A stretch of DNA of 64,000 bases from Clostridiales bacterium. GTDB lineage: Bacteria; Bacillota; Desulfotomaculia; Desulfotomaculales; VENG01. The stretch lies in assembly GCA_016278505.1 (NCBI GenBank), contig JADQBQ010000036.1, positions 1 through 64,000 on the forward strand. The letters run 5' to 3'. Position numbers and translations under genes: made by a program. The notes under the pieces were generated by a model. That model was given only the letters and a program-made list of their open reading frames with translations, made no database searches and was not told where the DNA came from. Below are positions 1-64,000 of this stretch, one piece after another; the stretch's first letter is position 1, and the number at the start of each line of letters is the position of its first letter.

Positions 1-176
1 TAAAAATAAGAGAATACTCGCCATTTGTTGTGTCTATTTTTCCAGGGGAAGCTCAGATCCTATGTATAGTATCCTACGTATGTGCCGTCCTCATCACTAA
101 GTTAATCTATACGTAGCTCATCTCACTCAGCATATTAGGGCACAACCTGCCACTAAACAGTGTTCATTGCTCTTTA

Positions 177-797
177 TTAGCCCGCTTCATCACCAAAAAG
201 TCTACTTACATTGTCTTTAAATTCCCTATACACTGGGTCATCTGATATATCTGCTAAACTTTTGACGATGTTTTCGTAATACCACTTCTGGCACTCATAC
301 GGGGCGTTAAACCTATCCCACAGAAGACTTTCGCGCTCACCGCGCCTTTGGTATTGCTCAATGTCTCGCAGCATACTCCTACTATTACTCAACTTATCTG
401 CACAAGCAATCAATTTTGCCTCTTTAGAAGCACCTTTCAAAAACTCGATTGTATGCTTTTTTCTCTTCTTCCACGTTTTTTTATCATACTGCGTGCCGGC
501 ATCCTTCTTACTATCCTTAGTCAGTTTTTCTGGCTCTGTGGCAGACTTAACCAGCGCTAAAACTTTCTCTGCCTTCTCTTCGCTATTGTCAAACATTTCC
601 CTGATGTCTTGCACTGATATACCCGTATCTTCTAAGGTATCGTGCAACAGGCCGGCAATGATAACTTCCTCGCTGACACCATTTTGGGCCAGTATAATTG
701 CCACCTCAACTGGATGAACAATATATGGGGTGGACGAGCCCTTCCTAACCTGATTTTTGTGCGCCTGATGAGCCATTAGTATTGCAGAGCTAAGCAC
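177..797 (-). CDS. HD-domain phosphohydrolase (RelA/SpoT-HD or MESH1-like)
   Basis: N-term AHQAHKNQVRKGSSTPYIVHPVEVA and GLLHDTLEDT, matching the HD motif of SpoT-type hydrolases. Confidence 0.75.
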   Translation of the reverse strand: MLSSAILMAHQAHKNQVRKGSSTPYIVHPVEVAIILAQNGVSEEVIIAGLLHDTLEDTGISVQDIREMFDNSEEKAEKVLALVKSATEPEKLTKDSKKDAGTQYDKKTWKKRKKHTIEFLKGASKEAKLIACADKLSNSRSMLRDIEQYQRRGERESLLWDRFNAPYECQKWYYENIVKSLADISDDPVYREFKDNVSRLFGDEAG

Positions 798-1040
798 TTA
801 ACATCTCTCCCATACTCTGTATTTACTCTTGCCCCTAAATCAATGTTTATATTCTAGGCACTAAACTCATTTAACTGCCCTTCAGATCTAAAGTGATTTT
901 ATCAGCTACGATTCTTCTTACATTTCTAGCCTAGCACAGTAATTCCTGCCAAATAACATTTGTAATTCCCCCCATTGGCCCAGGCACTCAAAGTTTGTAT
1001 AATGTAATTAAATTGTAATTACCTAAACTTGGAGGAACTT

Positions 1041-1727
1041 ATGAAAAGAGCAATAGTAGTTTTATCCGGAGGATTAGACAGCACTGTTTGCATGTCCGTG
1101 GCAGAAAAAGAAGGCTATCAAATCTATCCATTAACATTTGCCTATGGCCAGCGGCATAGCAAAGAAGTGGAGCAGGCAAAGAAAGTGGCTGAATTCTATG
1201 GCTGCAGTAATAGGCACCTTATTGTTAATACTGACTTTTTTAGGGACATCGGCCATAGCGCACTTACAGCTAATGAGATAGACGTACCTACAGATAGAGG
1301 GCTGGACCAGATGGACAAGGATGTCCCAGTAACCTATGTACCCTTTAGAAACGCAGTCTTTTTATCCATGGCCACCGGCTATGCAGAGGCTGCAGGCGCA
1401 GAAAAAATATACATTGGAGTTAATGCCCTAGACTATTCGGGATATCCCGACTGCCGCCCACAGTTTATTGATGCCTTCCAGGAGGCGGTAAACAAGGGGA
1501 CTGCGGCAGCAGACCAGGGGGTGCCCATTAAAATTGAAACACCCTTACTTAACCTTTCTAAGGCAGGGATCGTCAAATTGGGGATAAAAAATAAATCCCC
1601 CCTGCACCTAACAACCAGCTGCTACCAGGGGGGAGAAACGGCCTGTGGGAAATGCGACTCCTGTCAGCTTAGGCTAAAAGGCTTTAGCGAGGCCGGAGTT
1701 GAAGATCCCATTGAATATGAAGTGTAG
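1041..1727 (+). CDS. queC: 7-cyano-7-deazaguanine (preQ0) synthase QueC
   Basis: LSGGLDSTVC PP-loop, TFAYGQRH, C-terminal CYQGGETACGKCDSCQLR zinc motif; GGAGG RBS just upstream of the ATG at 1041. Confidence 0.97.
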   Translation: MKRAIVVLSGGLDSTVCMSVAEKEGYQIYPLTFAYGQRHSKEVEQAKKVAEFYGCSNRHLIVNTDFFRDIGHSALTANEIDVPTDRGLDQMDKDVPVTYVPFRNAVFLSMATGYAEAAGAEKIYIGVNALDYSGYPDCRPQFIDAFQEAVNKGTAAADQGVPIKIETPLLNLSKAGIVKLGIKNKSPLHLTTSCYQGGETACGKCDSCQLRLKGFSEAGVEDPIEYEV

Positions 1728-1753
1728 AATACCTTTAATTTGAGACCTTCCCT

Positions 1754-2437
1754 TTACTTGATGCCCAGCAATACGTGTAGCTGCGGCAATACTTTAACAT
1801 TATCATCAAAGCCAGGGTCGGAAGAAACCTTTTCAATAAGCCAATTCAATACCGGCAGGGGATCTCCCGTAGTGCAGGCCTGCAGGGTAAGAGGGCAGGA
1901 TTTATACTCCTGGTGTACTTTCTTGGCATACAGATAGTCTTCGTCTGTACCAATTACTATTTTGAGTTCCTTTGCCGCCACACTACTCATAAATTTGTCA
2001 AAGGATGAAAGCTCAGTTATGTTGCCGGAGCTAGGAGGTTTCGGCGATATACACACATGGTCCACACTGTACAGCCATGAAGGTATTATTGACCCCTGAG
2101 TTTCTATATGTATTTTATAATTTTCTTGTTTAAGCAGGCTAACTAGCCTGCTCAAGTCATGGATACAGGGATTTCCTCCCGTAATAGTCACCCTTTTGGT
2201 AATCCCCCCGGCCTCACCGCTTATTAATTGTACGATCTCTTCCTCGGTTAATTCATACCGGGCCTGCTTTATACTTTGGGCATGCAGGGTATCACACCAA
2301 GAGCACCGATAATCACATCCTGCCATCCTAAGAAACATGGTGCGGTGCCCACAATACATCCCCTCACCTTGGATGGTAGGCCCAAAGACCTCATACACAG
2401 AAATCCTAGACATCGGCCGCATATACCTCCACAGCAC
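1754..2437 (-). CDS. queE: 7-carboxy-7-deazaguanine synthase QueE (radical SAM)
   Basis: FGPTIQGEGMYCGHRTMFLRMAGCDYRCSWCDT: QueE N-terminus with a CxxxCxxC-type radical SAM motif. Confidence 0.95.
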   Translation of the reverse strand: MLWRYMRPMSRISVYEVFGPTIQGEGMYCGHRTMFLRMAGCDYRCSWCDTLHAQSIKQARYELTEEEIVQLISGEAGGITKRVTITGGNPCIHDLSRLVSLLKQENYKIHIETQGSIIPSWLYSVDHVCISPKPPSSGNITELSSFDKFMSSVAAKELKIVIGTDEDYLYAKKVHQEYKSCPLTLQACTTGDPLPVLNWLIEKVSSDPGFDDNVKVLPQLHVLLGIK

Positions 2438-2762
2438 TTGTAGGCGTTTCCCATAGCTTTATCTTGTGAAGTATTGGCAGCTGCGACTGAAGTGATCGGC
2501 AAATCCAAACTGCTATGTTTTCAGCAGTAGGTATGCAGGGCAAAACGTCATTCAGATAGCAGTGATCTAACCTGCTGACAGCATTTTCTTTAACTATTCG
2601 CTTAAGGTCATAAAAGTCCATGACCATGCCTGTCTCAGGGTTTATTTCACCTTTCACAGTCACCTCTAGCCTATAGGTATGGCCATGAATATTTCTGCAG
2701 TGGCCCGGGTAATTCGGCAGGCTGTGGGCGCTGTCAAACGTGAATACCTTTGTAATTGCCAT
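2406..2762 (-). CDS. queD: 6-carboxy-5,6,7,8-tetrahydropterin synthase QueD
   Basis: FTFDSAHSLPNYPGHCRNIHGHTYRLEV...MVMDFYDLK...LDHCYLND...PTAENIA; start trimmed to MAITKVF from the 2825 ORF start. Confidence 0.95.
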   Translation of the reverse strand: MAITKVFTFDSAHSLPNYPGHCRNIHGHTYRLEVTVKGEINPETGMVMDFYDLKRIVKENAVSRLDHCYLNDVLPCIPTAENIAVWICRSLQSQLPILHKIKLWETPTSAVEVYAADV

Positions 2763-2787
2763 AATGTTTTGGCTTGTCAAGAAAGCT

Positions 2788-3498
2788 TCATCCTTTCTGT
2801 TCATAACTAGTCGTTTCTTCCGCAATATTCAATTCCATGGTATAAATATGAATTCCTATGCGCGACTGGCACTTTCGCTCTAATGGGCATCCCGGACACC
2901 GGGGCCTTGCCCGGCAGTGGGCTGATCCTAAGTCAAGTAGGGCATAAAAAAACTGCCTGGACCTTCCCCGCGGGCACTGCTCTAAGGCAGCCGCAGCAAG
3001 CTTTCTTATATCCCCCGGGGTAGCATCCGGCAGGCAAAAAAACCTAGACATAATTCTGATTATATTTACGTCCGGCATGGGTGCCGGCTTGCCGTATGCA
3101 AAAACCATAACGGCCCCGCCCACATAAGGGCCCACATGCGGCAGGTCCAATAGCTTATCTAACTTTTTGGGAACCGTGCCGCTGTGCCTCTTTATCAGGG
3201 CCTGGGAAAGCTGAGCCAAGGCCTTACTCCTCTGTCCCCAAAGACCTAGCGGCCTTACATACTCTATAATTTCACTCTCGCCTGCCTCAGCCATATCCTG
3301 GGGAGTGGGATATCTTTTATATATTTCAGGGAAAATTTTGGCTACAGTTGGGCCATCTGTCCTCCGTAAAAGCATTTCTGCAAGCAAAATGCCCCAGGCA
3401 GTTATGTCCTGGGACCTCCACGGATAATTTCTATAGTTTTGCTCATGCCACTTTCTTAGCTTGTTCCACATGTAGCGTGATTTAGCCATGAGTGTCAC
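2788..3498 (-). CDS. HhH-GPD superfamily DNA glycosylase with [4Fe-4S] cluster (MutY/MIG-like, lacks MutY C-terminal domain)
   Basis: LPHVGPYVGGAVMVFAYGKPAPMPDVNIIRI helix-hairpin-helix plus catalytic Asp; CRARPRCPGCPLERKC Fe-S loop. Confidence 0.85.
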   Translation of the reverse strand: MTLMAKSRYMWNKLRKWHEQNYRNYPWRSQDITAWGILLAEMLLRRTDGPTVAKIFPEIYKRYPTPQDMAEAGESEIIEYVRPLGLWGQRSKALAQLSQALIKRHSGTVPKKLDKLLDLPHVGPYVGGAVMVFAYGKPAPMPDVNIIRIMSRFFCLPDATPGDIRKLAAAALEQCPRGRSRQFFYALLDLGSAHCRARPRCPGCPLERKCQSRIGIHIYTMELNIAEETTSYEQKG

Positions 3499-3932
3499 CT
3501 ATTCAAATACTTTTCACAAGACTTAAGAGCGGATACAAAATATGATCCTTTTTAAAGCCAAAACGAGGAAAGAGTCTCTATAATACTATTCGCTAAGCGG
3601 GCCGGCAATCCCCCTACAAATCATTTCTTTAAATACATTTCTTTAAATACACAGATAACGGATGTATTCTTTTATACGTCTTAATAATTTGCTCTAAAGA
3701 GGGTCCGGCGCTGTTCGCAACCTGAACCCACCATTTACTTCCGATACGCCCTATCGATGCCAGCAATAGTCCCGCCGACACTTACCTGTAACTTCTCAAT
3801 CAAACTAGTGATTTCATTAAATGCAGAATGAAAATTACAAAATCGTGTTTTTTTAGGGAGGATATTGGGACATTATGGCTAAATCTATATTAGAATAAAC
3901 CTCCTAGGGAGGTAAGGGATGGAAGGTAAAGA

Positions 3933-4919
3933 ATGAAAATAGTGCCACGAGAGGAAAAAGAACTTCAAAAAACTAAGCCATTTATAATAAGAATGCTTTT
4001 ATTTATATCAAAATTACTCCTTTTTATAATCCCTTTCACTTTTATAACGGGCGTACTTCTTTTTGCTATTGATATCTGGTTTTATCCATCAAACACATCG
4101 GCAGAATATACGATAAGCGAAGAACATGAGCCAAATAAGAATACTACATATACATACACTTTAAATGAGGAAGAAAAGGCGATTATTTCGAAATACGATG
4201 GCAAAGATCAGGAAGCTTTAGAAAACACGTTAGCAGAAATAAATACGTATTTTGATACCCTGAAAAAGAGCACACCGGAATTAGCCGAAGAAATTAACTC
4301 CGTTAGTTCAACAGCCAAACTTATATATAAAGGCTCGGGTGATAAATTATTGAATTGGTTTACTGATAATGACAATAGAGATGAATATGGTGATTATTTA
4401 GAACAATTAATAAAAGAGAAAATGTTTCCCAATAAAGACGAAACCCTAAACATAGAAGAAATTATTATTTTTGATATTAAACAATTTATTAGGAAACTAG
4501 AAACTACGCTTAAATATAACAAAAACAATATGTTACTTGAGTTAAATAACAATTTAATTAACCAAAGTTCGATTATTGACCTCCAACTTAGCTATGATAG
4601 CCAAATACTAAATGATCACGTTTTAAGTGCCAAGAGCTCTGCCCAAAAAAGTATAGCTAATAACGCAATGTCATTTGTATCTACAGGGCCATTTGTTATA
4701 CAGCTAGCAGTTGGCTATGTTGTAGAAAAGAAAACAAAAGATAGCATTATACAAGATTTTAACTCACAAATCGATGCACTTGAAGATAACATTTTAAATG
4801 GAGATGGGGAGATAAACGGGCTTACGCGAGAACTGAACAATTCTCTTGAAACTTATATTTACAATAAGCACGAGTCCATTGATAACTGTTTAAAAAATTT
4901 TAGTGAGGGATCTTCATGA
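3933..4919 (+). CDS. Membrane-anchored coiled-coil protein of unknown function
   Basis: N-terminal hydrophobic TM segment (LLFISKLLLFIIPFTFITGVLLFAI) then a long charged region; stop overlaps the start of the next ORF by 4 nt (ATGA). Confidence 0.65.
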   Translation: MKIVPREEKELQKTKPFIIRMLLFISKLLLFIIPFTFITGVLLFAIDIWFYPSNTSAEYTISEEHEPNKNTTYTYTLNEEEKAIISKYDGKDQEALENTLAEINTYFDTLKKSTPELAEEINSVSSTAKLIYKGSGDKLLNWFTDNDNRDEYGDYLEQLIKEKMFPNKDETLNIEEIIIFDIKQFIRKLETTLKYNKNNMLLELNNNLINQSSIIDLQLSYDSQILNDHVLSAKSSAQKSIANNAMSFVSTGPFVIQLAVGYVVEKKTKDSIIQDFNSQIDALEDNILNGDGEINGLTRELNNSLETYIYNKHESIDNCLKNFSEGSS

Positions 4920-5815
4920 AAAGAACATTTGTGGTATTTAATATAATCTTAATGTTATTGTTTTTAACTTCCCTACCCCCCGCTGCTAAAGCTGGAACAG
5001 CAACAGCTGTTATTAATGGAGCAAAAGATACCATTAGCTTTATAGCTAATAAATTCGGTAAAGATGCTATAGAAAAAGAAGGCGGGGAATTAGTCGTAAA
5101 AACCGGTGCAGAAAATGCAATAGAGAAATATGGTGATAGTGTCATCCCAATAATGAAAAATCTGGGGCCAAGTGCAGTAACCATAATTAATAAACACGGT
5201 GAAGATTCTATCTATATACTTAATAAGTGGGAAACTGAAGGGTTAATCCTTCTAAAGCGATCAGGGGATAGCGTTATTCCATTTTATAAAGAATATGGAG
5301 ATGAAGCAATTCAAATATGTATTAACCACCCGGTTGTAGGGGAGAAATTAATACAAAATTACGGAGCAAAAGGTATTAAATTGGGAAAAAGCCTATCCAC
5401 TGATGAAATTATAAAGATGGTAAGGTGGGCACCGGAGTTAAAGGAGAAAGGACAGCTTGATAATTTTGCTGATTTAGTCAATCAGAAAGGTAGTACAGTT
5501 TTTGATAAGATAAATGAACTAATTAAAAACAACAAAACTTTTTTAACTGGCGCTGGCGCAGTTCTTTATGTATTGGATAATCCTGAGATATTAGAGGCAG
5601 CAGGAAGTGCGGTTGGGAATATAGCAGAAAAAGGACTTAAGGGTGCCGGCGAAGGTATTGGTGAAGGTATTAGCAAACCCTTAGAAACCACAATCAAGGA
5701 AGGACTAGGAACTCCATTAATAATAGCAGCATCTCTCTCTTTTATTATTTGTGTATGTTTTTGGTTATACCTAAAACACCTTATTGCTAAAGCAAAGGCT
5801 AAAATAAAAAATTAA
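4916..5815 (+). CDS. Secreted/membrane protein with signal peptide, short degenerate repeats and C-terminal TM helix
   Basis: Signal-like MKRTFVVFNIILMLLFLTSLPPAAKA; repeats EKYGDSVIPIMKNLG / KHGEDSIYILNKW / RSGDSVIPFYKEYGDEAI; C-terminal PLIIAASLSFIICVCFWLYL. Confidence 0.65.
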   Translation: MKRTFVVFNIILMLLFLTSLPPAAKAGTATAVINGAKDTISFIANKFGKDAIEKEGGELVVKTGAENAIEKYGDSVIPIMKNLGPSAVTIINKHGEDSIYILNKWETEGLILLKRSGDSVIPFYKEYGDEAIQICINHPVVGEKLIQNYGAKGIKLGKSLSTDEIIKMVRWAPELKEKGQLDNFADLVNQKGSTVFDKINELIKNNKTFLTGAGAVLYVLDNPEILEAAGSAVGNIAEKGLKGAGEGIGEGISKPLETTIKEGLGTPLIIAASLSFIICVCFWLYLKHLIAKAKAKIKN

Positions 5816-5982
5816 AACGTTACCTAAACTTTAAAATTATGTCCTTTCCATTTACAACTGTGTACTTGATTATTTAGTTGCAGCTAGATATAAGAAACTA
5901 GCCCATTACAGATAGCACCCACACCTTTAAAAACTTAATGTCATAGCTTTAATGATCTATATTACACCAAGCACCCATCCTT

Positions 5983-6958
5983 CTAACTGCGCAATATGCT
6001 TTCCTCTTCATTCATCTGAGGGGATAAATATCCCTCGGACATCTCTCTTTCATCAAGCTCGGCTACCGTTAACACGGTTTCCCTGGCATCATTTTCATCG
6101 CTTTTTGTCCCTGAATTCATTAATAATGGATATATCTCAACAAGAACATGTCCTTGGGTCGGGAGTGCCCACCCGTTAAAAGGCCAGCAACTAATAGGGA
6201 CATTTTTATTTTTGCATTCCTTTAGTAGTTGATATAAATGATACATGCCGGCAATTGACTGCAACCCCACAGCCCCGGCACCACCTATTTGATAAATGGT
6301 TTTCATCTTTTTCTCACGCTGCTCAACAATGCGGCGCTCACAAATTCCAGCTTGTTCAAATGAAAACTCTGGTTTATATATTTGTTTAAAGTTTGGCCCC
6401 CAAAACGGCCCTTCTTTGACATTTAGTTTTGCCATTAATCGCTGGTTGGCTATATCCGCCCAATAACGTGGGTTATCTTTTACAGGGTGAAGACCATAGC
6501 CCCCCCTTACCGATAAGCTCTAACACTTGGTTCCAACTTTTCCACTCTTGCCCCGTAAGTTCTTTATAAAGTCCACTGGGGAAACTATATTGGTGATCAA
6601 AACCGAAGATTGCCCTTTGGCTGTTAACATGGCAGGAAGTTAGTAATTCTACCACTGTTTGGCGCAGGCTTTCTCGTGTCAAACCTGTTATTACCTGCAG
6701 TTCATCGTTTTTCCGTTTGTATATAGCCAAAGCGATAGCTTTTCGCTGACCTTTCACATTTTCACTGCCACTGTAATCCGCGAATACATAGCAATCAAAA
6801 CTGGGCACAACAACTATTCTTCCTTTCTGGTCAGATGGCAAAACCTGAAATATGCATCCATTTTCAAACCCTTGAATCAGTAACTCTTGAGAATTAAGTG
6901 AAAAGCTTTTGCAAAAATGTATTTGATTTCTTATTTGCCTCAACGCACTCTGGATCAT
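5983..6958 (-). pseudogene. DUF429-like (RNase H-fold) protein, frameshifted at a G7 tract; ORFs 6473-6958 and 5983-6435 are two halves
   Basis: Removing one G from the minus-strand G7 tract (plus-strand C7 ending at about 6506) gives ...ELIGKGGYGLHPVKDNPRYWADIANQRLMAKLNVKEG..., joining both ORFs; VFADYSGSENVKGQRKAIALAI at the N-terminus. Confidence 0.7.
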
Positions 6959-7604
6959 TAAATATTCGACTCTTTCTAGACTGGTGAAATATTGGCAGAA
7001 ATATCTTATTAGGAATTACATCTAAGCTAACCGGTGACTTTTTCATGAGTTCCGTATATGTTGTATTCGCTCGATTTGGATTAGCAAACAGGGAAAATGC
7101 AACTTCCCCCATTGGCACCACTACTTTTACCGTTTCAATCTGCAATAAACTTTCTAACCACTTTCCAATGCAATTTCTACTTTCTGCCCTTGTTGGCCTT
7201 TTATCTGCTCTAGTGCCTTTGACAATATTAAACCACGGGTAACAATTAGTTGCGTGAACCCATATAACTGTTTCCCTAAATAAATTAATGTCACACCTTT
7301 TTAGCCCAAATGCAGGAAGCAAGTCTGTTACAAAAAATTCGTTATGTGTACTAATCAATCCACCATCTGGCTCACTATCTTTTCCTGCATTTATCCAGGC
7401 TTGCAGTGAAGGACTCTGGCTAATCAATAAAATTTGTGGTTCTAACGGACCAGATACCATTGGCTTAATATTACAAAAGAAGTTCTTACTGTACTCAATA
7501 CCGTTATACATATAGTTTCTATATCTATTTCGAAAACAGTGGCTAGAGCAATCTCGGATTCCCATTATAATGGAATGTGTTTCCATAGAAATCCCCTTTT
7601 TCAA
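6894..7604 (-). CDS. Uracil-DNA glycosylase superfamily-like protein
   Basis: PQILLISQSPS, HATNCYPW, CIGKWLESLL...VVVPMGEVAF, and LPIFHQSRKSRIF near the C-terminus resembling the UDG HPSP-type motif. Confidence 0.65.
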   Translation of the reverse strand: MKKGISMETHSIIMGIRDCSSHCFRNRYRNYMYNGIEYSKNFFCNIKPMVSGPLEPQILLISQSPSLQAWINAGKDSEPDGGLISTHNEFFVTDLLPAFGLKRCDINLFRETVIWVHATNCYPWFNIVKGTRADKRPTRAESRNCIGKWLESLLQIETVKVVVPMGEVAFSLFANPNRANTTYTELMKKSPVSLDVIPNKIFLPIFHQSRKSRIFNDPECVEANKKSNTFLQKLFT

Positions 7605-7682
7605 AACCCATGTCCGTCCCGGCAGTTAAACAAGCTAAATGACTGGTTTTACCCCTTAGGGATGTAACTGGGGCAATTCTAA

Positions 7683-8111
7683 TTATACCTCCACTAGCTT
7701 AATGTAGTCCGAGAGATCAGAATTATTGTCCAAATTCAAAACTCCTTGCATTTTAGATGTAAGTCCATGCTCTTTTAAGTTTTCATAAGATAAATAGTTC
7801 TTCTTATCTAAAAAACTTTTTTCCAGTTCTAAGCGAACACACTTTTTCTTTTCAGCAATGGTGTTATGGTCCTTTAAAAATTCTTCATCATTAATTAGTT
7901 GATCTCGAGGAACATCTTCATTTATCACTTTCGTCTTGAAGACTATTTTCGAAACTGGTTTCCCGACATAAATATACACAGTGTCTCCCTCTATTACTTG
8001 ACTATTAGTTCCCCAGTCTATTGTTTCAAGAGATGCAAACGCAGTTAAAACATCGTAATTGCCTGGATTACATGGAAAAATCCAACTATTCCCCGCTTGT
8101 TTCATTTTCAT
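7683..8111 (-). CDS. EVE-domain (PUA-like fold) protein
   Basis: SWIFPCNPGNYDVLTAFASLETIDWGTNSQVIEGDTVYIYVGKPVSKIVFKTKVI fits the EVE N-terminal pattern. Confidence 0.7.
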   Translation of the reverse strand: MKMKQAGNSWIFPCNPGNYDVLTAFASLETIDWGTNSQVIEGDTVYIYVGKPVSKIVFKTKVINEDVPRDQLINDEEFLKDHNTIAEKKKCVRLELEKSFLDKKNYLSYENLKEHGLTSKMQGVLNLDNNSDLSDYIKLVEV

Positions 8112-8268
8112 ATTCCTCCTTGAGCCAAATTTTCAGCCCTTAAATGATTTAGCACTGCAAAAACCGGACATTGTTTAGGATTTCACAAAAATGTGCATCC
8201 CCCTGCAATAAATCAGAAATTTTTTTAGATGTTTTTGTTTTTAGCCGCGCTCTTCGTTTATACTAATT

Positions 8269-10638
8269 CTACACCCTCCGCCTCTGCACATATCCCGCAA
8301 TCAATTCCGCATACCTCCGCTCAGCCCCCAGCGCAATCAGGTCATCCACACTTTTACCTATTAAGTCCCCTAAATTGGCTATGCCCCCCTCCTCTAACCG
8401 GCGAATGGTCCCTTCGCCCGGATAGCGCTTAGCATTTGGGTAAACCCTTTTTATTCCCCGCACCAGCTGCCCTAAAGAAGATCTGAAACGCAAATTAGGT
8501 AACAGCCCAAAGGCCTGCCGGGATAGTCTTTTAAATGCCCTGTCAGCCTGTTTTGTTTCTTCCGGAGAAACTTCACAAATTTCCTTAAGGTGATAATAAA
8601 AACTCCGCACCTCAAAAATCTCCTCCAGGCCAAAAAGTAACCACAGGGCAGTGTCACGAATTCTTTCTTCCAGCTCTTCTACGTTAACCCTGTACCTGGA
8701 CTGCATGTCTCTAGGGGGAATACCTTTGGAGAGATCATATACGAACATAGCAAGGTGCGCACGCCGGTATGCCAATTTACGTGCATCAGTGTCCTTTAGG
8801 CTTATGTCCACGCGGGCCGATCCCATTAAGGCCGCAGCATCACCGGCTATCCACTGCCTGTATAAGTAGGACTTTTCACTAAGGGGCAGCCCCTCCATAT
8901 AGCTTGCCACCTTAGTTTCCAGCGGTTTGCTGTACCTCGCTATGGGCCTTAATTCTGTGCTGGTCAAACAAAGTATTATAAGCAGGTCTATCGGGCTCAT
9001 CTGGTTCAAGTGCCCCCCGTCGGGAGCATCTTGTAGTAAGTCCCTGACTAACTGGCCTATATTTGCCGACAGTATCGTGGGCAAATGACAGCGGGCAGCA
9101 GTTTGACCAAGGCGTGTTAAGCCGTATTCTTGTGTGCCCTCGTCAAAGAAAGCTAACTTCCACTGACGTAGACGGTATAATAAGTCCTCTAATTGACCTA
9201 AAAATTTTTGACCACCCCACGACAGCATCAGAAATTCTTCCAAGTTCCTAGGGGAAATTGGGCCCATCCTATTAAGAATGCCTAAGAGCTGACTACCCAC
9301 ACGGTCTATATAATAAAGGTTATCTTCTTTCTTACCATAATAGCCTTCACGCTCAGGCGGTATGAGCTGGGAGTTTATTTTAGGATAGATGTCTTCCTTA
9401 AGCCCGGACTCCAGCTCACCAAAACTGATCTTGTCGCTAGGGCGGTGATAAATAATGCCGACTCCCCTAACGTCTCCCCTTCCTGCCCGGCCAATCATTT
9501 GGGAGAGCTCGCCGAGGTCTAAATTGCGAACCCCAGGATAGGTAATATCCCTAACAATGACATGTGTGGTAGGTAAGTTTATTCCCATTGCCAGCGCTGT
9601 TGTAGAGACTACCACCCGGACATTTCCCTCCAAAAGTTCCTGCCGAACTGCCATCCTAGAGCCAGATGACATGCCTGCATGGTACCAGGCGGCCCCCGCA
9701 CCCATGACTTCCTTTAGGTCTCCTTTTTTAACCCTTCTATCTATCATGGCAGATGCCAGTGAATAGGCAAGGCTTTCCGCCCATTTAGTTTGGTAAACAA
9801 AGATAAGTACACTGGCGCTATTATCTTCTAATATACTCTTAACCTCAGACACCAGGGTGTCACTGATTTCATCTTTATCTTCCAGGCCATAAAGCCACTT
9901 TTCCAGCTGTGGGTACCTTGGCATGTTTCCGACTATCATACACGGCTCCAGCCACTGTGATAATTCGGTAGGGTTTGAGATCGTTGCCGAAAGCAGGACT
10001 ACTTGGGGAGTATAGCTTAACGTGCGCAGAAAAGTGATTAGTAGCTCCAGGGCTGCCCCCCGGTGGCTATCTCCCAGCAGGTGCGCCTCATCAATGCACA
10101 CCAGGGAAACATCACTAAACCACTCCCTGTATTCCCTAACCCGGGAAATAGCATCTAGCCGCTCCGGGGTGGCAACCACAATCTCACCAGCGGAATTCTT
10201 ATCATGCCTGGGCCGGTCCGCGATAAACTCGCCATGTAGCCGATAGTCTCCCGTAGTAATGGACACTTTAACCTCTGGGCCATCATGCCTTGCCACTAGC
10301 TGACTTAGTAGCTTGAGCTCCTCCACCTTTTCCTGTGCTAGTGCCCGCAGAGGCTCTATTATAATACCCCTTTTTCCCTTAAATGCCTCTTTGAAGGCCA
10401 GCATATATGCAAGCAAGCTTTTTCCGCTATTAGTTGGTGTTGCTAAAATCACGTTGGCCCGGGCACTTAGTATGTCGCTGCCAAAAACAGCATCTTCCTG
10501 TGCCGGCCTGAGGCTAACGTCGGCCCCATAAAAAGATATAAGCGCTGACTTTAGACAACCTTCAGCGGGCAAGTCGGAAATTTTATGTGTGTGAGGCAGC
10601 TCTTTTTCTCCAGATAGGCCACAAAATATCTTTTCCAT
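8269..10638 (-). CDS. Ski2/Hel308-like DEAD/DEAH-box helicase
   Basis: Walker A ATPTNSGKS, DEAH (VCIDEAHLLGD), SATISNPTELSQWL, QMIGRAGRGD; C-terminal helix-hairpin-helix-like region. Confidence 0.9.
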   Translation of the reverse strand: MEKIFCGLSGEKELPHTHKISDLPAEGCLKSALISFYGADVSLRPAQEDAVFGSDILSARANVILATPTNSGKSLLAYMLAFKEAFKGKRGIIIEPLRALAQEKVEELKLLSQLVARHDGPEVKVSITTGDYRLHGEFIADRPRHDKNSAGEIVVATPERLDAISRVREYREWFSDVSLVCIDEAHLLGDSHRGAALELLITFLRTLSYTPQVVLLSATISNPTELSQWLEPCMIVGNMPRYPQLEKWLYGLEDKDEISDTLVSEVKSILEDNSASVLIFVYQTKWAESLAYSLASAMIDRRVKKGDLKEVMGAGAAWYHAGMSSGSRMAVRQELLEGNVRVVVSTTALAMGINLPTTHVIVRDITYPGVRNLDLGELSQMIGRAGRGDVRGVGIIYHRPSDKISFGELESGLKEDIYPKINSQLIPPEREGYYGKKEDNLYYIDRVGSQLLGILNRMGPISPRNLEEFLMLSWGGQKFLGQLEDLLYRLRQWKLAFFDEGTQEYGLTRLGQTAARCHLPTILSANIGQLVRDLLQDAPDGGHLNQMSPIDLLIILCLTSTELRPIARYSKPLETKVASYMEGLPLSEKSYLYRQWIAGDAAALMGSARVDISLKDTDARKLAYRRAHLAMFVYDLSKGIPPRDMQSRYRVNVEELEERIRDTALWLLFGLEEIFEVRSFYYHLKEICEVSPEETKQADRAFKRLSRQAFGLLPNLRFRSSLGQLVRGIKRVYPNAKRYPGEGTIRRLEEGGIANLGDLIGKSVDDLIALGAERRYAELIAGYVQRRRV

Positions 10639-10648
10639 TTACATTCCC

Positions 10649-11218
10649 TCAGCTCAATAATTTTTTTAAGGCCGGATATAACTTCGCAAACTCATCCGTG
10701 GGCATCTCATCTATTAACATTTGGCACTCCCTTTTTCTTTGGCCCGCCCCAGCAGGCTTAAGCTCCAGGAAAAGGGGTGCCTGTGTTAAATCTTCTTCTT
10801 CGCTGAGCCCAAAGTATTCACTTATCTTTTTCAAATTACTTTTTTCAGGCATTTGCCCCCGCTTAACCCAATTGTTCACTGTGGTTGGGTCAATTTTAGC
10901 CCGCCTTGCAAATTCGGCCTTTCCCCTAGGAATAAGACTAAAAAGGTAAGAGATGTTTTCCCTTAAAAAATTTATACCATAGTTATCTAATAAATCGCCA
11001 TGATATATTTCGGCAACTTCGAAATAAAATGCAGACGCTATTTGAGTTATTTCTTTATTGGAGGGCACATCTTTTTTTAATAAAAAGGTTGTTATCCTTT
11101 CCTGTGGCACCCCCGCCCGGCGGGAAAAAATATCAAGCGCCTTTTCCCTCGACATATTGTAATCTCTTTCTTTACATGCCCACAGTAAAACATGTAGATT
11201 CTGCAACAATTTGTCCAT
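10649..11218 (-). CDS. Helix-turn-helix (XRE-like) transcriptional regulator
   Basis: FARRAKIDPTTVNNWVKRGQMPEKSNLKKISEYFGL is a Cro/CI-like HTH; lies between divergent helicase genes. Confidence 0.7.
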   Translation of the reverse strand: MDKLLQNLHVLLWACKERDYNMSREKALDIFSRRAGVPQERITTFLLKKDVPSNKEITQIASAFYFEVAEIYHGDLLDNYGINFLRENISYLFSLIPRGKAEFARRAKIDPTTVNNWVKRGQMPEKSNLKKISEYFGLSEEEDLTQAPLFLELKPAGAGQRKRECQMLIDEMPTDEFAKLYPALKKLLS

Positions 11219-11330
11219 AATTTTACCTCACACTGTCATAAAAAGGTTAGACCTGGCCCCTAATACATACTATAATATTGCATAAGTAGGTATTTAGGCA
11301 AACAAATACATCGTTTAAACGCATAATTGT

Positions 11331-13820
11331 TTGCATCAGGGGAGTCATCACATGTTAGCAAAAAATCTGTTTCCACCCCAGCAGGAAGTTATGAAATACG
11401 GCTTTTTAGAAACCGGCTTTCACTGCCTATTAAATATGGCCACCGGGTCAGGCAAAACATTCCTTGCTGAGTATGCCATGGAAAGATGTCTTGAGCGGGG
11501 ATTCCGTGCCATATACCTAACACCTTTAAAGGCTATTGCCGATGAAAAGTTTGAGGCCTGGAAAGACCAGTTTCCTGGAACTAATATAGGCCTTTTTACA
11601 GGCGACGTTATCAGCGGGAAATCACGCAAAATGCCCTGTAGCTATAAGTCTGCACAGATATACATAATGACACCGGAGCGACTCGATATGTGCCTGCGCA
11701 ACTGGCGCACCCACTGGCGGTGGATTCCGGAGATTGACTTGCTGGTGGTAGATGAATTGCACCTGCTAAATGACCCCGGACGCGGCCCGCGGCTAGAGGG
11801 GGCCGTAACTAGACTGGTTCGGCTAAATCCCTTTGCCCGGATATTAGGGCTATCAGCCACCATGTCCAATGTAAGCCAGCTATCCGACTGGCTGCAGGGG
11901 GTACACTTTTCATCCAAGTGGAGGCAAGTGCCACTGGCAAAAAGGGTTTTACGATTTTCTAAGGTGCAAGAAAAACTCCCCTTACTAATCAATGAGGTGA
12001 CTTCCTGCGCAAAGGGAGGGGGAAGATCACTAGTTTTTGCCAACAGCCGGTCCCGGGCCCAGTCCCTTGCCCAGGCCCTCAGGGAAAGCGGGCTAAGGGC
12101 ACTGCACCACCATGCCGGCCTCAAACATGAAGACAGGAAAAAGGTAGAGCATGCCTTTCGGTCAGGTGAAATAGAGGTTCTGGTGGCAACTTCTACGCTG
12201 GAAATGGGAATAAACCTCCCTGCCCGGCAGGTGATTATATTCGACTCATATTCCTTTGACGGCACCGGGTTCTCCCCCCTGCCAGTATGGAGCTTTATGC
12301 AGCGGGCCGGCAGGGCCGGCCGCCCAGGATTAGACCCGGAGGGAGAGGTAGTTCTTTTCCTGCCCAAGTGGGCCGGGAAGGCAGACCAATATATTAATGA
12401 AGACTGTGAGCCTGTATCGTCACAGCTGACATCCTCCCGGGCAATGGCCGAGCAAATTTTAATAGAGCTATTTGCCGGATACTCCAAAACCAGAGAGCAC
12501 CTACAGCACGGCTTTTTACCATTAACGCTTTACCAGCACCAGCACCCCGGGGCTAATATAACAAAGATTACAAACATCTTGGTCAGAACGGACATGGTAA
12601 AAATAAAATATAAAGAAGATAGCAAGGGTAACGAATTTAGAACCTTAAAGCCCACTAGGCTGGGGCGGCTTGCTGTTAGACTCATGTTCTTACCATCATC
12701 AGTTAAGCTAATCAAAGACCTGTATGTGAAAATTGAAAGCCCATACTTTTTTGACCTATTATTGATAGCATCATTAACTCAGGACTGCAGCCCAGCACTG
12801 CCGTCCAACTATGAGGACTTAGATTATCTAATGGACATTATCCAGCCGGCGCCAGGCCGGCTATTGGAATTATCCCTTCAGAACTTGCAAAGGGCCAGTG
12901 ATGAGTGCCCCTCTTCCCTTCGGGTTTTGGCTGCAGTAAAAATGGCAGCCATCTGCTATGCATTAACAAACAATATGGACAAAGAAGTCCTGGCCAGAAC
13001 TTTTGACATTTATGCAGCTGACATAGATGCGCTAAAGGATAGTGTAGTTAGGCTTTTAGATGGTATGTCTGCTATTCTTCAGGCCATTGACGAAGAAGAG
13101 TCAAATACTATTGATGATGCTGAAACAAATACCAGCCTTAATTCCCCCGGGCAATTATGTAGAAGAATTTCGGCAATGCTTTACTACGAGATTGACAATC
13201 AGGGTGTAAACTTAACCTACATCCCCGGCGTTGGTGGTAAAATTGCCAGGCAGCTAATTGGGTGTGAGTATGACACTATTGAAAAGATATCTACGCTAAA
13301 GCCGAAAGATTTAACTAAGGTTCAGGGTATAGGGCAAAAGCTGGCTAAAAAGATAATCGCCGGTGCAAAAGAAGTAGCGGAAAACGAAAAAATATTTTTC
13401 TACACCGAAGAAAACCATAAGCCCACCAATATAAAAGCGAAAGAAATAAAAACTGATATCTGCCCCTACCGGCTTAGAAGGTCTATGGAGTTAAGAATAC
13501 GGGGTCATGAGGGGAAGTTTTTCTTTGTAACAGGTGGTAGAGAGGACCATGTCGTTAGCAGATCCACCGAAAGTTTTAGTTGTGACTGCAAAGATTTCGA
13601 AAGCAGACAGCAGGACTGCAAACATATTCTGGCCGTTAAGTACTTTTTAAAGGACCGGCACGTTTGTACTATGATCAAAAAAATTAAGGAAGATAAAAGC
13701 CATTCTCTTAGGTCTGCCCTGCCCAGCCTTTGGTTTTCCACATCTGGTAGAACTGCGGGCTATAAGGTCAATTCCGACAAAGTCAATGTTGGCACCCAAA
13801 GGGTCCGGGCCCAGACCTAG
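11331..13820 (+). CDS. Ski2-like DEAD/DEAH-box helicase with C-terminal HhH and SWIM zinc finger
   Basis: ATGSGKTFLAEYAME, VVDELHLLND, LSATMSNVSQLSDWLQ, MQRAGRAGRPG; FSCDCKDFESRQQDCKHILAVKYFL = SWIM CxC...CxH. Confidence 0.9.
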   Translation: MHQGSHHMLAKNLFPPQQEVMKYGFLETGFHCLLNMATGSGKTFLAEYAMERCLERGFRAIYLTPLKAIADEKFEAWKDQFPGTNIGLFTGDVISGKSRKMPCSYKSAQIYIMTPERLDMCLRNWRTHWRWIPEIDLLVVDELHLLNDPGRGPRLEGAVTRLVRLNPFARILGLSATMSNVSQLSDWLQGVHFSSKWRQVPLAKRVLRFSKVQEKLPLLINEVTSCAKGGGRSLVFANSRSRAQSLAQALRESGLRALHHHAGLKHEDRKKVEHAFRSGEIEVLVATSTLEMGINLPARQVIIFDSYSFDGTGFSPLPVWSFMQRAGRAGRPGLDPEGEVVLFLPKWAGKADQYINEDCEPVSSQLTSSRAMAEQILIELFAGYSKTREHLQHGFLPLTLYQHQHPGANITKITNILVRTDMVKIKYKEDSKGNEFRTLKPTRLGRLAVRLMFLPSSVKLIKDLYVKIESPYFFDLLLIASLTQDCSPALPSNYEDLDYLMDIIQPAPGRLLELSLQNLQRASDECPSSLRVLAAVKMAAICYALTNNMDKEVLARTFDIYAADIDALKDSVVRLLDGMSAILQAIDEEESNTIDDAETNTSLNSPGQLCRRISAMLYYEIDNQGVNLTYIPGVGGKIARQLIGCEYDTIEKISTLKPKDLTKVQGIGQKLAKKIIAGAKEVAENEKIFFYTEENHKPTNIKAKEIKTDICPYRLRRSMELRIRGHEGKFFFVTGGREDHVVSRSTESFSCDCKDFESRQQDCKHILAVKYFLKDRHVCTMIKKIKEDKSHSLRSALPSLWFSTSGRTAGYKVNSDKVNVGTQRVRAQT

Positions 13821-13866
13821 CATAAAAATAATTTCACGTAAGAATAAAGAAAAGGGGGTAGGCGCT

Positions 13867-14742
13867 ATGTCTAAATATACCTACCAGGAAATAAACGGGC
13901 GCCGCCAGGGAGTTATTCAAACAGCCCGGGGGTCGATTCACACGCCAACATTTTTCCCAGTTACCACCTTTGGTGAAAAATACCCACTAGACCAGCTTGT
14001 CCAGCCATACTTAAAGCGACTTTCCCAGTGCATAATGGTAAGCTACCACTATGCACAGAAAATGAAAGAGCGGCCAGACATGCCTATGTTTATTGACTCC
14101 GGCGGCTTTGCCAGCCTTTTCGAAAGAGTACAAATAGCAGAGCACAAAGACTGTGCCAGCATCAAAACTAAAGACGGGGAAGAGATACACCCGCTGCAGG
14201 TAATAGAATTTCAGGAAGAGCACGCAGATTTGGCTGCTACCCTGGACTTTATTATTACCCCCCGCATGGATAAGGCTGAGGCCCGGCGCAGGCAGAAATT
14301 AACTATTAAAAATGCCTTCTATGCCCTAAAGCAAAAACGCTCTAAATCGCTGTTTTTATATGCCTCCCTACAGTGCTGGGACGAGAAGTCAGCCCGGGAG
14401 TGTGCCCGTGAATATGCCCGTGCTGGATTTGACGGTATTGCTATAGGTGGATTAGTTCCTAGGGCACGGGATGGAGAGTTTATTAAACAAATTGTTAGTA
14501 CTGTCCGAGAGGAGGTATCAGACTTAGCAGTTCACACCTTTGGTTTGGGTAACCCGAATGTGCTTAAGACTTTATGGAATCTAAAAACAGATTCCTCTGA
14601 TTCAAGTTCTTATATAAGAAAATCCATAGGGACAACTCACCTTGAGAAACCTCTTCCATTTTGGAATCGGCAACTAAATAGTCCTCATGCAGATCTCATT
14701 TCAGTTATAAGTAACCTTTGGCACTTAAATTATATGTATTGA
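13867..14742 (+). CDS. Divergent tRNA-guanine transglycosylase-fold paralog lacking the usual zinc site
   Basis: GVIQTARGSIHTPTFFPVTTFG (TGT N-terminus), FIDSGGFASLF (DSGGF motif), GFDGIAIGGLVPRARDG; no CxCxxC near the C-terminus. Confidence 0.8.
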   Translation: MSKYTYQEINGRRQGVIQTARGSIHTPTFFPVTTFGEKYPLDQLVQPYLKRLSQCIMVSYHYAQKMKERPDMPMFIDSGGFASLFERVQIAEHKDCASIKTKDGEEIHPLQVIEFQEEHADLAATLDFIITPRMDKAEARRRQKLTIKNAFYALKQKRSKSLFLYASLQCWDEKSARECAREYARAGFDGIAIGGLVPRARDGEFIKQIVSTVREEVSDLAVHTFGLGNPNVLKTLWNLKTDSSDSSSYIRKSIGTTHLEKPLPFWNRQLNSPHADLISVISNLWHLNYMY

Positions 14743-14780
14743 AAAGCAAACAAATGACTCTAATTGGCCGCTCTGAAAAC

Positions 14781-17174
14781 CTACCACTCAAACTTAACTT
14801 TCAATACCATATCATAAGTTACTTCTGGAACTGTATAAACGTCTCTCATTTTCTCTAAGATAGATTCCCTATTAAGAAGTATCACCTCAATTCCTGCTTT
14901 TTTCTTTGCTTTTTTAATGTCTCTATCAGCACCTGAAGTAAAATTGCTTGTTGCAGCAAAAACACCAAATTTAACACCTTCACGACTTAGAGTGCCCATG
15001 AAATCACGTATATCTCTAATAGGTATATTTTTTGAATACTTTTTACATTGCACTAGCCATCTTTCTCCATCCTTGGATATATCTAACATATCTATATCAA
15101 TGCCACCGTCGCCAGTAACTGGTGTTAGTTTTCCAGAAAACCCTTGCTGACTATAACAATGCAACATTAATTTTTCAAACTCAGTTTCATTTAGACTATC
15201 CAGAAATTTGCGCCTATCAAAATCGGTTAAAAGCTTACTGGATACTTTTTTAATTATAGGGTGCACGGTCTTTTTTGTCCTGTTTTCCGCAGCAACCGCA
15301 TTAACCCTTTCTATTAAAGGTGAAATATCTTCAGGAACCAACGTTTTTATTTCATCTATCAACTTAGGAATTTCATCTACGTAAAACACATTGTTAAACC
15401 CAAAACGCAACAACTCCTGAATATCCTTATCGGACCACTTTCCATCAAGTATCATATATGCATTGATGTTTCTTTTTTCAAAAACCTGAGATTTAGAGTT
15501 CCATGTATTAATATGCATAGCTATTCTGCCAGAAAACTCCTTACATTTATCTCTTGGGTTTTTATTTGGTGATTGCCACAATACAATTGCTGGAGGATGA
15601 GTCTGAATTTCAACAACCTCCGAAGTTGCACCAACATTTGCATTAGAGTATTCTTTGAGACAACTTGGATAGGCAGGAATATCTATATATGAAATGCCTT
15701 CCTTGTTCAACTCTTTTTTAAAAAGAATACCAATAGGATCATATAATCTGTATGGTATTAGTTTATTCTCAATATATGTGTCAATATAACCTTGCTGTAT
15801 TTGCTGCATTAATTCGGGCAACTTTTCTTTCTTAATAGTTTTTAATTTAGCAGCAAAAACAGTGCCTATGGCATCTAAAATACTTTTATCCAGATCTTTT
15901 TCAAGGTTAACCCAAGGGGTAATTACTGTACCCCCGATAGTGCCAATCTCATAGGAATACCCAGTATCTCTTCCTAATAAAGCCAAACCGTAGGATTGTT
16001 TTGTTTTACCCATTGCTTTAATCAATTCCATCATATAGGTAAACACCCATAAAGTTTTAGACTTCCCATTTGTTACATGCGCACTTAACATTCCCAAAGG
16101 ATCTTTCTGACAATCCCGAAGTGCATTAATCATTCCTTCAGGTTTAACCAAGGTTTCGTAATTTTCATAAATGTATTGATAGAAATTCTTCACATTTCCT
16201 ACCTGCCTAATCGGATCAATATAAAGTTTGGTCATCCTAGCAAGAATGGATTCGCCTTTTTTTGTTTTTTCCGCATCAATAGCGTTGATCAAACCTTCTA
16301 TTTCTGACTTAGACATAATATCAAACAATCGTATAATATCGGGATCCTTAACGCTAAAACCGCCAATCGTATGGCATACCAATTCCAAAACTTCAAGGTA
16401 CTCTGGGAGATTTTTTATTTTTTGTCCACTTTGAAGGTAATTATAGACCTTTCGTCTACAATCCTCATCGAAGATCAAAAACTTAGCCAAGCCGCGTTTT
16501 AAGGAGGTTATACGGGATTTTTTTTCATCTATTTGCCTATTATGGTACTCTTTAATCAAAGGCCATAAAGTGTTTTGACTGTAATGATTTTTACTTAAGC
16601 ATTTTTGTACGTCAATTTTAAATTTATTAAATAAAATTGCCAAATGCGGATCATAATTAAGGGAGTCACTATTTAATGAGTCTTCTAAACTTTTGCAACT
16701 TGCCTCATCACCAAGTCCCATCATTTTAACTTTAGTATAGTTATAGCATACCTTTATTAATTCATGTCCATAATTCTTATCTTCAACTATCAACTGACCA
16801 TCGAACAATCCCCCAAGAATCTTAGATAGATTTTTTTTAATAGAATGATCAAAAATTATATTATAAATATTAATCCTATTTGGAGCATTAGATTTAGTAT
16901 CAATAACTTCCCGGACCATACGCCAAAATTGTGTTTCAGAGTTTTTCCCTGATGTAATATGTTTTAAACTAATGATTTTGTTTGGTTCAGTCTCACTAAG
17001 ACCAATTACTACATCAACATCAACAGACACACCATCAGGCTTGTGGCTAACTGGCCAAAAAACCTGGTCTTCTGGAACACCAGAAGACATTAATGCGAGT
17101 TTTGTTAATCCTTCTTGGAACTTATAAACCTGTTTTGAAATATCCTGACCACTAGACATTGGGGCCTCCAACAT
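14781..17174 (-). CDS. Large protein with C-terminal Mrr-type restriction endonuclease domain
   Basis: C-term FEKLMLHCYSQQGFSGKLTPVTGDGGIDIDMLDISKDGERWLVQCKKYSKNIPIRDIRDFMG: GDGGIDI...QCKKY Mrr catalytic core. Confidence 0.85.
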   Translation of the reverse strand: MLEAPMSSGQDISKQVYKFQEGLTKLALMSSGVPEDQVFWPVSHKPDGVSVDVDVVIGLSETEPNKIISLKHITSGKNSETQFWRMVREVIDTKSNAPNRINIYNIIFDHSIKKNLSKILGGLFDGQLIVEDKNYGHELIKVCYNYTKVKMMGLGDEASCKSLEDSLNSDSLNYDPHLAILFNKFKIDVQKCLSKNHYSQNTLWPLIKEYHNRQIDEKKSRITSLKRGLAKFLIFDEDCRRKVYNYLQSGQKIKNLPEYLEVLELVCHTIGGFSVKDPDIIRLFDIMSKSEIEGLINAIDAEKTKKGESILARMTKLYIDPIRQVGNVKNFYQYIYENYETLVKPEGMINALRDCQKDPLGMLSAHVTNGKSKTLWVFTYMMELIKAMGKTKQSYGLALLGRDTGYSYEIGTIGGTVITPWVNLEKDLDKSILDAIGTVFAAKLKTIKKEKLPELMQQIQQGYIDTYIENKLIPYRLYDPIGILFKKELNKEGISYIDIPAYPSCLKEYSNANVGATSEVVEIQTHPPAIVLWQSPNKNPRDKCKEFSGRIAMHINTWNSKSQVFEKRNINAYMILDGKWSDKDIQELLRFGFNNVFYVDEIPKLIDEIKTLVPEDISPLIERVNAVAAENRTKKTVHPIIKKVSSKLLTDFDRRKFLDSLNETEFEKLMLHCYSQQGFSGKLTPVTGDGGIDIDMLDISKDGERWLVQCKKYSKNIPIRDIRDFMGTLSREGVKFGVFAATSNFTSGADRDIKKAKKKAGIEVILLNRESILEKMRDVYTVPEVTYDMVLKVKFEW

Positions 17175-17446
17175 TTTTTTGTTTTTAAACTTTGTAATCC
17201 AAAATTTATTTCAACCTTAAAACCAATAACTTACCCTACTTTAAAAGGAAAAATAAAATCTGATTAATCCCATATATCGGTTATTCCGACTTTAGTATAC
17301 ATCTTTCCAGTTCAACTACTCTTTGAGCTTATTTATAACTAAAAATAAAATATCCTTTAAAATATTAGATAAAAACTTTTAATGTCTTTGTGTTCATCCC
17401 TATAAACATAGCCGACTGTAACCCCTTTCAATGTCAATTCGATACC

Positions 17447-19240
17447 CTACCTTTTCTTAAAACTTTTTGATGGAAAACCCATCTCTTCAAACAGTGGTAC
17501 CTGCACCGGCAGTGGAACATCTTTGTAGCTGGCTGTTAAAATAGCCTGCCCCTTGCCCATTACCTGCAGCTCTTTTTCAAACCCGTAAAGGTCAGCACTT
17601 GCGTTACGAATTGCCTCCCGCCGCTCCGCCTCATTGCCAAGTGCCAGGGTAATTTCGGTGTTAAGCTGAGTTAGGATACCCTGGTCAATGGCTGATACCT
17701 GCTGGCTGATAACCGTAAGGCCGATGCCAAATTTCCTCCCCTGGCGGGAAATGTCACGAAAGATACTGCCAAAGCGCAGCCTGTCAGGGTTGAGCACACT
17801 TGGCGCCTCTTCTATCACTACATTTATAAAGGGCAGCTCATCAACCCGTGCTGGCCTTTCACCTTTGATATAAGGCAGCTTGCCACTGTTAAGTGCATCT
17901 ATCATTGCCCCGGCAAATGACTGCATCCCGGTAGCCCTATTATCAGGGTCATGTCCTAAGGATAGGGAGATTTCCCTTTCTAGGGACCCGATGGAATTTG
18001 CTGACTTAACAGCCTTTCTAAGCATAAACAGTGTACGGGCTATTACGGTGGTCAGCAGAAACTGCTCCATTTCATTCATTAACGTAGTATCCACTGTTAT
18101 AATTCGCCCGGACTCTAAGGCACAAACAATCTCTGGCAAAAGAGAGTTGTATTCATCTTTAAATTCTGGGTCAAAAGGGGTAAAAACCGACGTTTGGCCG
18201 CGGCGCAGGAAATTGACCCGCCTTTCTACGGCACTTATGGTGCCAGGTAAAAACTGGGCACCTTCCATTCCGCCCTCTTCCTCGTTTACCTCCCCGGCCA
18301 AAAGGCGGGTGATCCACATTTCTCCGTGCCTAGAATAAAACTGATGGGCAAAGGCTATTTGCTGCTCTGAAAACTCCATAATGCTAAATAAGTCTTGAGG
18401 TACAATATCGGCTCTGGATAGAGATATAGTTTGCTGCCCACGCTCACTAACAGAGTCCTTGGCAGTCAAATAATAAAATGGTGCTGCCAGCCCGTCCCAC
18501 TCGCCGGGCCCGTATTTTCCGGTAATCTCCTCAATCCCGCCCCTATCACCCGAGGGCCACTTGCAAAATTCATCGTGCGGGTCTATGGCCAGCATGCTCA
18601 CCTTTTGACCACTTCCTGCACTTTCGATTTCCTGATTGTATCTAAACATCGACTCAATGAGTACAATCATTAGATTACTTTTACCGCAGCCCGTGCGCCC
18701 GAAAATTCCAATATGATGGGATATGGCATGCGGTGGCATATATACCGGGACATCGGATAACGCCTTTTCACCGGCCAGCAAATAGCCCATAAATATGCCC
18801 TTTTCGCCTAGCTGAGAGGAAAGCAGCTCCCGCACTACCCCGTCATTACTCTCATCTATAAGGAATACATCCGTAAGGTGCTCTGGCAGCCTCCGGGGGC
18901 GGTGAAAGCCCCACTTACCGTCATCTTCCCGCTGCGCATATCCCAAAAGCATTCCCCGGAGCTCTATTAACTTTTCATCATTAAGGTCGTCGGACAGGTA
19001 TGAGTCGGGCATGGTTAACTTACTACGCGCCACGTCTTCCATGCTTATTGTTCGGTTAAGGACATTGGCATACTGGGAAGTCCTAAAAATATAAAACCTT
19101 TCTACCCCCCGTGTAGAGGGCAAGATAAATAAATCTCCTACCGCAACGTCCTCGTTCCTGGCCATTACTTTAAGCTGTGCTGTATCACTCTCTGAAAGAA
19201 CCCCGAATTTAGGCCCCAGCTTTTCAATAATATTTTCCAT
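17447..19240 (-). CDS. herA: HerA/FtsK-like DNA-translocating ATPase
   Basis: HIGIFGRTGCGKSNLMIVLIES Walker A; INVVIEEAPSVLNPDRLRFGSIFRDISRQGRKFGIGLTVISQ; followed by NurA in the same unit. Confidence 0.85.
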   Translation of the reverse strand: MENIIEKLGPKFGVLSESDTAQLKVMARNEDVAVGDLFILPSTRGVERFYIFRTSQYANVLNRTISMEDVARSKLTMPDSYLSDDLNDEKLIELRGMLLGYAQREDDGKWGFHRPRRLPEHLTDVFLIDESNDGVVRELLSSQLGEKGIFMGYLLAGEKALSDVPVYMPPHAISHHIGIFGRTGCGKSNLMIVLIESMFRYNQEIESAGSGQKVSMLAIDPHDEFCKWPSGDRGGIEEITGKYGPGEWDGLAAPFYYLTAKDSVSERGQQTISLSRADIVPQDLFSIMEFSEQQIAFAHQFYSRHGEMWITRLLAGEVNEEEGGMEGAQFLPGTISAVERRVNFLRRGQTSVFTPFDPEFKDEYNSLLPEIVCALESGRIITVDTTLMNEMEQFLLTTVIARTLFMLRKAVKSANSIGSLEREISLSLGHDPDNRATGMQSFAGAMIDALNSGKLPYIKGERPARVDELPFINVVIEEAPSVLNPDRLRFGSIFRDISRQGRKFGIGLTVISQQVSAIDQGILTQLNTEITLALGNEAERREAIRNASADLYGFEKELQVMGKGQAILTASYKDVPLPVQVPLFEEMGFPSKSFKKR

Positions 19241-19253
19241 ATTTTACTCCCCC

Positions 19254-20465
19254 TTAACGGTGGCCTGTAAGCATACTGGCATCCATGAAATTCCTGCGCT
19301 TAAGGCCTATCCTCTCTGCAGCATCTATTATCTGTCCTCTTAGGGCCGCCTTTTCTGCCTGGGTAAGACTAACATGGTTATGGCTGGCCTTTATGGGATA
19401 TGGATACCCATAACTCCTTTGATCGTGAGAGGCAAAGTCAAGGTCTCGAAAAATTTGCCTTTCCCTTTGTAACATGAGCTCTTTATCCGGGCTGTTAATG
19501 TTTTTCTTCCAGTACTCTATGTCCATGTCTAGGCGCATAGGAGGGGTGGTTCGGTGCAGGCGAAAAATGTATGTAATACCACCCACAGGGGGGATGCCCC
19601 TGGCCCCGAGGAATTCTGGCCTAAACCCGCCAAATTTTTCTGTTGGTATGCGCATATACCAGTGCTCAGTGCCACCCTTTTCCTTGATCATTTCCGCTAG
19701 CTGATCCATATGCGGAATATTATGTGACTTTGAAATCGCAAAAAAGGCCACCCCACTCTCACGGGCCAGCTTACAGCAGCACCTTTTGGCAAGCTCAAAA
19801 AAGAGGCACCCCCATTGCTGAATTACCGGAAGTGTTAAGGTGGTGTCAGCCAGCATGTATGTAGGCGCAGTGCCCGATTTCAGTGCCCTTATAATCGTGC
19901 ATACCTCTGCTGCGGTCATAAGCTGAATGCGTACATTGCTTGCATCATGGGCTGCGGGCCTGATCATAAGGTCAATTAATTCCTCAGGGGTAGTGAGGCG
20001 CCCGGTGTAATCCCGCCGCAAATTTATATAATCCGAGCTAGTTATAAGCTCTCTAAGCGGCATTCCCGCCAAATTACTAAAAAATTGATCATACCTTTTG
20101 TCTCTTTCCTTTTTATCCTCAGGGACCCAAAGTAATTCAGCCATATTACTGCTGGGAACGTCTATTTCCCGAAGGCGACATTCTGGCACAGAAGCTTTAA
20201 ACACCTTGGTAAGGGCCGTGACCAAATAAACATAGGAATCACCATAAGTGGCAATGGGAAACTCCCCTGACCCATCTGCCCCACCTATGCTGAAGGGTCT
20301 GTCAGGCGTAGCACAGTGCTCAAAAAAGCCCACAAAGTCACCCATTTTTTCTATTTCACTAACATCGGCCGCTGTTTCTTGGTTCCAATCCTTAATATCA
20401 CTTACAACGTTTTCAATTTTATTAATTACATCCCGCCTAAAGTGCAGGTCAAATCTCATGGTCAT
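19254..20465 (-). CDS. nurA: NurA-domain nuclease
   Basis: SIGGADGSGEFPIATYGDSYVYLVTAL; YMLADTTLTLPVIQQWGCLFFELAKRCC; located next to the HerA-like ATPase. Confidence 0.75.
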   Translation of the reverse strand: MTMRFDLHFRRDVINKIENVVSDIKDWNQETAADVSEIEKMGDFVGFFEHCATPDRPFSIGGADGSGEFPIATYGDSYVYLVTALTKVFKASVPECRLREIDVPSSNMAELLWVPEDKKERDKRYDQFFSNLAGMPLRELITSSDYINLRRDYTGRLTTPEELIDLMIRPAAHDASNVRIQLMTAAEVCTIIRALKSGTAPTYMLADTTLTLPVIQQWGCLFFELAKRCCCKLARESGVAFFAISKSHNIPHMDQLAEMIKEKGGTEHWYMRIPTEKFGGFRPEFLGARGIPPVGGITYIFRLHRTTPPMRLDMDIEYWKKNINSPDKELMLQRERQIFRDLDFASHDQRSYGYPYPIKASHNHVSLTQAEKAALRGQIIDAAERIGLKRRNFMDASMLTGHR

Positions 20466-20650
20466 ACCTCCGAAACAAAAAGGGCAACTATCACCAGTAT
20501 TTCCCTGTAAGCTTCATAATTTTCCATTGGTCTACTTTTATATACTTTTTGCCTATATTCTGTATTTTTACATTGGATTGCGAATTCCTTGGAACGTAAG
20601 TTTGCCAAACAGAAGAAGAGTGGTACACCCACTCTTCTTAACTGTGAAAT

Positions 20651-22273
20651 CTATTCTATAAATGAATCTATATATCTGAGAGTATTCTTAATATTGCTTA
20701 AGGTTTCTTCGGCATCTGCCTTTGCGCTATAGATATTATCGTATACCTTTCTCGTTTCAATGAATCTAGGATTATATAACTTAATGTATTCTTGGATAGT
20801 GAATTTTTTGGAGAACTCATGAAATACCGCATCAATATCTTTTTTAACTGAAATGACTTTTTTATTAAACTTGTTCTCGTCACGGATATTTTTTATTTCA
20901 CCTAAAACATCAAGGGCAACCGGCACTGCTTGTAGGACCGGTCCGAATTTAATAAATTTATCACCTAAATTCTGAGCCCCATAAGGCCTAAACTTTACTT
21001 TAATTCCACCGGCATCTCTTATCTTTAATATTTGGTCGCCTAAATCTTTTTTTGATTGAGCAGCTAATTTGTCCCCTAAAGCTTTACTGAATTTAGAAGC
21101 AAATTTTGCCACATCACCGCCAACACCTTGAGTTTCGTTCACTGAAGTTTCAAGGTCTCTCATCTCTTTTTCGTGTTGCTCAAAAAGATCTTCCGTATAA
21201 GAATTAATGATATTGTCAATTTTTTGGGTTAATACATACCCTTCTTTGCCTTCATTCTCATCTATGACTTTTCTTAAAGACTTTTCATCTTTGGCACCAT
21301 CAATTGCATGCAAGACATCGTTACGAAGGTTCATCACTTCATTTTGTATTTTACTATGACTTAGTTTTATGTTTTTCTCCATAGTTGAAATTGTTTTTTG
21401 CATACACTGGATTTGATTTTCTAGAACTTCAATATGCTTTTGAACATGATATTTAATCTCCTCTAGTTGTTTTTTCACTTGTAATACCACATCTCTAGTA
21501 ATACTGACACTGGTTTTTAGAGAAAGATTTTCCTTGGCCTCTTCTATAAATTCTTTTAATATTTTAGCTAATTCATTGATTCGGGACAGTCTTTCGTACT
21601 CAGTCATTCTTTCGAACCAAAAGTCAAGACCCCTTTCAAAGGGGTTAGCAGATACACATACTACTGGTGGGATGTCCTCTATGGTAACACTATGCTTTAT
21701 TTTGGTAATTACAGACTCTCTTTTGATTTTGCACTTGTTCTGAAAATCTAAATCATTATCAAGGTCTGCCACCTCGTCCATTTTATTAACCACAAAGATG
21801 GTACAATCTATTTTTTTTAAACTAGAAAATAGCCATTTTAAAATATCGGTATGACTTTCTTTTAAGGGGTTGCCTGGATCCACTGTATAAATTATTACAT
21901 TAGCCTCCGAAATATAGCGTTTAGTTTTTTCACTGTGCATTTGGTTTTCGGAAAACAATCCGGGGGTATCGATAATAAGCAAGTCATCTTTATACGGGTA
22001 TTTATTAATATCTTCTGTACTTGGCTGAAGCGCTATGTCAACATCTAACCTTTTAGCTAACCCAGATAAAACGGTAGACTTTCCGTCTGAAAAGGACCCA
22101 AAGAAGGCAATAGAAAACCGTTCATTATTCAGAGCTTGTATAGAACTATTGACCTTTTCTTTTATCACTTTAAAATCCACGTCAAACTCGTGTTCAATTT
22201 TACCAAGTAGGTCCTTTAATTCTTTTAATTTTCTTATTGTGTCTGATTTGTCTGCCGAAAAATCCTTGAGCAC
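20651..22273 (-). CDS. Dynamin-like GTPase (downstream member of pair)
   Basis: FFGSFSDGKSTVLSGL (G1), LIIDTPGLF (G3), FVVNKMDEV (G4); long coiled-coil region. Confidence 0.8.
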   Translation of the reverse strand: MLKDFSADKSDTIRKLKELKDLLGKIEHEFDVDFKVIKEKVNSSIQALNNERFSIAFFGSFSDGKSTVLSGLAKRLDVDIALQPSTEDINKYPYKDDLLIIDTPGLFSENQMHSEKTKRYISEANVIIYTVDPGNPLKESHTDILKWLFSSLKKIDCTIFVVNKMDEVADLDNDLDFQNKCKIKRESVITKIKHSVTIEDIPPVVCVSANPFERGLDFWFERMTEYERLSRINELAKILKEFIEEAKENLSLKTSVSITRDVVLQVKKQLEEIKYHVQKHIEVLENQIQCMQKTISTMEKNIKLSHSKIQNEVMNLRNDVLHAIDGAKDEKSLRKVIDENEGKEGYVLTQKIDNIINSYTEDLFEQHEKEMRDLETSVNETQGVGGDVAKFASKFSKALGDKLAAQSKKDLGDQILKIRDAGGIKVKFRPYGAQNLGDKFIKFGPVLQAVPVALDVLGEIKNIRDENKFNKKVISVKKDIDAVFHEFSKKFTIQEYIKLYNPRFIETRKVYDNIYSAKADAEETLSNIKNTLRYIDSFIE

Positions 22274-24251
22274 CTGTCCCGCCCCTTTCTGATCTTCTTA
22301 TAGATGACACCTCTTGGAAGACACACAAAGCTTTATTCGTAAACTTATCCCTGCCACTCGTAACAAGCACTCCATCACCAGTGTGGGTATGTTTAGTGCT
22401 GGAAATGAAGTGGCTTTTAGATTTATAGGCATTGGCGTGGGGCAGTCTAAAAATTGAGAGGTCTTTATTATCAATATTCAGGCCAATAACCGCCATTTGT
22501 CCCAATTGCAAATCGATATACGCTCGTCTCACCTCATCACCCAACACTTCTCTGGCTAATTCAGTACTGACTGTGGCTTTTATTTCTCCTAGCCTTTGTA
22601 TCTGTTGGCCTAATAGGTCACTCAGTTTCCATAAGTTATCATTATCAGCATGTATCTTTGTAAATTGGCGGCGCAAATCGGATTCTACTAGTTCAAATTT
22701 TTTATTGATATCCGCTACATGCTTTTTTTTCATGCTTTTTATAGATTTTGTTATTTCAAAATAAGCCTGCTGTTTAGCTTCGTGTCTCCGTTTTTTTGGG
22801 TCTCTGAAAAAAACCTTAAGTACTTTTTTCAATGCTACCCAAATACCTGCAGCAATTCCCAAAATATAATGCTTTCTTGCTGCTCCAAAAACAAGTGGCA
22901 GGTCCAAACCTAGGTCCACAATCTGCTGCAGCACATATTTAAGCCCAATGTGGAGTTTGTCAGTTATTTGATTAATGTTAACGGTCCCTGCTAGTATAGA
23001 GAATTTCAAACTGATCTCCATACGGGTATCAAAATCCTGAAGGAGTTGGTCGACCTCGGACTGTATTTCCTTTGATTCACTGTCAATCCTTTCTTTCAAA
23101 CGCAATGTCATTTCATCCATCTGTTTTTTAATTATCTGTTTATATTTTGTTTTGCTGTAACCTTCATCTATCCCACCGTAAACGTCAGCAACTAACTGGT
23201 GTTTCAGATTATCTGTTTCTTGTTCAATCAAGAAGATTAAAGATTCTCTATGCTTCGTAATCAGATCACTGGTCGCCTTATTAGCATGCCTAAAAGTTCT
23301 ATCGAGTTTTTTCAGCAATGAATCAAAATCTTTTTTTACACCAACAAGCTGAGACGTAGCAATTTCAAGGGCAGTCAAAAACTCATAGGTGTTTGATATT
23401 AAAATTTCACTATAGCCTGTAGTACTAATCTGCCTTATAAGTCTTTCCAAGTTTTTTAGCCCGCTAAACTCATAAGTGTCGGCATCGGAGCCAAAAACTT
23501 CTATACATTTTTCCTTATCTTTTATAAAACCTTCCCTTGAGAGGTTGCCCTTTGAAACGAATGCGAACAGACCATGAACACACAGACATCCGGCATATTG
23601 CTTTCCTAAAATACTTTTAAATTTTTCTTCTACCCTAATAGATAAGTTTGATACGTGCTCGTTACACAGTTCTTTTCTCATGTATTTATAGGCAGTGGCT
23701 TTATTCCGCTTATTAATAATGACATAGATTTTAGCCCTGTCTTTGAGAAAGCTTTTAATTTTATTAATTGTTTCTTCCTCTGGCTCTTTGTTTGTGCCAA
23801 TTACATAAAAGACAACGTGTGATTTTTCTACAGCTCTTTGTATAATGTGCTTATATTTGTATTCCTCGCCCTCAATCCCGGGCATGTCCAGCAAATTGAT
23901 GTTTTCATAAGCCCTAGAAGTTAATTTTTTTGTATTATCTGGGTAACCTTCACCTATAGATTGCCCGTCACCCCCGGTGAGGGCCTCTAAAATCGTACTT
24001 TTTCCAGCATTAGTTTCACCGAAAAAAGCAATATTAAAGCTAGCCCAATCCAAGTTTTCTGTTAGAGAATTAATAGTTTTTCTAATATCATTGGTTCTAT
24101 CATACACAACTTGGTCCACTCTATTAACAGCATTTTCAAATTTTTTGTTTTTTGACTTTATACCTTTTTGGTAGTGTAACTCCGAAAGCATTGCAATTGC
24201 ACTTTTCCCGTATATTTTCAACTTTTGCCCGTATTCTGACACTGACTGCAA
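22200..24251 (-). CDS. Dynamin-like GTPase (upstream member of pair)
   Basis: FFGETNAGKSTILEAL (G1), NLLDMPGIEG (G3), VIINKRNKAT (G4); overlaps the downstream GTPase ORF by 74 nt. Confidence 0.8.
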   Translation of the reverse strand: MQSVSEYGQKLKIYGKSAIAMLSELHYQKGIKSKNKKFENAVNRVDQVVYDRTNDIRKTINSLTENLDWASFNIAFFGETNAGKSTILEALTGGDGQSIGEGYPDNTKKLTSRAYENINLLDMPGIEGEEYKYKHIIQRAVEKSHVVFYVIGTNKEPEEETINKIKSFLKDRAKIYVIINKRNKATAYKYMRKELCNEHVSNLSIRVEEKFKSILGKQYAGCLCVHGLFAFVSKGNLSREGFIKDKEKCIEVFGSDADTYEFSGLKNLERLIRQISTTGYSEILISNTYEFLTALEIATSQLVGVKKDFDSLLKKLDRTFRHANKATSDLITKHRESLIFLIEQETDNLKHQLVADVYGGIDEGYSKTKYKQIIKKQMDEMTLRLKERIDSESKEIQSEVDQLLQDFDTRMEISLKFSILAGTVNINQITDKLHIGLKYVLQQIVDLGLDLPLVFGAARKHYILGIAAGIWVALKKVLKVFFRDPKKRRHEAKQQAYFEITKSIKSMKKKHVADINKKFELVESDLRRQFTKIHADNDNLWKLSDLLGQQIQRLGEIKATVSTELAREVLGDEVRRAYIDLQLGQMAVIGLNIDNKDLSIFRLPHANAYKSKSHFISSTKHTHTGDGVLVTSGRDKFTNKALCVFQEVSSIRRSERGGTGAQGFFGRQIRHNKKIKRIKGPTW

Positions 24252-24386
24252 TAAATGAATCCCCCCTGACCCGAGACATTACTTAGGATGTATTTTTTAC
24301 CACAAATTCTTTACATTTTGCCGATACTCCTGCACTGCCTATCAAAATTTAACAATATAAGCGGAGGTAATATTGGTAGATAAGCA

Positions 24387-24411
24387 AAAAGGCCGGAATC
24401 TCCGGCCTTTA
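24387..24411 (-). terminator. Rho-independent terminator overlapping the dpdA stop codon
   Basis: Minus strand AAAGGCCGG-AGATT-CCGGCCTTTTT: perfect hairpin followed by T-run. Confidence 0.75.
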
Positions 24412-26436
24412 ATTAGGACATTTTTCTTTAAACTGCTTATAAAACACGTATGTGTTATGGAACCCTCTCCGCCGATTTCTGTTATTGCCCCTAAATATTA
24501 TAACTTCTATACCTATATCCCTACATATTTTACAGTCACACTTCTTCCACGGCCTGTCCTCTAGAACCCGCCTATACATTTCCATATGTTTTTCACGCTT
24601 ATCTCCAATGAGGCTATCATACGCCAGGACAGCCTGTAGGGTATCTTCGACATTTAATTCTTCTCTGTCATATTTACGAAGTGCCTCTAAGGCGTTATTT
24701 TGTAACAGCTTGAATTGAGCCTCGGTGCCACGGCCCTCATTTATCATTTTCCGGACACGGACATTATGGCCATCTACTGGTGGCACTCTAATTGCCGCAT
24801 ATTTATTACCGTCCATTGCAAAGTAGTTGCTTCCTGAGCCGAGCCAAGCCTGGCGAAGGTGACTGGCGGAGTCAAAGGAGGTTATACCGAGCTTACGGAA
24901 AGACTCAACTGCATCAAGCCTTGCCACCCCAAAAAGGTGGATACGCAAATATTCAGGCACAATAGGTGCTATGGCCCTCATAATTTCTAAGATTTGCTTG
25001 GTCGGGGTTCGGGCCAGCCCGCCAAGGGAGATGTGCTCATAGCCCATATCTATCAGGGACACCACAGCCTCACGATAGGAATCTGGATCCCATCCCTGGG
25101 CTATCCCGGAGGGGGTAAATGAATAATTCCCGTCCTTATATTTATCGATAAATTCTCTGGCATTATCCTGAGTGATTTTGAAGCGCCTATTCCTTTCCTC
25201 CGGGTCCTTTGCAAAATCACCCACAATTAGATGGTCAATAGAAACGCCTATATCAAAGCCTAAGCGCTCATAGTAGTCCAGAATTTCCTCAGTATGATAA
25301 GGTGGCTCGTGCTCCTCAATATAGCCAAAGGCCCCGCAGTCACCCATTACGGGTCTATTTGTATCAAAGCGCAAAAACCTTTGTAGGCCCATTTCCTCAA
25401 TCAAAGCCTTTTTTTTCTTGCTCTCCTCCACCTTCACCTTAGATACCAGTATTCCGTCATAGTTTGGATCATCGTATATCTCGTGGGCATAAACGTCATG
25501 TAAGTGTGTATCGCGGCCCTTCACTGTGGTATCCGTCAAAAAGTCGTATTCAGGATCCACTCTGTCATCCCACTCAGGTATGAAATACTTTACTGAATGA
25601 CCGTAATTTTTTGCATATTGCTCCTCGGGAACCCAAAAGTCTACTTTGGGTTTATCTTTTTTTTGAGGTCGTTTATTTTGCTCTTTCTCTACTTTAGGGA
25701 ATAAGGACTGCTGCACCACTTCTTCGGCATTACTGTTTTTACGATATTTAACTAGCAAATCAAGGGAGCACTCAGGATTACTGTAAATTCTATTTAATAA
25801 CTCCTCACCCTCCACCACTATCTCCTGGGCTAAAAGCTTAAACAAGAATCCCTTTAGGCCCACCAGGCCGTAGCTAAATGAAGAGGCCTCTTTCTTGCCA
25901 ACCTCAATAAAATAATACGGCTTTTCATTTGGTATTAATTTTTTACTGGTTTTGCTAGATAAAAAAATTAGTTGCTGACCTTTTCCAATAGTGCCTAAGG
26001 GCAGTTCCAGTGACCGCAGGTATTTATCTCCCAGTAAAAAGAAAATTAAATCATAGCCTTTTATAAACTCTGACAGATCACTATGGATATTCAAAAACCT
26101 AGACCATTCTACAGTTTCTCTTGCCGTCATGTCATTGAAGGTTACCTCATAGGGCACTATAGGCCTATTTTCTGAAATTAGGCCATAGCCAGCAGAAACA
26201 ATCCCCAAATTAACTACATCACTGCCATAATGCTCTCTTAACATAGAAACACCTTCCATTAACCGAAGGTGTTGGGCCCCTGTATACATTTCTGCAGCAG
26301 GACAGCTAAGGTGCTTAAGCTCTGCTTCCCGCTCCCGCAATTGGCCAGGGCTCAAAAAATTTTCCTTTACTAATTGATTATATGGCTTAGCCTTTTTTTC
26401 TCCTGTACATGAAGTTATAACTAAAGTCCTGACCAT
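24409..26436 (-). CDS. dpdA: DpdA-type DNA 7-deazaguanine transglycosylase with N-terminal DUF6884/YaaA-like domain
   Basis: N-term LVITSCTGEKKAKPYNQL...SCPAAEMYTGAQHLRLMEGV...IVSAGYGLI; C-term VKYFIPEWDDRVDPEYDFLTD...YAHEIYDDPNYDGILVSKVKV...MGDCGAFGYIEEHEPPY...SFDSASH and zinc motif CDCKICRD...H. Confidence 0.85.
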   Translation of the reverse strand: MVRTLVITSCTGEKKAKPYNQLVKENFLSPGQLREREAELKHLSCPAAEMYTGAQHLRLMEGVSMLREHYGSDVVNLGIVSAGYGLISENRPIVPYEVTFNDMTARETVEWSRFLNIHSDLSEFIKGYDLIFFLLGDKYLRSLELPLGTIGKGQQLIFLSSKTSKKLIPNEKPYYFIEVGKKEASSFSYGLVGLKGFLFKLLAQEIVVEGEELLNRIYSNPECSLDLLVKYRKNSNAEEVVQQSLFPKVEKEQNKRPQKKDKPKVDFWVPEEQYAKNYGHSVKYFIPEWDDRVDPEYDFLTDTTVKGRDTHLHDVYAHEIYDDPNYDGILVSKVKVEESKKKKALIEEMGLQRFLRFDTNRPVMGDCGAFGYIEEHEPPYHTEEILDYYERLGFDIGVSIDHLIVGDFAKDPEERNRRFKITQDNAREFIDKYKDGNYSFTPSGIAQGWDPDSYREAVVSLIDMGYEHISLGGLARTPTKQILEIMRAIAPIVPEYLRIHLFGVARLDAVESFRKLGITSFDSASHLRQAWLGSGSNYFAMDGNKYAAIRVPPVDGHNVRVRKMINEGRGTEAQFKLLQNNALEALRKYDREELNVEDTLQAVLAYDSLIGDKREKHMEMYRRVLEDRPWKKCDCKICRDIGIEVIIFRGNNRNRRRGFHNTYVFYKQFKEKCPN

Positions 26437-26619
26437 GCTGACCTCCTGGTGTCTACATATTTTGGGCTATCCCTGCATGCCGCCCCGTAATGGTGAGCAC
26501 AAAATTACATATGTAAATATAGACGCTAAGCGGGGTGAAACAACCTAGTTTACAAAACCCCGCAAATTCCTCACCCTTCAGATAAATAATTTCTACTTTA
26601 TAAGTTTTTTACCTTTAAA

Positions 26620-27738
26620 TTAAGGCGCGAATGGTGCCCCCCCAAAGGGAGACTTTTGGCAAAAATGTCTAAAGTCACATGCCGCGCACGTGTCCTCATC
26701 CCTATCACTATCATCGGGCGGCTCCCAGTTGTTCATAATGGCCCCGGCTTGAGTCTCCCGGGTAACACATTCTTCTATTTCCTTAACCACACGGTCAAAT
26801 TCCCGGCAATATTTGCTCACAGCTTTCGGATCAATGGGTATTACCCTAAGTGCTCTGCTTAATCGGGTTTCCTCAGAAAGCACCTTAAGGGGATCTTTTA
26901 TTTTTGACTTTAGCCTTTTAATCTCTTGGGCGCTGGGCATTACATCTGTACCTTTGGACTTTACCTCACCCAGAAGTGCCTCTAGGTCATCTTTGCTGGG
27001 AGCCAGCTCATTAATAAAAATCAGCACTCCGGCAGCAACGGGCTGGCTGTGGGCCTGCTCCCCGCGGAGCCAGGCATAAGTATTAATTTGCCACTCCAGG
27101 TGCTCCCAGAGCTTATTCTTAATAGAGGGGCGCCGCATGCCCTTATAATCAACAATAATTTCAAACTCCCCCCGTGACGGGAGCGCGGGAACTACCTCCT
27201 GAATTGTAGCAACCAGCCTGTTTTTTCTAGATTTTCGGCCCAGGGATATACTCGTTAAAACGTCTACTACACCCTGCACCTCAAAGCAGTCAGAGCGCAG
27301 CTCTATGCTCCCGCCCTTAGGCAGATAGCGCAGCCCCTGCAGGCGCACCTCCGCCTGCTCTATGATAGGAAAAAGGTCAGGCCCTAGAATATTTATTGCG
27401 GCGGCCGCACGCACGCGGGCTAAATCCTTAATATCCTGGTTGCGCGGCGACTTACCCTGGGCAGCAAGGCGGGCCTCAATTAGATCACAGATGTTTATGA
27501 TATCATCTTCCGGCCAGGGCGGCAGCACCCCGCTTTGGTCCGCGCGCCGGAAGGCCTCTTCCAGAACACCATGAATAAAATTACCAAACCAAAGCTGCAC
27601 CGGCCGGGAGGGGGGCAGTGAGCTGCCATTTAGAAATCGGTACTGCAGGCGGCAGCGCAAAAAAGACAATAAATCACCGGTAAGGCTGTATGTAGGCATT
27701 TTATATACAGGCGGGCGAATCGGTAAAGTCATATACAC
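26620..27738 (-). CDS. PD-(D/E)XK nuclease, Cas4/RecB-like, with probable Fe-S cluster
   Basis: YSLTGDLLSFLRCRLQYRFLNG, EFEIIVDYKGMRRP, WQINTYAWLRG; C-terminal CAACDFRHFC. Confidence 0.8.
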   Translation of the reverse strand: MYMTLPIRPPVYKMPTYSLTGDLLSFLRCRLQYRFLNGSSLPPSRPVQLWFGNFIHGVLEEAFRRADQSGVLPPWPEDDIINICDLIEARLAAQGKSPRNQDIKDLARVRAAAAINILGPDLFPIIEQAEVRLQGLRYLPKGGSIELRSDCFEVQGVVDVLTSISLGRKSRKNRLVATIQEVVPALPSRGEFEIIVDYKGMRRPSIKNKLWEHLEWQINTYAWLRGEQAHSQPVAAGVLIFINELAPSKDDLEALLGEVKSKGTDVMPSAQEIKRLKSKIKDPLKVLSEETRLSRALRVIPIDPKAVSKYCREFDRVVKEIEECVTRETQAGAIMNNWEPPDDSDRDEDTCAACDFRHFCQKSPFGGAPFAP

Positions 27739-27753
27739 ACACCTCCCCCATCA

Positions 27754-30078
27754 TTAAATCAAGTGTATTGGCAAGTCATCTTTCCACGCCCATTTTCCCT
27801 TTCTGTGCCAGCCAGTGGCCACGTTAAGCACCCTGCCCTCAAGTACCGGTGCTAGCCCCACTAAAACCAGAACTGACTGGGACCGGCTAAGGGCAACATA
27901 ATACTGGCGTAACAGATCATCAAAGGCCCTGTCTAGTGCGGGTCTTGATATTGCCTGGGAGATAGGGCTGAAAGGCCTGGTTTCATCCTCCATATTCTGT
28001 GTCGGCCCTGCCTCCTTAGGGAAGCGCTTAAAGGCTTGGGTATGGTGATTACTCTTAAAGTCCGACCCCACATCCACAATAGTTAAGGGAAATTCTAGCC
28101 CCTTGCTTTGGTGTATGGAGAGGATACTTAGCCTGTCACGCGGGAAACTTTCAATAAGTTCCTCGTCAATGTCTACTGCCCCTGTGGCCAGGGGCACAAA
28201 AATCTGCCACATTGCCTCATATACACTTTGGCTGTCGTAATTACGTACAAGCCTTGACTCATAGCTCGAAAACCGCGCCGCCTGAACTATGGTTCTGCTG
28301 ATGACCTCTAGGTACACCTGCCCCTCGGGGTCATCCTGCAGAATGGGAACCCAGGTTAATAAATGATAGCAAAGCTCTAAAAGCGGCACGTCTTTGGGCC
28401 ATTTTCTACTTATCCCCTGGGGTGAACGGCCCCCCCAGGCATTAACAAAATCAGGCAGATTATTTTTTCTGTGCGGGGCCGGGTTAGTTTCGATGTACCG
28501 GCGGGCGATGCCCCTCCAGCTTTTAAAGGTTTCCCTAACACCCTTATTAAGCTTTGACTTAGGCCCGTTTTGGATCTTTTCGCCGGGATCCAGGCACTCC
28601 AGCATTAGCCCGCAGAGCAGCTGCACCTCTTCAATTTGGGACAGATTTTGCCCCCGGGGGTTAAATACCTTCATTGGAGACAACTTTTCCCTGAGCATTA
28701 GAGGCAGACGCTCTTTTCCCCCAGAGCTGTATTCCTGAGGGCTTCCCATTAATAGCGAGCAGTCACCAACTGCACCGCCCCTGGGGTGCCTTTTTATTCG
28801 TTGCTTTTTCCTTCCTATTTTATAGGTAAGGCCGCCGCCCATAAAAATATCCTTAACCAGCCGTGATAAGTCCTCGGCTAAAGTCTCTATGTCGTCCCTA
28901 AATAAGCCCAGAACGGGGTGCCCCTCCTCCGCACTTGGCCCCCAGGTTACCTCCGGCTTATCCTTAACCCGGGCCGGCTGAAAGTCAGGGTCGGCAGATG
29001 CAAAGGCATTATAAAACTTTATAATTGACTGGGTAGAGCGATAGTTGGTTAGCAGGTATTCAGGCTTAGGCTTACGCCTTAGCCTAAGTTCTTTCTTTAC
29101 GCGCACGGGGAAGTCCGTAAACAGGTCCACTGTGGCGCCGCGAAAGCGGTAAAGTGACTGATCATCATCACCTACAACTGTGATAGCGCCTGATGCCCTG
29201 CGGGCCAGCTCGAAATAAATCATTTCCTGCAGCAAATTGGTATCCTGGTACTCGTCCACAAGCACGGCCCGCAGCCCTTGGCAGAAGGTTTCCAGCTGCC
29301 CGCCGGCCAGGCGCTCATAGAATTCCTCCTCCAGCATGGCAAAATCCATCACACCCTCACGGGCCAGTGCGCCCAGATATCCATTTACTACATCAGCCAG
29401 GTGTCTGCGGCCAGGGTGCGCGGGCGCCTGTGTGGTAAATTTATCTACATCAACACAGTCGTGCAAAAAGCGGTCGCTGAAATCCTTAGCTTTACTAACC
29501 ATGTCTCCTATCGATGGATACCAGCTGGAGTTGCCCACTTTCTTAAGGTACTCCCTTAAGTCTTGATTTTGGTATCGCCCGCTTTCAAATAAGCCTTCCC
29601 TGAGCAGCAGAGACTTGGCTACAAATTGATCAAGAACTACCGGCGGCTCTACACCAGGCGCCCGGAAATCCTGCATAATGGTTTGAGAAATACTGTCTAG
29701 GGTGCCAGTGACAAGGCGGTTTATATATAACTTTTTTAAAAAATTTTTTTGCTGGGCACTAAGCTTTCGCCCCCCAAGCTCAGTGCGCAAACTGTCTCCC
29801 CAAGTTAGGATACGGGACCGCAGCTCCTCTGCTGCCCTCCGGGTAAAAGTTGTGGCCACTATGGACTCCGGGCCCAGGCCGTCAACAAAAATAAGCTTTA
29901 AAACTCTGCCGGCTAAAACAGTTGTTTTGCCGCTGCCAGGCCCCGCAACTACAAATAGGGGCTCAGACAGCGGGGCCATAACAGAGCGGCGCTGATTATT
30001 ATCTAACTTTCTTATTTTTTGCTTAAACACCTTAAGAAATAACTCTTTGCTAAACAAGAAAGGTGTCCCCCCAATCAA
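27754..30078 (-). CDS. UvrD/Rep superfamily I helicase
   Basis: VAGPGSGKTTVLAGRVLKL, VLVDEYQDTNLLQEM, VVGDDDQSLYRFRGA, TNYRSTQSIIKFY, LSIHQSKGLEFPLTIVDVGS, YYVALSRSQ. Confidence 0.92.
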   Translation of the reverse strand: MIGGTPFLFSKELFLKVFKQKIRKLDNNQRRSVMAPLSEPLFVVAGPGSGKTTVLAGRVLKLIFVDGLGPESIVATTFTRRAAEELRSRILTWGDSLRTELGGRKLSAQQKNFLKKLYINRLVTGTLDSISQTIMQDFRAPGVEPPVVLDQFVAKSLLLREGLFESGRYQNQDLREYLKKVGNSSWYPSIGDMVSKAKDFSDRFLHDCVDVDKFTTQAPAHPGRRHLADVVNGYLGALAREGVMDFAMLEEEFYERLAGGQLETFCQGLRAVLVDEYQDTNLLQEMIYFELARRASGAITVVGDDDQSLYRFRGATVDLFTDFPVRVKKELRLRRKPKPEYLLTNYRSTQSIIKFYNAFASADPDFQPARVKDKPEVTWGPSAEEGHPVLGLFRDDIETLAEDLSRLVKDIFMGGGLTYKIGRKKQRIKRHPRGGAVGDCSLLMGSPQEYSSGGKERLPLMLREKLSPMKVFNPRGQNLSQIEEVQLLCGLMLECLDPGEKIQNGPKSKLNKGVRETFKSWRGIARRYIETNPAPHRKNNLPDFVNAWGGRSPQGISRKWPKDVPLLELCYHLLTWVPILQDDPEGQVYLEVISRTIVQAARFSSYESRLVRNYDSQSVYEAMWQIFVPLATGAVDIDEELIESFPRDRLSILSIHQSKGLEFPLTIVDVGSDFKSNHHTQAFKRFPKEAGPTQNMEDETRPFSPISQAISRPALDRAFDDLLRQYYVALSRSQSVLVLVGLAPVLEGRVLNVATGWHRKGKWAWKDDLPIHLI

Positions 30079-30080
30079 AG

Positions 30081-32591
30081 CTAGCCGATATTTTCTAGCT
30101 CCTCCCCGGCCTTAGCCCGCTGCCGGCAGTAGGTAATCACAGCGGCAATAATGCTGGAAAAGCCCTTGCCCATGACCTGGATCTGCCGCGGGGCGCCCAC
30201 AGACTTGCGGGCGCTTTCCAGTGTATAAGTATTTGAGTGCTTAAGGCAGCGGGGCACCTGCACAATGATGGTTGCCCCCTTGATTCGCTCCTTAACCTGC
30301 TTGAGGCCTAAGTTCTGCTCCCAGTGGGGAGGAACTTCCGCATATGTCCCCAGGGAGTAGCTATTCTCAAGGATAGACCGGGCCCTGTCACGCACGGCTG
30401 CATAGCCGCCAACAATTACCAGCTTATCTTCACTGAGAGTAAGGCCCTCCAGCGGGTCTGAAAGATCTTCCATTTGGGCCGAAACAAATTCCCGGTTCTC
30501 CTCCAGGCGCTTCTTGAGCCGGTAATATTCGTCCTTAAACATGGAAAAGGCGTCCTCGGAAATAAAGAATAGCCTTTCACCTATGCTGCGCAGCAATTTG
30601 CTGTCCGGGGTGGGCTGCCCTAGCTCCTGCATGGCCAGGTCCAAATATTCACTAGCCACTTGCTCCCTTCGCTGGCCATCTTCAGTTATCCCCAGCGAGT
30701 CTAATACTTCAAGCAGCTGATACTTTTCTTCCAGATTATCCTTAGCCTGGTGATAAAGAGATAAGGCACGTTCGAATTGATCTTGTTCCATACATATTTC
30801 TATTAGGTCGCAGATTGCCTGGGTGGCTGCCTGATCGCCCAGCTCTAATAAGGCCTCTGCCCTCTGGTCAAAAAGCTCAGCCTGTGCAACTGCATCCTCT
30901 AGGGTTTCCAACTTTGCTATAAGCTCTTCACACAGAGAGGCTTTTTCTCTAGGATCGTCTTCCAGCAGTAGCAGGTTTTGTCGTGCGTCTATATCATTCC
31001 ACTTTTCCCTTACAATCCCGAGGTAATATCCCTTGGCCCGGGATGGATCCTGGTCGATAAGTAGACTGCCAAGTGCGCGCCGTGTATCTGTGGTCACAAA
31101 GCCCCCGCTTTCTGCCTCCTCCAGGCAAGTTATGGCCTCTTCCTCCCGGCCGCCCTTTTCTGCCAGGGCCATACCCCGCAGGGCCAGCACCTCACTGTGC
31201 CAGGCATGGATTAGATATTCCTCGGAAATGTTAAGCACATCATCTATCTTTCCCTGGCTAAAGCGGTGCTTAGCTAATATTCTTAAGCCATCCTGGCCCT
31301 CTATTTCCCTCACGCACTTAAGGCCCTGGATTTGCAGCTCCTCTAAGATTTCTGCGGCACTCTTGCTGTCCCGGATATCCTCCCAGAAGGTCTTGGCCAA
31401 CAGGCATCTGGCCCGGCATAGCAGAGAATCGCCTGCATGCCCGCTGTTTATGTAGTCTTTTATAATTGCCACAGCCTCGTAGGGCCTTTCACTGTGCACA
31501 GAGTCCCAGCGGCGCCTAACTTCTTCCCAGCTGCCTACCTCCTCTGTGCCTCCTCTTTCCTCATCTACATCATCCATATTTTCCAGGCCCAGTACATGAA
31601 TAATACGCCCGGCCTCATTGGGAAGGCTCTGGATCAAATCGAAAAGCCCCCGCCTGACCTGTAATACCGGGCCTTGTTCCCCTACATTGTTGAGGCAGCC
31701 GCCCGCTACTTTCTCCAGCTCTTCAAGGTAATCTTCCCTATCCAGCTCATCCATCTCCGCCCAGCAAATGCGTAAATAACTAGTTAAAAACTGAATGGAC
31801 CTCTCTGGCTGCTCCAGCCGATTATAGGACCGTGCCAGCAATATCTGCAGGCGGCGAAACTGGTATTCTTCATCATCGTCCCGATCAGTTAGCTTTTCTA
31901 AGCTATCCAGGGCAAAGTGGGCCGGCCCCAGAACGTCTTTAAATTCCCTGGCCCTGTAGGCTGACTCTGCCTTCCAGGCAGAATATATCGGATTCTCTGT
32001 TAATTTGGGGGCCAGGTTTAAGTTTTCGTCAACCTCGGGCCACTTATCCATTGCAGCATAAAGCTGAACCCTCCAGCGGGCCACCTCCCTGGGATCACCA
32101 CCATCAGCTACATATTTATCAATAAGGTCTTCGGCCTCAAAGTGCTCGCCCAGGCGCAGGTGCTGGTAAACGGCACAAACATCCAGCACGGGCTCTTCCT
32201 GCTCTTGGGAGATTTGGCTGAAGTATTCTTCCAGCCACCGCTGCAGGCCCTCTTCCCAGGTGTCGATATCTATTTCAAAATTATTTGGCCGCCCGGCCGG
32301 CACAGCTGCCCCGGGGTTCTGGCCATCACCTGAAATACCAGACACCACCCCTGCCCTGGCAAGGGCATTTTTACAGTCACCCTCTAAGTTATTCTCATCT
32401 CGCCCCTGGGTAAAGGTAACATAGCACATCCAATCATAATTACTGTCAAAGCTGGAAAGTGCTTTACTCAAAAACCAGCCGAGCCCCTTTAGGAAACTTC
32501 TTACTTCATCAAATTGGGCCTCGCTGGCTTTAACAAAAAACTTTCTCTTATTGGGCTCAGCGGCACCCGATTCTTTAATCAAATAAGACAC
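30081..32591 (-). CDS. TPR-like repeat protein with C-terminal DUF2325-like domain
   Basis: Alpha-helical TPR-like repeats; C-terminal LVIVGGYAAVRDRARSIL...IIVQVPRCLKHSNTYTLESARKSVGAPRQIQVMGKGFSSIIAAV. Confidence 0.55.
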   Translation of the reverse strand: MSYLIKESGAAEPNKRKFFVKASEAQFDEVRSFLKGLGWFLSKALSSFDSNYDWMCYVTFTQGRDENNLEGDCKNALARAGVVSGISGDGQNPGAAVPAGRPNNFEIDIDTWEEGLQRWLEEYFSQISQEQEEPVLDVCAVYQHLRLGEHFEAEDLIDKYVADGGDPREVARWRVQLYAAMDKWPEVDENLNLAPKLTENPIYSAWKAESAYRAREFKDVLGPAHFALDSLEKLTDRDDDEEYQFRRLQILLARSYNRLEQPERSIQFLTSYLRICWAEMDELDREDYLEELEKVAGGCLNNVGEQGPVLQVRRGLFDLIQSLPNEAGRIIHVLGLENMDDVDEERGGTEEVGSWEEVRRRWDSVHSERPYEAVAIIKDYINSGHAGDSLLCRARCLLAKTFWEDIRDSKSAAEILEELQIQGLKCVREIEGQDGLRILAKHRFSQGKIDDVLNISEEYLIHAWHSEVLALRGMALAEKGGREEEAITCLEEAESGGFVTTDTRRALGSLLIDQDPSRAKGYYLGIVREKWNDIDARQNLLLLEDDPREKASLCEELIAKLETLEDAVAQAELFDQRAEALLELGDQAATQAICDLIEICMEQDQFERALSLYHQAKDNLEEKYQLLEVLDSLGITEDGQRREQVASEYLDLAMQELGQPTPDSKLLRSIGERLFFISEDAFSMFKDEYYRLKKRLEENREFVSAQMEDLSDPLEGLTLSEDKLVIVGGYAAVRDRARSILENSYSLGTYAEVPPHWEQNLGLKQVKERIKGATIIVQVPRCLKHSNTYTLESARKSVGAPRQIQVMGKGFSSIIAAVITYCRQRAKAGEELENIG

Positions 32592-32594
32592 GGC

Positions 32595-33161
32595 CTACAC
32601 CCCCATTCCCGGAAAGGCCACTTTATTTTTGTTACTTTCCCAAATGGAATGGGCATGCTGGGCCAGCTCCTCCACCTTTTCCTGCTCAGAAAAGTAAACG
32701 GCAAACTCTTTATAGTTAAAAACACCGTTATGGGTTATGTTTGGAGAGCCCACCATTGCCCCTGCGCGGCCGGCGTAAATCTTAGCATGCAGGTCACTGA
32801 AAAGGCTAACTTGTAATAAGTTATTATGATCGGACCTTTCCAGCTGCTCCAAAAAGTCTAAAGTTCCAGTCTCTGACGCCTCCCCGGTGCCGGCACAGAG
32901 GGAGGCCACCTTTACTTTGCCACCCATCTCCAGCATTTTTCGCATCAAATCTAGCAAAGAAACCTGGCCGCCCGAAAATAAGTTGGAAAAAATGTTTCGC
33001 CCGCCCATATCAAAGGAAACATCACTAATCCAAGGGCTGATAAGGTAAAAGGTGTATTCACCGCCGCCCCGGCAGGCTAACAGCTCGTTAATAAAAAAAT
33101 TAGCAACTGCCTGATTAAAATTGATGTCTACTGCACTATTTAAAAATCTCAGCACGATCAC
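32595..33161 (-). CDS. dpdK: Phospholipase D-like protein DpdK
   Basis: LHAKIYAGRAGAMVGSPNITHNG: PLD HxK...GSxN motif; directly downstream of the dpdJ-like helicase. Confidence 0.75.
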   Translation of the reverse strand: MIVLRFLNSAVDINFNQAVANFFINELLACRGGGEYTFYLISPWISDVSFDMGGRNIFSNLFSGGQVSLLDLMRKMLEMGGKVKVASLCAGTGEASETGTLDFLEQLERSDHNNLLQVSLFSDLHAKIYAGRAGAMVGSPNITHNGVFNYKEFAVYFSEQEKVEELAQHAHSIWESNKNKVAFPGMGV

Positions 33162-36100
33162 CCCTTATACCTAAGGCCCGCTCATAAATCAGTCCCTCTG
33201 GACCGGAAAGATAAAGTTCTATCTCTTCATCACCCAAAATTTCTACCTCAAAGGTTTCTCCGGTAGGGAGCGTAACCCCGCTGTCCAGCAAATGTGATAT
33301 CGCCCGGTCTACGATTCCATGCTGGGCCAGGCTGTACCGCAGTAATACTTCCTGGTTCATCCGCTGGGTAAACGCCCTTTGAATTTTACGGGCCAATTTT
33401 GTATTGGAATCTTCAGCATCAACTTCAACGACACTGCCGCTCTCAGTAGTGCGCCAGTAATCAAGCATTTCCCTCAGCAGCCTGCGGCTAAGCATAAGCT
33501 GCGACAGCCCAGGGGACTCAAGCTCACAGGGCCCGGCCAGGCAGGTGGGGCAGATGTCAGGGCAAGTATTTAAAACTCTCTGACGTATTGCCCTTTTTAT
33601 CCTGTCAGATACCATTAAACCTTCTAAAATTGCTTTATAGTTCTGGTCAGTGCGCTGTCCGGCAGGGCCCAGAAGCTCATAGTACACATAGGCCAGCGAA
33701 AAGCCTTCTACGGTGTCAAATGCCCCCTGAGAAAAGTCCTTTACGTTTTCCCTATTTAGGTGGTCCCGCGGTTGGCCCTCTAGGTGTTCATCAAATATTT
33801 CCTCTAATTCATCTATTCGTTCCTCTTCCTCCATATTAATTAGCCTTTCAATGTCCTTTTTACTTTTAATGTTGGCAAACAAGACCGTGTAAAATGGCTT
33901 TTTGCAATTAGTTTCAATTGTTGCCCAACGCGCCTCTGTATCATCCTTCTTTTGATTCTGGTAGCATTTTAGCAGTACCAGCCAGGGGCTGTGCCGGGGA
34001 TCAGCTACCTCCCCTTGCTGTAAGCGCCCCTGAATCCGGGCGGCAAACAGCTCACCCACTTCGTGGGTAGTAAGCGCACGCCCCCAGCTCTCCTCTCTCT
34101 CTATCCTAAACAAATCCACCTCTCGGAACAGCCGCCAGTTTTCCAAGACCTGCCCGGAAAACTCTGATAGATCTAGCGAATTAGCAAATATGCGTCGCAG
34201 TGCCTTTAATCGCTGCCCAAGGGGACTTAGGCCTAGTTTCTCACGGAAATAGCCCTCAATCTCAAACTTTATTTTTCTCCGGCTTTTAATATCAGTGCTG
34301 TCGGCAAAGCTTTGAACAAGGTCACCTATATTTTTAAGGTGCTCCCCGGGAAGTGAGAGCAAAGTCCTTAAGAACTCTTCCTCATCCCCAAGCTGACAGT
34401 GCTGGATGGCCCGAATAACTTCCCGCCAAAATTCTCTCGGCCGCCCCTCAATTTTGCGCTGCACGGCCCTCATGCTGCCGGCCCCGTACATGCCGTACTC
34501 AAAAAGGTCGATCACCGGCTGAATGTCGCCAGGAAAATCAACAGAAAGCCTGGCCCAGGCCCCCATTTCGGAAAACGCCTCCACACCGGCAACAGACTGA
34601 TAGGCATTCTTAAGTGCATGCTTGAGGGAGTGAATCAATATATCCCTTACCACCTCGTAGCCAGGCGTTTTTTGCGCCTGGCGCCAGGTATTTACCAGCT
34701 CGCTGCGCACCTGCTCATTTTCAAGCAGGTTTATGATTTCCTCCCCTTTATCCTTGGAGAAGCGGTAATAGCTATCCAGTACTTCTTTTAGGGTGCCCTG
34801 ATACCTACCCTCTGCCAGGGCACTGCACCAGTCCTCCCCCTCATCCTTCTGGATCCCGATCCATGTTTGCAGTACTTCCAGCATATTTTTTATGGCAAAG
34901 AAATTGCCCCATTCATTTTCTTGGGCCAGGCGGTGGACTTTATATAAAAAGAAATTATCTTTAAGCTGCCTCATTAGATGCTGGCTGGGCTGAAAGCGCC
35001 GGTGTAGCTGTGGGTCCAGCTCAAACCGCAGGCCGTCCGTAGACATCTTATACCCCAGGCCCGCAAAATTTCTTTCTCTGTCCCTAAAGGCAATGCGGCG
35101 GGAAACCTGCTGGCCATCACACAGAAGGCCGGCCTCGGCACCCAGTGTGACTTTGGTTACCTCCATAAACCCGGATTTATCGTTGGCGGGAATTATGCGC
35201 GTAATGGCACCTGCCAGTGGCCCTAGCTTTTGCTGGTCGTCCCAAACTACACTTTGCCTGGGCAGGCGCACCTGATACGTAATAATTGGATAGGTATTGG
35301 AGCGCTGCGATACTCTTAGCCGCTCACCAATCTTTTCAAACTCTCCCCGCTCCTTAAATTTATCCTGTAGCGGATCATAAACCCACCTGTTAATTCTTTT
35401 CCCGTCTTTGTTATAGAAGAAGGTACGCAATGATACCCCTTGGGGGCGTAAAACCGGCAATTCATCTTGTATACTGCGCCCCATAAGCAGACTTTGCCAC
35501 TTGAGGGGCACCTCGGCCCTCTCCAAGGTGCCCTCCTTACTTCCTATTTGCCAGTAGTTTTCCATTGGCAGTGTATAGCATGTAGGCAGGTGCCTCTCCA
35601 ATAATTCAGGGGGAACCCACATGGCCTGCTCCCACCTGTAGGTTACCTTGCCCACCATGGTCTCCTGCAGCCCTATATCTATTCTTTCCTTTACACTGCT
35701 GCCGCCCCACTTTATTTCTATCTCCGGGAGGTTAATGTCGTTAAACAAGGCTGAGGGCAGGTAGTGATTCATTATAACCTTGACGTCACCCTGGCCTTTT
35801 TTAGATAAATAGCGAACCAGTCTGGGCAAGGCATGGCTAAGGACGCCCCTCGGGCCTGAGACAACTCTTCCTAAGTCTTCTTTCCCACGTGCCCCGGCAA
35901 GGCACAGTGCCCAGGACAAATAATTGGTTAAGGCATTCTTTTGACCCGGCGCGGCTGTTAACTTTATACAGTTTTTATACCATACATTGTTGGCCAGGGG
36001 AAAGAAGGCCCGCGTTATTCCCCGCAAGGCCATCTCATAGGCCAGCCAGTCAAATACAGCATATAGACCGTGAATACGCTGCACCAGTAAATTGTTTGGA

Positions 36101-38847
36101 TTAAGGGGCAGGCGCATAAAATTAGGGTCACTGAGTAGGTGATCATTATAAAAGTAAAAATTATCTTTATTGCGGTGCGGGCTTAATACATTTAACATAA
36201 TGGGGCGTGACCCCACAGAGCGGCCTGCACGCCCGCGCCGCTGCACAAAGCCGGCCAGGTCAGGGGGGGACAGGTACTGCAGAACTGCCATTAACTTATT
36301 ATAGTCATAGCCTACCTCGAGTGCCGACGTTGCCATCACCAGGTGATCTTGGGTATCAAACTCTCCACTCCATGCTGACTTAGCCACTGAGCGGATAGGG
36401 TCCTTAAGGGTGCGCCTCCGCCCCATCATCCACCAGCACTCACCCTCCCGGTATATCGGGCACTTTGGGTCTGGACTTTCTGAACATTTCCGGCAGTCTT
36501 CATTTACCGGCGTGACCATATATGACCGTAGCCGTTTACTCGTGCGAATGAGATCCGGGTGGCGCAAAAAGTGGAGTCCCTGGGCGTTCATTTCCGTATC
36601 TGGAATATTAATGTTTTGCCTTTCGGCATGCATCATTTGGTCCCGCCAGCGATAAAGGACGTCCCGGCTATTAACAAATCCAAATGTCTGGTAGAGCTCT
36701 CCCTCTGGGGGCTGTGCCATATTATGTATTAGGCACATGGCCGCCTGAATCATAGCTGACAGCACCGCACCACTGCGGGAGGCCTGTAGCAATATTAAGT
36801 ATTCCGCCCCCCTTATGGTCATTTCCTCAGGGTCAAGTGGTGATTCTACCGCAATGCGCTGCCTGATTCCCGTTAAGTCCTTAAAGAACCTTCTAGGCTC
36901 ACTAATGGTAGCGCTGAGGCCAATTACCTGTATGCGCGCCTGTACACCACTACGGTACTGGTGATACCGTATGCGCTGCAAAAGTCTGCGAATCAAGAAG
37001 CCCACCTGCATCCCTTTAATGGAAGACTGCAGGTGGATTTCATCCAACATTACAAACCGCGGGCTGCAATATCCGCCAATGCCAAAAATGCTTTGGTGGG
37101 CAGGGCTATTTAGGCGGTTGTTAAGGGACTCTGTTAGGGCAACCAGAATATCTGGAGGGGCGGCAGCCCAATCTTCTTTGGTTAGAATAACAAAGTCCAG
37201 GCCATTCGACACCTCACAGCCCGGGCCTGAGCAAACCAGCTGGCCAAATTGAGGGTGGTCTTGGGCAAGAGGGGTATATAGTGGCTTACCACACGCGGGG
37301 CAGGTGGTGTAGGGGCAAATATGACCTTCTAAGTTATTTTCATAAGGCCAATTGCGCTTTTTCATCTTGTCCTGCTTGGATAAGTGGGCCCTAAGATACG
37401 GCGTGTTACCATATTCCATTCCTACGGTAATGGCTCTCTTAATGCCCTTACTCTTCAATGCCCTATTGATCAGAAAGGCATAGCGAACAAATTCTTCAAA
37501 CTGGTTTTCTGCCAGCTTTGTGCGTGGGTACAGGGCAAGTAGCTTAGTGCCTAGTACTGCCTCTGCATAAAAGACCTTTTCTAAAATGACCTTTAAAAGG
37601 GCCGGGGCAAAAAAGGCGAGGGTTTTCCCAGAGCCTGTGCCGGCCGAAATTACGAGCCCCTCATCCCTGGTATCACTATTTATAGTATAGGACTTGCCAA
37701 ATATATGCTTGAAGCTGCGCCTTTGAAACTCACTGAATTTTGTGCGATCATTTTCCTTTAGGGCGTAGCTTAATATGTCCCGTGCTTTCTCTAATAACGC
37801 ACTGTCTTCCACTTTGGCTAATAGAACATCGTTTGTACCTGTTCTTAAAAATTTTTCTAACGTAATATCTCGTGCCGGGATGTGCCGGGCCCTCACATGA
37901 TACTTAATATCTTCGGCCAGCGGGCTGCTCTCATAATAGTACCTTTGGTCTGGAAAGCGCTGCCTCAAGCTATTAAGCAGGCGAACCACCTCGCCCATGC
38001 GGCTCCTAAGGCGCCAGGCGCCTGGCTCACCGGCGTCATTGAGAGGTATCACAAGCCCTTCTTCCCTTAAAAGCCGAAGGGCTGTCTCTTTATATATATC
38101 GTAATAGTCAAATTCAGCTACAGCACGGTCATGAAAAGATTCCATTAGATCAGACCCAGTGGTAGTGGTATCAAAAAAGCCATATTGGGCGTATTTTGCC
38201 TCTTCGACTTCCAAGTGTGTTAACAGTTTGTCTTTTGTGAGCCCTACCTGCTCTTCAACTTCATACCAACGCTCACCCTCACTTTTCCACGCCAGCTGAT
38301 TCATCAGCTCTTCAGGTAGAGTAATATCTTCAAGGCCTTGCCGCCAGATACGCAACCCTCCGCTTTCACCGGCTGAGCAAGATTTTACCAATAAATCGAT
38401 AGCCCGGGACCGCACCTCATCATTAACTACATCCCCTGGCTTAGTAATAGAAATATTACCTTCACGGGCCTGAAGTTCATTAACATTACCTTTTGCGGAT
38501 TTCGTTTTGTTGGGGCCACTTTTTTTTGATTGCTTCCCAGCCTGCCGCGGATTGTCCCTGCCCCTGCTTTTATCCATTGCTTTTGGCCTTTCCAAAAAGG
38601 GGGCTAAATCCTCTTTAGAATTATTGCCTATAGGAGGAAGTCCCCAATCAGCGTTTCTACTATCTACTGCCCAAAGGGAAGGCGCGGGAGAGATAATCCC
38701 ATCCACTGAATTTAAAATCTTCTCCAACTCATCATCACTAATAACAACGATAGCCGGGAGTTTACTTCGAATATCTTTCAAAGTTGCGGGACGATCAATG
38801 TTTTCTAAAATATGTAGCAAAGAAGTACGTAAATTTTCCCACTGCAT
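33136..38847 (-). CDS. dpdJ: DpdJ-like DEAD/DEAH-box helicase (1903 aa)
   Basis: VISAGTGSGKTLAFFAPALL, MLDEIHLQSS, IGLSATISEP, FVQRRGRAGRSVG; Cys clusters CPYTTCPACGKPLYTP and CPDICPTCLAGPC. Confidence 0.75.
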   Translation of the reverse strand: MQWENLRTSLLHILENIDRPATLKDIRSKLPAIVVISDDELEKILNSVDGIISPAPSLWAVDSRNADWGLPPIGNNSKEDLAPFLERPKAMDKSRGRDNPRQAGKQSKKSGPNKTKSAKGNVNELQAREGNISITKPGDVVNDEVRSRAIDLLVKSCSAGESGGLRIWRQGLEDITLPEELMNQLAWKSEGERWYEVEEQVGLTKDKLLTHLEVEEAKYAQYGFFDTTTTGSDLMESFHDRAVAEFDYYDIYKETALRLLREEGLVIPLNDAGEPGAWRLRSRMGEVVRLLNSLRQRFPDQRYYYESSPLAEDIKYHVRARHIPARDITLEKFLRTGTNDVLLAKVEDSALLEKARDILSYALKENDRTKFSEFQRRSFKHIFGKSYTINSDTRDEGLVISAGTGSGKTLAFFAPALLKVILEKVFYAEAVLGTKLLALYPRTKLAENQFEEFVRYAFLINRALKSKGIKRAITVGMEYGNTPYLRAHLSKQDKMKKRNWPYENNLEGHICPYTTCPACGKPLYTPLAQDHPQFGQLVCSGPGCEVSNGLDFVILTKEDWAAAPPDILVALTESLNNRLNSPAHQSIFGIGGYCSPRFVMLDEIHLQSSIKGMQVGFLIRRLLQRIRYHQYRSGVQARIQVIGLSATISEPRRFFKDLTGIRQRIAVESPLDPEEMTIRGAEYLILLQASRSGAVLSAMIQAAMCLIHNMAQPPEGELYQTFGFVNSRDVLYRWRDQMMHAERQNINIPDTEMNAQGLHFLRHPDLIRTSKRLRSYMVTPVNEDCRKCSESPDPKCPIYREGECWWMMGRRRTLKDPIRSVAKSAWSGEFDTQDHLVMATSALEVGYDYNKLMAVLQYLSPPDLAGFVQRRGRAGRSVGSRPIMLNVLSPHRNKDNFYFYNDHLLSDPNFMRLPLNPNNLLVQRIHGLYAVFDWLAYEMALRGITRAFFPLANNVWYKNCIKLTAAPGQKNALTNYLSWALCLAGARGKEDLGRVVSGPRGVLSHALPRLVRYLSKKGQGDVKVIMNHYLPSALFNDINLPEIEIKWGGSSVKERIDIGLQETMVGKVTYRWEQAMWVPPELLERHLPTCYTLPMENYWQIGSKEGTLERAEVPLKWQSLLMGRSIQDELPVLRPQGVSLRTFFYNKDGKRINRWVYDPLQDKFKERGEFEKIGERLRVSQRSNTYPIITYQVRLPRQSVVWDDQQKLGPLAGAITRIIPANDKSGFMEVTKVTLGAEAGLLCDGQQVSRRIAFRDRERNFAGLGYKMSTDGLRFELDPQLHRRFQPSQHLMRQLKDNFFLYKVHRLAQENEWGNFFAIKNMLEVLQTWIGIQKDEGEDWCSALAEGRYQGTLKEVLDSYYRFSKDKGEEIINLLENEQVRSELVNTWRQAQKTPGYEVVRDILIHSLKHALKNAYQSVAGVEAFSEMGAWARLSVDFPGDIQPVIDLFEYGMYGAGSMRAVQRKIEGRPREFWREVIRAIQHCQLGDEEEFLRTLLSLPGEHLKNIGDLVQSFADSTDIKSRRKIKFEIEGYFREKLGLSPLGQRLKALRRIFANSLDLSEFSGQVLENWRLFREVDLFRIEREESWGRALTTHEVGELFAARIQGRLQQGEVADPRHSPWLVLLKCYQNQKKDDTEARWATIETNCKKPFYTVLFANIKSKKDIERLINMEEEERIDELEEIFDEHLEGQPRDHLNRENVKDFSQGAFDTVEGFSLAYVYYELLGPAGQRTDQNYKAILEGLMVSDRIKRAIRQRVLNTCPDICPTCLAGPCELESPGLSQLMLSRRLLREMLDYWRTTESGSVVEVDAEDSNTKLARKIQRAFTQRMNQEVLLRYSLAQHGIVDRAISHLLDSGVTLPTGETFEVEILGDEEIELYLSGPEGLIYERALGIRGDRAEIFK

Positions 38848-39018
38848 TAAACCACTCCGAATAAAATATTTTAGCTCAGGATAGGTAAAAAAAATTCTTG
38901 TTAGAGTTAATTGCCTGTTTCATAGCTTCCTAATACGACACATTCCACAAAGTGACAAATTATCCTTGGAACGTACGTTTTGTAGGAATTACAGAGGATA
39001 TTATCTTGTTCTTGGAGA

Positions 39019-39043
39019 AAAAAAAGACCACCGATACCGGTGG
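39019..39043 (-). terminator. Rho-independent terminator downstream of dpdH
   Basis: Minus strand CCACCGGTATCGGTGG followed by TCTTTTTTTT. Confidence 0.7.
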
Positions 39044-39067
39044 CGAGGTAATAATTTTTTTATATTT

Positions 39068-42000
39068 TCATTCTTTAAAGATATAATTTAGTTTGATCTC
39101 CCCCGCCAGTGCGGATGACTTATCTTTTAGTTCTTTAATTGCATTTATCGGCACATCAGATAAAACAACGTAACCCCCGCGGGCCAATTCGGAAACTACT
39201 CTTGCAGCCCCCCTGCCCAAATCCATTTCGCTCATTATATCTTCGTAGCTTAGCCCCCTGAACGGATCGTCCCAGGCAATTTCCCGAAGGGCCCTGACTG
39301 CTTTACAAGCTAAGGCATTAGAACTTACATTAGTATCCAGATCCTTTAAGGCGTTTAATGCGACATCAACTTTCTCCGTTAATTGCTTGCGATTATCTTT
39401 GGCCAGCAAATCATTTATCTGTAGCAGCCGCGATAAATGGGTCCTCCAGGCCGCAATAACCTTTTTAACTTCTGCATTAGAATCGATCTCTTGCAGGGTA
39501 ATGGCGCAACTACTAATTTTCCCCTCAAGCTCAGCCAGGCTTTCGCCTGCATGATAATCTAGGCTGATTAATCTCCTTAGTGAGCTCAGAAAATTTCTTC
39601 CCTCTGACGCCAGTGCCAAGGAATCTTCACTAGTCCCCGGCAATGTCTGTCCCCCCGGGCAAAGGCCAGAAATAATTTTGGAGAACCGAACCGCTTCTTG
39701 GATTTGATCTTTTTCCAAGTGTTTGGCAACACGATTTATAGTAAAAAGATATTCTTTTACAAATAGGTATTTTCTGGCCAGTTCAATATTCTCTAATATT
39801 AACTCAGCACCGCTAAATGAGCACTTCTTACCTGTAACTAATATTTTTTTTGCGTGTCGCTGAAGGGCTACCCCCGCAACACTTCTTACTGGCAGTGCCC
39901 CGGCCATTTCCAAAAGCTCACCTTTTATCTCTGGCGCATAAGATACCAAGCTATCACTACCAAGCGTCAAAACATCACGCAAATTTTTCATAGTGGGGTC
40001 CTGTTCAATTTCTGACAGGGCTAAAAAGGCATGGTGGATTTGCATAGGAGGTAGACTTAGCACAGATGTGGAATTACTCGCAATTTCATTACCAATATAT
40101 TGAGTAAGTTTTCTATACAGCCTTCCGCACTGCCTTTTACTGGGTAACTGTCGAAAATTCTGCTCTTTTAGGGTTTCAGATAGGTCACCAAGCCCGGAGG
40201 AAAGGACCTCATACATTCCAGGACTTTGAATATCCTGCAGTAGCAGGGCCAACCTTGAAATCTCGTTCAAGTAAGACTCTACCCTTGCACTATTTAACAA
40301 CTTAAGCGATTCTTTTACTTTTTGCCTAATCCCTAATAAAAGATCGCTTAAAGGGCGCCCGTTTATTTTATACTGACTACTGATATTTTCAGGCTGAATT
40401 CCCTGTATTTTGGTAAACAAATCTTGGCCCGAGTATTTTTTTTCTAAAATACTTAATGTGAATCCATCATAAACATTCTCCCGAAGTAAAAACCAATCCT
40501 TAAAAGCATCCGTGACGAAATCTACTTCCTCCGGGCTGAATTCGACAACATCAACTGTTAGCCCTTGGGGATATCGCTCTCTTATCCACATTAGCCGGTA
40601 TTGTGCTAGTATTGCAGGTATCTCCTCAATCTGAGAAGTATACTGAATCATAAAGAGAAATAAAACATATATCGCTTCATCAACAGGCATTTTTAATTCT
40701 TCGCCCAAGTTATTAACCCATGTTTTTCTTAGCCCCCGGGCCCTGTAGGCCACCCTATAAGATGGCCCAGCTGCACACAATTTGTCCAAGGCCAGCTCTT
40801 TAGTCTTACTTTTTTTTAAATGAAGGTAATGTAGCTCGTATGCAGCATGTCCAATCGACCTCTCTAATGGAATACCGGAGTATTCATCGACTTCCTCTAG
40901 ATGTATGGGGATTTTGCTTCCATCTAGTGCCTCCTCCCGTTTAATCACCGCAGGAGGGCGGGCAGTGTATTCCCTTGAAATGCTTCCGGGCTGGGCAATT
41001 TCGCGGCAAAAGTGAGCGGCACCCAGGCGCAGCCCCCGCAGTAACTCCTTATTGACTTTATTCTCCTCCAGCCAGTCTCTTATTGCCTCCCTGGGCCCAT
41101 AATAGGTCTCAAAGGAGTCTTCTTCTATATAAGGTGCTTCCTCTGTTTGCCCCCCTTTGGGCCTTATATCGCCCAGGGTAGCTAAACTAACTTTAATATC
41201 GGGCTCAAGAATATCATTTCCCCTCAAAAGACTAATAGCTAAACCGGGAACAGTAATATCTCCTTCAGAATCCCCCACAGGGGAAAAAATCTCGGCTAAA
41301 ACCTTGATATGTTTATCTTCGTGATCTGCATCTATTTCGCGCCTAACAAGTGAGGCTAACAAATGTAGACTTTCCCCCGAAATCAGCCTCTGAATAACCT
41401 CTCCTAAGGCCATAATAAAATAGCGCGCCTTTCCCTTACCCCGGGGCAAAGAGTTAAACATCCTATGTAGAACCGCAGGATTAAAGGGGGCAAGGGCAGC
41501 ATCAGGTGCCATGTCAAACTGCAGGGCCTGACATTTTTCATAGCTGTCGCACCCTGGGCCACAGCTAAAGCCCCCTTGACCCTTAAGCTCCAATAAATAT
41601 TTCTTAGCGTAATCACTGCAATTTTCTGCATTAATAAAAAACGATTCATGCCCCTGTTCGTCGGTTAGCCACAATTTAATTAATCGGTCGTCAAAAGTAT
41701 CAAGGTATGTAATTCTCTTTAACAACTCACGCCCGCGCCTACTTGCCTCAAAAGAAGAAGGCGTTAGGCCCACCACAATATCCCAGCACCCTTCCTCCAT
41801 AGTTATAAAATAATCTAAAATATCGGAGGCATAAAGGTTCATTGACTGTACGAGGTCGTCAACAAGCAGTACAGGCCGGCAACTAGTTTCTTGGGCAACT
41901 TCAAAGCTAACAGACTTAAGAACGTCGACAAAGTGGAATCCGCCCATGATCATTTGCTCCATCTCATGAACCATCATCGAGCGGATTTGCTCATAATCAA

Positions 42001-42700
42001 TATTAACTGGAAAAGCACACTGATCAGCCAGCTGTTCCAGCTCTTCTACTGAAATAAGTTCCAAGTTACGCCCACCGATTTCACTTGGGCCCTCAATGGC
42101 ACCAAAATTCTCTTTAAGGTTTGCTTCTATAATTGGCCGCAGCTTGTAGCTTAGAGGAATTATTTGGCTATCATCCGAAAGTAGGCGGCAGAGTGCCGAC
42201 CATACTAGGTGATTAGCGAGGGTGACAGGCTTTTTGCGGAGGTCATCCCACCGGTGAACCGTATTAGTATCTATACCTATACCACTAAACTGATGCAGAA
42301 TTTTTTGTAAGATCCTCACAGGGTCCAGCTCTGTCCTAGATATTCTTACATAATGATTTTTTCTTTCACCGCTAGACTTAAGATTACACTCTATCCAGCG
42401 CATAAGCTCTGATTTTCCAGATCCCGCGGCCCCGTAGAGCACATACACCCTATTACCCTGAACAGCCCCCTTCTGCTTTGTAAGATGCTTTATTAACTCC
42501 CCTTCTGTCCATGGGCTATTAGGCTTTCCATCCCTAAACCTTCGCAGTGTTATGGGATAGTGAGTTTTAAGGAATATGTCCTCCCCGATCATAAAACGCT
42601 GATCAGCAGTTACCGAAAATAAAGACATCCCCTTTTCATTTAGACAGGGTAACATTTTAACCGTCACACCTTTCAATCCATTTGACTTCCCGCCCCCCAA
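39068..42700 (-). CDS. dpdH: DpdH-like large P-loop ATPase (1210 aa)
   Basis: VLYGAAGSGKSELMRWIE Walker A, PVLLVDDLVQSMN Walker B; adjacent to the dpdG-like gene. True start may be near 42655 (MLPCLNEKG). Confidence 0.65.
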   Translation of the reverse strand: MGGGKSNGLKGVTVKMLPCLNEKGMSLFSVTADQRFMIGEDIFLKTHYPITLRRFRDGKPNSPWTEGELIKHLTKQKGAVQGNRVYVLYGAAGSGKSELMRWIECNLKSSGERKNHYVRISRTELDPVRILQKILHQFSGIGIDTNTVHRWDDLRKKPVTLANHLVWSALCRLLSDDSQIIPLSYKLRPIIEANLKENFGAIEGPSEIGGRNLELISVEELEQLADQCAFPVNIDYEQIRSMMVHEMEQMIMGGFHFVDVLKSVSFEVAQETSCRPVLLVDDLVQSMNLYASDILDYFITMEEGCWDIVVGLTPSSFEASRRGRELLKRITYLDTFDDRLIKLWLTDEQGHESFFINAENCSDYAKKYLLELKGQGGFSCGPGCDSYEKCQALQFDMAPDAALAPFNPAVLHRMFNSLPRGKGKARYFIMALGEVIQRLISGESLHLLASLVRREIDADHEDKHIKVLAEIFSPVGDSEGDITVPGLAISLLRGNDILEPDIKVSLATLGDIRPKGGQTEEAPYIEEDSFETYYGPREAIRDWLEENKVNKELLRGLRLGAAHFCREIAQPGSISREYTARPPAVIKREEALDGSKIPIHLEEVDEYSGIPLERSIGHAAYELHYLHLKKSKTKELALDKLCAAGPSYRVAYRARGLRKTWVNNLGEELKMPVDEAIYVLFLFMIQYTSQIEEIPAILAQYRLMWIRERYPQGLTVDVVEFSPEEVDFVTDAFKDWFLLRENVYDGFTLSILEKKYSGQDLFTKIQGIQPENISSQYKINGRPLSDLLLGIRQKVKESLKLLNSARVESYLNEISRLALLLQDIQSPGMYEVLSSGLGDLSETLKEQNFRQLPSKRQCGRLYRKLTQYIGNEIASNSTSVLSLPPMQIHHAFLALSEIEQDPTMKNLRDVLTLGSDSLVSYAPEIKGELLEMAGALPVRSVAGVALQRHAKKILVTGKKCSFSGAELILENIELARKYLFVKEYLFTINRVAKHLEKDQIQEAVRFSKIISGLCPGGQTLPGTSEDSLALASEGRNFLSSLRRLISLDYHAGESLAELEGKISSCAITLQEIDSNAEVKKVIAAWRTHLSRLLQINDLLAKDNRKQLTEKVDVALNALKDLDTNVSSNALACKAVRALREIAWDDPFRGLSYEDIMSEMDLGRGAARVVSELARGGYVVLSDVPINAIKELKDKSSALAGEIKLNYIFKE

Positions 42701-43400
42701 GGTAGCTTTTACTGGGAAGGTCTTGCTTTTGGCGAAGTTTTATATGACCATTCTCCTCCAAAATCTCAAGGGAGTGCCTTAAGCTCGGAGAAACTTCTCC
42801 CTCTCCGGTTGCCCAGGGAAGATAAATAGAAAAGTGCCCCTCAAAAAACTCTTGCATAGGTCCCTCCCTTTCATCCCACTCATCTATGATATGTAGCACT
42901 AATTCGGGCTGGTAAAAGCACCAAAACCCCCCAAACATCTTAAAGCCTAGCCCAATAAACTCTGCCACCCGGCGCCAGGCGTTCAATTTTTCCTCGCTGC
43001 AGGGGACAGGGACTTCAAGGACATTGACTTTGGCGTGCAGATTGAAAGCTAATGGCCTGCCGGGAATAATAAATATTTTGCTTAAGAGTTCTAAATACCA
43101 AGGGTCCAGCGGGTGTTCAGCAGGGAGGTCCCCACTTTGAATTAGACGTAAATTCCTTAGCAATTCCAGGATGAAATTTGCCTTTGAGCACGGCACATAG
43201 TTACCATCGTCAAGCTTTTGTACAACACCCCCTGACTGTAAGAAAATCAATGCATCCTCAAGGTTGGTGGATGAGCCCATTTTCTCGTCTCTTAATGACA
43301 AGAATGTATTAGCAAGCCTAGTTCTATCTGCTGGCCCATGATGTTGTAAAAAAACAAAAATAGCTTCTAGCTCGGGGCCATATACCGTTTTGAAAAGCAA
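42657..43400 (-). CDS. dpdG: DpdG-like protein
   Basis: Position immediately upstream of the dpdH-like ATPase and winged-helix-like content; assigned mainly from context. Confidence 0.55.
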   Translation of the reverse strand: MLFKTVYGPELEAIFVFLQHHGPADRTRLANTFLSLRDEKMGSSTNLEDALIFLQSGGVVQKLDDGNYVPCSKANFILELLRNLRLIQSGDLPAEHPLDPWYLELLSKIFIIPGRPLAFNLHAKVNVLEVPVPCSEEKLNAWRRVAEFIGLGFKMFGGFWCFYQPELVLHIIDEWDEREGPMQEFFEGHFSIYLPWATGEGEVSPSLRHSLEILEENGHIKLRQKQDLPSKSYLGGREVKWIERCDG

Positions 43401-43460
43401 GCAAGGTCACCACCTGACATTGTAATTTTTTCTTAATTAGCTATAATTTATTGTAATCAA

Positions 43461-44369
43461 TTGGTTGGAAAGGTGTTGTGCCAAGGTTTGCCTGAATTTT
43501 ATATGTCATGGGCCAGAAGTGATCCCTTATATCAAGAATATTTTTCAGACTGCCAATTACTTATTAGCCCGCAGTCTGTGAGGCATAGCTGGAGCTCTGC
43601 CGATTTTAAGCGGCAGCCGGCAAAGTTAATTATTGATAGCGGCGCCTACTGGTATATAAAAAACGACAGAAATCCCCCACCCCCAAAAGATGTTTTCTTT
43701 CGCCAGCAAAAGATGGCCGAGGGATCCCATTGCCCAACAACCATTTGCCATTTCGACATGCCGCTTCCCCCAAAGGAAAGTGAAATTGGTACTAGCTACA
43801 GGCGCATAGAGTCAACAATAGGGAACGCCTACGAATTCATGGAGCTATATACAAGGGCAAATTTTCCTTCAAATGTACAGTGTCTAGGTGTAATTCAGGG
43901 CTATGATCCTGCTTCAGTTAAATTCTGTGCCCAAGAGATAAGCCGAATGGGCTTTGACCGCTTCGGCCTCGGCTCCCTAGCAGGCCTATACTTTCCGGAA
44001 GAAATCATATCCCGGGTAAAGGCTGCCATAGAAATAGTAGGCACAAACCTCCATATTTTTGGTATTAGTAATACCAAACTAATGCTTAAGCTTTCAAAGC
44101 TGGGCATTAGCTCTTTTGATTCATCAAGGCCTATGCTGGCCGCAATATATAACACTGTTTTTTATAGTAAGCCCTTTAAGAGCTTTATTGTGGAAGAGGC
44201 AAAGAATAAGATAAGAAGAGGCTCAATTCTACAAGAGCCGCTCCCCTGTAGATGTCCTGTGTGTAAGGACAACCCATCTGTTTTAATGAGTACTGGAAGG
44301 AAAAAATATCACAACTTAAGGGCGGTACATAATTACTATCATCTTGTGCGTGAAATACGAGGTGATTAA
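43461..44369 (+). CDS. TGT-fold paralog with zinc site (DpdA/archaeosine-TGT-like)
   Basis: LIIDSGAYWYI, CHFDMPLPP, FGLGSLAGL, GISSFDSSRPM, CRCPVCKD...H zinc motif; divergent from dpdG with a ~60 bp shared intergenic region. Confidence 0.8.
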   Translation: MVGKVLCQGLPEFYMSWARSDPLYQEYFSDCQLLISPQSVRHSWSSADFKRQPAKLIIDSGAYWYIKNDRNPPPPKDVFFRQQKMAEGSHCPTTICHFDMPLPPKESEIGTSYRRIESTIGNAYEFMELYTRANFPSNVQCLGVIQGYDPASVKFCAQEISRMGFDRFGLGSLAGLYFPEEIISRVKAAIEIVGTNLHIFGISNTKLMLKLSKLGISSFDSSRPMLAAIYNTVFYSKPFKSFIVEEAKNKIRRGSILQEPLPCRCPVCKDNPSVLMSTGRKKYHNLRAVHNYYHLVREIRGD

Positions 44370-44371
44370 AA

Positions 44372-44392
44372 TCCCGGCCCAAAGGCCGGGAG
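44372..44392 (+). terminator. Hairpin after the 43461 TGT-like gene
   Basis: TCCCGGCC-CAAAG-GCCGGGA just past the stop; weak T-tract. Confidence 0.5.
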
Positions 44393-44409
44393 AATTCATG
44401 TTTATATAT

Positions 44410-44595
44410 CTAGCTCTTTTCCTCTTCTAGCAGCATGCCGCCCTTCAATAAATCCGCCAGTTCTTTTCGGGAAAGGGTGGCTGGAGAATTATATGTTCTG
44501 CACCCATACTGATACATACATACAGGACATCCGTCACGGCAAGAGCAGCTAAGATTACCAGAGGCAATTTTGATGGCCTCTGCAAAATAAGATTT
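44410..44595 (-). pseudogene. Relic of a helicase C-terminus with DUF1998-like Cys cluster
   Basis: Minus-strand reading: KPYLKSYFAEAIKIASGNLSCSCRDGCPVCMYQYGCRTYNSPATLSRKELADLLKGGMLLEEEKS*, open to an upstream stop with no start codon. Confidence 0.55.
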
Positions 44596-44628
44596 TAGGT
44601 ATGGCTTCTATTTTTTCCTCAGTAAATA

Positions 44629-44665
44629 AACATAACACCTTCGGCCGGAGAGAAGGTGTTATGTT
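44629..44665 (-). terminator. 14-bp perfect inverted repeat downstream of the transporter gene
   Basis: AACATAACACCTTC - 9 nt - GAAGGTGTTATGTT. Confidence 0.55.
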
Positions 44666-44676
44666 ATTTATATATC

Positions 44677-45324
44677 TTAATTATTAGCCAAATCTGCCTT
44701 GCCGCCCCGTATCCAATATATTAGGCCATAGAAAAATGGGGTGTTAAAAACGGTAATCCCCATCTTTACTAGGTACTGGCTAATAACCATATTTATTAGT
44801 GCAGCATTCGGGACTGCACCATAAAATGCAATGGTGATAAAGATTGAAGTATCAATGGCCTGGGACAAATATGTAGAGCCGTTATTTCTAAGCCAAAGGA
44901 AGCGTCCATTAGTTAGCCGCTTAATTGCTAAGAATGCCCATACATCGGTAAACTGCGACACCAAATAGGCAGCAATGCTCGCCCCTACTATTCTAAACGA
45001 TCCACTCAAAACTAATTGATAGGCCTCCTGACTGCCCCAGAACGGGGCTGCGGGCAAAAGAATACTTGCCTGCACCAGTACCACCATCAAAACATTCATG
45101 TAAAAGCCCATTATAACGACCCGCTTTGCCCTGTCCCGGCCCCATATTTCAGAAACGGCATCGGTCATCAAAAAGGTTAGGGAATAGCAAATAAAGCCTG
45201 CGGGCACAAAAAGGCCCCATAGATCTATTACCTTAGAGGCCGTTATGTTTGCCACGATTAGGGCTGTAATGTAAACGCTTAACACGGTATAAAACTTGTT
45301 TTCAAAATCTCGCAAATTTCGCAC
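44677..45324 (-). CDS. Queuosine precursor transporter (YhhQ/QPTR, VUT family)
   Basis: Multi-TM; ANITASKVIDLWGLFVPAGFICYSLTFLMTDAVSEIWGRDRAKRVV matches the YhhQ pattern. Confidence 0.9.
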   Translation of the reverse strand: MRNLRDFENKFYTVLSVYITALIVANITASKVIDLWGLFVPAGFICYSLTFLMTDAVSEIWGRDRAKRVVIMGFYMNVLMVVLVQASILLPAAPFWGSQEAYQLVLSGSFRIVGASIAAYLVSQFTDVWAFLAIKRLTNGRFLWLRNNGSTYLSQAIDTSIFITIAFYGAVPNAALINMVISQYLVKMGITVFNTPFFYGLIYWIRGGKADLANN

Positions 45325-45757
45325 CTCCAGGTAATAAAATTTCGACCTTATTGCCTTGTTTCCTTTGACCTGGGAGAAATTTTATTAAGGATTACATACA
45401 CGGCACAGCTCATAGCTGGCATCAAAGGCCTGATCGTTAAAAGTAAACTTGATCAGGTTTGAGTTGCATTTCTTTGATCCACATGCCGACGGGACAGTGT
45501 AATTTATTACTATTTTTGCTGGCCATTTAATAAGTCTCAACCTTTGCACTGCTGAAGTCCCACAGGCCATTATTGGACTCCCTCGATATGCTTAAATATT
45601 AGGCTATTTCCGGCTGGATTTATTTTAATAGTGTCACCATTTGACTTACTTGTTTTTACACAGGTTGATACTATTTAGGAGAAACATATTTTTTTAAGGA
45701 CACTTATTTATAATTCAGTATTTTTATCACCCAGAGTTTATATAAAAGGAGGTTCTC

Positions 45758-45958
45758 ATGGTGGCCAAAATTCCTCTTCTAAACCAAAACTCTTTTCGGA
45801 TTCTAGGCATAAAAGAAAAAAAGCCCATCCTATCAGATGCTGAGATTGCAGCCAAAACATGTATACCTGTTGAAAAAGTTGCCTGTCATTTAAATGCGCT
45901 TCGGAAGGCTAAGATCCTTACGGATGGTAGCCAATCGAGATACAAAACAAGAACTTGA
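45758..45958 (+). CDS. Small putative winged-helix DNA-binding protein
   Basis: AGGAGG RBS upstream; SDAEIAAKTCIPVEKVACHLNALRKAKILTDGSQSRYK reads like a wHTH. Confidence 0.5.
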   Translation: MVAKIPLLNQNSFRILGIKEKKPILSDAEIAAKTCIPVEKVACHLNALRKAKILTDGSQSRYKTRT

Positions 45959-45963
45959 ATGCC

Positions 45964-46566
45964 TCAGCTGGTGCTGATTTCTTTCCCGTCAAATACAAAG
46001 GCATCAATTCCCTTTTGACGCAGCTGCCGGGCATAATTTTCCGCACTTGCCCGGGTGCTGAATGCACCTACCTGTACCCGCCACAGGTGGGATGTCTTCT
46101 GTTTTACCCCCGTTGAGACGTTACTATTAACCTCATTATCCGGCTTATTCCCGTCAGCCTGGCACAACTCCCGCCGCAGCACATCCATATCCATAAACCG
46201 GCCCGGGCAGGCAGTTGCTGCCCCCGGCACTTCCCGGTGGCCTAGAATATTTTCCTCCGGGATTCCGTAACAGCCTACCAAGTCCCACAAAAGCCCCAAT
46301 AAGGCCTCATGCTGATCCGGCAACATGCAATGTTCCTCCATATTCCCAATAACAGACACTCCTATGGATTTATGATTCATGCCTCCCGCCCGGCAATGTG
46401 CACCGGGAATGTCCAGTGACCGTCCTTCCACTACATTTCCATAACGCTCAATGACATAGTTGTAACCAATGTCCCGCCAGCCGAGGGATAAGTGGTACCG
46501 CTTTACCTGTTCCGCATCTTTTTCCTCCGCACCGGTATGGTGCACAATTATATGAGTGTGTTTCAT
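45964..46566 (-). CDS. N-acetylmuramoyl-L-alanine amidase (Amidase_2) with SPOR domain
   Basis: HIIVHHTGAEEKD...GYNYVIERYGNVVEGR...GAHC...SIGVSVIGN...ILGHREVPGAATACPGRF; C-term WRVQVGAFSTRASAENYARQLRQKGIDAFV. Confidence 0.93.
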   Translation of the reverse strand: MKHTHIIVHHTGAEEKDAEQVKRYHLSLGWRDIGYNYVIERYGNVVEGRSLDIPGAHCRAGGMNHKSIGVSVIGNMEEHCMLPDQHEALLGLLWDLVGCYGIPEENILGHREVPGAATACPGRFMDMDVLRRELCQADGNKPDNEVNSNVSTGVKQKTSHLWRVQVGAFSTRASAENYARQLRQKGIDAFVFDGKEISTS

Positions 46567-46574
46567 TATCCTCG

Positions 46575-46730
46575 CTACCCCCCTGCATCTAGTTTTTCCC
46601 CGACAACCCGGGCCAGCTGCTGAATGCTGATCGTAAGCTCGTCCAATTTTCCTTCAATGCGTACCAGTAAGTAAGCTGCCACTACAATGGGAAAGCCCAC
46701 ATTTGCTATTCCCTGAAGAATTTCTTCCAT
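46575..46730 (-). CDS. YvrJ-family small membrane protein (not in the supplied ORF track)
   Basis: Minus-strand translation MEEILQGIANVGFPIVVAAYLLVRIEGKLDELTISIQQLARVVGEKLDAGG*. Confidence 0.75.
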   Translation of the reverse strand: MEEILQGIANVGFPIVVAAYLLVRIEGKLDELTISIQQLARVVGEKLDAGG

Positions 46731-46789
46731 ATTCACATCCCTCCCAATTATAAATCAGGGAGGGCTCGCGCCCTCCCCTGTTCGTGTGA

Positions 46790-47020
46790 CTATGCAGGAT
46801 CGTAAAGATCGTTGGTAGTTTTGTCGATTACTTTCACATCGTACTTGGATGCTAGGTCCCCGCCGTTGGTGCTGAACATATTCTTGGCGATGATGGTATC
46901 CATAACCGCTTCAATCTCAGCAGCAGTGAGATCGGTGCGGGGATTGTCCAGGCTGATGGTCATGCTGGTTCCCCCCTGGCTCCTAAACACCATACGCAGG
47001 GTCTGAGTGGTAGTGGGCAT
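46790..47020 (-). CDS. DUF2922 family protein
   Basis: TLRMVFRSQGGTSMTISLDNPRTDLTAAEIEAVMDTIIAKNMF; next to YvrJ and DUF1659. Confidence 0.8.
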   Translation of the reverse strand: MPTTTQTLRMVFRSQGGTSMTISLDNPRTDLTAAEIEAVMDTIIAKNMFSTNGGDLASKYDVKVIDKTTNDLYDPA

Positions 47021-47123
47021 AGTTTCCCTCCTTTCCTTGCAGGACGGGTAAACTCAAACACCCGCCCCTATTGTATTCCGTTCACATAATTACCGTGGTT
47101 TGCAGCGCATCAGGCAAATTTTT

Positions 47124-47354
47124 CTATACCACCTGGTTAACCAGTTCCCCGGTGTCAATGCGTGTTACAGAGTCCAGGGGATCCTGCACCAGGCCGGCCA
47201 GTGCTGCGACCACTTCGTGTAGATCTGGATCCAGCGCGGCAGGCTTGATGTGGTAAAGGTTCTTGTTGCTGAACTCCGGGTTTCCCTGGCCGTCAGTACC
47301 TACATTGAACCGCAGGCGAAGCACCGCTTCAGCGGGAATATTTACTACTGCCAT
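47124..47354 (-). CDS. DUF1659 family protein
   Basis: LRLRFNVGTDGQGNPEFSNKNLYHIKPAALDPDLHEVVAALAGLV; context. Confidence 0.75.
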   Translation of the reverse strand: MAVVNIPAEAVLRLRFNVGTDGQGNPEFSNKNLYHIKPAALDPDLHEVVAALAGLVQDPLDSVTRIDTGELVNQVV

Positions 47355-47510
47355 TATGCTACCCTCCTTCCTTTGGATGGGCAGGGCCGGTACCGGCAGC
47401 CCGGCCCCAAACCCTCGTTCGCCGGTTGTGGGAATAGCATAAGCCCGGTTTATGGTGATGTCAATACCTGAGCTTGTCCAATCCTTTAATTATTATGACT
47501 AAAGATTACA

Positions 47511-47558
47511 TTGACTAGGAACATCTGTTCTCACTATAATGGTTTAGAACACCCGTTC
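47511..47558 (+). promoter_or_regulatory. Promoter with two LexA (SOS) boxes
   Basis: -35 TTGACT (47511-47516), 18-nt spacer, -10 TATAAT (47535-47540); GAACatctGTTC (47519-47530) and GAACacccGTTC (47547-47558). Confidence 0.85.
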
Positions 47559-47591
47559 GACGCAAAGATAGATAATAGGGAGGTAATCGTA

Positions 47592-47816
47592 ATGAATGAG
47601 CGCGGGAAAGCGGTTTTAAAAGCTATCAGCGAATTTCACCGTGTGAAAGGGTATTCCCCAACCGTTCGTGAGCTGTGTGGCCTTGTTGGGCTCAGGTCCA
47701 CCGCCACAGTTCATAAGTATCTGGCCAGGCTAAGGGAAGAAGGATACATCGCCAGCGTGCCGGACAGACCACGTACACTTCGTATAGTAGAGAAGAGTAA
47801 AATTGGAATACCCTAA
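47592..47816 (+). CDS. LexA-like DNA-binding domain protein without a peptidase domain
   Basis: MNERGKAVLKAISEFHRVKGYSPTVRELCGLVGLRSTATVHKYLARLREEGYIASVPDRPRTLRI = LexA N-terminal wHTH; ORF stops before any S24 domain. Confidence 0.85.
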   Translation: MNERGKAVLKAISEFHRVKGYSPTVRELCGLVGLRSTATVHKYLARLREEGYIASVPDRPRTLRIVEKSKIGIP

Positions 47817-48150
47817 CCATAATTGGCACACGCGGCAGTATTTTTAAAGGTACTGATTGCGCATAGATCGGGTAAACCCGTACCACTCTATGACTGTATC
47901 GGACCGTGTAAATTGCAAAATACAAGACTTGTATCATGAAGTTTGTACGGCAGGCTGAATTCTAAAAAGCCGGGTCCTTACGGAATGGAACAAATGTTCT
48001 ACACACTCAATCAACACAGGTTCCTTTGTCTTAAATTAATTTTGTACGGCACTTTGTTTAATGGACTTTCATGTAATTAAGACTATCCGGGTATGGCCTT
48101 CAAATTAGCTCTGGAGGCCTTGAAACTTAAGAGAAAGGGGATTCCGTACA

Positions 48151-48420
48151 ATGGCCAAGAATAAGCGGCTGGAAGTACGGCTGCCGTCAGATCACTGGAT
48201 ATGGCAGTACCCGCCCGGGTCCCGCAGTAAAAGGATGCGCGAGGCGCTGGGGTTTATGGATACGCTGCAGGAAACATTTAAAAATCTCGACAGGCGCCTG
48301 GGGCAAATAGAGGAGATGCTGGCATCGGGGGAGATATTTGTATCAGTTGAAAAAGGTAAGCAGGAGGAATCGGACAGCTGCGACATTAAATTTGACACGG
48401 ATGCTTTTATGAATATTTAA
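48151..48420 (+). CDS. Hypothetical small protein, possibly plasmid/phage related
   Basis: AGAAAGGGG RBS-like sequence upstream; charged 89-aa ORF. Confidence 0.45.
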   Translation: MAKNKRLEVRLPSDHWIWQYPPGSRSKRMREALGFMDTLQETFKNLDRRLGQIEEMLASGEIFVSVEKGKQEESDSCDIKFDTDAFMNI

Positions 48421-49033
48421 ACGGACCCGCCGCTACGGAACCTTAATATCGGCTGCAGAGGCAGCCGGGTGCATAATCACAATTTGTTTACCTCTTCCCG
48501 GCGCACACTGGCCCGGGCACTATTAGGTCATTAATTACGGGTCTGCCCGGCCCAGAGTGCGCCTAGCCGGGAGATCATACCATAGCCTTTTACCGTATTA
48601 GCATGTCGGCCGAATACTGGGCTAAGCTTTGAGGCAATATTTTGGGGTCAGCCCAGAATGCGGCCAGCTCTGGGGTCTAAGGCCACTGCGTTACGGGTCG
48701 TTTGCCCGCACCGCCACGCCCAGGCACTCTGGGGTTATATTTTGGGTCAAGCCTGGTCACGGCCGTGCTCGGTCAGACTCACTGGTCATCAGCCCCCAAC
48801 CTCCCAACCCTCCGCCCCCACTCATGGGGGCCGGAGGGCTTTACATTTTCCGGCTGGTTGCTTTGCCACTCCTGTTCTTTTCATTATACCGACGCCTTAC
48901 CCCGGTCCGAGCCAGGTTTTACCTAGCGCAGACGCTTCTGGCCGGTGGTCAGGGGGCGGGCCTTAGGCCCGCTCAGCACCGTAGAAAATTGCAGTTCCGC
49001 GCCCTACCGCGCGAGGGCTCGGCCCGGGGCATA

Positions 49034-49135
49034 CCGGGAGTCAAGGGTTCGTTCCACAAAATTTTTTGAGCTCAAAAGGTGAATGCTTTGGGGTCCAAAA
49101 AAATTTTGTTCCACCCTTCGGCCCTTGACTCCCGG
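49034..49135. repeat. Long imperfect inverted repeat upstream of the SWIM gene
   Basis: CCGGGAGTCAAGGG...GTTCCACAAAATTTTTTGAG / GTCCAAAAAAATTTTGTTCCACCCTTCGGCCCTTGACTCCCGG. Confidence 0.8.
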
Positions 49136-49180
49136 CACCGGCGCCGGTGGTGGGATGAAAGAAAAAGGAGTGGATGAGAG

Positions 49181-49495
49181 ATGTTGCGTAAGTTGCTGGG
49201 TAAGGTTGACGATGGTAGATTCGGAAGGGCCGTTGCGGGGATGCAGGCCGGGTGGCAGTGGGAGTGCAGGGAGCGGCATGAGGGTTGGGTTGTGGGGTTT
49301 GTGCGCTACGGGCGCAAAGAGTTCTACGTTGTCATTGAGCAGCGCGGCCGCCGGGGACTTGCGCGGTGCAGCTGCTACGACGTGGTGCACCGCGGGGTGC
49401 TTTGCAAGCACATTGCTTTTGGTGCCATGTCAGAGTTGGGGTTGGCAGCTGCTGCGCGCAGCGCGCACCGGGAACTGCCGGAGCTGGGGCGTTAA
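49181..49495 (+). CDS. Small SWIM zinc-finger protein
   Basis: RCSCYDVVHRGVLCKHIAFGAM = CxC...CxH; RBS AAAGGAG upstream. Confidence 0.7.
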   Translation: MLRKLLGKVDDGRFGRAVAGMQAGWQWECRERHEGWVVGFVRYGRKEFYVVIEQRGRRGLARCSCYDVVHRGVLCKHIAFGAMSELGLAAAARSAHRELPELGR

Positions 49496-49755
49496 GCCCC
49501 GGCTTTTTTTTGGTCGAATAGGAAGGCGGCGGTCTCGGCTACGGCCGGAGTATTTCTTAATGACCACCAGCCGGCACCGCCGCCTTTAATTTAAGCCCTT
49601 TTGGGGTCAGGCAGACAGCCGGTAAACGGGCTCAGGTGTCGGAATTCTGGCCGCTGCCCGCAGGAATGCCCATCTCACTAGGGTCCGGGCCGCGACTGCG
49701 GCCTTTAAACACCGGCTGCAGATGCAACCGGAGAACATACCCTCCGGAGTAATTT

Positions 49756-50253
49756 TTAGCTGTCGAATAACCGGGTTAAAGTGAAAGCGGAATACATATC
49801 CGCTTCAGAAGAGTCATCATGAATGAATTTATAGAACTCGGCTTCCAAGTGTATTTCTTTTTTTCCCGCCATGTAAAGGCTTTTAACTTTCTCCAGCTGT
49901 TTTTCATCCGGGACGTATACCAGTGCATATCCATCCTTTTTTCCGTCGTCGACCAGGTCGGGTATTCGCAGCCCGAAAGTTTTACCATCAACATTTAATG
50001 CATCGATTTCTCCTATCAAATCGAATTTATGGTTCTGATAGTTCTCGTTAAATGAATCCACCAGCTGGTTTATACCTTTATTATCGCCGACCAGAGTCAG
50101 CTGCAGCATTTTATCAAACATATCATCTTCCTCCTGGAAGAATGTTTTTGGATCACCAGCTATAACTTCAGCGTTCTTTTCTTCTCCGCATCCACCCAAC
50201 ATGGCGGTTAATAGCGGAATTAAGACAAAAATAATTACATAAATCTTTTTCAA
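49756..50253 (-). CDS. Putative lipoprotein
   Basis: MKKIYVIIFVLIPLLTAMLGGCGEE lipobox. Confidence 0.7.
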   Translation of the reverse strand: MKKIYVIIFVLIPLLTAMLGGCGEEKNAEVIAGDPKTFFQEEDDMFDKMLQLTLVGDNKGINQLVDSFNENYQNHKFDLIGEIDALNVDGKTFGLRIPDLVDDGKKDGYALVYVPDEKQLEKVKSLYMAGKKEIHLEAEFYKFIHDDSSEADMYSAFTLTRLFDS

Positions 50254-50271
50254 TAGATGGATCCTCCTGAT

Positions 50272-50478
50272 TTATAAATCTATTTTACTTTCCTTTTTTA
50301 TACTTTGTTTGCTAAGCAGCTTATCAATTTTTTTGTCAATTCTTTTAACCTTTTGGCAAGTGTCATCTAGCATGACAACTATGGCCACTAGAAATACAGC
50401 CGTTGTAACCTCTTCCGGTAAGGGAAAAAACAGGCTTGCTATGATGCCGGCTATAATGATAAGCCATCCGTAAATCAA
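50272..50478 (-). CDS. Small membrane protein
   Basis: Two hydrophobic segments followed by a charged tail; GGAGG-like RBS. Confidence 0.5.
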   Translation of the reverse strand: MIYGWLIIIAGIIASLFFPLPEEVTTAVFLVAIVVMLDDTCQKVKRIDKKIDKLLSKQSIKKESKIDL

Positions 50479-50554
50479 AGAATGTTCCTCCTTATAAATT
50501 CTCCCTACGTTGGTAACTAATTAGCGAAATATATAGCTTCCATGATGAAATTGT

Positions 50555-50980
50555 TTAAGTGTTCCTCCACCACTCTATTACTCCTAATTGGGGTACTATC
50601 TTTCTTATCATTGGTATTGTATTTCCGGCCAGGTCCCGCTTATCGAAGTAGACTAAGACTTTAAGCCGGGACGGTTTTGGCTGCCTTTTTGGCCTGGGCT
50701 CTAATTGCATGAGGATTTTGTTTCTAAAAGTGTCCGGGGGCATATCTTTTTTGTCATTACCCGACTGTAGAAAAAAACCGCCGGACGATACTTGTTTTTC
50801 CCACCAGCAGACCTGTATCTTTCGTTCCAGCCAGAATTTTTCTAGAGAATGCTGCAAAACTTGCTCACGGGCAAAGTCCAGCGCTTTTGCACACAGGCTT
50901 TCAAATTTAATATGGTCCTGGTTGGTTATGGTAACCAGGTTTCCCTCCCTCTGAGCTTTAATGGGGATTATTTTCATCAC
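50555..50980 (-). CDS. Hypothetical protein, overlapping upstream ORF
   Basis: ORF overlaps 50958-51632, suggesting translational coupling. Confidence 0.4.
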   Translation of the reverse strand: MMKIIPIKAQREGNLVTITNQDHIKFESLCAKALDFAREQVLQHSLEKFWLERKIQVCWWEKQVSSGGFFLQSGNDKKDMPPDTFRNKILMQLEPRPKRQPKPSRLKVLVYFDKRDLAGNTIPMIRKIVPQLGVIEWWRNT

Positions 50981-51632
50981 TGTTAAGCAGCTGGTGATCG
51001 TTGTAATTATCCGGAGATATCGGCTCAGTACGGGTTAATGTCAATTTCTCTATGCGAGTACCTGCCACCTCATACAGCAGACAACGGACTGTAGATTTGG
51101 CCATGTCAATGTAGTTCCCGTAATGGTCGGTAAAGTGGTCGGGGTTACCAGTGTCATGCCAGGCATGAACATATTTCTCAGCTGCCTGTTTAATGATTTT
51201 TTCCAGGTTGGTGCTGTTCACTTCAGAATCGGCTAAGCCTGCACAAAGTTTATGCAGGTATTCCTTGGCTTCGTCCTCACATTTTAGCTTTTGCGGCTGT
51301 TTGGATTCTTTTACTGCTTCCTGGTAGACTGCCTCGGCCGCTAATGGGAGTTGGCAGAAGGTTTTAGCCATCCGTTTTTCGGCTTCGGATATGTGGTTTA
51401 CAAAGAGTCTGGTTTGATTTTTTTCCATGTCCCACGCTGCCAGTTTCCGGGAACTTTTTAATAAGCGAATTTCCTTTTTTACTCGTTTTAAGGTGTACCC
51501 GCGGTAGTCAGTCCTGCTGCCGGAATAGGCTGCCTGCATAAATGCTCGGGTATATTTGGGACTGACCTTAGGCTTTTGGCCGGCGGCCTGGCTGCCGGCT
51601 TCATAATGGGCCATCTTTTCCACTATCTTCAC
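50958..51632 (-). CDS. Hypothetical alpha-helical protein
   Basis: Long ORF without recognised domain. Confidence 0.45.
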   Translation of the reverse strand: MKIVEKMAHYEAGSQAAGQKPKVSPKYTRAFMQAAYSGSRTDYRGYTLKRVKKEIRLLKSSRKLAAWDMEKNQTRLFVNHISEAEKRMAKTFCQLPLAAEAVYQEAVKESKQPQKLKCEDEAKEYLHKLCAGLADSEVNSTNLEKIIKQAAEKYVHAWHDTGNPDHFTDHYGNYIDMAKSTVRCLLYEVAGTRIEKLTLTRTEPISPDNYNDHQLLNSDENNPH

Positions 51633-51742
51633 CTCATTTCAGTTTTCTAATTCTGTAGGACACAATGGCCTGGTAAGAGTTAAGTGTCTTTTTGTTCTTT
51701 AATTGCCGGGATTAATTGAAAGCCTATAAGCATCAGCCATTT

Positions 51743-52009
51743 CTAAAAGTCATCGTCATTTTGAGTAATCTGGTATTTTAGTTCAATTTCTTTTTTGCAT
51801 TGGCAATATTGTGTTTCTGTTACCTGCCTGAATTTTTTTTGCGTTGGATAGTCACCAAAAAGGTTGATCATTAGTTCTTTAAAGGCTATGTCAATCCGGT
51901 CTGAATTCGAATTATTTAAATTCATAAATGCCACCGCCTGTCTACACTTTGAATATACATACGGGAAATAGTTTTTCCTACGCTCAGAGTTACACAAAAG
52001 TGCAAACAT
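51743..52009 (-). CDS. Hypothetical protein
   Basis: ORF only. Confidence 0.3.
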   Translation of the reverse strand: MFALLCNSERRKNYFPYVYSKCRQAVAFMNLNNSNSDRIDIAFKELMINLFGDYPTQKKFRQVTETQYCQCKKEIELKYQITQNDDDF

Positions 52010-52111
52010 CTCTATATATGTATATTGCCTTGCGGCATATTTGGCTGTGGTATCCGGAATACACCGGCCGGGTTTTGGGTCTCATAATCTAATTTACCCG
52101 GTCCTGCTTAC

Positions 52112-52255
52112 GGGTCATCCTCGAGGGTATTCAATAAGGAACGACCGGGAAGTTTGACCGTCAAAAACCGCGCCGCCCACACATCCTGGCCTGATTGAAA
52201 AAGCCGCCGGCTGCGCCCGCGGCTGAAGCAACGTATTTCTTTTTAATTACCCCCG
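52112..52255. repeat. Dispersed intergenic repeat, copy A
   Basis: Aligns over ~140 bp with 56629-56770, e.g. shared CAAAAACCGCGCCGCCCACACATCC and GCCGCCGGCTGCGCCCGCGGCT. Confidence 0.85.
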
Positions 52256-52534
52256 GTTCATGCAAGGAGGCTAAATCTTGATCAACCTAATCAAAAACTA
52301 GATATATAGTCATAATTGGTATATGGATAATGGAAAGCTAAACTCCTTTTCTATATGGTAACTAGCCTGAGCTACATACCGATCTCACACGGCCGCCCTT
52401 TAAAAACAAGAGATCGGTTTCTGTCTACCTGCCACACGAACCGTCCCTATTTTAAATCTGGTATGGTTTACCGTACCTCATTAAATTGCGGTTTTTAAGA
52501 ATTGCTTATACAATATATTTTGGAAATAATTAGT

Positions 52535-55500
52535 TCATATTATATAATCATTTGAATAAAGCATATCCTCAAGTTCACTACTTGGTGGGTATAATCTTCT
52601 TGGATTAGGATTTATCTCCTTTAGAAATTCCTCCACATAGGGGGACATCGTCTCTTGATTTTTTACTAATCCCAGTAACTTTTCAAGGAAAAGTCTATAC
52701 GTCTTCCTGACAACTTCAATTGATTTACCGTTCATATGAGCAACATAATTTGTGGTTTTTTCATATTCACTCGATGCAATAATTTCCTTCATCATCGCAT
52801 TTTCGTCAAATTTATCGCATTTTCTTAGTAAATAGTTCTTTAATATGGACCTTTGTTCCTCTGGCAAAATTAATTCATAGAGTATAGTTTCTTTCTTATA
52901 TCGATTATACCCCGTTGCTACACTTATTTCAGAAAACTCATTATTACCTAGCATAACTCGGTAATCATTTATTAATGCAAAAATAAAATCATATAATATA
53001 AAATATTCATCCTTTTCAAATTGGTTCTTTACAGTTCCAGCACCAAACGGCTCAACTTTTAAACAATAGTACACTTTCCCGTTTAAGTGACCCAAAAATC
53101 CATTTAATATTTTATGTGAAGCACACATCTTTTGCCTGGCATAATTGGGACTTTTAATTGATTTATGTTTCAACCAAAAAACTCTATTTTCAGAAGCCAA
53201 ATCAACAAACTTATTACCAAGACCATTACCGTCAGTGGGGATTTCTTTGCAAACAAATATAATTTCATTCTTATATAGTTGATCGAAATTAATCCTGGTA
53301 TCATATTCCGTCGAGTTTGCATCTTCTTTCACTGATAGGTAGTTTCCAAAGGAATACTGCACCATAGTATCATAAAATGCGTTGTAATAATCTTCAACCC
53401 TATGATCGTAGTATATTGCTAATTCAAAAACTTTGAATACTAAAGAACCTAGACTTTTTTTACTAGTAATTAATTCGTCTATTAGCCTCATACTTGTTTT
53501 TATTACTGATTTTTCTACAATTCCAATCACTAACTGCTCTGATTCTTTCTTCACATTTCTTCTATTAATTGTCAATAACTTCTCAGCATTTCCACTTAAT
53601 AAATTCACTGATAAATCAAAATTCTTATAATGACTACTATGCGAAAGGCCAATCCTTTCTTCAATAATTTCCTCTTTAATAAATTCATTTTTATAAAATA
53701 ATGATGCATTATATCTATGATTAAGGTTATCAAATTTTATTGTTTTATTTTCTTCATAATAATCAACAAACTCCATTGTACATATTGTTAAAGTATCCTG
53801 ATCAAAGCACATATAACTTAGTGTGTTCGACTTAATGTCAAGCTTCCCATTGACCACTTTTAAAAAATTTTCGTCAAAGATAGTAGTATAAAGTCTTTCG
53901 CCAATCACTTTTTTGCTATTTTCTAGAGTTATTTCCCAGTCCACGTTCACATACTCGCTTATCTTCATTCGTCTACTTATACCTATAGGCTTACTCTCTG
54001 ACCTATTATTATATAAATTATATATATGTCCTTGTATCAACTTAGATTTACTTTCTGTTTCATAATCATACCTAGAACAATATAGATCTTCGTAATTAAC
54101 CTTTTCATTATCAATTTTAATAATTATGCAAGTTCCTCTATCAAATAATTTATCATAATCTTCAATATCAATATAGCCTTTTCCACTAGTGGTGCTTTCA
54201 AATCTAATTTTTTTGGCCTTTTCATTTTCAGTTTTGGTAATAATATCGAATTCATTAGTAACCATAAAAATAGATTGTAGTCCTAATCCAAAGGCTCCAG
54301 CAGGTTTTAGCCACTCTGGAATTTGGCTTAGAGCCTCATGCTTTCTGCTCTTATTTCCTACTTTGGAAATACTTAAAATATCTTCTACCGATATCCCTGT
54401 TCCTTTGTCTCTTAATTTAATTTGAACTTGTCCACTTACATCTATTATTTTTAATGATATGTCAAATTCCTCAACTAGTCGTTCTGGAAAATTATTTTCA
54501 AAAATACTTGTAACATCATCCAGTTGTTCAAATTTATTCCACAATTGGATAAGGGATGCATCAACTGCATTTTGAATTATCTCACGTAAAAAAACAAACT
54601 TTGAGTCGTAAATATTAGCACCTTGTAGTAGCTCAACCGCTCTACCTTCTGATATTGAGAATTTTAAATTATTGTATTGTATCCAACTTTTATTGTTTTT
54701 AAAACTAATCTCTCTTTTTAACAAAGCAGGTGAATTACCGAAATCATCCTGTGCTAAACGACTCCAGTTCAAAGCTCCAAATTCCAATAAATCATCTATC
54801 CATTCAACCCAGCCCTGCAATATTCTATATACATCCTTAGTCTCACATTCAGCAATAATCTTAATACCGTTTGTGTCAACTAAATAATGTAGAATCGATT
54901 CATGTTTTGATTTATGCATCTCTGATTCAACAGGTAATGGGGTTGTTGTTTCCAAATAATACTCATCAAATCTATCTGTATCAAGATCCAATAAGTCCCC
55001 CAAACAAAGCATATAGGCAATAAACCTGGGGTGACAATAATCATGTGCTATCCCATTTGTTGAGTGTGGCAATTCCAAAATGTGATTATAATCCATTTGG
55101 TGTAATTCACATATCCTTGCTATCAATCGAATAGTTCTAATGCCTATGACTCTGTTAAACTGTAATTGTACACAAAGATATTCTTCTAATTTCTCTGAAC
55201 TTCTGAAAGCATGATTACTTCTAAAATGAAATTGGACGATTTTTAAAACATCCTCGTATGTTTTTAAAGAATTTATATAATCCTTCTGCACTCTATCATT
55301 AACATTATCAACTGCTAAAAGTCTTTTTGACGTTCGATATAGGGGACTATTTTCATCTTCTGAAAATTTTTCTAAATCTTTAATGTATTCTTCACTTCTA
55401 AAATATTTTTCAACCTCACTATACTGTAACACCATTCCTAAATCATGAGAGTAAGACACCAGTAAAAGAGAAAAAATATCAGAAAAAGATAAATCATTAA

Positions 55501-55705
55501 TCCTACCTTCACCCAATATTCTTTCCATCTGACTTATAATCGTTTCAGAATGACTTGAATCATGCAAGCTAAAATGTGGGAAATATACTGATACATTATC
55601 TAATCGATTAGTTATATCTCTTTTGATAAATTGCCATGTATTATAAATTTCTGTAGCCTTTAAACTATGCTTGCTTAATTCAAAGAATCGCTCTTCAAGT
55701 TTCAT
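52535..55705 (-). CDS. HD-domain plus HATPase_c (Hsp90-like) large protein, HD-CE type
   Basis: N-term HFSLHDSSHSETIISQMERIL...SYSHDLGMVL (HD); FLREIIQNAVDASLIQLW, IKLRDKGTGIS, GAFGLGLQSIFMVTNEF (GHKL ATPase boxes). Confidence 0.8.
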   Translation of the reverse strand: MKLEERFFELSKHSLKATEIYNTWQFIKRDITNRLDNVSVYFPHFSLHDSSHSETIISQMERILGEGRINDLSFSDIFSLLLVSYSHDLGMVLQYSEVEKYFRSEEYIKDLEKFSEDENSPLYRTSKRLLAVDNVNDRVQKDYINSLKTYEDVLKIVQFHFRSNHAFRSSEKLEEYLCVQLQFNRVIGIRTIRLIARICELHQMDYNHILELPHSTNGIAHDYCHPRFIAYMLCLGDLLDLDTDRFDEYYLETTTPLPVESEMHKSKHESILHYLVDTNGIKIIAECETKDVYRILQGWVEWIDDLLEFGALNWSRLAQDDFGNSPALLKREISFKNNKSWIQYNNLKFSISEGRAVELLQGANIYDSKFVFLREIIQNAVDASLIQLWNKFEQLDDVTSIFENNFPERLVEEFDISLKIIDVSGQVQIKLRDKGTGISVEDILSISKVGNKSRKHEALSQIPEWLKPAGAFGLGLQSIFMVTNEFDIITKTENEKAKKIRFESTTSGKGYIDIEDYDKLFDRGTCIIIKIDNEKVNYEDLYCSRYDYETESKSKLIQGHIYNLYNNRSESKPIGISRRMKISEYVNVDWEITLENSKKVIGERLYTTIFDENFLKVVNGKLDIKSNTLSYMCFDQDTLTICTMEFVDYYEENKTIKFDNLNHRYNASLFYKNEFIKEEIIEERIGLSHSSHYKNFDLSVNLLSGNAEKLLTINRRNVKKESEQLVIGIVEKSVIKTSMRLIDELITSKKSLGSLVFKVFELAIYYDHRVEDYYNAFYDTMVQYSFGNYLSVKEDANSTEYDTRINFDQLYKNEIIFVCKEIPTDGNGLGNKFVDLASENRVFWLKHKSIKSPNYARQKMCASHKILNGFLGHLNGKVYYCLKVEPFGAGTVKNQFEKDEYFILYDFIFALINDYRVMLGNNEFSEISVATGYNRYKKETILYELILPEEQRSILKNYLLRKCDKFDENAMMKEIIASSEYEKTTNYVAHMNGKSIEVVRKTYRLFLEKLLGLVKNQETMSPYVEEFLKEINPNPRRLYPPSSELEDMLYSNDYII

Positions 55706-56628
55706 TTTCCACCTCGTTCCTTTCAACTAATGTAAATTTTATTTTTGTTTATATCAAAATACCGAAAGATAAGATATAAAACCGCAGTCATTTATGATAA
55801 GGTTCTCCTTATCACATTCTGAATCACTTAAATTATGCACATCTCAAATTCGCCTAATAGACCTCCATGTGGCACGCTATGCCACACCATCAAATGAATG
55901 AAAAAGTTGCCATAATGAGATACTTTTACTACGGCATAAGGTCGGAATGTCTTGGTGCCTTTGAGCCCGATACTAATAGACTGACTAAGGCTTCCTGCTT
56001 GAACCACAAATCTGTTGCTACGAGCACGCAGGGTAGACATTAGTCTGCCCGAGTCTCACAAAATTTTCAGACAACCACTCACGTGTTTGGAGATCTTGTA
56101 ACCTCGACTTTTAAACACCGATGGTTGAATTTGTTTTTCATGTTATGCCAGTAAAATAATACAGCTCCCAATGCGATTTTAAAAACTCTTTCCGTCATAA
56201 ATCGTAAAAATCCTTCCTGTATTTCAAATCTCTCTCATATCAACAGCTTTAGACAATTTTAGATTCATTAATATAAATTTCTAAATTTCAATATGCATTA
56301 CAGTATTTTCTTCTAATTTCAAACACCAATCATCTTTTTGAATTAAAAAATGTTCTTTAGCAGCTGGGCTGATGCCAGGCTACTTCCCCACTGGTTAATC
56401 GACTTTCATCTGCAGCCAAAGATCGCGCCTGTTGGGTGCTTATAATGGCACACACCGGCCCGTGCATTTAGGGATTTAAAATCTCGGGTCCGAACCGGAT
56501 GTGACTAGGCCGAGTTATAAAGTGTTCTCTCTGTAATAGTCCTTTTGTCGGCCGTACATCAAGTCAAGCTATTAGGTAATAATTTGAGGTCCGGCTTGAA
56601 GTGCGGCCAGCTTTGGGGTCTTAGTTAA

Positions 56629-56770
56629 GGTCATCCTCACAGGTCTTCAATAAGGAACGGCCGAGAAGTGTGACCGGCAAAAACCGCGCCGCCCACACAT
56701 CCCGGCCTCATTGAAATAGCCGCCGGCTGCGCCCGCGGCTTTACCACGTATATTACTTTTTACTTACCCC
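56629..56770. repeat. Dispersed intergenic repeat, copy B
   Basis: See 52112-52255; a third partial copy lies at 57652-57705. Confidence 0.85.
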
Positions 56771-56996
56771 TTTCCCACCCCAGATTATTTTGTCTTCGCG
56801 CGGGTTCTTAACTCCCACAATTATTTTTTAAAAAGCAGGAACCACAAATCTTTAAGGATAAGACCCAATGAATCAAAAAGCAGATAACTAAGCTTTCAAA
56901 AGAATTTATCATAGAAAATTTTAAGCCGCGGACAAGGAGATGTCATTGACTTTGGATAAGATGGGAAGAAAAGAGAAAGGAAGAAAAGGTGATTAA

Positions 56997-57557
56997 ATGA
57001 ACAATAAAATAGCTGCTGCATTATTAATAATCGGCTGGATCACTATCATTATTGGAATTGCTGCCGGTTTTGCTGTTGGTGTTACAATGAAAATGCATTT
57101 ACCTGGCTATACTTATCTAACTGAACCTCACCCTATGCGCTGGGCTTATGGGGGGGCATTGATTCTCTCATCAGTTACTTCGGGAATCATCTTCTTGGCG
57201 TTTTCCGAAATAATCTGCTTACTATCTGACATAAAGGGAAATTTAACTGGTCCTGGTTCTAACGCTGCTCCTCCCGCGTATATGTCGCCACAGCTAGTTA
57301 AAGAAAATCCTAAACACGAAAAACCTTTTCATTTGCTAGAATCGGAATACTTCCAAATAGCAGGCTATTTTAGCCGTGAAGGAAAGACCGTAAAAAAAAT
57401 AATCCCTACGCCTTATGATGATTTTTACTTTGCTAAGTTAGACGGAAATTATGAAGTGATAGAAATCGGGGGAATTAAGCCTAGAATAATACCTGAAGAT
57501 TACGTTAAAGAGGATCTCAAAGAATGGAAACAAAAGAATATAAATGAGTTTGAGTGA
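56997..57557 (+). CDS. Membrane protein of unknown function
   Basis: Two TM helices at the N-terminus; GAAAGGAAG...GGTG upstream; coherent coding composition. Confidence 0.55.
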   Translation: MNNKIAAALLIIGWITIIIGIAAGFAVGVTMKMHLPGYTYLTEPHPMRWAYGGALILSSVTSGIIFLAFSEIICLLSDIKGNLTGPGSNAAPPAYMSPQLVKENPKHEKPFHLLESEYFQIAGYFSREGKTVKKIIPTPYDDFYFAKLDGNYEVIEIGGIKPRIIPEDYVKEDLKEWKQKNINEFE

Positions 57558-57651
57558 AATAAAACTCTCCGCAAAAAAGGCGGTTTCTTTTTACTTCTGG
57601 GTCTTTTTTTGGGGTAGGTAATACAAAAAAAAGAATTTTTTTCAAGCATGA

Positions 57652-57705
57652 AGGAATAGGAACGGCAGGGAAGTGTGCCCGGCAAAAACCGAGCCACCCT
57701 TTATC
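57652..57705. repeat. Dispersed intergenic repeat, partial copy C
   Basis: GGAACGGCAGGGAAGTGTGCCCGGCAAAAACCGAGCCACCC matches part of copies A and B. Confidence 0.65.
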
Positions 57706-57720
57706 CCCAAGAAGTATGAC

Positions 57721-57888
57721 CTACTTGAACAGTTTGCCAAATATCCTGCCCGTGGCCTTTCCCGCGGTCCTTCGGGCAACACGTTTACCTACGGTTCCTT
57801 TTCGAACGGCGTTTGCGTCTCCCAGTAGTTTAGCCAAGCCGTATAATATTCCCCGTGTTTGGCTGATTGGGTCTTTCTTTCTTGCCAT
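57721..57888 (-). CDS. Small basic protein
   Basis: MARKKDPISQTRGILYGLAKLLGDANAVRKGTVGKRVARRTAGKATGRIFGKLFK; GGAGGGAGGG upstream of the ATG. Confidence 0.6.
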   Translation of the reverse strand: MARKKDPISQTRGILYGLAKLLGDANAVRKGTVGKRVARRTAGKATGRIFGKLFK

Positions 57889-57889
57889 G

Positions 57890-58114
57890 TTAATCCCTCC
57901 CTCCTGGTTCTCCAAAGACATCATCTATTAAACCGTTTATCTTTTTGTTGCTTTTTTCAGTAGCCTGCCTGCCTATTTCTATGGTCAATTTTAAAACATC
58001 GCCCTCTTTGGTTTCCTCGGGCAAAAGGGCCCTGGGAATATTAAAGGTTGATTTGTTGTATTCCACCACAGCCCATTCCCCTTCAAAACGGTCAATCACC
58101 AGCATTCTTATCAC
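57890..58114 (-). CDS. DUF3006 family protein
   Basis: VIDRFEGEWAVVEYNKSTFNIPRALLPEETKEGDVLKLTIEI; overlaps the MBL gene by 4 nt. Confidence 0.8.
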   Translation of the reverse strand: MIRMLVIDRFEGEWAVVEYNKSTFNIPRALLPEETKEGDVLKLTIEIGRQATEKSNKKINGLIDDVFGEPGGRD

Positions 58115-59373
58115 CTCGGAAATCCGGAAACTTCTTTTCCGGCAGAATCATAAAGCATACCCGGGTCACCCTGGTTGTTCCAAATGTTTTTACCGGTCCA
58201 CACCAGGGAATTGGAGCCATCCTGCGCATTGGGGCCGCTCGTTATCTTCAAAGTCTCTCCGGAGGCTATAGCTGTCCCCGCCGGGAAATTAAATACCTGG
58301 TCACCTTTCTGGCTGACTAACTTCCAACCGGAAAGGTCTACCGGTTCGCTGCCGGTATTCTTTACAGTAACTATTTCGCTGCCCAAGTCTATATCTATTA
58401 TCTCCACGCTGCTGGATGCGGAAACATTAGCCGGCTCTTTTGCCTCGTCACCCGAAGTATCAGGGGCACGCTCTTGCACCGGTGAGCCTTTTTTGTTAAA
58501 TGTTATACTCTCTCCATTGCTGGTGGCCACAATAGTCCCCTGCTGGCCGGTGCGAAAAACTTGAACCCCTGCTGCTGCAAGTTTGGCCAGAGTTTCGGTG
58601 TGGGGATGACCGTAGTCATTGTCTTTGCCAACAGAAATAATGGCATAACCAGGGGATACCGCATTTAAAAATGCTTCTGTGGTGGAGCTGTGACTGCCGT
58701 GATGTCCTACTTTAAGCACATCTGCCCCCGGGTTTTGCCAGGAGGACAGCAGCATTTCTTCTTCTGATTCAGCCTCGGCATCACCTGTGAATAAAAAGCT
58801 GGTGCTGCCATAGGTTAGTTTTAGTACTGCGCTGTAGTTGTTAAGACCATCGTAGCCGGATTTGCCGGGTGCAAGGAAAACTGCATCCACACCGGATACG
58901 GCATCCAGTTCATCACCGGTTTTGGCCTCGGTAACTTTAAGGCCTTTATTTTTAATTGCCAGAAGTACGTCTTCGTAGGTTTTTGTGTTGTGAGACACCC
59001 TGGGCAGGTAAACTTTGCCGGTATCAAAAGTTTCTATTACTGCATCGAGCCCGCCTATGTGGTCTTCATGGGGATGGGTTCCAATCACGTGGTCCAGTTG
59101 GTTAACTCCCTGCCGGCGGAGGTAGTTTACTATCAGGTCTGCATCGGCGTTGTTGCCGGCATCGATCAATATATTTTGGCCGCCCGGCAGTTGGGCCAGG
59201 ATTGAGTCGGCCTGCCCTACGTCAATGAAGTGGACTACGAGGTTGTCTTTGCCGGTAGGTTTTTGGTTTTCATCTGTTGTTTGGTTGTCTGACGAACTGG
59301 AGCAACCTGCCATCAATACTGCAATGGTTAATGCTGCCAGAAAAATAATTGTTTGTTTTACTTGATGTTTCAT
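58111..59373 (-). CDS. ComEC/Rec2-like MBL-fold hydrolase lipoprotein with C-terminal lamin-tail (LTD) domain
   Basis: FIDVGQADSILAQLPGGQNILIDAG, THPHEDHIGGLDAVI, FTGDAEAESEEEML, KVGHHGSHSST; C-term LTD-like VEIIDIDLGSEIVTVKNTGSEPVDLSGWKL. Confidence 0.9.
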   Translation of the reverse strand: MKHQVKQTIIFLAALTIAVLMAGCSSSSDNQTTDENQKPTGKDNLVVHFIDVGQADSILAQLPGGQNILIDAGNNADADLIVNYLRRQGVNQLDHVIGTHPHEDHIGGLDAVIETFDTGKVYLPRVSHNTKTYEDVLLAIKNKGLKVTEAKTGDELDAVSGVDAVFLAPGKSGYDGLNNYSAVLKLTYGSTSFLFTGDAEAESEEEMLLSSWQNPGADVLKVGHHGSHSSTTEAFLNAVSPGYAIISVGKDNDYGHPHTETLAKLAAAGVQVFRTGQQGTIVATSNGESITFNKKGSPVQERAPDTSGDEAKEPANVSASSSVEIIDIDLGSEIVTVKNTGSEPVDLSGWKLVSQKGDQVFNFPAGTAIASGETLKITSGPNAQDGSNSLVWTGKNIWNNQGDPGMLYDSAGKEVSGFPR

Positions 59374-59450
59374 GTTATCCCTCTTTTTGTGTGAAGTAAG
59401 TCCCGCGTACAGCGGGTACGTTGATTTTAAATGTATCCCCGGACCAAAAA

Positions 59451-60092
59451 TTATTCTGCGAATTGACTTAGCTGGTCATAAAAAAGCGCACGGTATGTAC
59501 GGTCGAAGTACTGCACGGGCGGCCGGTAAAGGTAATTGAAAATTACCCGCAGTTCCACCGGACTTTGATAGTAGAGTATACCGCTAACCTGGGACTTGCG
59601 CGTGGCCTGCTGCACTTTTTTTATACCTGTTCCCGTTTCGGATGCCAGGTTTTCGTTAAGCTGCTCTAAAAAATGTCTGTTTCCGTATATCCGCAGGCGC
59701 AGCTGCCGGCGGGTGCGCCTGCGCTGCCGATTGTGTATTGTTATGATGTCCAATGATGAGTGGATTTCCAGGTAAGCCCGGATGAAACCCTTGTGCCCGC
59801 TGATATTCGGGTAATAGCGCTGCTCACTCATCCGAGGACTCCAGCCAAGACGCTGGATTTCGGTAATGTCCAGACCCGATATTTTTAGCCGGTACTGCAG
59901 TTTGTCACGGTGGGTTACGGTGTGAATGCTGCTCTTTAGCTTTAAGTCCTGCCGGACTATTTCTAAAAAATGCTTCCGGTTGTGACGAATAAAGAAATAT
60001 TGATTTGGACTCTGGGTTTTATCTACATACCGGCCTAGAGCCCAAATAATACCCAGGGTATAGTTATTCATCAACCGTTGTCCTCCAGCCAA
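59451..60092 (-). CDS. Putative LAGLIDADG-like endonuclease-fold protein
   Basis: YTLGIIWALGRYVDKTQSPNQYFFIRHNRKHFLEIV and a second similar region; weak pattern. Confidence 0.4.
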   Translation of the reverse strand: MAGGQRLMNNYTLGIIWALGRYVDKTQSPNQYFFIRHNRKHFLEIVRQDLKLKSSIHTVTHRDKLQYRLKISGLDITEIQRLGWSPRMSEQRYYPNISGHKGFIRAYLEIHSSLDIITIHNRQRRRTRRQLRLRIYGNRHFLEQLNENLASETGTGIKKVQQATRKSQVSGILYYQSPVELRVIFNYLYRPPVQYFDRTYRALFYDQLSQFAE

Positions 60093-60494
60093 TTACACTG
60101 ATCCAGGGTCCAGAGCTGTAGTATCTGCAGTTCTTTTCTTTTCCGGCGTAATCTTTTAATTTCCCTGGAATCTGCTGCCATTGTTTCCTGCAAGTTGAGA
60201 TTCTCGATCTGATGCCTGGTCCGGTATAAGGATTGTCGGGCTCAGAATGTCGTATGGACATGGGGGTCACCTCGTTGATAAATGATTATTGGACTGAAGT
60301 AATTAAGTAGCGCCAAGCCGACACCGCTGTCTTGGATTTAAATAATTTTAGGGTCGGACACACAGCCGATCATGCGTTTATCGTTTAATTGCCGAACTTA
60401 GGGTCATTCATGCCCTCTAGACTGCACACCACGGCCATGACCGTTAAAACTGGCTACAGCTGTAGCTGGAAGAAACTAAGGCAACACCTTTCAA

Positions 60495-60950
<456 letters not shown>

Positions 60951-61163
60951 CAAAAATCACAGTCCCCCAGGTCATAGTGCGCCGGACACGTAAAAATATA
61001 CTAGCTTTATCTCGCTTTTGCATACCCCCCGGATAACCAGGCACAATGAGATGAACACTTGAAGGTCAGCCAATAATGAAAACAGCTTTGGGTCCTGCTT
61101 TAGGACTCTACCTAGAATACAATCATGAAATACCTTCTTTTGATTCTTGCGTGTTAAAAGGAA

Positions 61164-61613
61164 TTAGATTTGACTCATAATTTTACTTTTCTTTTCAAAA
61201 AACTCCTGCTCAGTTATTAACCCCTTTTCTTTTAACTCTCCTAGTTTTTCCAAAGTATTTAATAGTTCTTCCTTACTTTCTTTATTTGCAGTGGATTCTT
61301 GAGTATAGTTATTCTTTTGATTGTCTTCAGTATTAAATTTGTTCATAACCCTATTAATAGCATCCAGCATTTTATCTTCACTGCCCCAAGCCTTACGGTT
61401 ATTAGATGGATCTAAAATTCGGCAATGGCCTGTCAACTTATTTTTTTGTAACCTCCACCCATTATGTTCAACTAAATTATTCCACCATACTTTTCCACCG
61501 GCTGTCCCCATTTCTATATTAGGCATATCACCACCTAATAGCTCACACAATTCGCCAATTAACTTGGGGTTAGCCACAATGAGTTGGAAACCTCTTAAAT
61601 TAGCCATATACAT
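61164..61613 (-). CDS. SHOCT-domain-containing protein
   Basis: C-term LEKLGELKEKGLITEQEFFEKKSKIMSQI is a typical SHOCT motif. Confidence 0.7.
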   Translation of the reverse strand: MYMANLRGFQLIVANPKLIGELCELLGGDMPNIEMGTAGGKVWWNNLVEHNGWRLQKNKLTGHCRILDPSNNRKAWGSEDKMLDAINRVMNKFNTEDNQKNNYTQESTANKESKEELLNTLEKLGELKEKGLITEQEFFEKKSKIMSQI

Positions 61614-61776
61614 ACTCCTTTTATTCTAATTGGTTTTCGCTACAAATAAATCTTTTTAACACACTTAACCTTCCCTGTTTTTGCCAACATTTCTCAATAA
61701 TATGCTCTTTGCCGACCCGGGCAGCTGCCCGGTGGGGTCGCCCTTCCGCGGATGCGGAAGGTTCCCAACCCTAAAC

Positions 61777-62166
61777 CTACTTATCTTTCTTCATATCCCG
61801 GGCATATTCCCTGGCGATTCTGGCAACTTCTCGCTCGGCGCTCACCTCGTTGGGGTCATCTTCATCTATGGGCAGGGGGCGGTACAATTCAACAACTTCC
61901 CCGCCTGTTCCGTGCAGTATCGCCTCGCGCTTGCGCAGGGTCTCGTCAAACCAGATGCGTCCCTCTTTGGTCAGGCCGTCCAGGTTGATGTCTACTGTTA
62001 TTCCTTTCAGGCCAATTAGTAAATGCTGTAGACGCTCTACCTTGCGGGCATCGTCTATGCGGTTGAGTTTCTCATAAAAGTACCTGGCCACGTTCAAAGC
62101 GTCCAGGATGGAGTCCTTTTCATCAAAGTCCAGCGCTATTTTCACGTTTTCATCCCCTGTCATCAT
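61777..62166 (-). CDS. Hypothetical phage/plasmid protein
   Basis: ORF in replication module. Confidence 0.45.
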   Translation of the reverse strand: MMTGDENVKIALDFDEKDSILDALNVARYFYEKLNRIDDARKVERLQHLLIGLKGITVDINLDGLTKEGRIWFDETLRKREAILHGTGGEVVELYRPLPIDEDDPNEVSAEREVARIAREYARDMKKDK

Positions 62167-62191
62167 ATTCCTTTTAGTTATTTCTTGATCC

Positions 62192-62557
62192 CTATATGGA
62201 TTTCCTTGCCAGGATCAGGCGGTTAATTATAATTTCCACCCGCTCTTTTTGCCCCCGCCTGACAAGAACGTCAGCCACCAGCTTTTCTACCTGCCGGTCA
62301 TCCCGCCAGGCGATTCCGTTCAGGCCGTCCTGGATGCTTTTTACGTAGTTGTCCAGGTCACCACCTGGCAAGGAGAGATACACCTGAACCTGTAGGCTGA
62401 CCGGGCCCAGGTAGGGCTCTTTAAAGACCGGGCGCGCCACCAAAGCCACCAGCTTCTCATAGTCCCGGCTTTCTCTGGGTGTGAAGACCTTACCGCTTTT
62501 GCCCAGCCGGGGGCGCTGCTTGGGTACCGGGCGGCCGGGGACTATAAAATTAACTAT
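62192..62557 (-). CDS. RusA-like Holliday junction resolvase (N-terminus extends beyond the ATG ORF)
   Basis: GGDLDNYVKSIQDGLNGIAWRDDRQVEKL; upstream in-frame VNFIVPGRPVPKQRPRLGKSGKVFTPRESRDYEKLV is conserved RusA N-terminus but lacks an ATG. Confidence 0.75.
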   Translation of the reverse strand: MVNFIVPGRPVPKQRPRLGKSGKVFTPRESRDYEKLVALVARPVFKEPYLGPVSLQVQVYLSLPGGDLDNYVKSIQDGLNGIAWRDDRQVEKLVADVLVRRGQKERVEIIINRLILARKSI

Positions 62558-62558
62558 G

Positions 62559-62930
62559 CTAGATCACCCCCGCGCTTTTCATTTTCCGGTACATGTATCT
62601 ACAGGCCTCGGGGCTGCGGGTGAGGTGAAGGCCGGCCTGCTTGTAGGGCATCTTTCTCCGGCCCATTAACACTGCCAGCCGGTAAAGCTCTTCCTCATTC
62701 CAGGAGTTGGCCCGCCTGTCTACCCTGCGGTTGAACATTTTTACCCGCTTCATAAGGGTGGGATCTACTTTCTCAGGCCGCGGGCTTTCCACGACGTGGA
62801 AATGCCGGGCCGGGTTAGTGTTACCGGCCGGCCCCTCCGGGTATTGGCCCATTGACTCCCGATCCCAGAATTCCCGCAGGTTAATTTCCAAAGCATCCCC
62901 TGTTTGTATATCCACTTTGATTATGTTCAT
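62559..62930 (-). CDS. Hypothetical phage-type protein
   Basis: ORF in replication module, tight spacing. Confidence 0.5.
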   Translation of the reverse strand: MNIIKVDIQTGDALEINLREFWDRESMGQYPEGPAGNTNPARHFHVVESPRPEKVDPTLMKRVKMFNRRVDRRANSWNEEELYRLAVLMGRRKMPYKQAGLHLTRSPEACRYMYRKMKSAGVI

Positions 62931-62954
62931 GGTATCTCCCCTTTCTTAGAACCA

Positions 62955-63782
62955 TCAGCGGCCAGCCAGCCGGTAGTCCTTAGCATTTACATAAATCTGC
63001 CGGTCCCTTGTAAGGGCGTACAGCCGGCTGGCCGAGGCATCGCCTATTTTCCCGGCTATTTGATCCATGGTGAGGTTGCTGCTAAAGAGCGTGGGCAGCC
63101 TTCTGGCATACCGCTGGTTGATAATGCGGTAATACTGCACCTGCACCCAGTCGGTTATTTTCTCTTTTCCCACATCGTCAAAGATCACTACCCGGGCCGT
63201 GCCCAACTTGTGTATTTTAGCGTTCAGTCCTTCTTCATCCCTGTAAAACTGGGCATCGTAAAGCTCACCGATCAGCTCCGGGGTGGTTACCATAATCACC
63301 GGCACCCGCCGGCCCAAAAGGGCATTGGCTATGCCCAGGAGTATATAGGTCTTACCGGCACCCACGGTGCCCATTAAGGCCAGGCCTTTGTTTTCTGCAT
63401 CACCGGCGGCTATGTCCGGAAACTCCTTTACGTACTGCACGGCCATGCGGTGCATCTGTGCTGTGGCTTTGCCGGGCACAAATTGGTCCAGTGTTACTGA
63501 GCGCTGCCCTTGTGTAAGGCCGGATGATTTAATTAACCGGCTGATTATCCTGCCTTCCCGGCAGCGGCAGGGGTAGGCAGTGTTTCCCCGGATGATAAAT
63601 TCCCGGTCCTGGCACTCTGGACACTGGTATTCATCCGAAGGTGGGGATGAGTCCCGCGTACTTAAGTTGCGGTGGATCTTGCACATAATTTGATCTATGC
63701 TGTCCTCTCCCTCTCTGCCCACCGGCCGCACCTCCTCTGGCTTTTTTTCGTTCTTTGAATTCTTGATCAGAGCACTCAACAC
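62955..63782 (-). CDS. DnaC/IstB-like replicative helicase loader
   Basis: YQCPECQDREFI...CRCREGR zinc region; GLALMGTVGAGKTYILLGIANAL, VVIFDDVGKEK, LFSSNLTMDQI. Confidence 0.85.
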   Translation of the reverse strand: MLSALIKNSKNEKKPEEVRPVGREGEDSIDQIMCKIHRNLSTRDSSPPSDEYQCPECQDREFIIRGNTAYPCRCREGRIISRLIKSSGLTQGQRSVTLDQFVPGKATAQMHRMAVQYVKEFPDIAAGDAENKGLALMGTVGAGKTYILLGIANALLGRRVPVIMVTTPELIGELYDAQFYRDEEGLNAKIHKLGTARVVIFDDVGKEKITDWVQVQYYRIINQRYARRLPTLFSSNLTMDQIAGKIGDASASRLYALTRDRQIYVNAKDYRLAGR

Positions 63783-64000
63783 CGGCCATATCCCGCACGC
63801 CCTGGGCCCACCAGTTTTTCAGGATGCCCTCAACGTAGGAAACTTTGGGCGAGCCCTGTAAGGCGGCACGCTTTATGGCATCGCAGATAACCTCGTCGGC
63901 CATGCCGCCGCGCAAATAGGTTAAGAGCCTGTCCACCTCGGTGGGAGAAATTGGCCTTGCGAATTCCTGCTGCAGGGTTAACGGTATAAAACTTTCTTTT
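63631..64000 (-). CDS. DnaD-like replication protein (runs off the window end)
   Basis: VDRLLTYLRGGMADEVICDAIKRAALQGSPKVSYVEGILKNWWAQGV is the DnaD C-terminal motif; frame open to the window edge. Confidence 0.65.
   Translation of the reverse strand, partial: KESFIPLTLQQEFARPISPTEVDRLLTYLRGGMADEVICDAIKRAALQGSPKVSYVEGILKNWWAQGVRDMAGVECSDQEFKERKKARGGAAGGQRGRGQHRSNYVQDPPQLKYAGLIPTFG

What the first reader, a model, noticed from the sequence alone, without database searches (positions are those of the whole stretch)
1041..45324. Candidate extended Dpd-like 7-deazapurine modification/restriction island
Seen: queC/queE/queD, a DpdA-type transglycosylase, two more TGT-fold genes, dpdG/H/J/K-like genes and a preQ0-type transporter in about 44 kb. 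They are interleaved with HerA-NurA, two Ski2 helicases, twin dynamin-like GTPases, Mrr, UvrD plus Cas4-like nuclease, and two base-excision-type glycosylases. Knowledge: Dpd islands use queCDE-derived preQ0, DpdA insertion and a DpdD-K restriction arm. Inference: the extra modules form a larger composite or variant of the system. I could not recognise dpdB, a stand-alone dpdC, or dpdD/E/F/I by known signatures.
Basis: partly seen in the sequence, partly recalled or inferred. Interest (0 to 1): 0.92.

Follow-up and report, generated by a model that had tools for sequence, protein, structure and literature searches.

The report
Two-armed 7-deazaguanine DNA defence island
This bacterium carries an island that probably marks its own DNA with a swapped-in guanine analogue and attacks unmarked DNA, and about half of it is a conserved gene set, found in many phyla and not described in the papers I could search, that pairs the marking enzyme with a second enzyme of the same fold.

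Summary
The gene calls hold. Window 1029-45324 encodes queC/E/D, a preQ0 transporter, a true DpdA (fused to a DpdC-like DUF6884 domain), two more TGT-fold proteins and helicase/nuclease modules. A survey of relatives splits the island into parts.

Arm B (HelB-HTH-HelA-TGT2-X600-HerA-NurA-DpdA plus UvrD-PDDEXK) is a recurrent gene set in 22 genomes from about eight bacterial phyla and two cyanobacterial plasmids. DpdA passes its cut-off in 13 of 22 TGT2 genomes against 1 of 398 background genomes. None of those genomes has a full DpdJ or TGT3.

Arm A (TGT3-G'-H'-J'-K'-TPR) is separate. The canonical DpdE-F-G-H-I-J-K-D operon is also in this genome, but on another contig. DpdB is absent. On sequenced plasmids a second TGT and DpdB never occur together (12 vs 12, 0 both).

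I infer that TGT2 and TGT3 are catalytically intact partners or extra writers standing in for DpdB, each with its own ATPases, and that X600 is the fast-evolving sensor. The Leo dynamins and the UDG are passengers.

The parts
1029..1727 (+). queC, preQ0 synthase
   Evidence: PF06508 262 bits; TIGR00364 over cut-off
1754..2437 (-). queE, radical SAM 7-carboxy-7-deazaguanine synthase
   Evidence: TIGR03365 217 bits, over cut-off
2406..2825 (-). queD
   Evidence: PF01242 135 bits; TIGR03367 over cut-off
2788..3498 (-). MutY/Nth-like HhH-GPD protein; possible arm-A associate (also beside queC in G447), otherwise passenger
   Evidence: TIGR01084 127 bits, far below cut-off; 0 of 24 arm-B loci; frameshifted homologue in L128
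8269..10638 (-). arm B: HelB, Hel308-like SF2 helicase
   Evidence: DEAD + Helicase_C; 20 of 24 arm-B loci
10649..11218 (-). arm B: HTH189, small HTH_3 protein, likely regulator
   Evidence: PF01381; 18 of 24 loci
11331..13820 (+). arm B: HelA, Hel308-like SF2 helicase with HhH and SWIM domains
   Evidence: 23 of 24 loci
13867..14742 (+). arm B: TGT2, second TGT; catalytic residues intact, no C-terminal zinc site (ORF opens at 13786, likely start 13867)
   Evidence: PF01702 76 bits; residues conserved 28/28; start
14781..17174 (-). arm B: X600, fast-evolving ~600-aa family, here with a C-terminal Mrr nuclease domain
   Evidence: Mrr_cat 78 bits; family in all long loci by HMM, identity 24-25% to nearest relatives; AF2 model
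17447..19240 (-). arm B: HerA translocase
   Evidence: DUF87; 15 of 24 loci, 68-74% identity to nearest relatives
19254..20465 (-). arm B: NurA-like nuclease
   Evidence: 13 of 24 loci
24409..26436 (-). writer: DpdC-like (DUF6884) domain fused to DpdA
   Evidence: NF041059 496 bits; PF21818 and PADLOC DpdC at the N terminus; 7UI4 E=1e-92
26620..27738 (-). arm B: PD-(D/E)XK (Cas4/AddB-like) nuclease
   Evidence: PF12705; 13 of 24 loci
27754..30078 (-). arm B: UvrD-like helicase
   Evidence: PF00580 150 bits; 661-691 bits to several arm-B loci against 209 to the Scytonema arm-A homologue
30081..32591 (-). arm A: 836-aa TPR-type protein in the slot after DpdK (DpdD slot)
   Evidence: no family; weak match to the Scytonema protein in the same slot
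32595..33161 (-). arm A: DpdK-like PLD nuclease (K')
   Evidence: NF041068 56 bits, cut-off 100
33136..38847 (-). arm A: DpdJ-like YprA-family helicase (J')
   Evidence: NF041067 485 bits, cut-off 800; 601 bits to the Scytonema homologue
39068..42700 (-). arm A: H', large P-loop NTPase distinct from canonical DpdH
   Evidence: 382 bits to Paenibacillus pART37, 827 to G447; DpdH model 39 bits
42657..43400 (-). arm A: G', small partner of H'
   Evidence: 80 bits to Paenibacillus, 274 to G447
43461..44369 (+). arm A: TGT3, third TGT, zinc site retained
   Evidence: PF01702 55 bits; residues; only in window, pART37, D. taeanensis and G447
44677..45324 (-). preQ0/queuosine-precursor transporter (Vut_1)
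   Evidence: PF02592 178 bits, TIGR00697 192 bits

Best explanation
This is a composite DNA 7-deazaguanine modification-restriction island. Step 1 (families established, activity inferred): QueD-QueE-QueC make preQ0 and the Vut_1 transporter imports it. Step 2 (inferred from homology to solved DpdA): the TGT domain of the DpdC-DpdA fusion swaps guanine in host DNA for preQ0, and the fused DpdC-like domain hydrolyses it to the amide (dADG). Step 3 (shown as a gene pattern, function inferred): DpdB, the usual ATPase partner, is missing; its role is taken by second TGTs that come with their own ATPases, TGT2 with HelA/HelB and TGT3 with G'/H'. TGT2 and TGT3 keep the base-exchange residues, so they are most likely active partners or additional writers. 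Step 4 (inferred): unmodified DNA is recognised by arm-specific machinery and degraded. Arm B uses HerA-NurA, UvrD-PDDEXK and the rapidly evolving X600, here armed with an Mrr nuclease. Arm A uses the DpdJ-like helicase and DpdK-like PLD nuclease. A canonical dpdE-F-G-H-I-J-K-D operon on another contig would read the same mark. Arm B is a coherent system in its own right, widespread in bacteria.
For: Conserved gene set: in 24 loci from about eight bacterial phyla HelA 23, HelB 20, HTH 18, HerA 15, NurA 13, UvrD 13, PDDEXK 13, DpdA 15; in the 15 long loci HelA 15, HelB 15, HerA 14, DpdA 14. P. tyrfis has the window's order HelB-HTH-HelA-TGT2-X600-HerA-NurA-DpdA with queC nearby. DpdA over cut-off in 13/22 TGT2 genomes against 1/398 (Fisher p=4e-18). 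Full DpdJ and TGT3 in 0/22. Catalytic Asp pair, recognition Asp and Gln in 28/28 TGT2, zinc ligands lost in 27/28. DpdB and a second TGT exclude each other on DpdA plasmids (p=1e-5). Closely related cyanobacterial DpdAs switch between the two partners (tree). No DpdB in this genome. A plasmid with TGT2 alone beside DNA methyltransferases suits a writer. X600 is 24-25% identical to relatives whose HerA, DpdA and TGT2 are 57-74% identical. Canonical operon on C33.
Against: No chemical or phenotypic data exist here. The exclusion with DpdB is confounded by kinship (8 of 12 second-TGT plasmids are haloarchaeal), and for nine DpdB plasmids it rests on tblastn only. TGT2 is adjacent to the helicases, not to DpdA, which would also fit a restriction-side role. 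Nine of 22 TGT2 genomes have no DpdA over cut-off; several are broken MAGs, but L034 has queCDE beside TGT2 and no DpdA found. X600 has no significant structural match. The background for DpdA was drawn from the window's own phylum only.
Confidence: 0.55

Rival explanations
1. TGT2 and TGT3 are readers in the restriction arms. They flip out guanine at the target and discriminate G from the 7-deazaguanine, perhaps removing the unmodified base through the covalent Asp intermediate, and so license the helicases and nucleases; DpdA alone writes.
For: TGT2 directly follows or overlaps the helicase genes rather than the writer gene. The active-site residues are strictly kept although the zinc/dimer subdomain is lost. 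TGT3 is beside G'/H' and J'/K'. Base-excising restriction enzymes exist (PMC10273834).
Against: TGT2 alone or with HelB occurs on plasmids without nuclease arms nearby. The second TGT alternates with DpdB, which is a modification protein. Phage DpdA acts as a writer without DpdB (PMC6884629).
Confidence: 0.25
2. Chance composite: a defence hotspot in which unrelated systems (Dpd, a HerA-NurA helicase system, Leo, Mrr) piled up without functional links.
For: Leo, UDG and membrane genes are indeed absent from relatives. GC content is mosaic. Arms A and B were not seen together elsewhere.
Against: The same arm-B genes with DpdA recur in about eight phyla, with shared order in several loci and strong statistics. 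TGT3-G'-H' recurs in four genomes.
Confidence: 0.1
3. Arm B is primarily a DNA repair or replication module (Hel308/HerA/NurA/UvrD are repair families) that uses 7-deazaguanine as a strand mark rather than for restriction.
For: Families are archaeal-repair-like (HerA-NurA end resection, PMC12977600 abstract). Deinococcus plasmids carry TGT2-HelB, one of them near a ribonucleotide reductase gene.
Against: Patchy, often plasmid-borne distribution, a fast-evolving X600 with a fused Mrr nuclease, and association with the defence-type DpdA and queCDE.
Confidence: 0.1

Closest known systems
Canonical bacterial Dpd system (dpdA-C writer, dpdD-K restriction)
   Same: queCDE, preQ0 transporter, DpdA, DpdC-like domain (fused), J/K-like proteins in arm A; the full canonical E-F-G-H-I-J-K-D operon exists in the same genome on contig C33
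   Different: No DpdB; two extra TGTs with their own ATPases; arm B shares none of dpdD-K; the window's J/K/H/G are below the curated cut-offs
BRIGADE (haloarchaeal Dpd/ARMADA hybrid, PMC12458937)
   Same: DpdA-type writer with a second TGT and ATPases (Haloferax locus L010) and a YprA helicase
   Different: BRIGADE has two YprA helicases and is reported only from halophilic archaea; arm B has no YprA helicase. The terms TGT and transglycosylase do not occur in the text of that paper
BRC system (HerA + TGT + GNAT + BREX parts, PMC12839542)
   Same: HerA together with a TGT and no DpdB
   Different: BRC is defined by PglZ, DUF6079/BrxC-like, DUF4007 and a STAND NTPase; none found in the window
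DISARM
   Same: YprA-type helicase plus PLD nuclease resemble J'/K'
   Different: No DNA methyltransferase in the island
HerA-NurA (archaeal end resection / HerA defence systems)
   Same: HerA and a NurA-like nuclease as neighbours
   Different: Tied to TGT2, a Hel308-like pair, X600 and DpdA

Membership tests
Canonical Dpd | DpdA DNA-guanine transglycosylase | tested here: met
   496 bits, cut-off 200; 7UI4 E=1e-92; catalytic and zinc residues intact
Canonical Dpd | DpdB (DndB/DGQHR ATPase) partner | tested here: not met
   PF14072: no match in the whole assembly
Canonical Dpd | DpdC (DUF6884) for preQ0 to ADG | tested here: met
   Met as an N-terminal fusion to DpdA: PF21818 4.7e-8, PADLOC DpdC 7.5e-7
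Canonical Dpd | preQ0 supply queC/D/E | tested here: met
Canonical Dpd | Restriction operon dpdD-K inside the window | tested here: not met
   Only divergent J and K, distant H, no D/E/F/I; the canonical operon is on C33
Canonical Dpd | dPreQ0/dADG in DNA and restriction of unmodified DNA | not testable with these tools
   needs LC-MS/MS and transformation assays
BRIGADE | Two YprA-family helicases, halophilic archaeal host | tested here: not met
   One DpdJ-like helicase in the window; nearest homologues of TGT2 are in the bacteria Desulfosporosinus and Paenibacillus. YprA phylogeny not built
BRC | PglZ, DUF6079, DUF4007 | tested here: not met
   No such Pfam match in ORFs of the island or in the right-flank ORFs scanned
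DISARM | DNA methyltransferase with DrmA/B/C | tested here: not met
   No methyltransferase family among island proteins
Arm B (TGT2 system, proposed here) | HelA-TGT2-HelB with HTH, HerA-NurA, X600, UvrD-PDDEXK and DpdA | tested here: met
   All present in the window; matrix over 24 relatives

The most novel reading that the evidence does not exclude
Arm B is a new class of DNA modification-restriction system built on two different DNA-guanine transglycosylases: a zinc-less TGT2, powered by a pair of Hel308-like helicases, replaces the DpdB ATPase either by exchanging bases on unwound DNA itself or by reading the mark through base flipping. The same trick arose at least three times (TGT2, TGT3, haloarchaeal TGT).
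Probability: 0.35. Interest if true: 0.9.

Novelty: new variant of a known kind. Interest (0 to 1): 0.8.

Why it matters
If right, it adds a widespread branch to the few known systems that mark DNA with 7-deazaguanines and shows how DpdA can work without DpdB. It gives a compact, testable case: Picosynechococcus PCC 73109 carries arm B on a 38-kb plasmid. It also means that surveys requiring dpdAB (such as PMC11888242) or a YprA helicase (PMC12458937) would miss this class. I found no description of it in the open papers I could search; key Dpd papers were not held.

Tried and rejected
Arm B as a known system: rejected for BRC, DISARM and BRIGADE on defining genes. TGT2 as a phage enzyme: no TGT2 relative among 50,697 phage records or in a viral-contig scan. 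Leo dynamins, UDG and membrane genes as parts: no homologue in any relative. TGT2 as a truncated or dead gene: it is full length against relatives and all catalytic residues are kept. Haloarchaeal loci L039-L050 from the TGT2 scan look like housekeeping archaeal tRNA TgtA and its neighbour, not this system, and were set aside. X600 by fold: no significant PDB match, only weak similarity to PspGI/MspJI/NucS. The DpdA fold model is low confidence (pLDDT 66) and only re-finds 7UI4; it says nothing about the N-terminal domain. End overlap of C8 and C33: none found, so linkage of the canonical operon to the window is unknown. Primary Dpd papers (PMC4801273, PMC6207457, PMC10164549, PMC10966956) are not held.
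Full report
What is in the window. The writer is unmistakable: ORF 24409-26436 is DpdA over the curated cut-off (496 bits against 200), aligns over its C-terminal 390 residues with the solved DNA preQ0 insertase 7UI4 (E=1e-92), and carries an N-terminal DUF6884/DpdC-like domain. DUF6884 is named as the DpdC domain in PMC11888242. So the 'missing' DpdC is fused to DpdA. queC/E/D and the Vut_1 transporter supply preQ0. Two further TGT-fold genes exist, TGT2 (13786-14742) and TGT3 (43461-44369); the housekeeping tRNA Tgt is on another contig.

Arm B is a conserved gene set. A scan of 84,980 species genomes with a TGT2 alignment gave 22 bacterial loci whose record titles point to Bacillota, Cyanobacteria, Bacteroidota, Verrucomicrobiota, Planctomycetota, Acidobacteriota, Pseudomonadota and Myxococcota, plus cyanobacterial plasmids. 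Reading the loci and extending most of the long ones shows one recurring set: HTH, HelA, TGT2, HelB, X600, HerA, NurA, UvrD, PDDEXK, DpdA, queCDE. Counts over 24 loci, many cut by contig ends, are. Paenibacillus tyrfis has the window's order exactly: HelB, HTH (-), HelA, TGT2 (+), X600, HerA, NurA, DpdA (-). In the window only the Leo dynamin pair is inserted between NurA and DpdA, and UvrD-PDDEXK lies beyond DpdA. The window's UvrD scores 661-691 bits against several arm-B relatives but 209 against the Scytonema arm-A homologue, so UvrD-PDDEXK belongs to arm B. DpdA over cut-off is in 13 of 22 TGT2 genomes, usually within 16 kb, against 1 of 398 other genomes of the window's phylum (Fisher p=4e-18).

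Arm A is another system. TGT3 above 100 bits occurs in none of the 22 arm-B genomes. It occurs in Paenibacillus pART37 and Deinococcus taeanensis and in a genome of the window's own order, G447. There it heads a trio TGT3-G'-H' that sits beside canonical dpd genes and DpdA. In the window the trio is followed by J', K' and a TPR protein whose nearest match is the Scytonema plasmid set. J', K' and H' fall below the curated cut-offs, and G' matches nothing.

A third arm elsewhere. Searching the assembly with DpdE and DpdD found contig C33, and reading it showed DpdE 927, DpdF 924, DpdG 150, DpdH 878, DpdI 52 (below its cut-off of 150), DpdJ 1886, DpdK 194 and DpdD 541 bits in one operon, seven of eight over cut-off. 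No dpdA lies on the part read. The genome thus holds one DpdA, two further island TGTs, three putative restriction arms and no DpdB. Whether C33 adjoins C8, whose first base is the window's first base, is unknown.

The second TGT and DpdB. Of 26 plasmids with DpdA, 12 have a second TGT and no DpdB, 12 have DpdB and no second TGT, 2 have neither and none has both (p=1e-5). Relatedness inflates this: 8 of the 12 are haloarchaeal. But in the cyanobacterial DpdA clade the two states alternate among near relatives (Allocoleopsis and Scytonema with DpdB; Nostoc, Picosynechococcus and Pseudanabaena with TGT2; tree). Allocoleopsis and Scytonema also have the DpdC-DpdA fusion, so the fusion alone does not explain the loss of DpdB. 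Each second TGT comes with ATPases (HelA/HelB; H'; a BREX-type ATPase in Haloferax). This is why I favour a partner or additional writer over a reader.

TGT2 as an enzyme. All 28 TGT2 sequences keep the residues that align with the DpdA/TGT general acid Asp, the recognition Asp, the Gln and the nucleophile Asp; 27 lack the CxCxxC...H zinc site that DpdA, TGT3 and archaeal TGT keep. In TGTs this zinc subdomain is at the dimer interface (general knowledge, not tested), so TGT2 probably pairs differently. TGT2 alone on a Nostoc plasmid among DNA methyltransferases, and with HelB on Deinococcus plasmids, resembles the single DpdA writers that phages use (PMC6884629).

X600. The protein downstream of HerA belongs to one family in all long loci, in the distant ones only by profile. 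It is 24-25% identical between the window and Desulfosporosinus or Paenibacillus, while HerA, DpdA, TGT2, HelA and NurA are 52-74%. It is duplicated in several loci and fused to an Mrr nuclease only in the window. Its model is confident over most of residues 11-610 but has no significant structural match. Its evolution suggests the sensor or specificity part; this is inference.

What is not part of it. LeoA/LeoB, the UDG-family protein and the small ORFs at 3933-8111 occur in no relative. The MutY-like gene occurs beside queC in G447 only, with a frameshift there.

Known or new. No held paper that I found describes HelA-TGT2-HelB-HerA-NurA with DpdA. The nearest are BRIGADE, BRC and canonical Dpd, each failing on tested features. 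The primary Dpd papers and the 2013 base-modification survey that I recall (Iyer et al.) were not readable here, so priority is not established. I file it as a new variant of the Dpd kind.

Noticed in passing
own genome contig C33 (L133:1963-19788): Complete canonical dpdE-F-G-H-I-J-K-D operon in the same genome, outside the window and without dpdA on the part read.
   Followed up: yes
window 20651-24251: LeoA/LeoB-like dynamin pair (PADLOC 1e-98, 2e-80; GC about 0.36-0.37) nested between NurA and DpdA, absent from all relatives: probably a separate defence system inserted in the island.
   Followed up: partly
window 52535-55726: 1063-aa protein with an HD-CE domain plus a weak HSP90-like ATPase match, possibly another defence gene.
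   Followed up: no
L034 (Verrucomicrobia MAG) 7437-13352: HelA-TGT2 followed by queD/E/C, no DpdA found in the genome, and the only TGT2 that keeps the zinc cysteines.
   Followed up: partly
L011:15974-16909 (Nostoc MS1 plasmid): TGT2 alone in a stretch with dnaB, an MT-A70 methyltransferase, AlkB and a cytosine methyltransferase, possibly an anti-restriction gene.
   Followed up: partly
L010:20004-26062 (Haloferax pBNX82-4) and seven other haloarchaeal plasmids: A second TGT on the same plasmid as the DpdA relative; the text of the BRIGADE preprint does not mention a TGT.
   Followed up: partly
L131, L132, L105 (same-order genomes): DpdA of about 564-590 aa directly beside UvrD-PDDEXK on short contigs, perhaps a smaller Dpd variant.
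   Followed up: no
window 3933-5815: Two adjacent proteins with hydrophobic segments and no family, at low GC (0.335).
   Followed up: no
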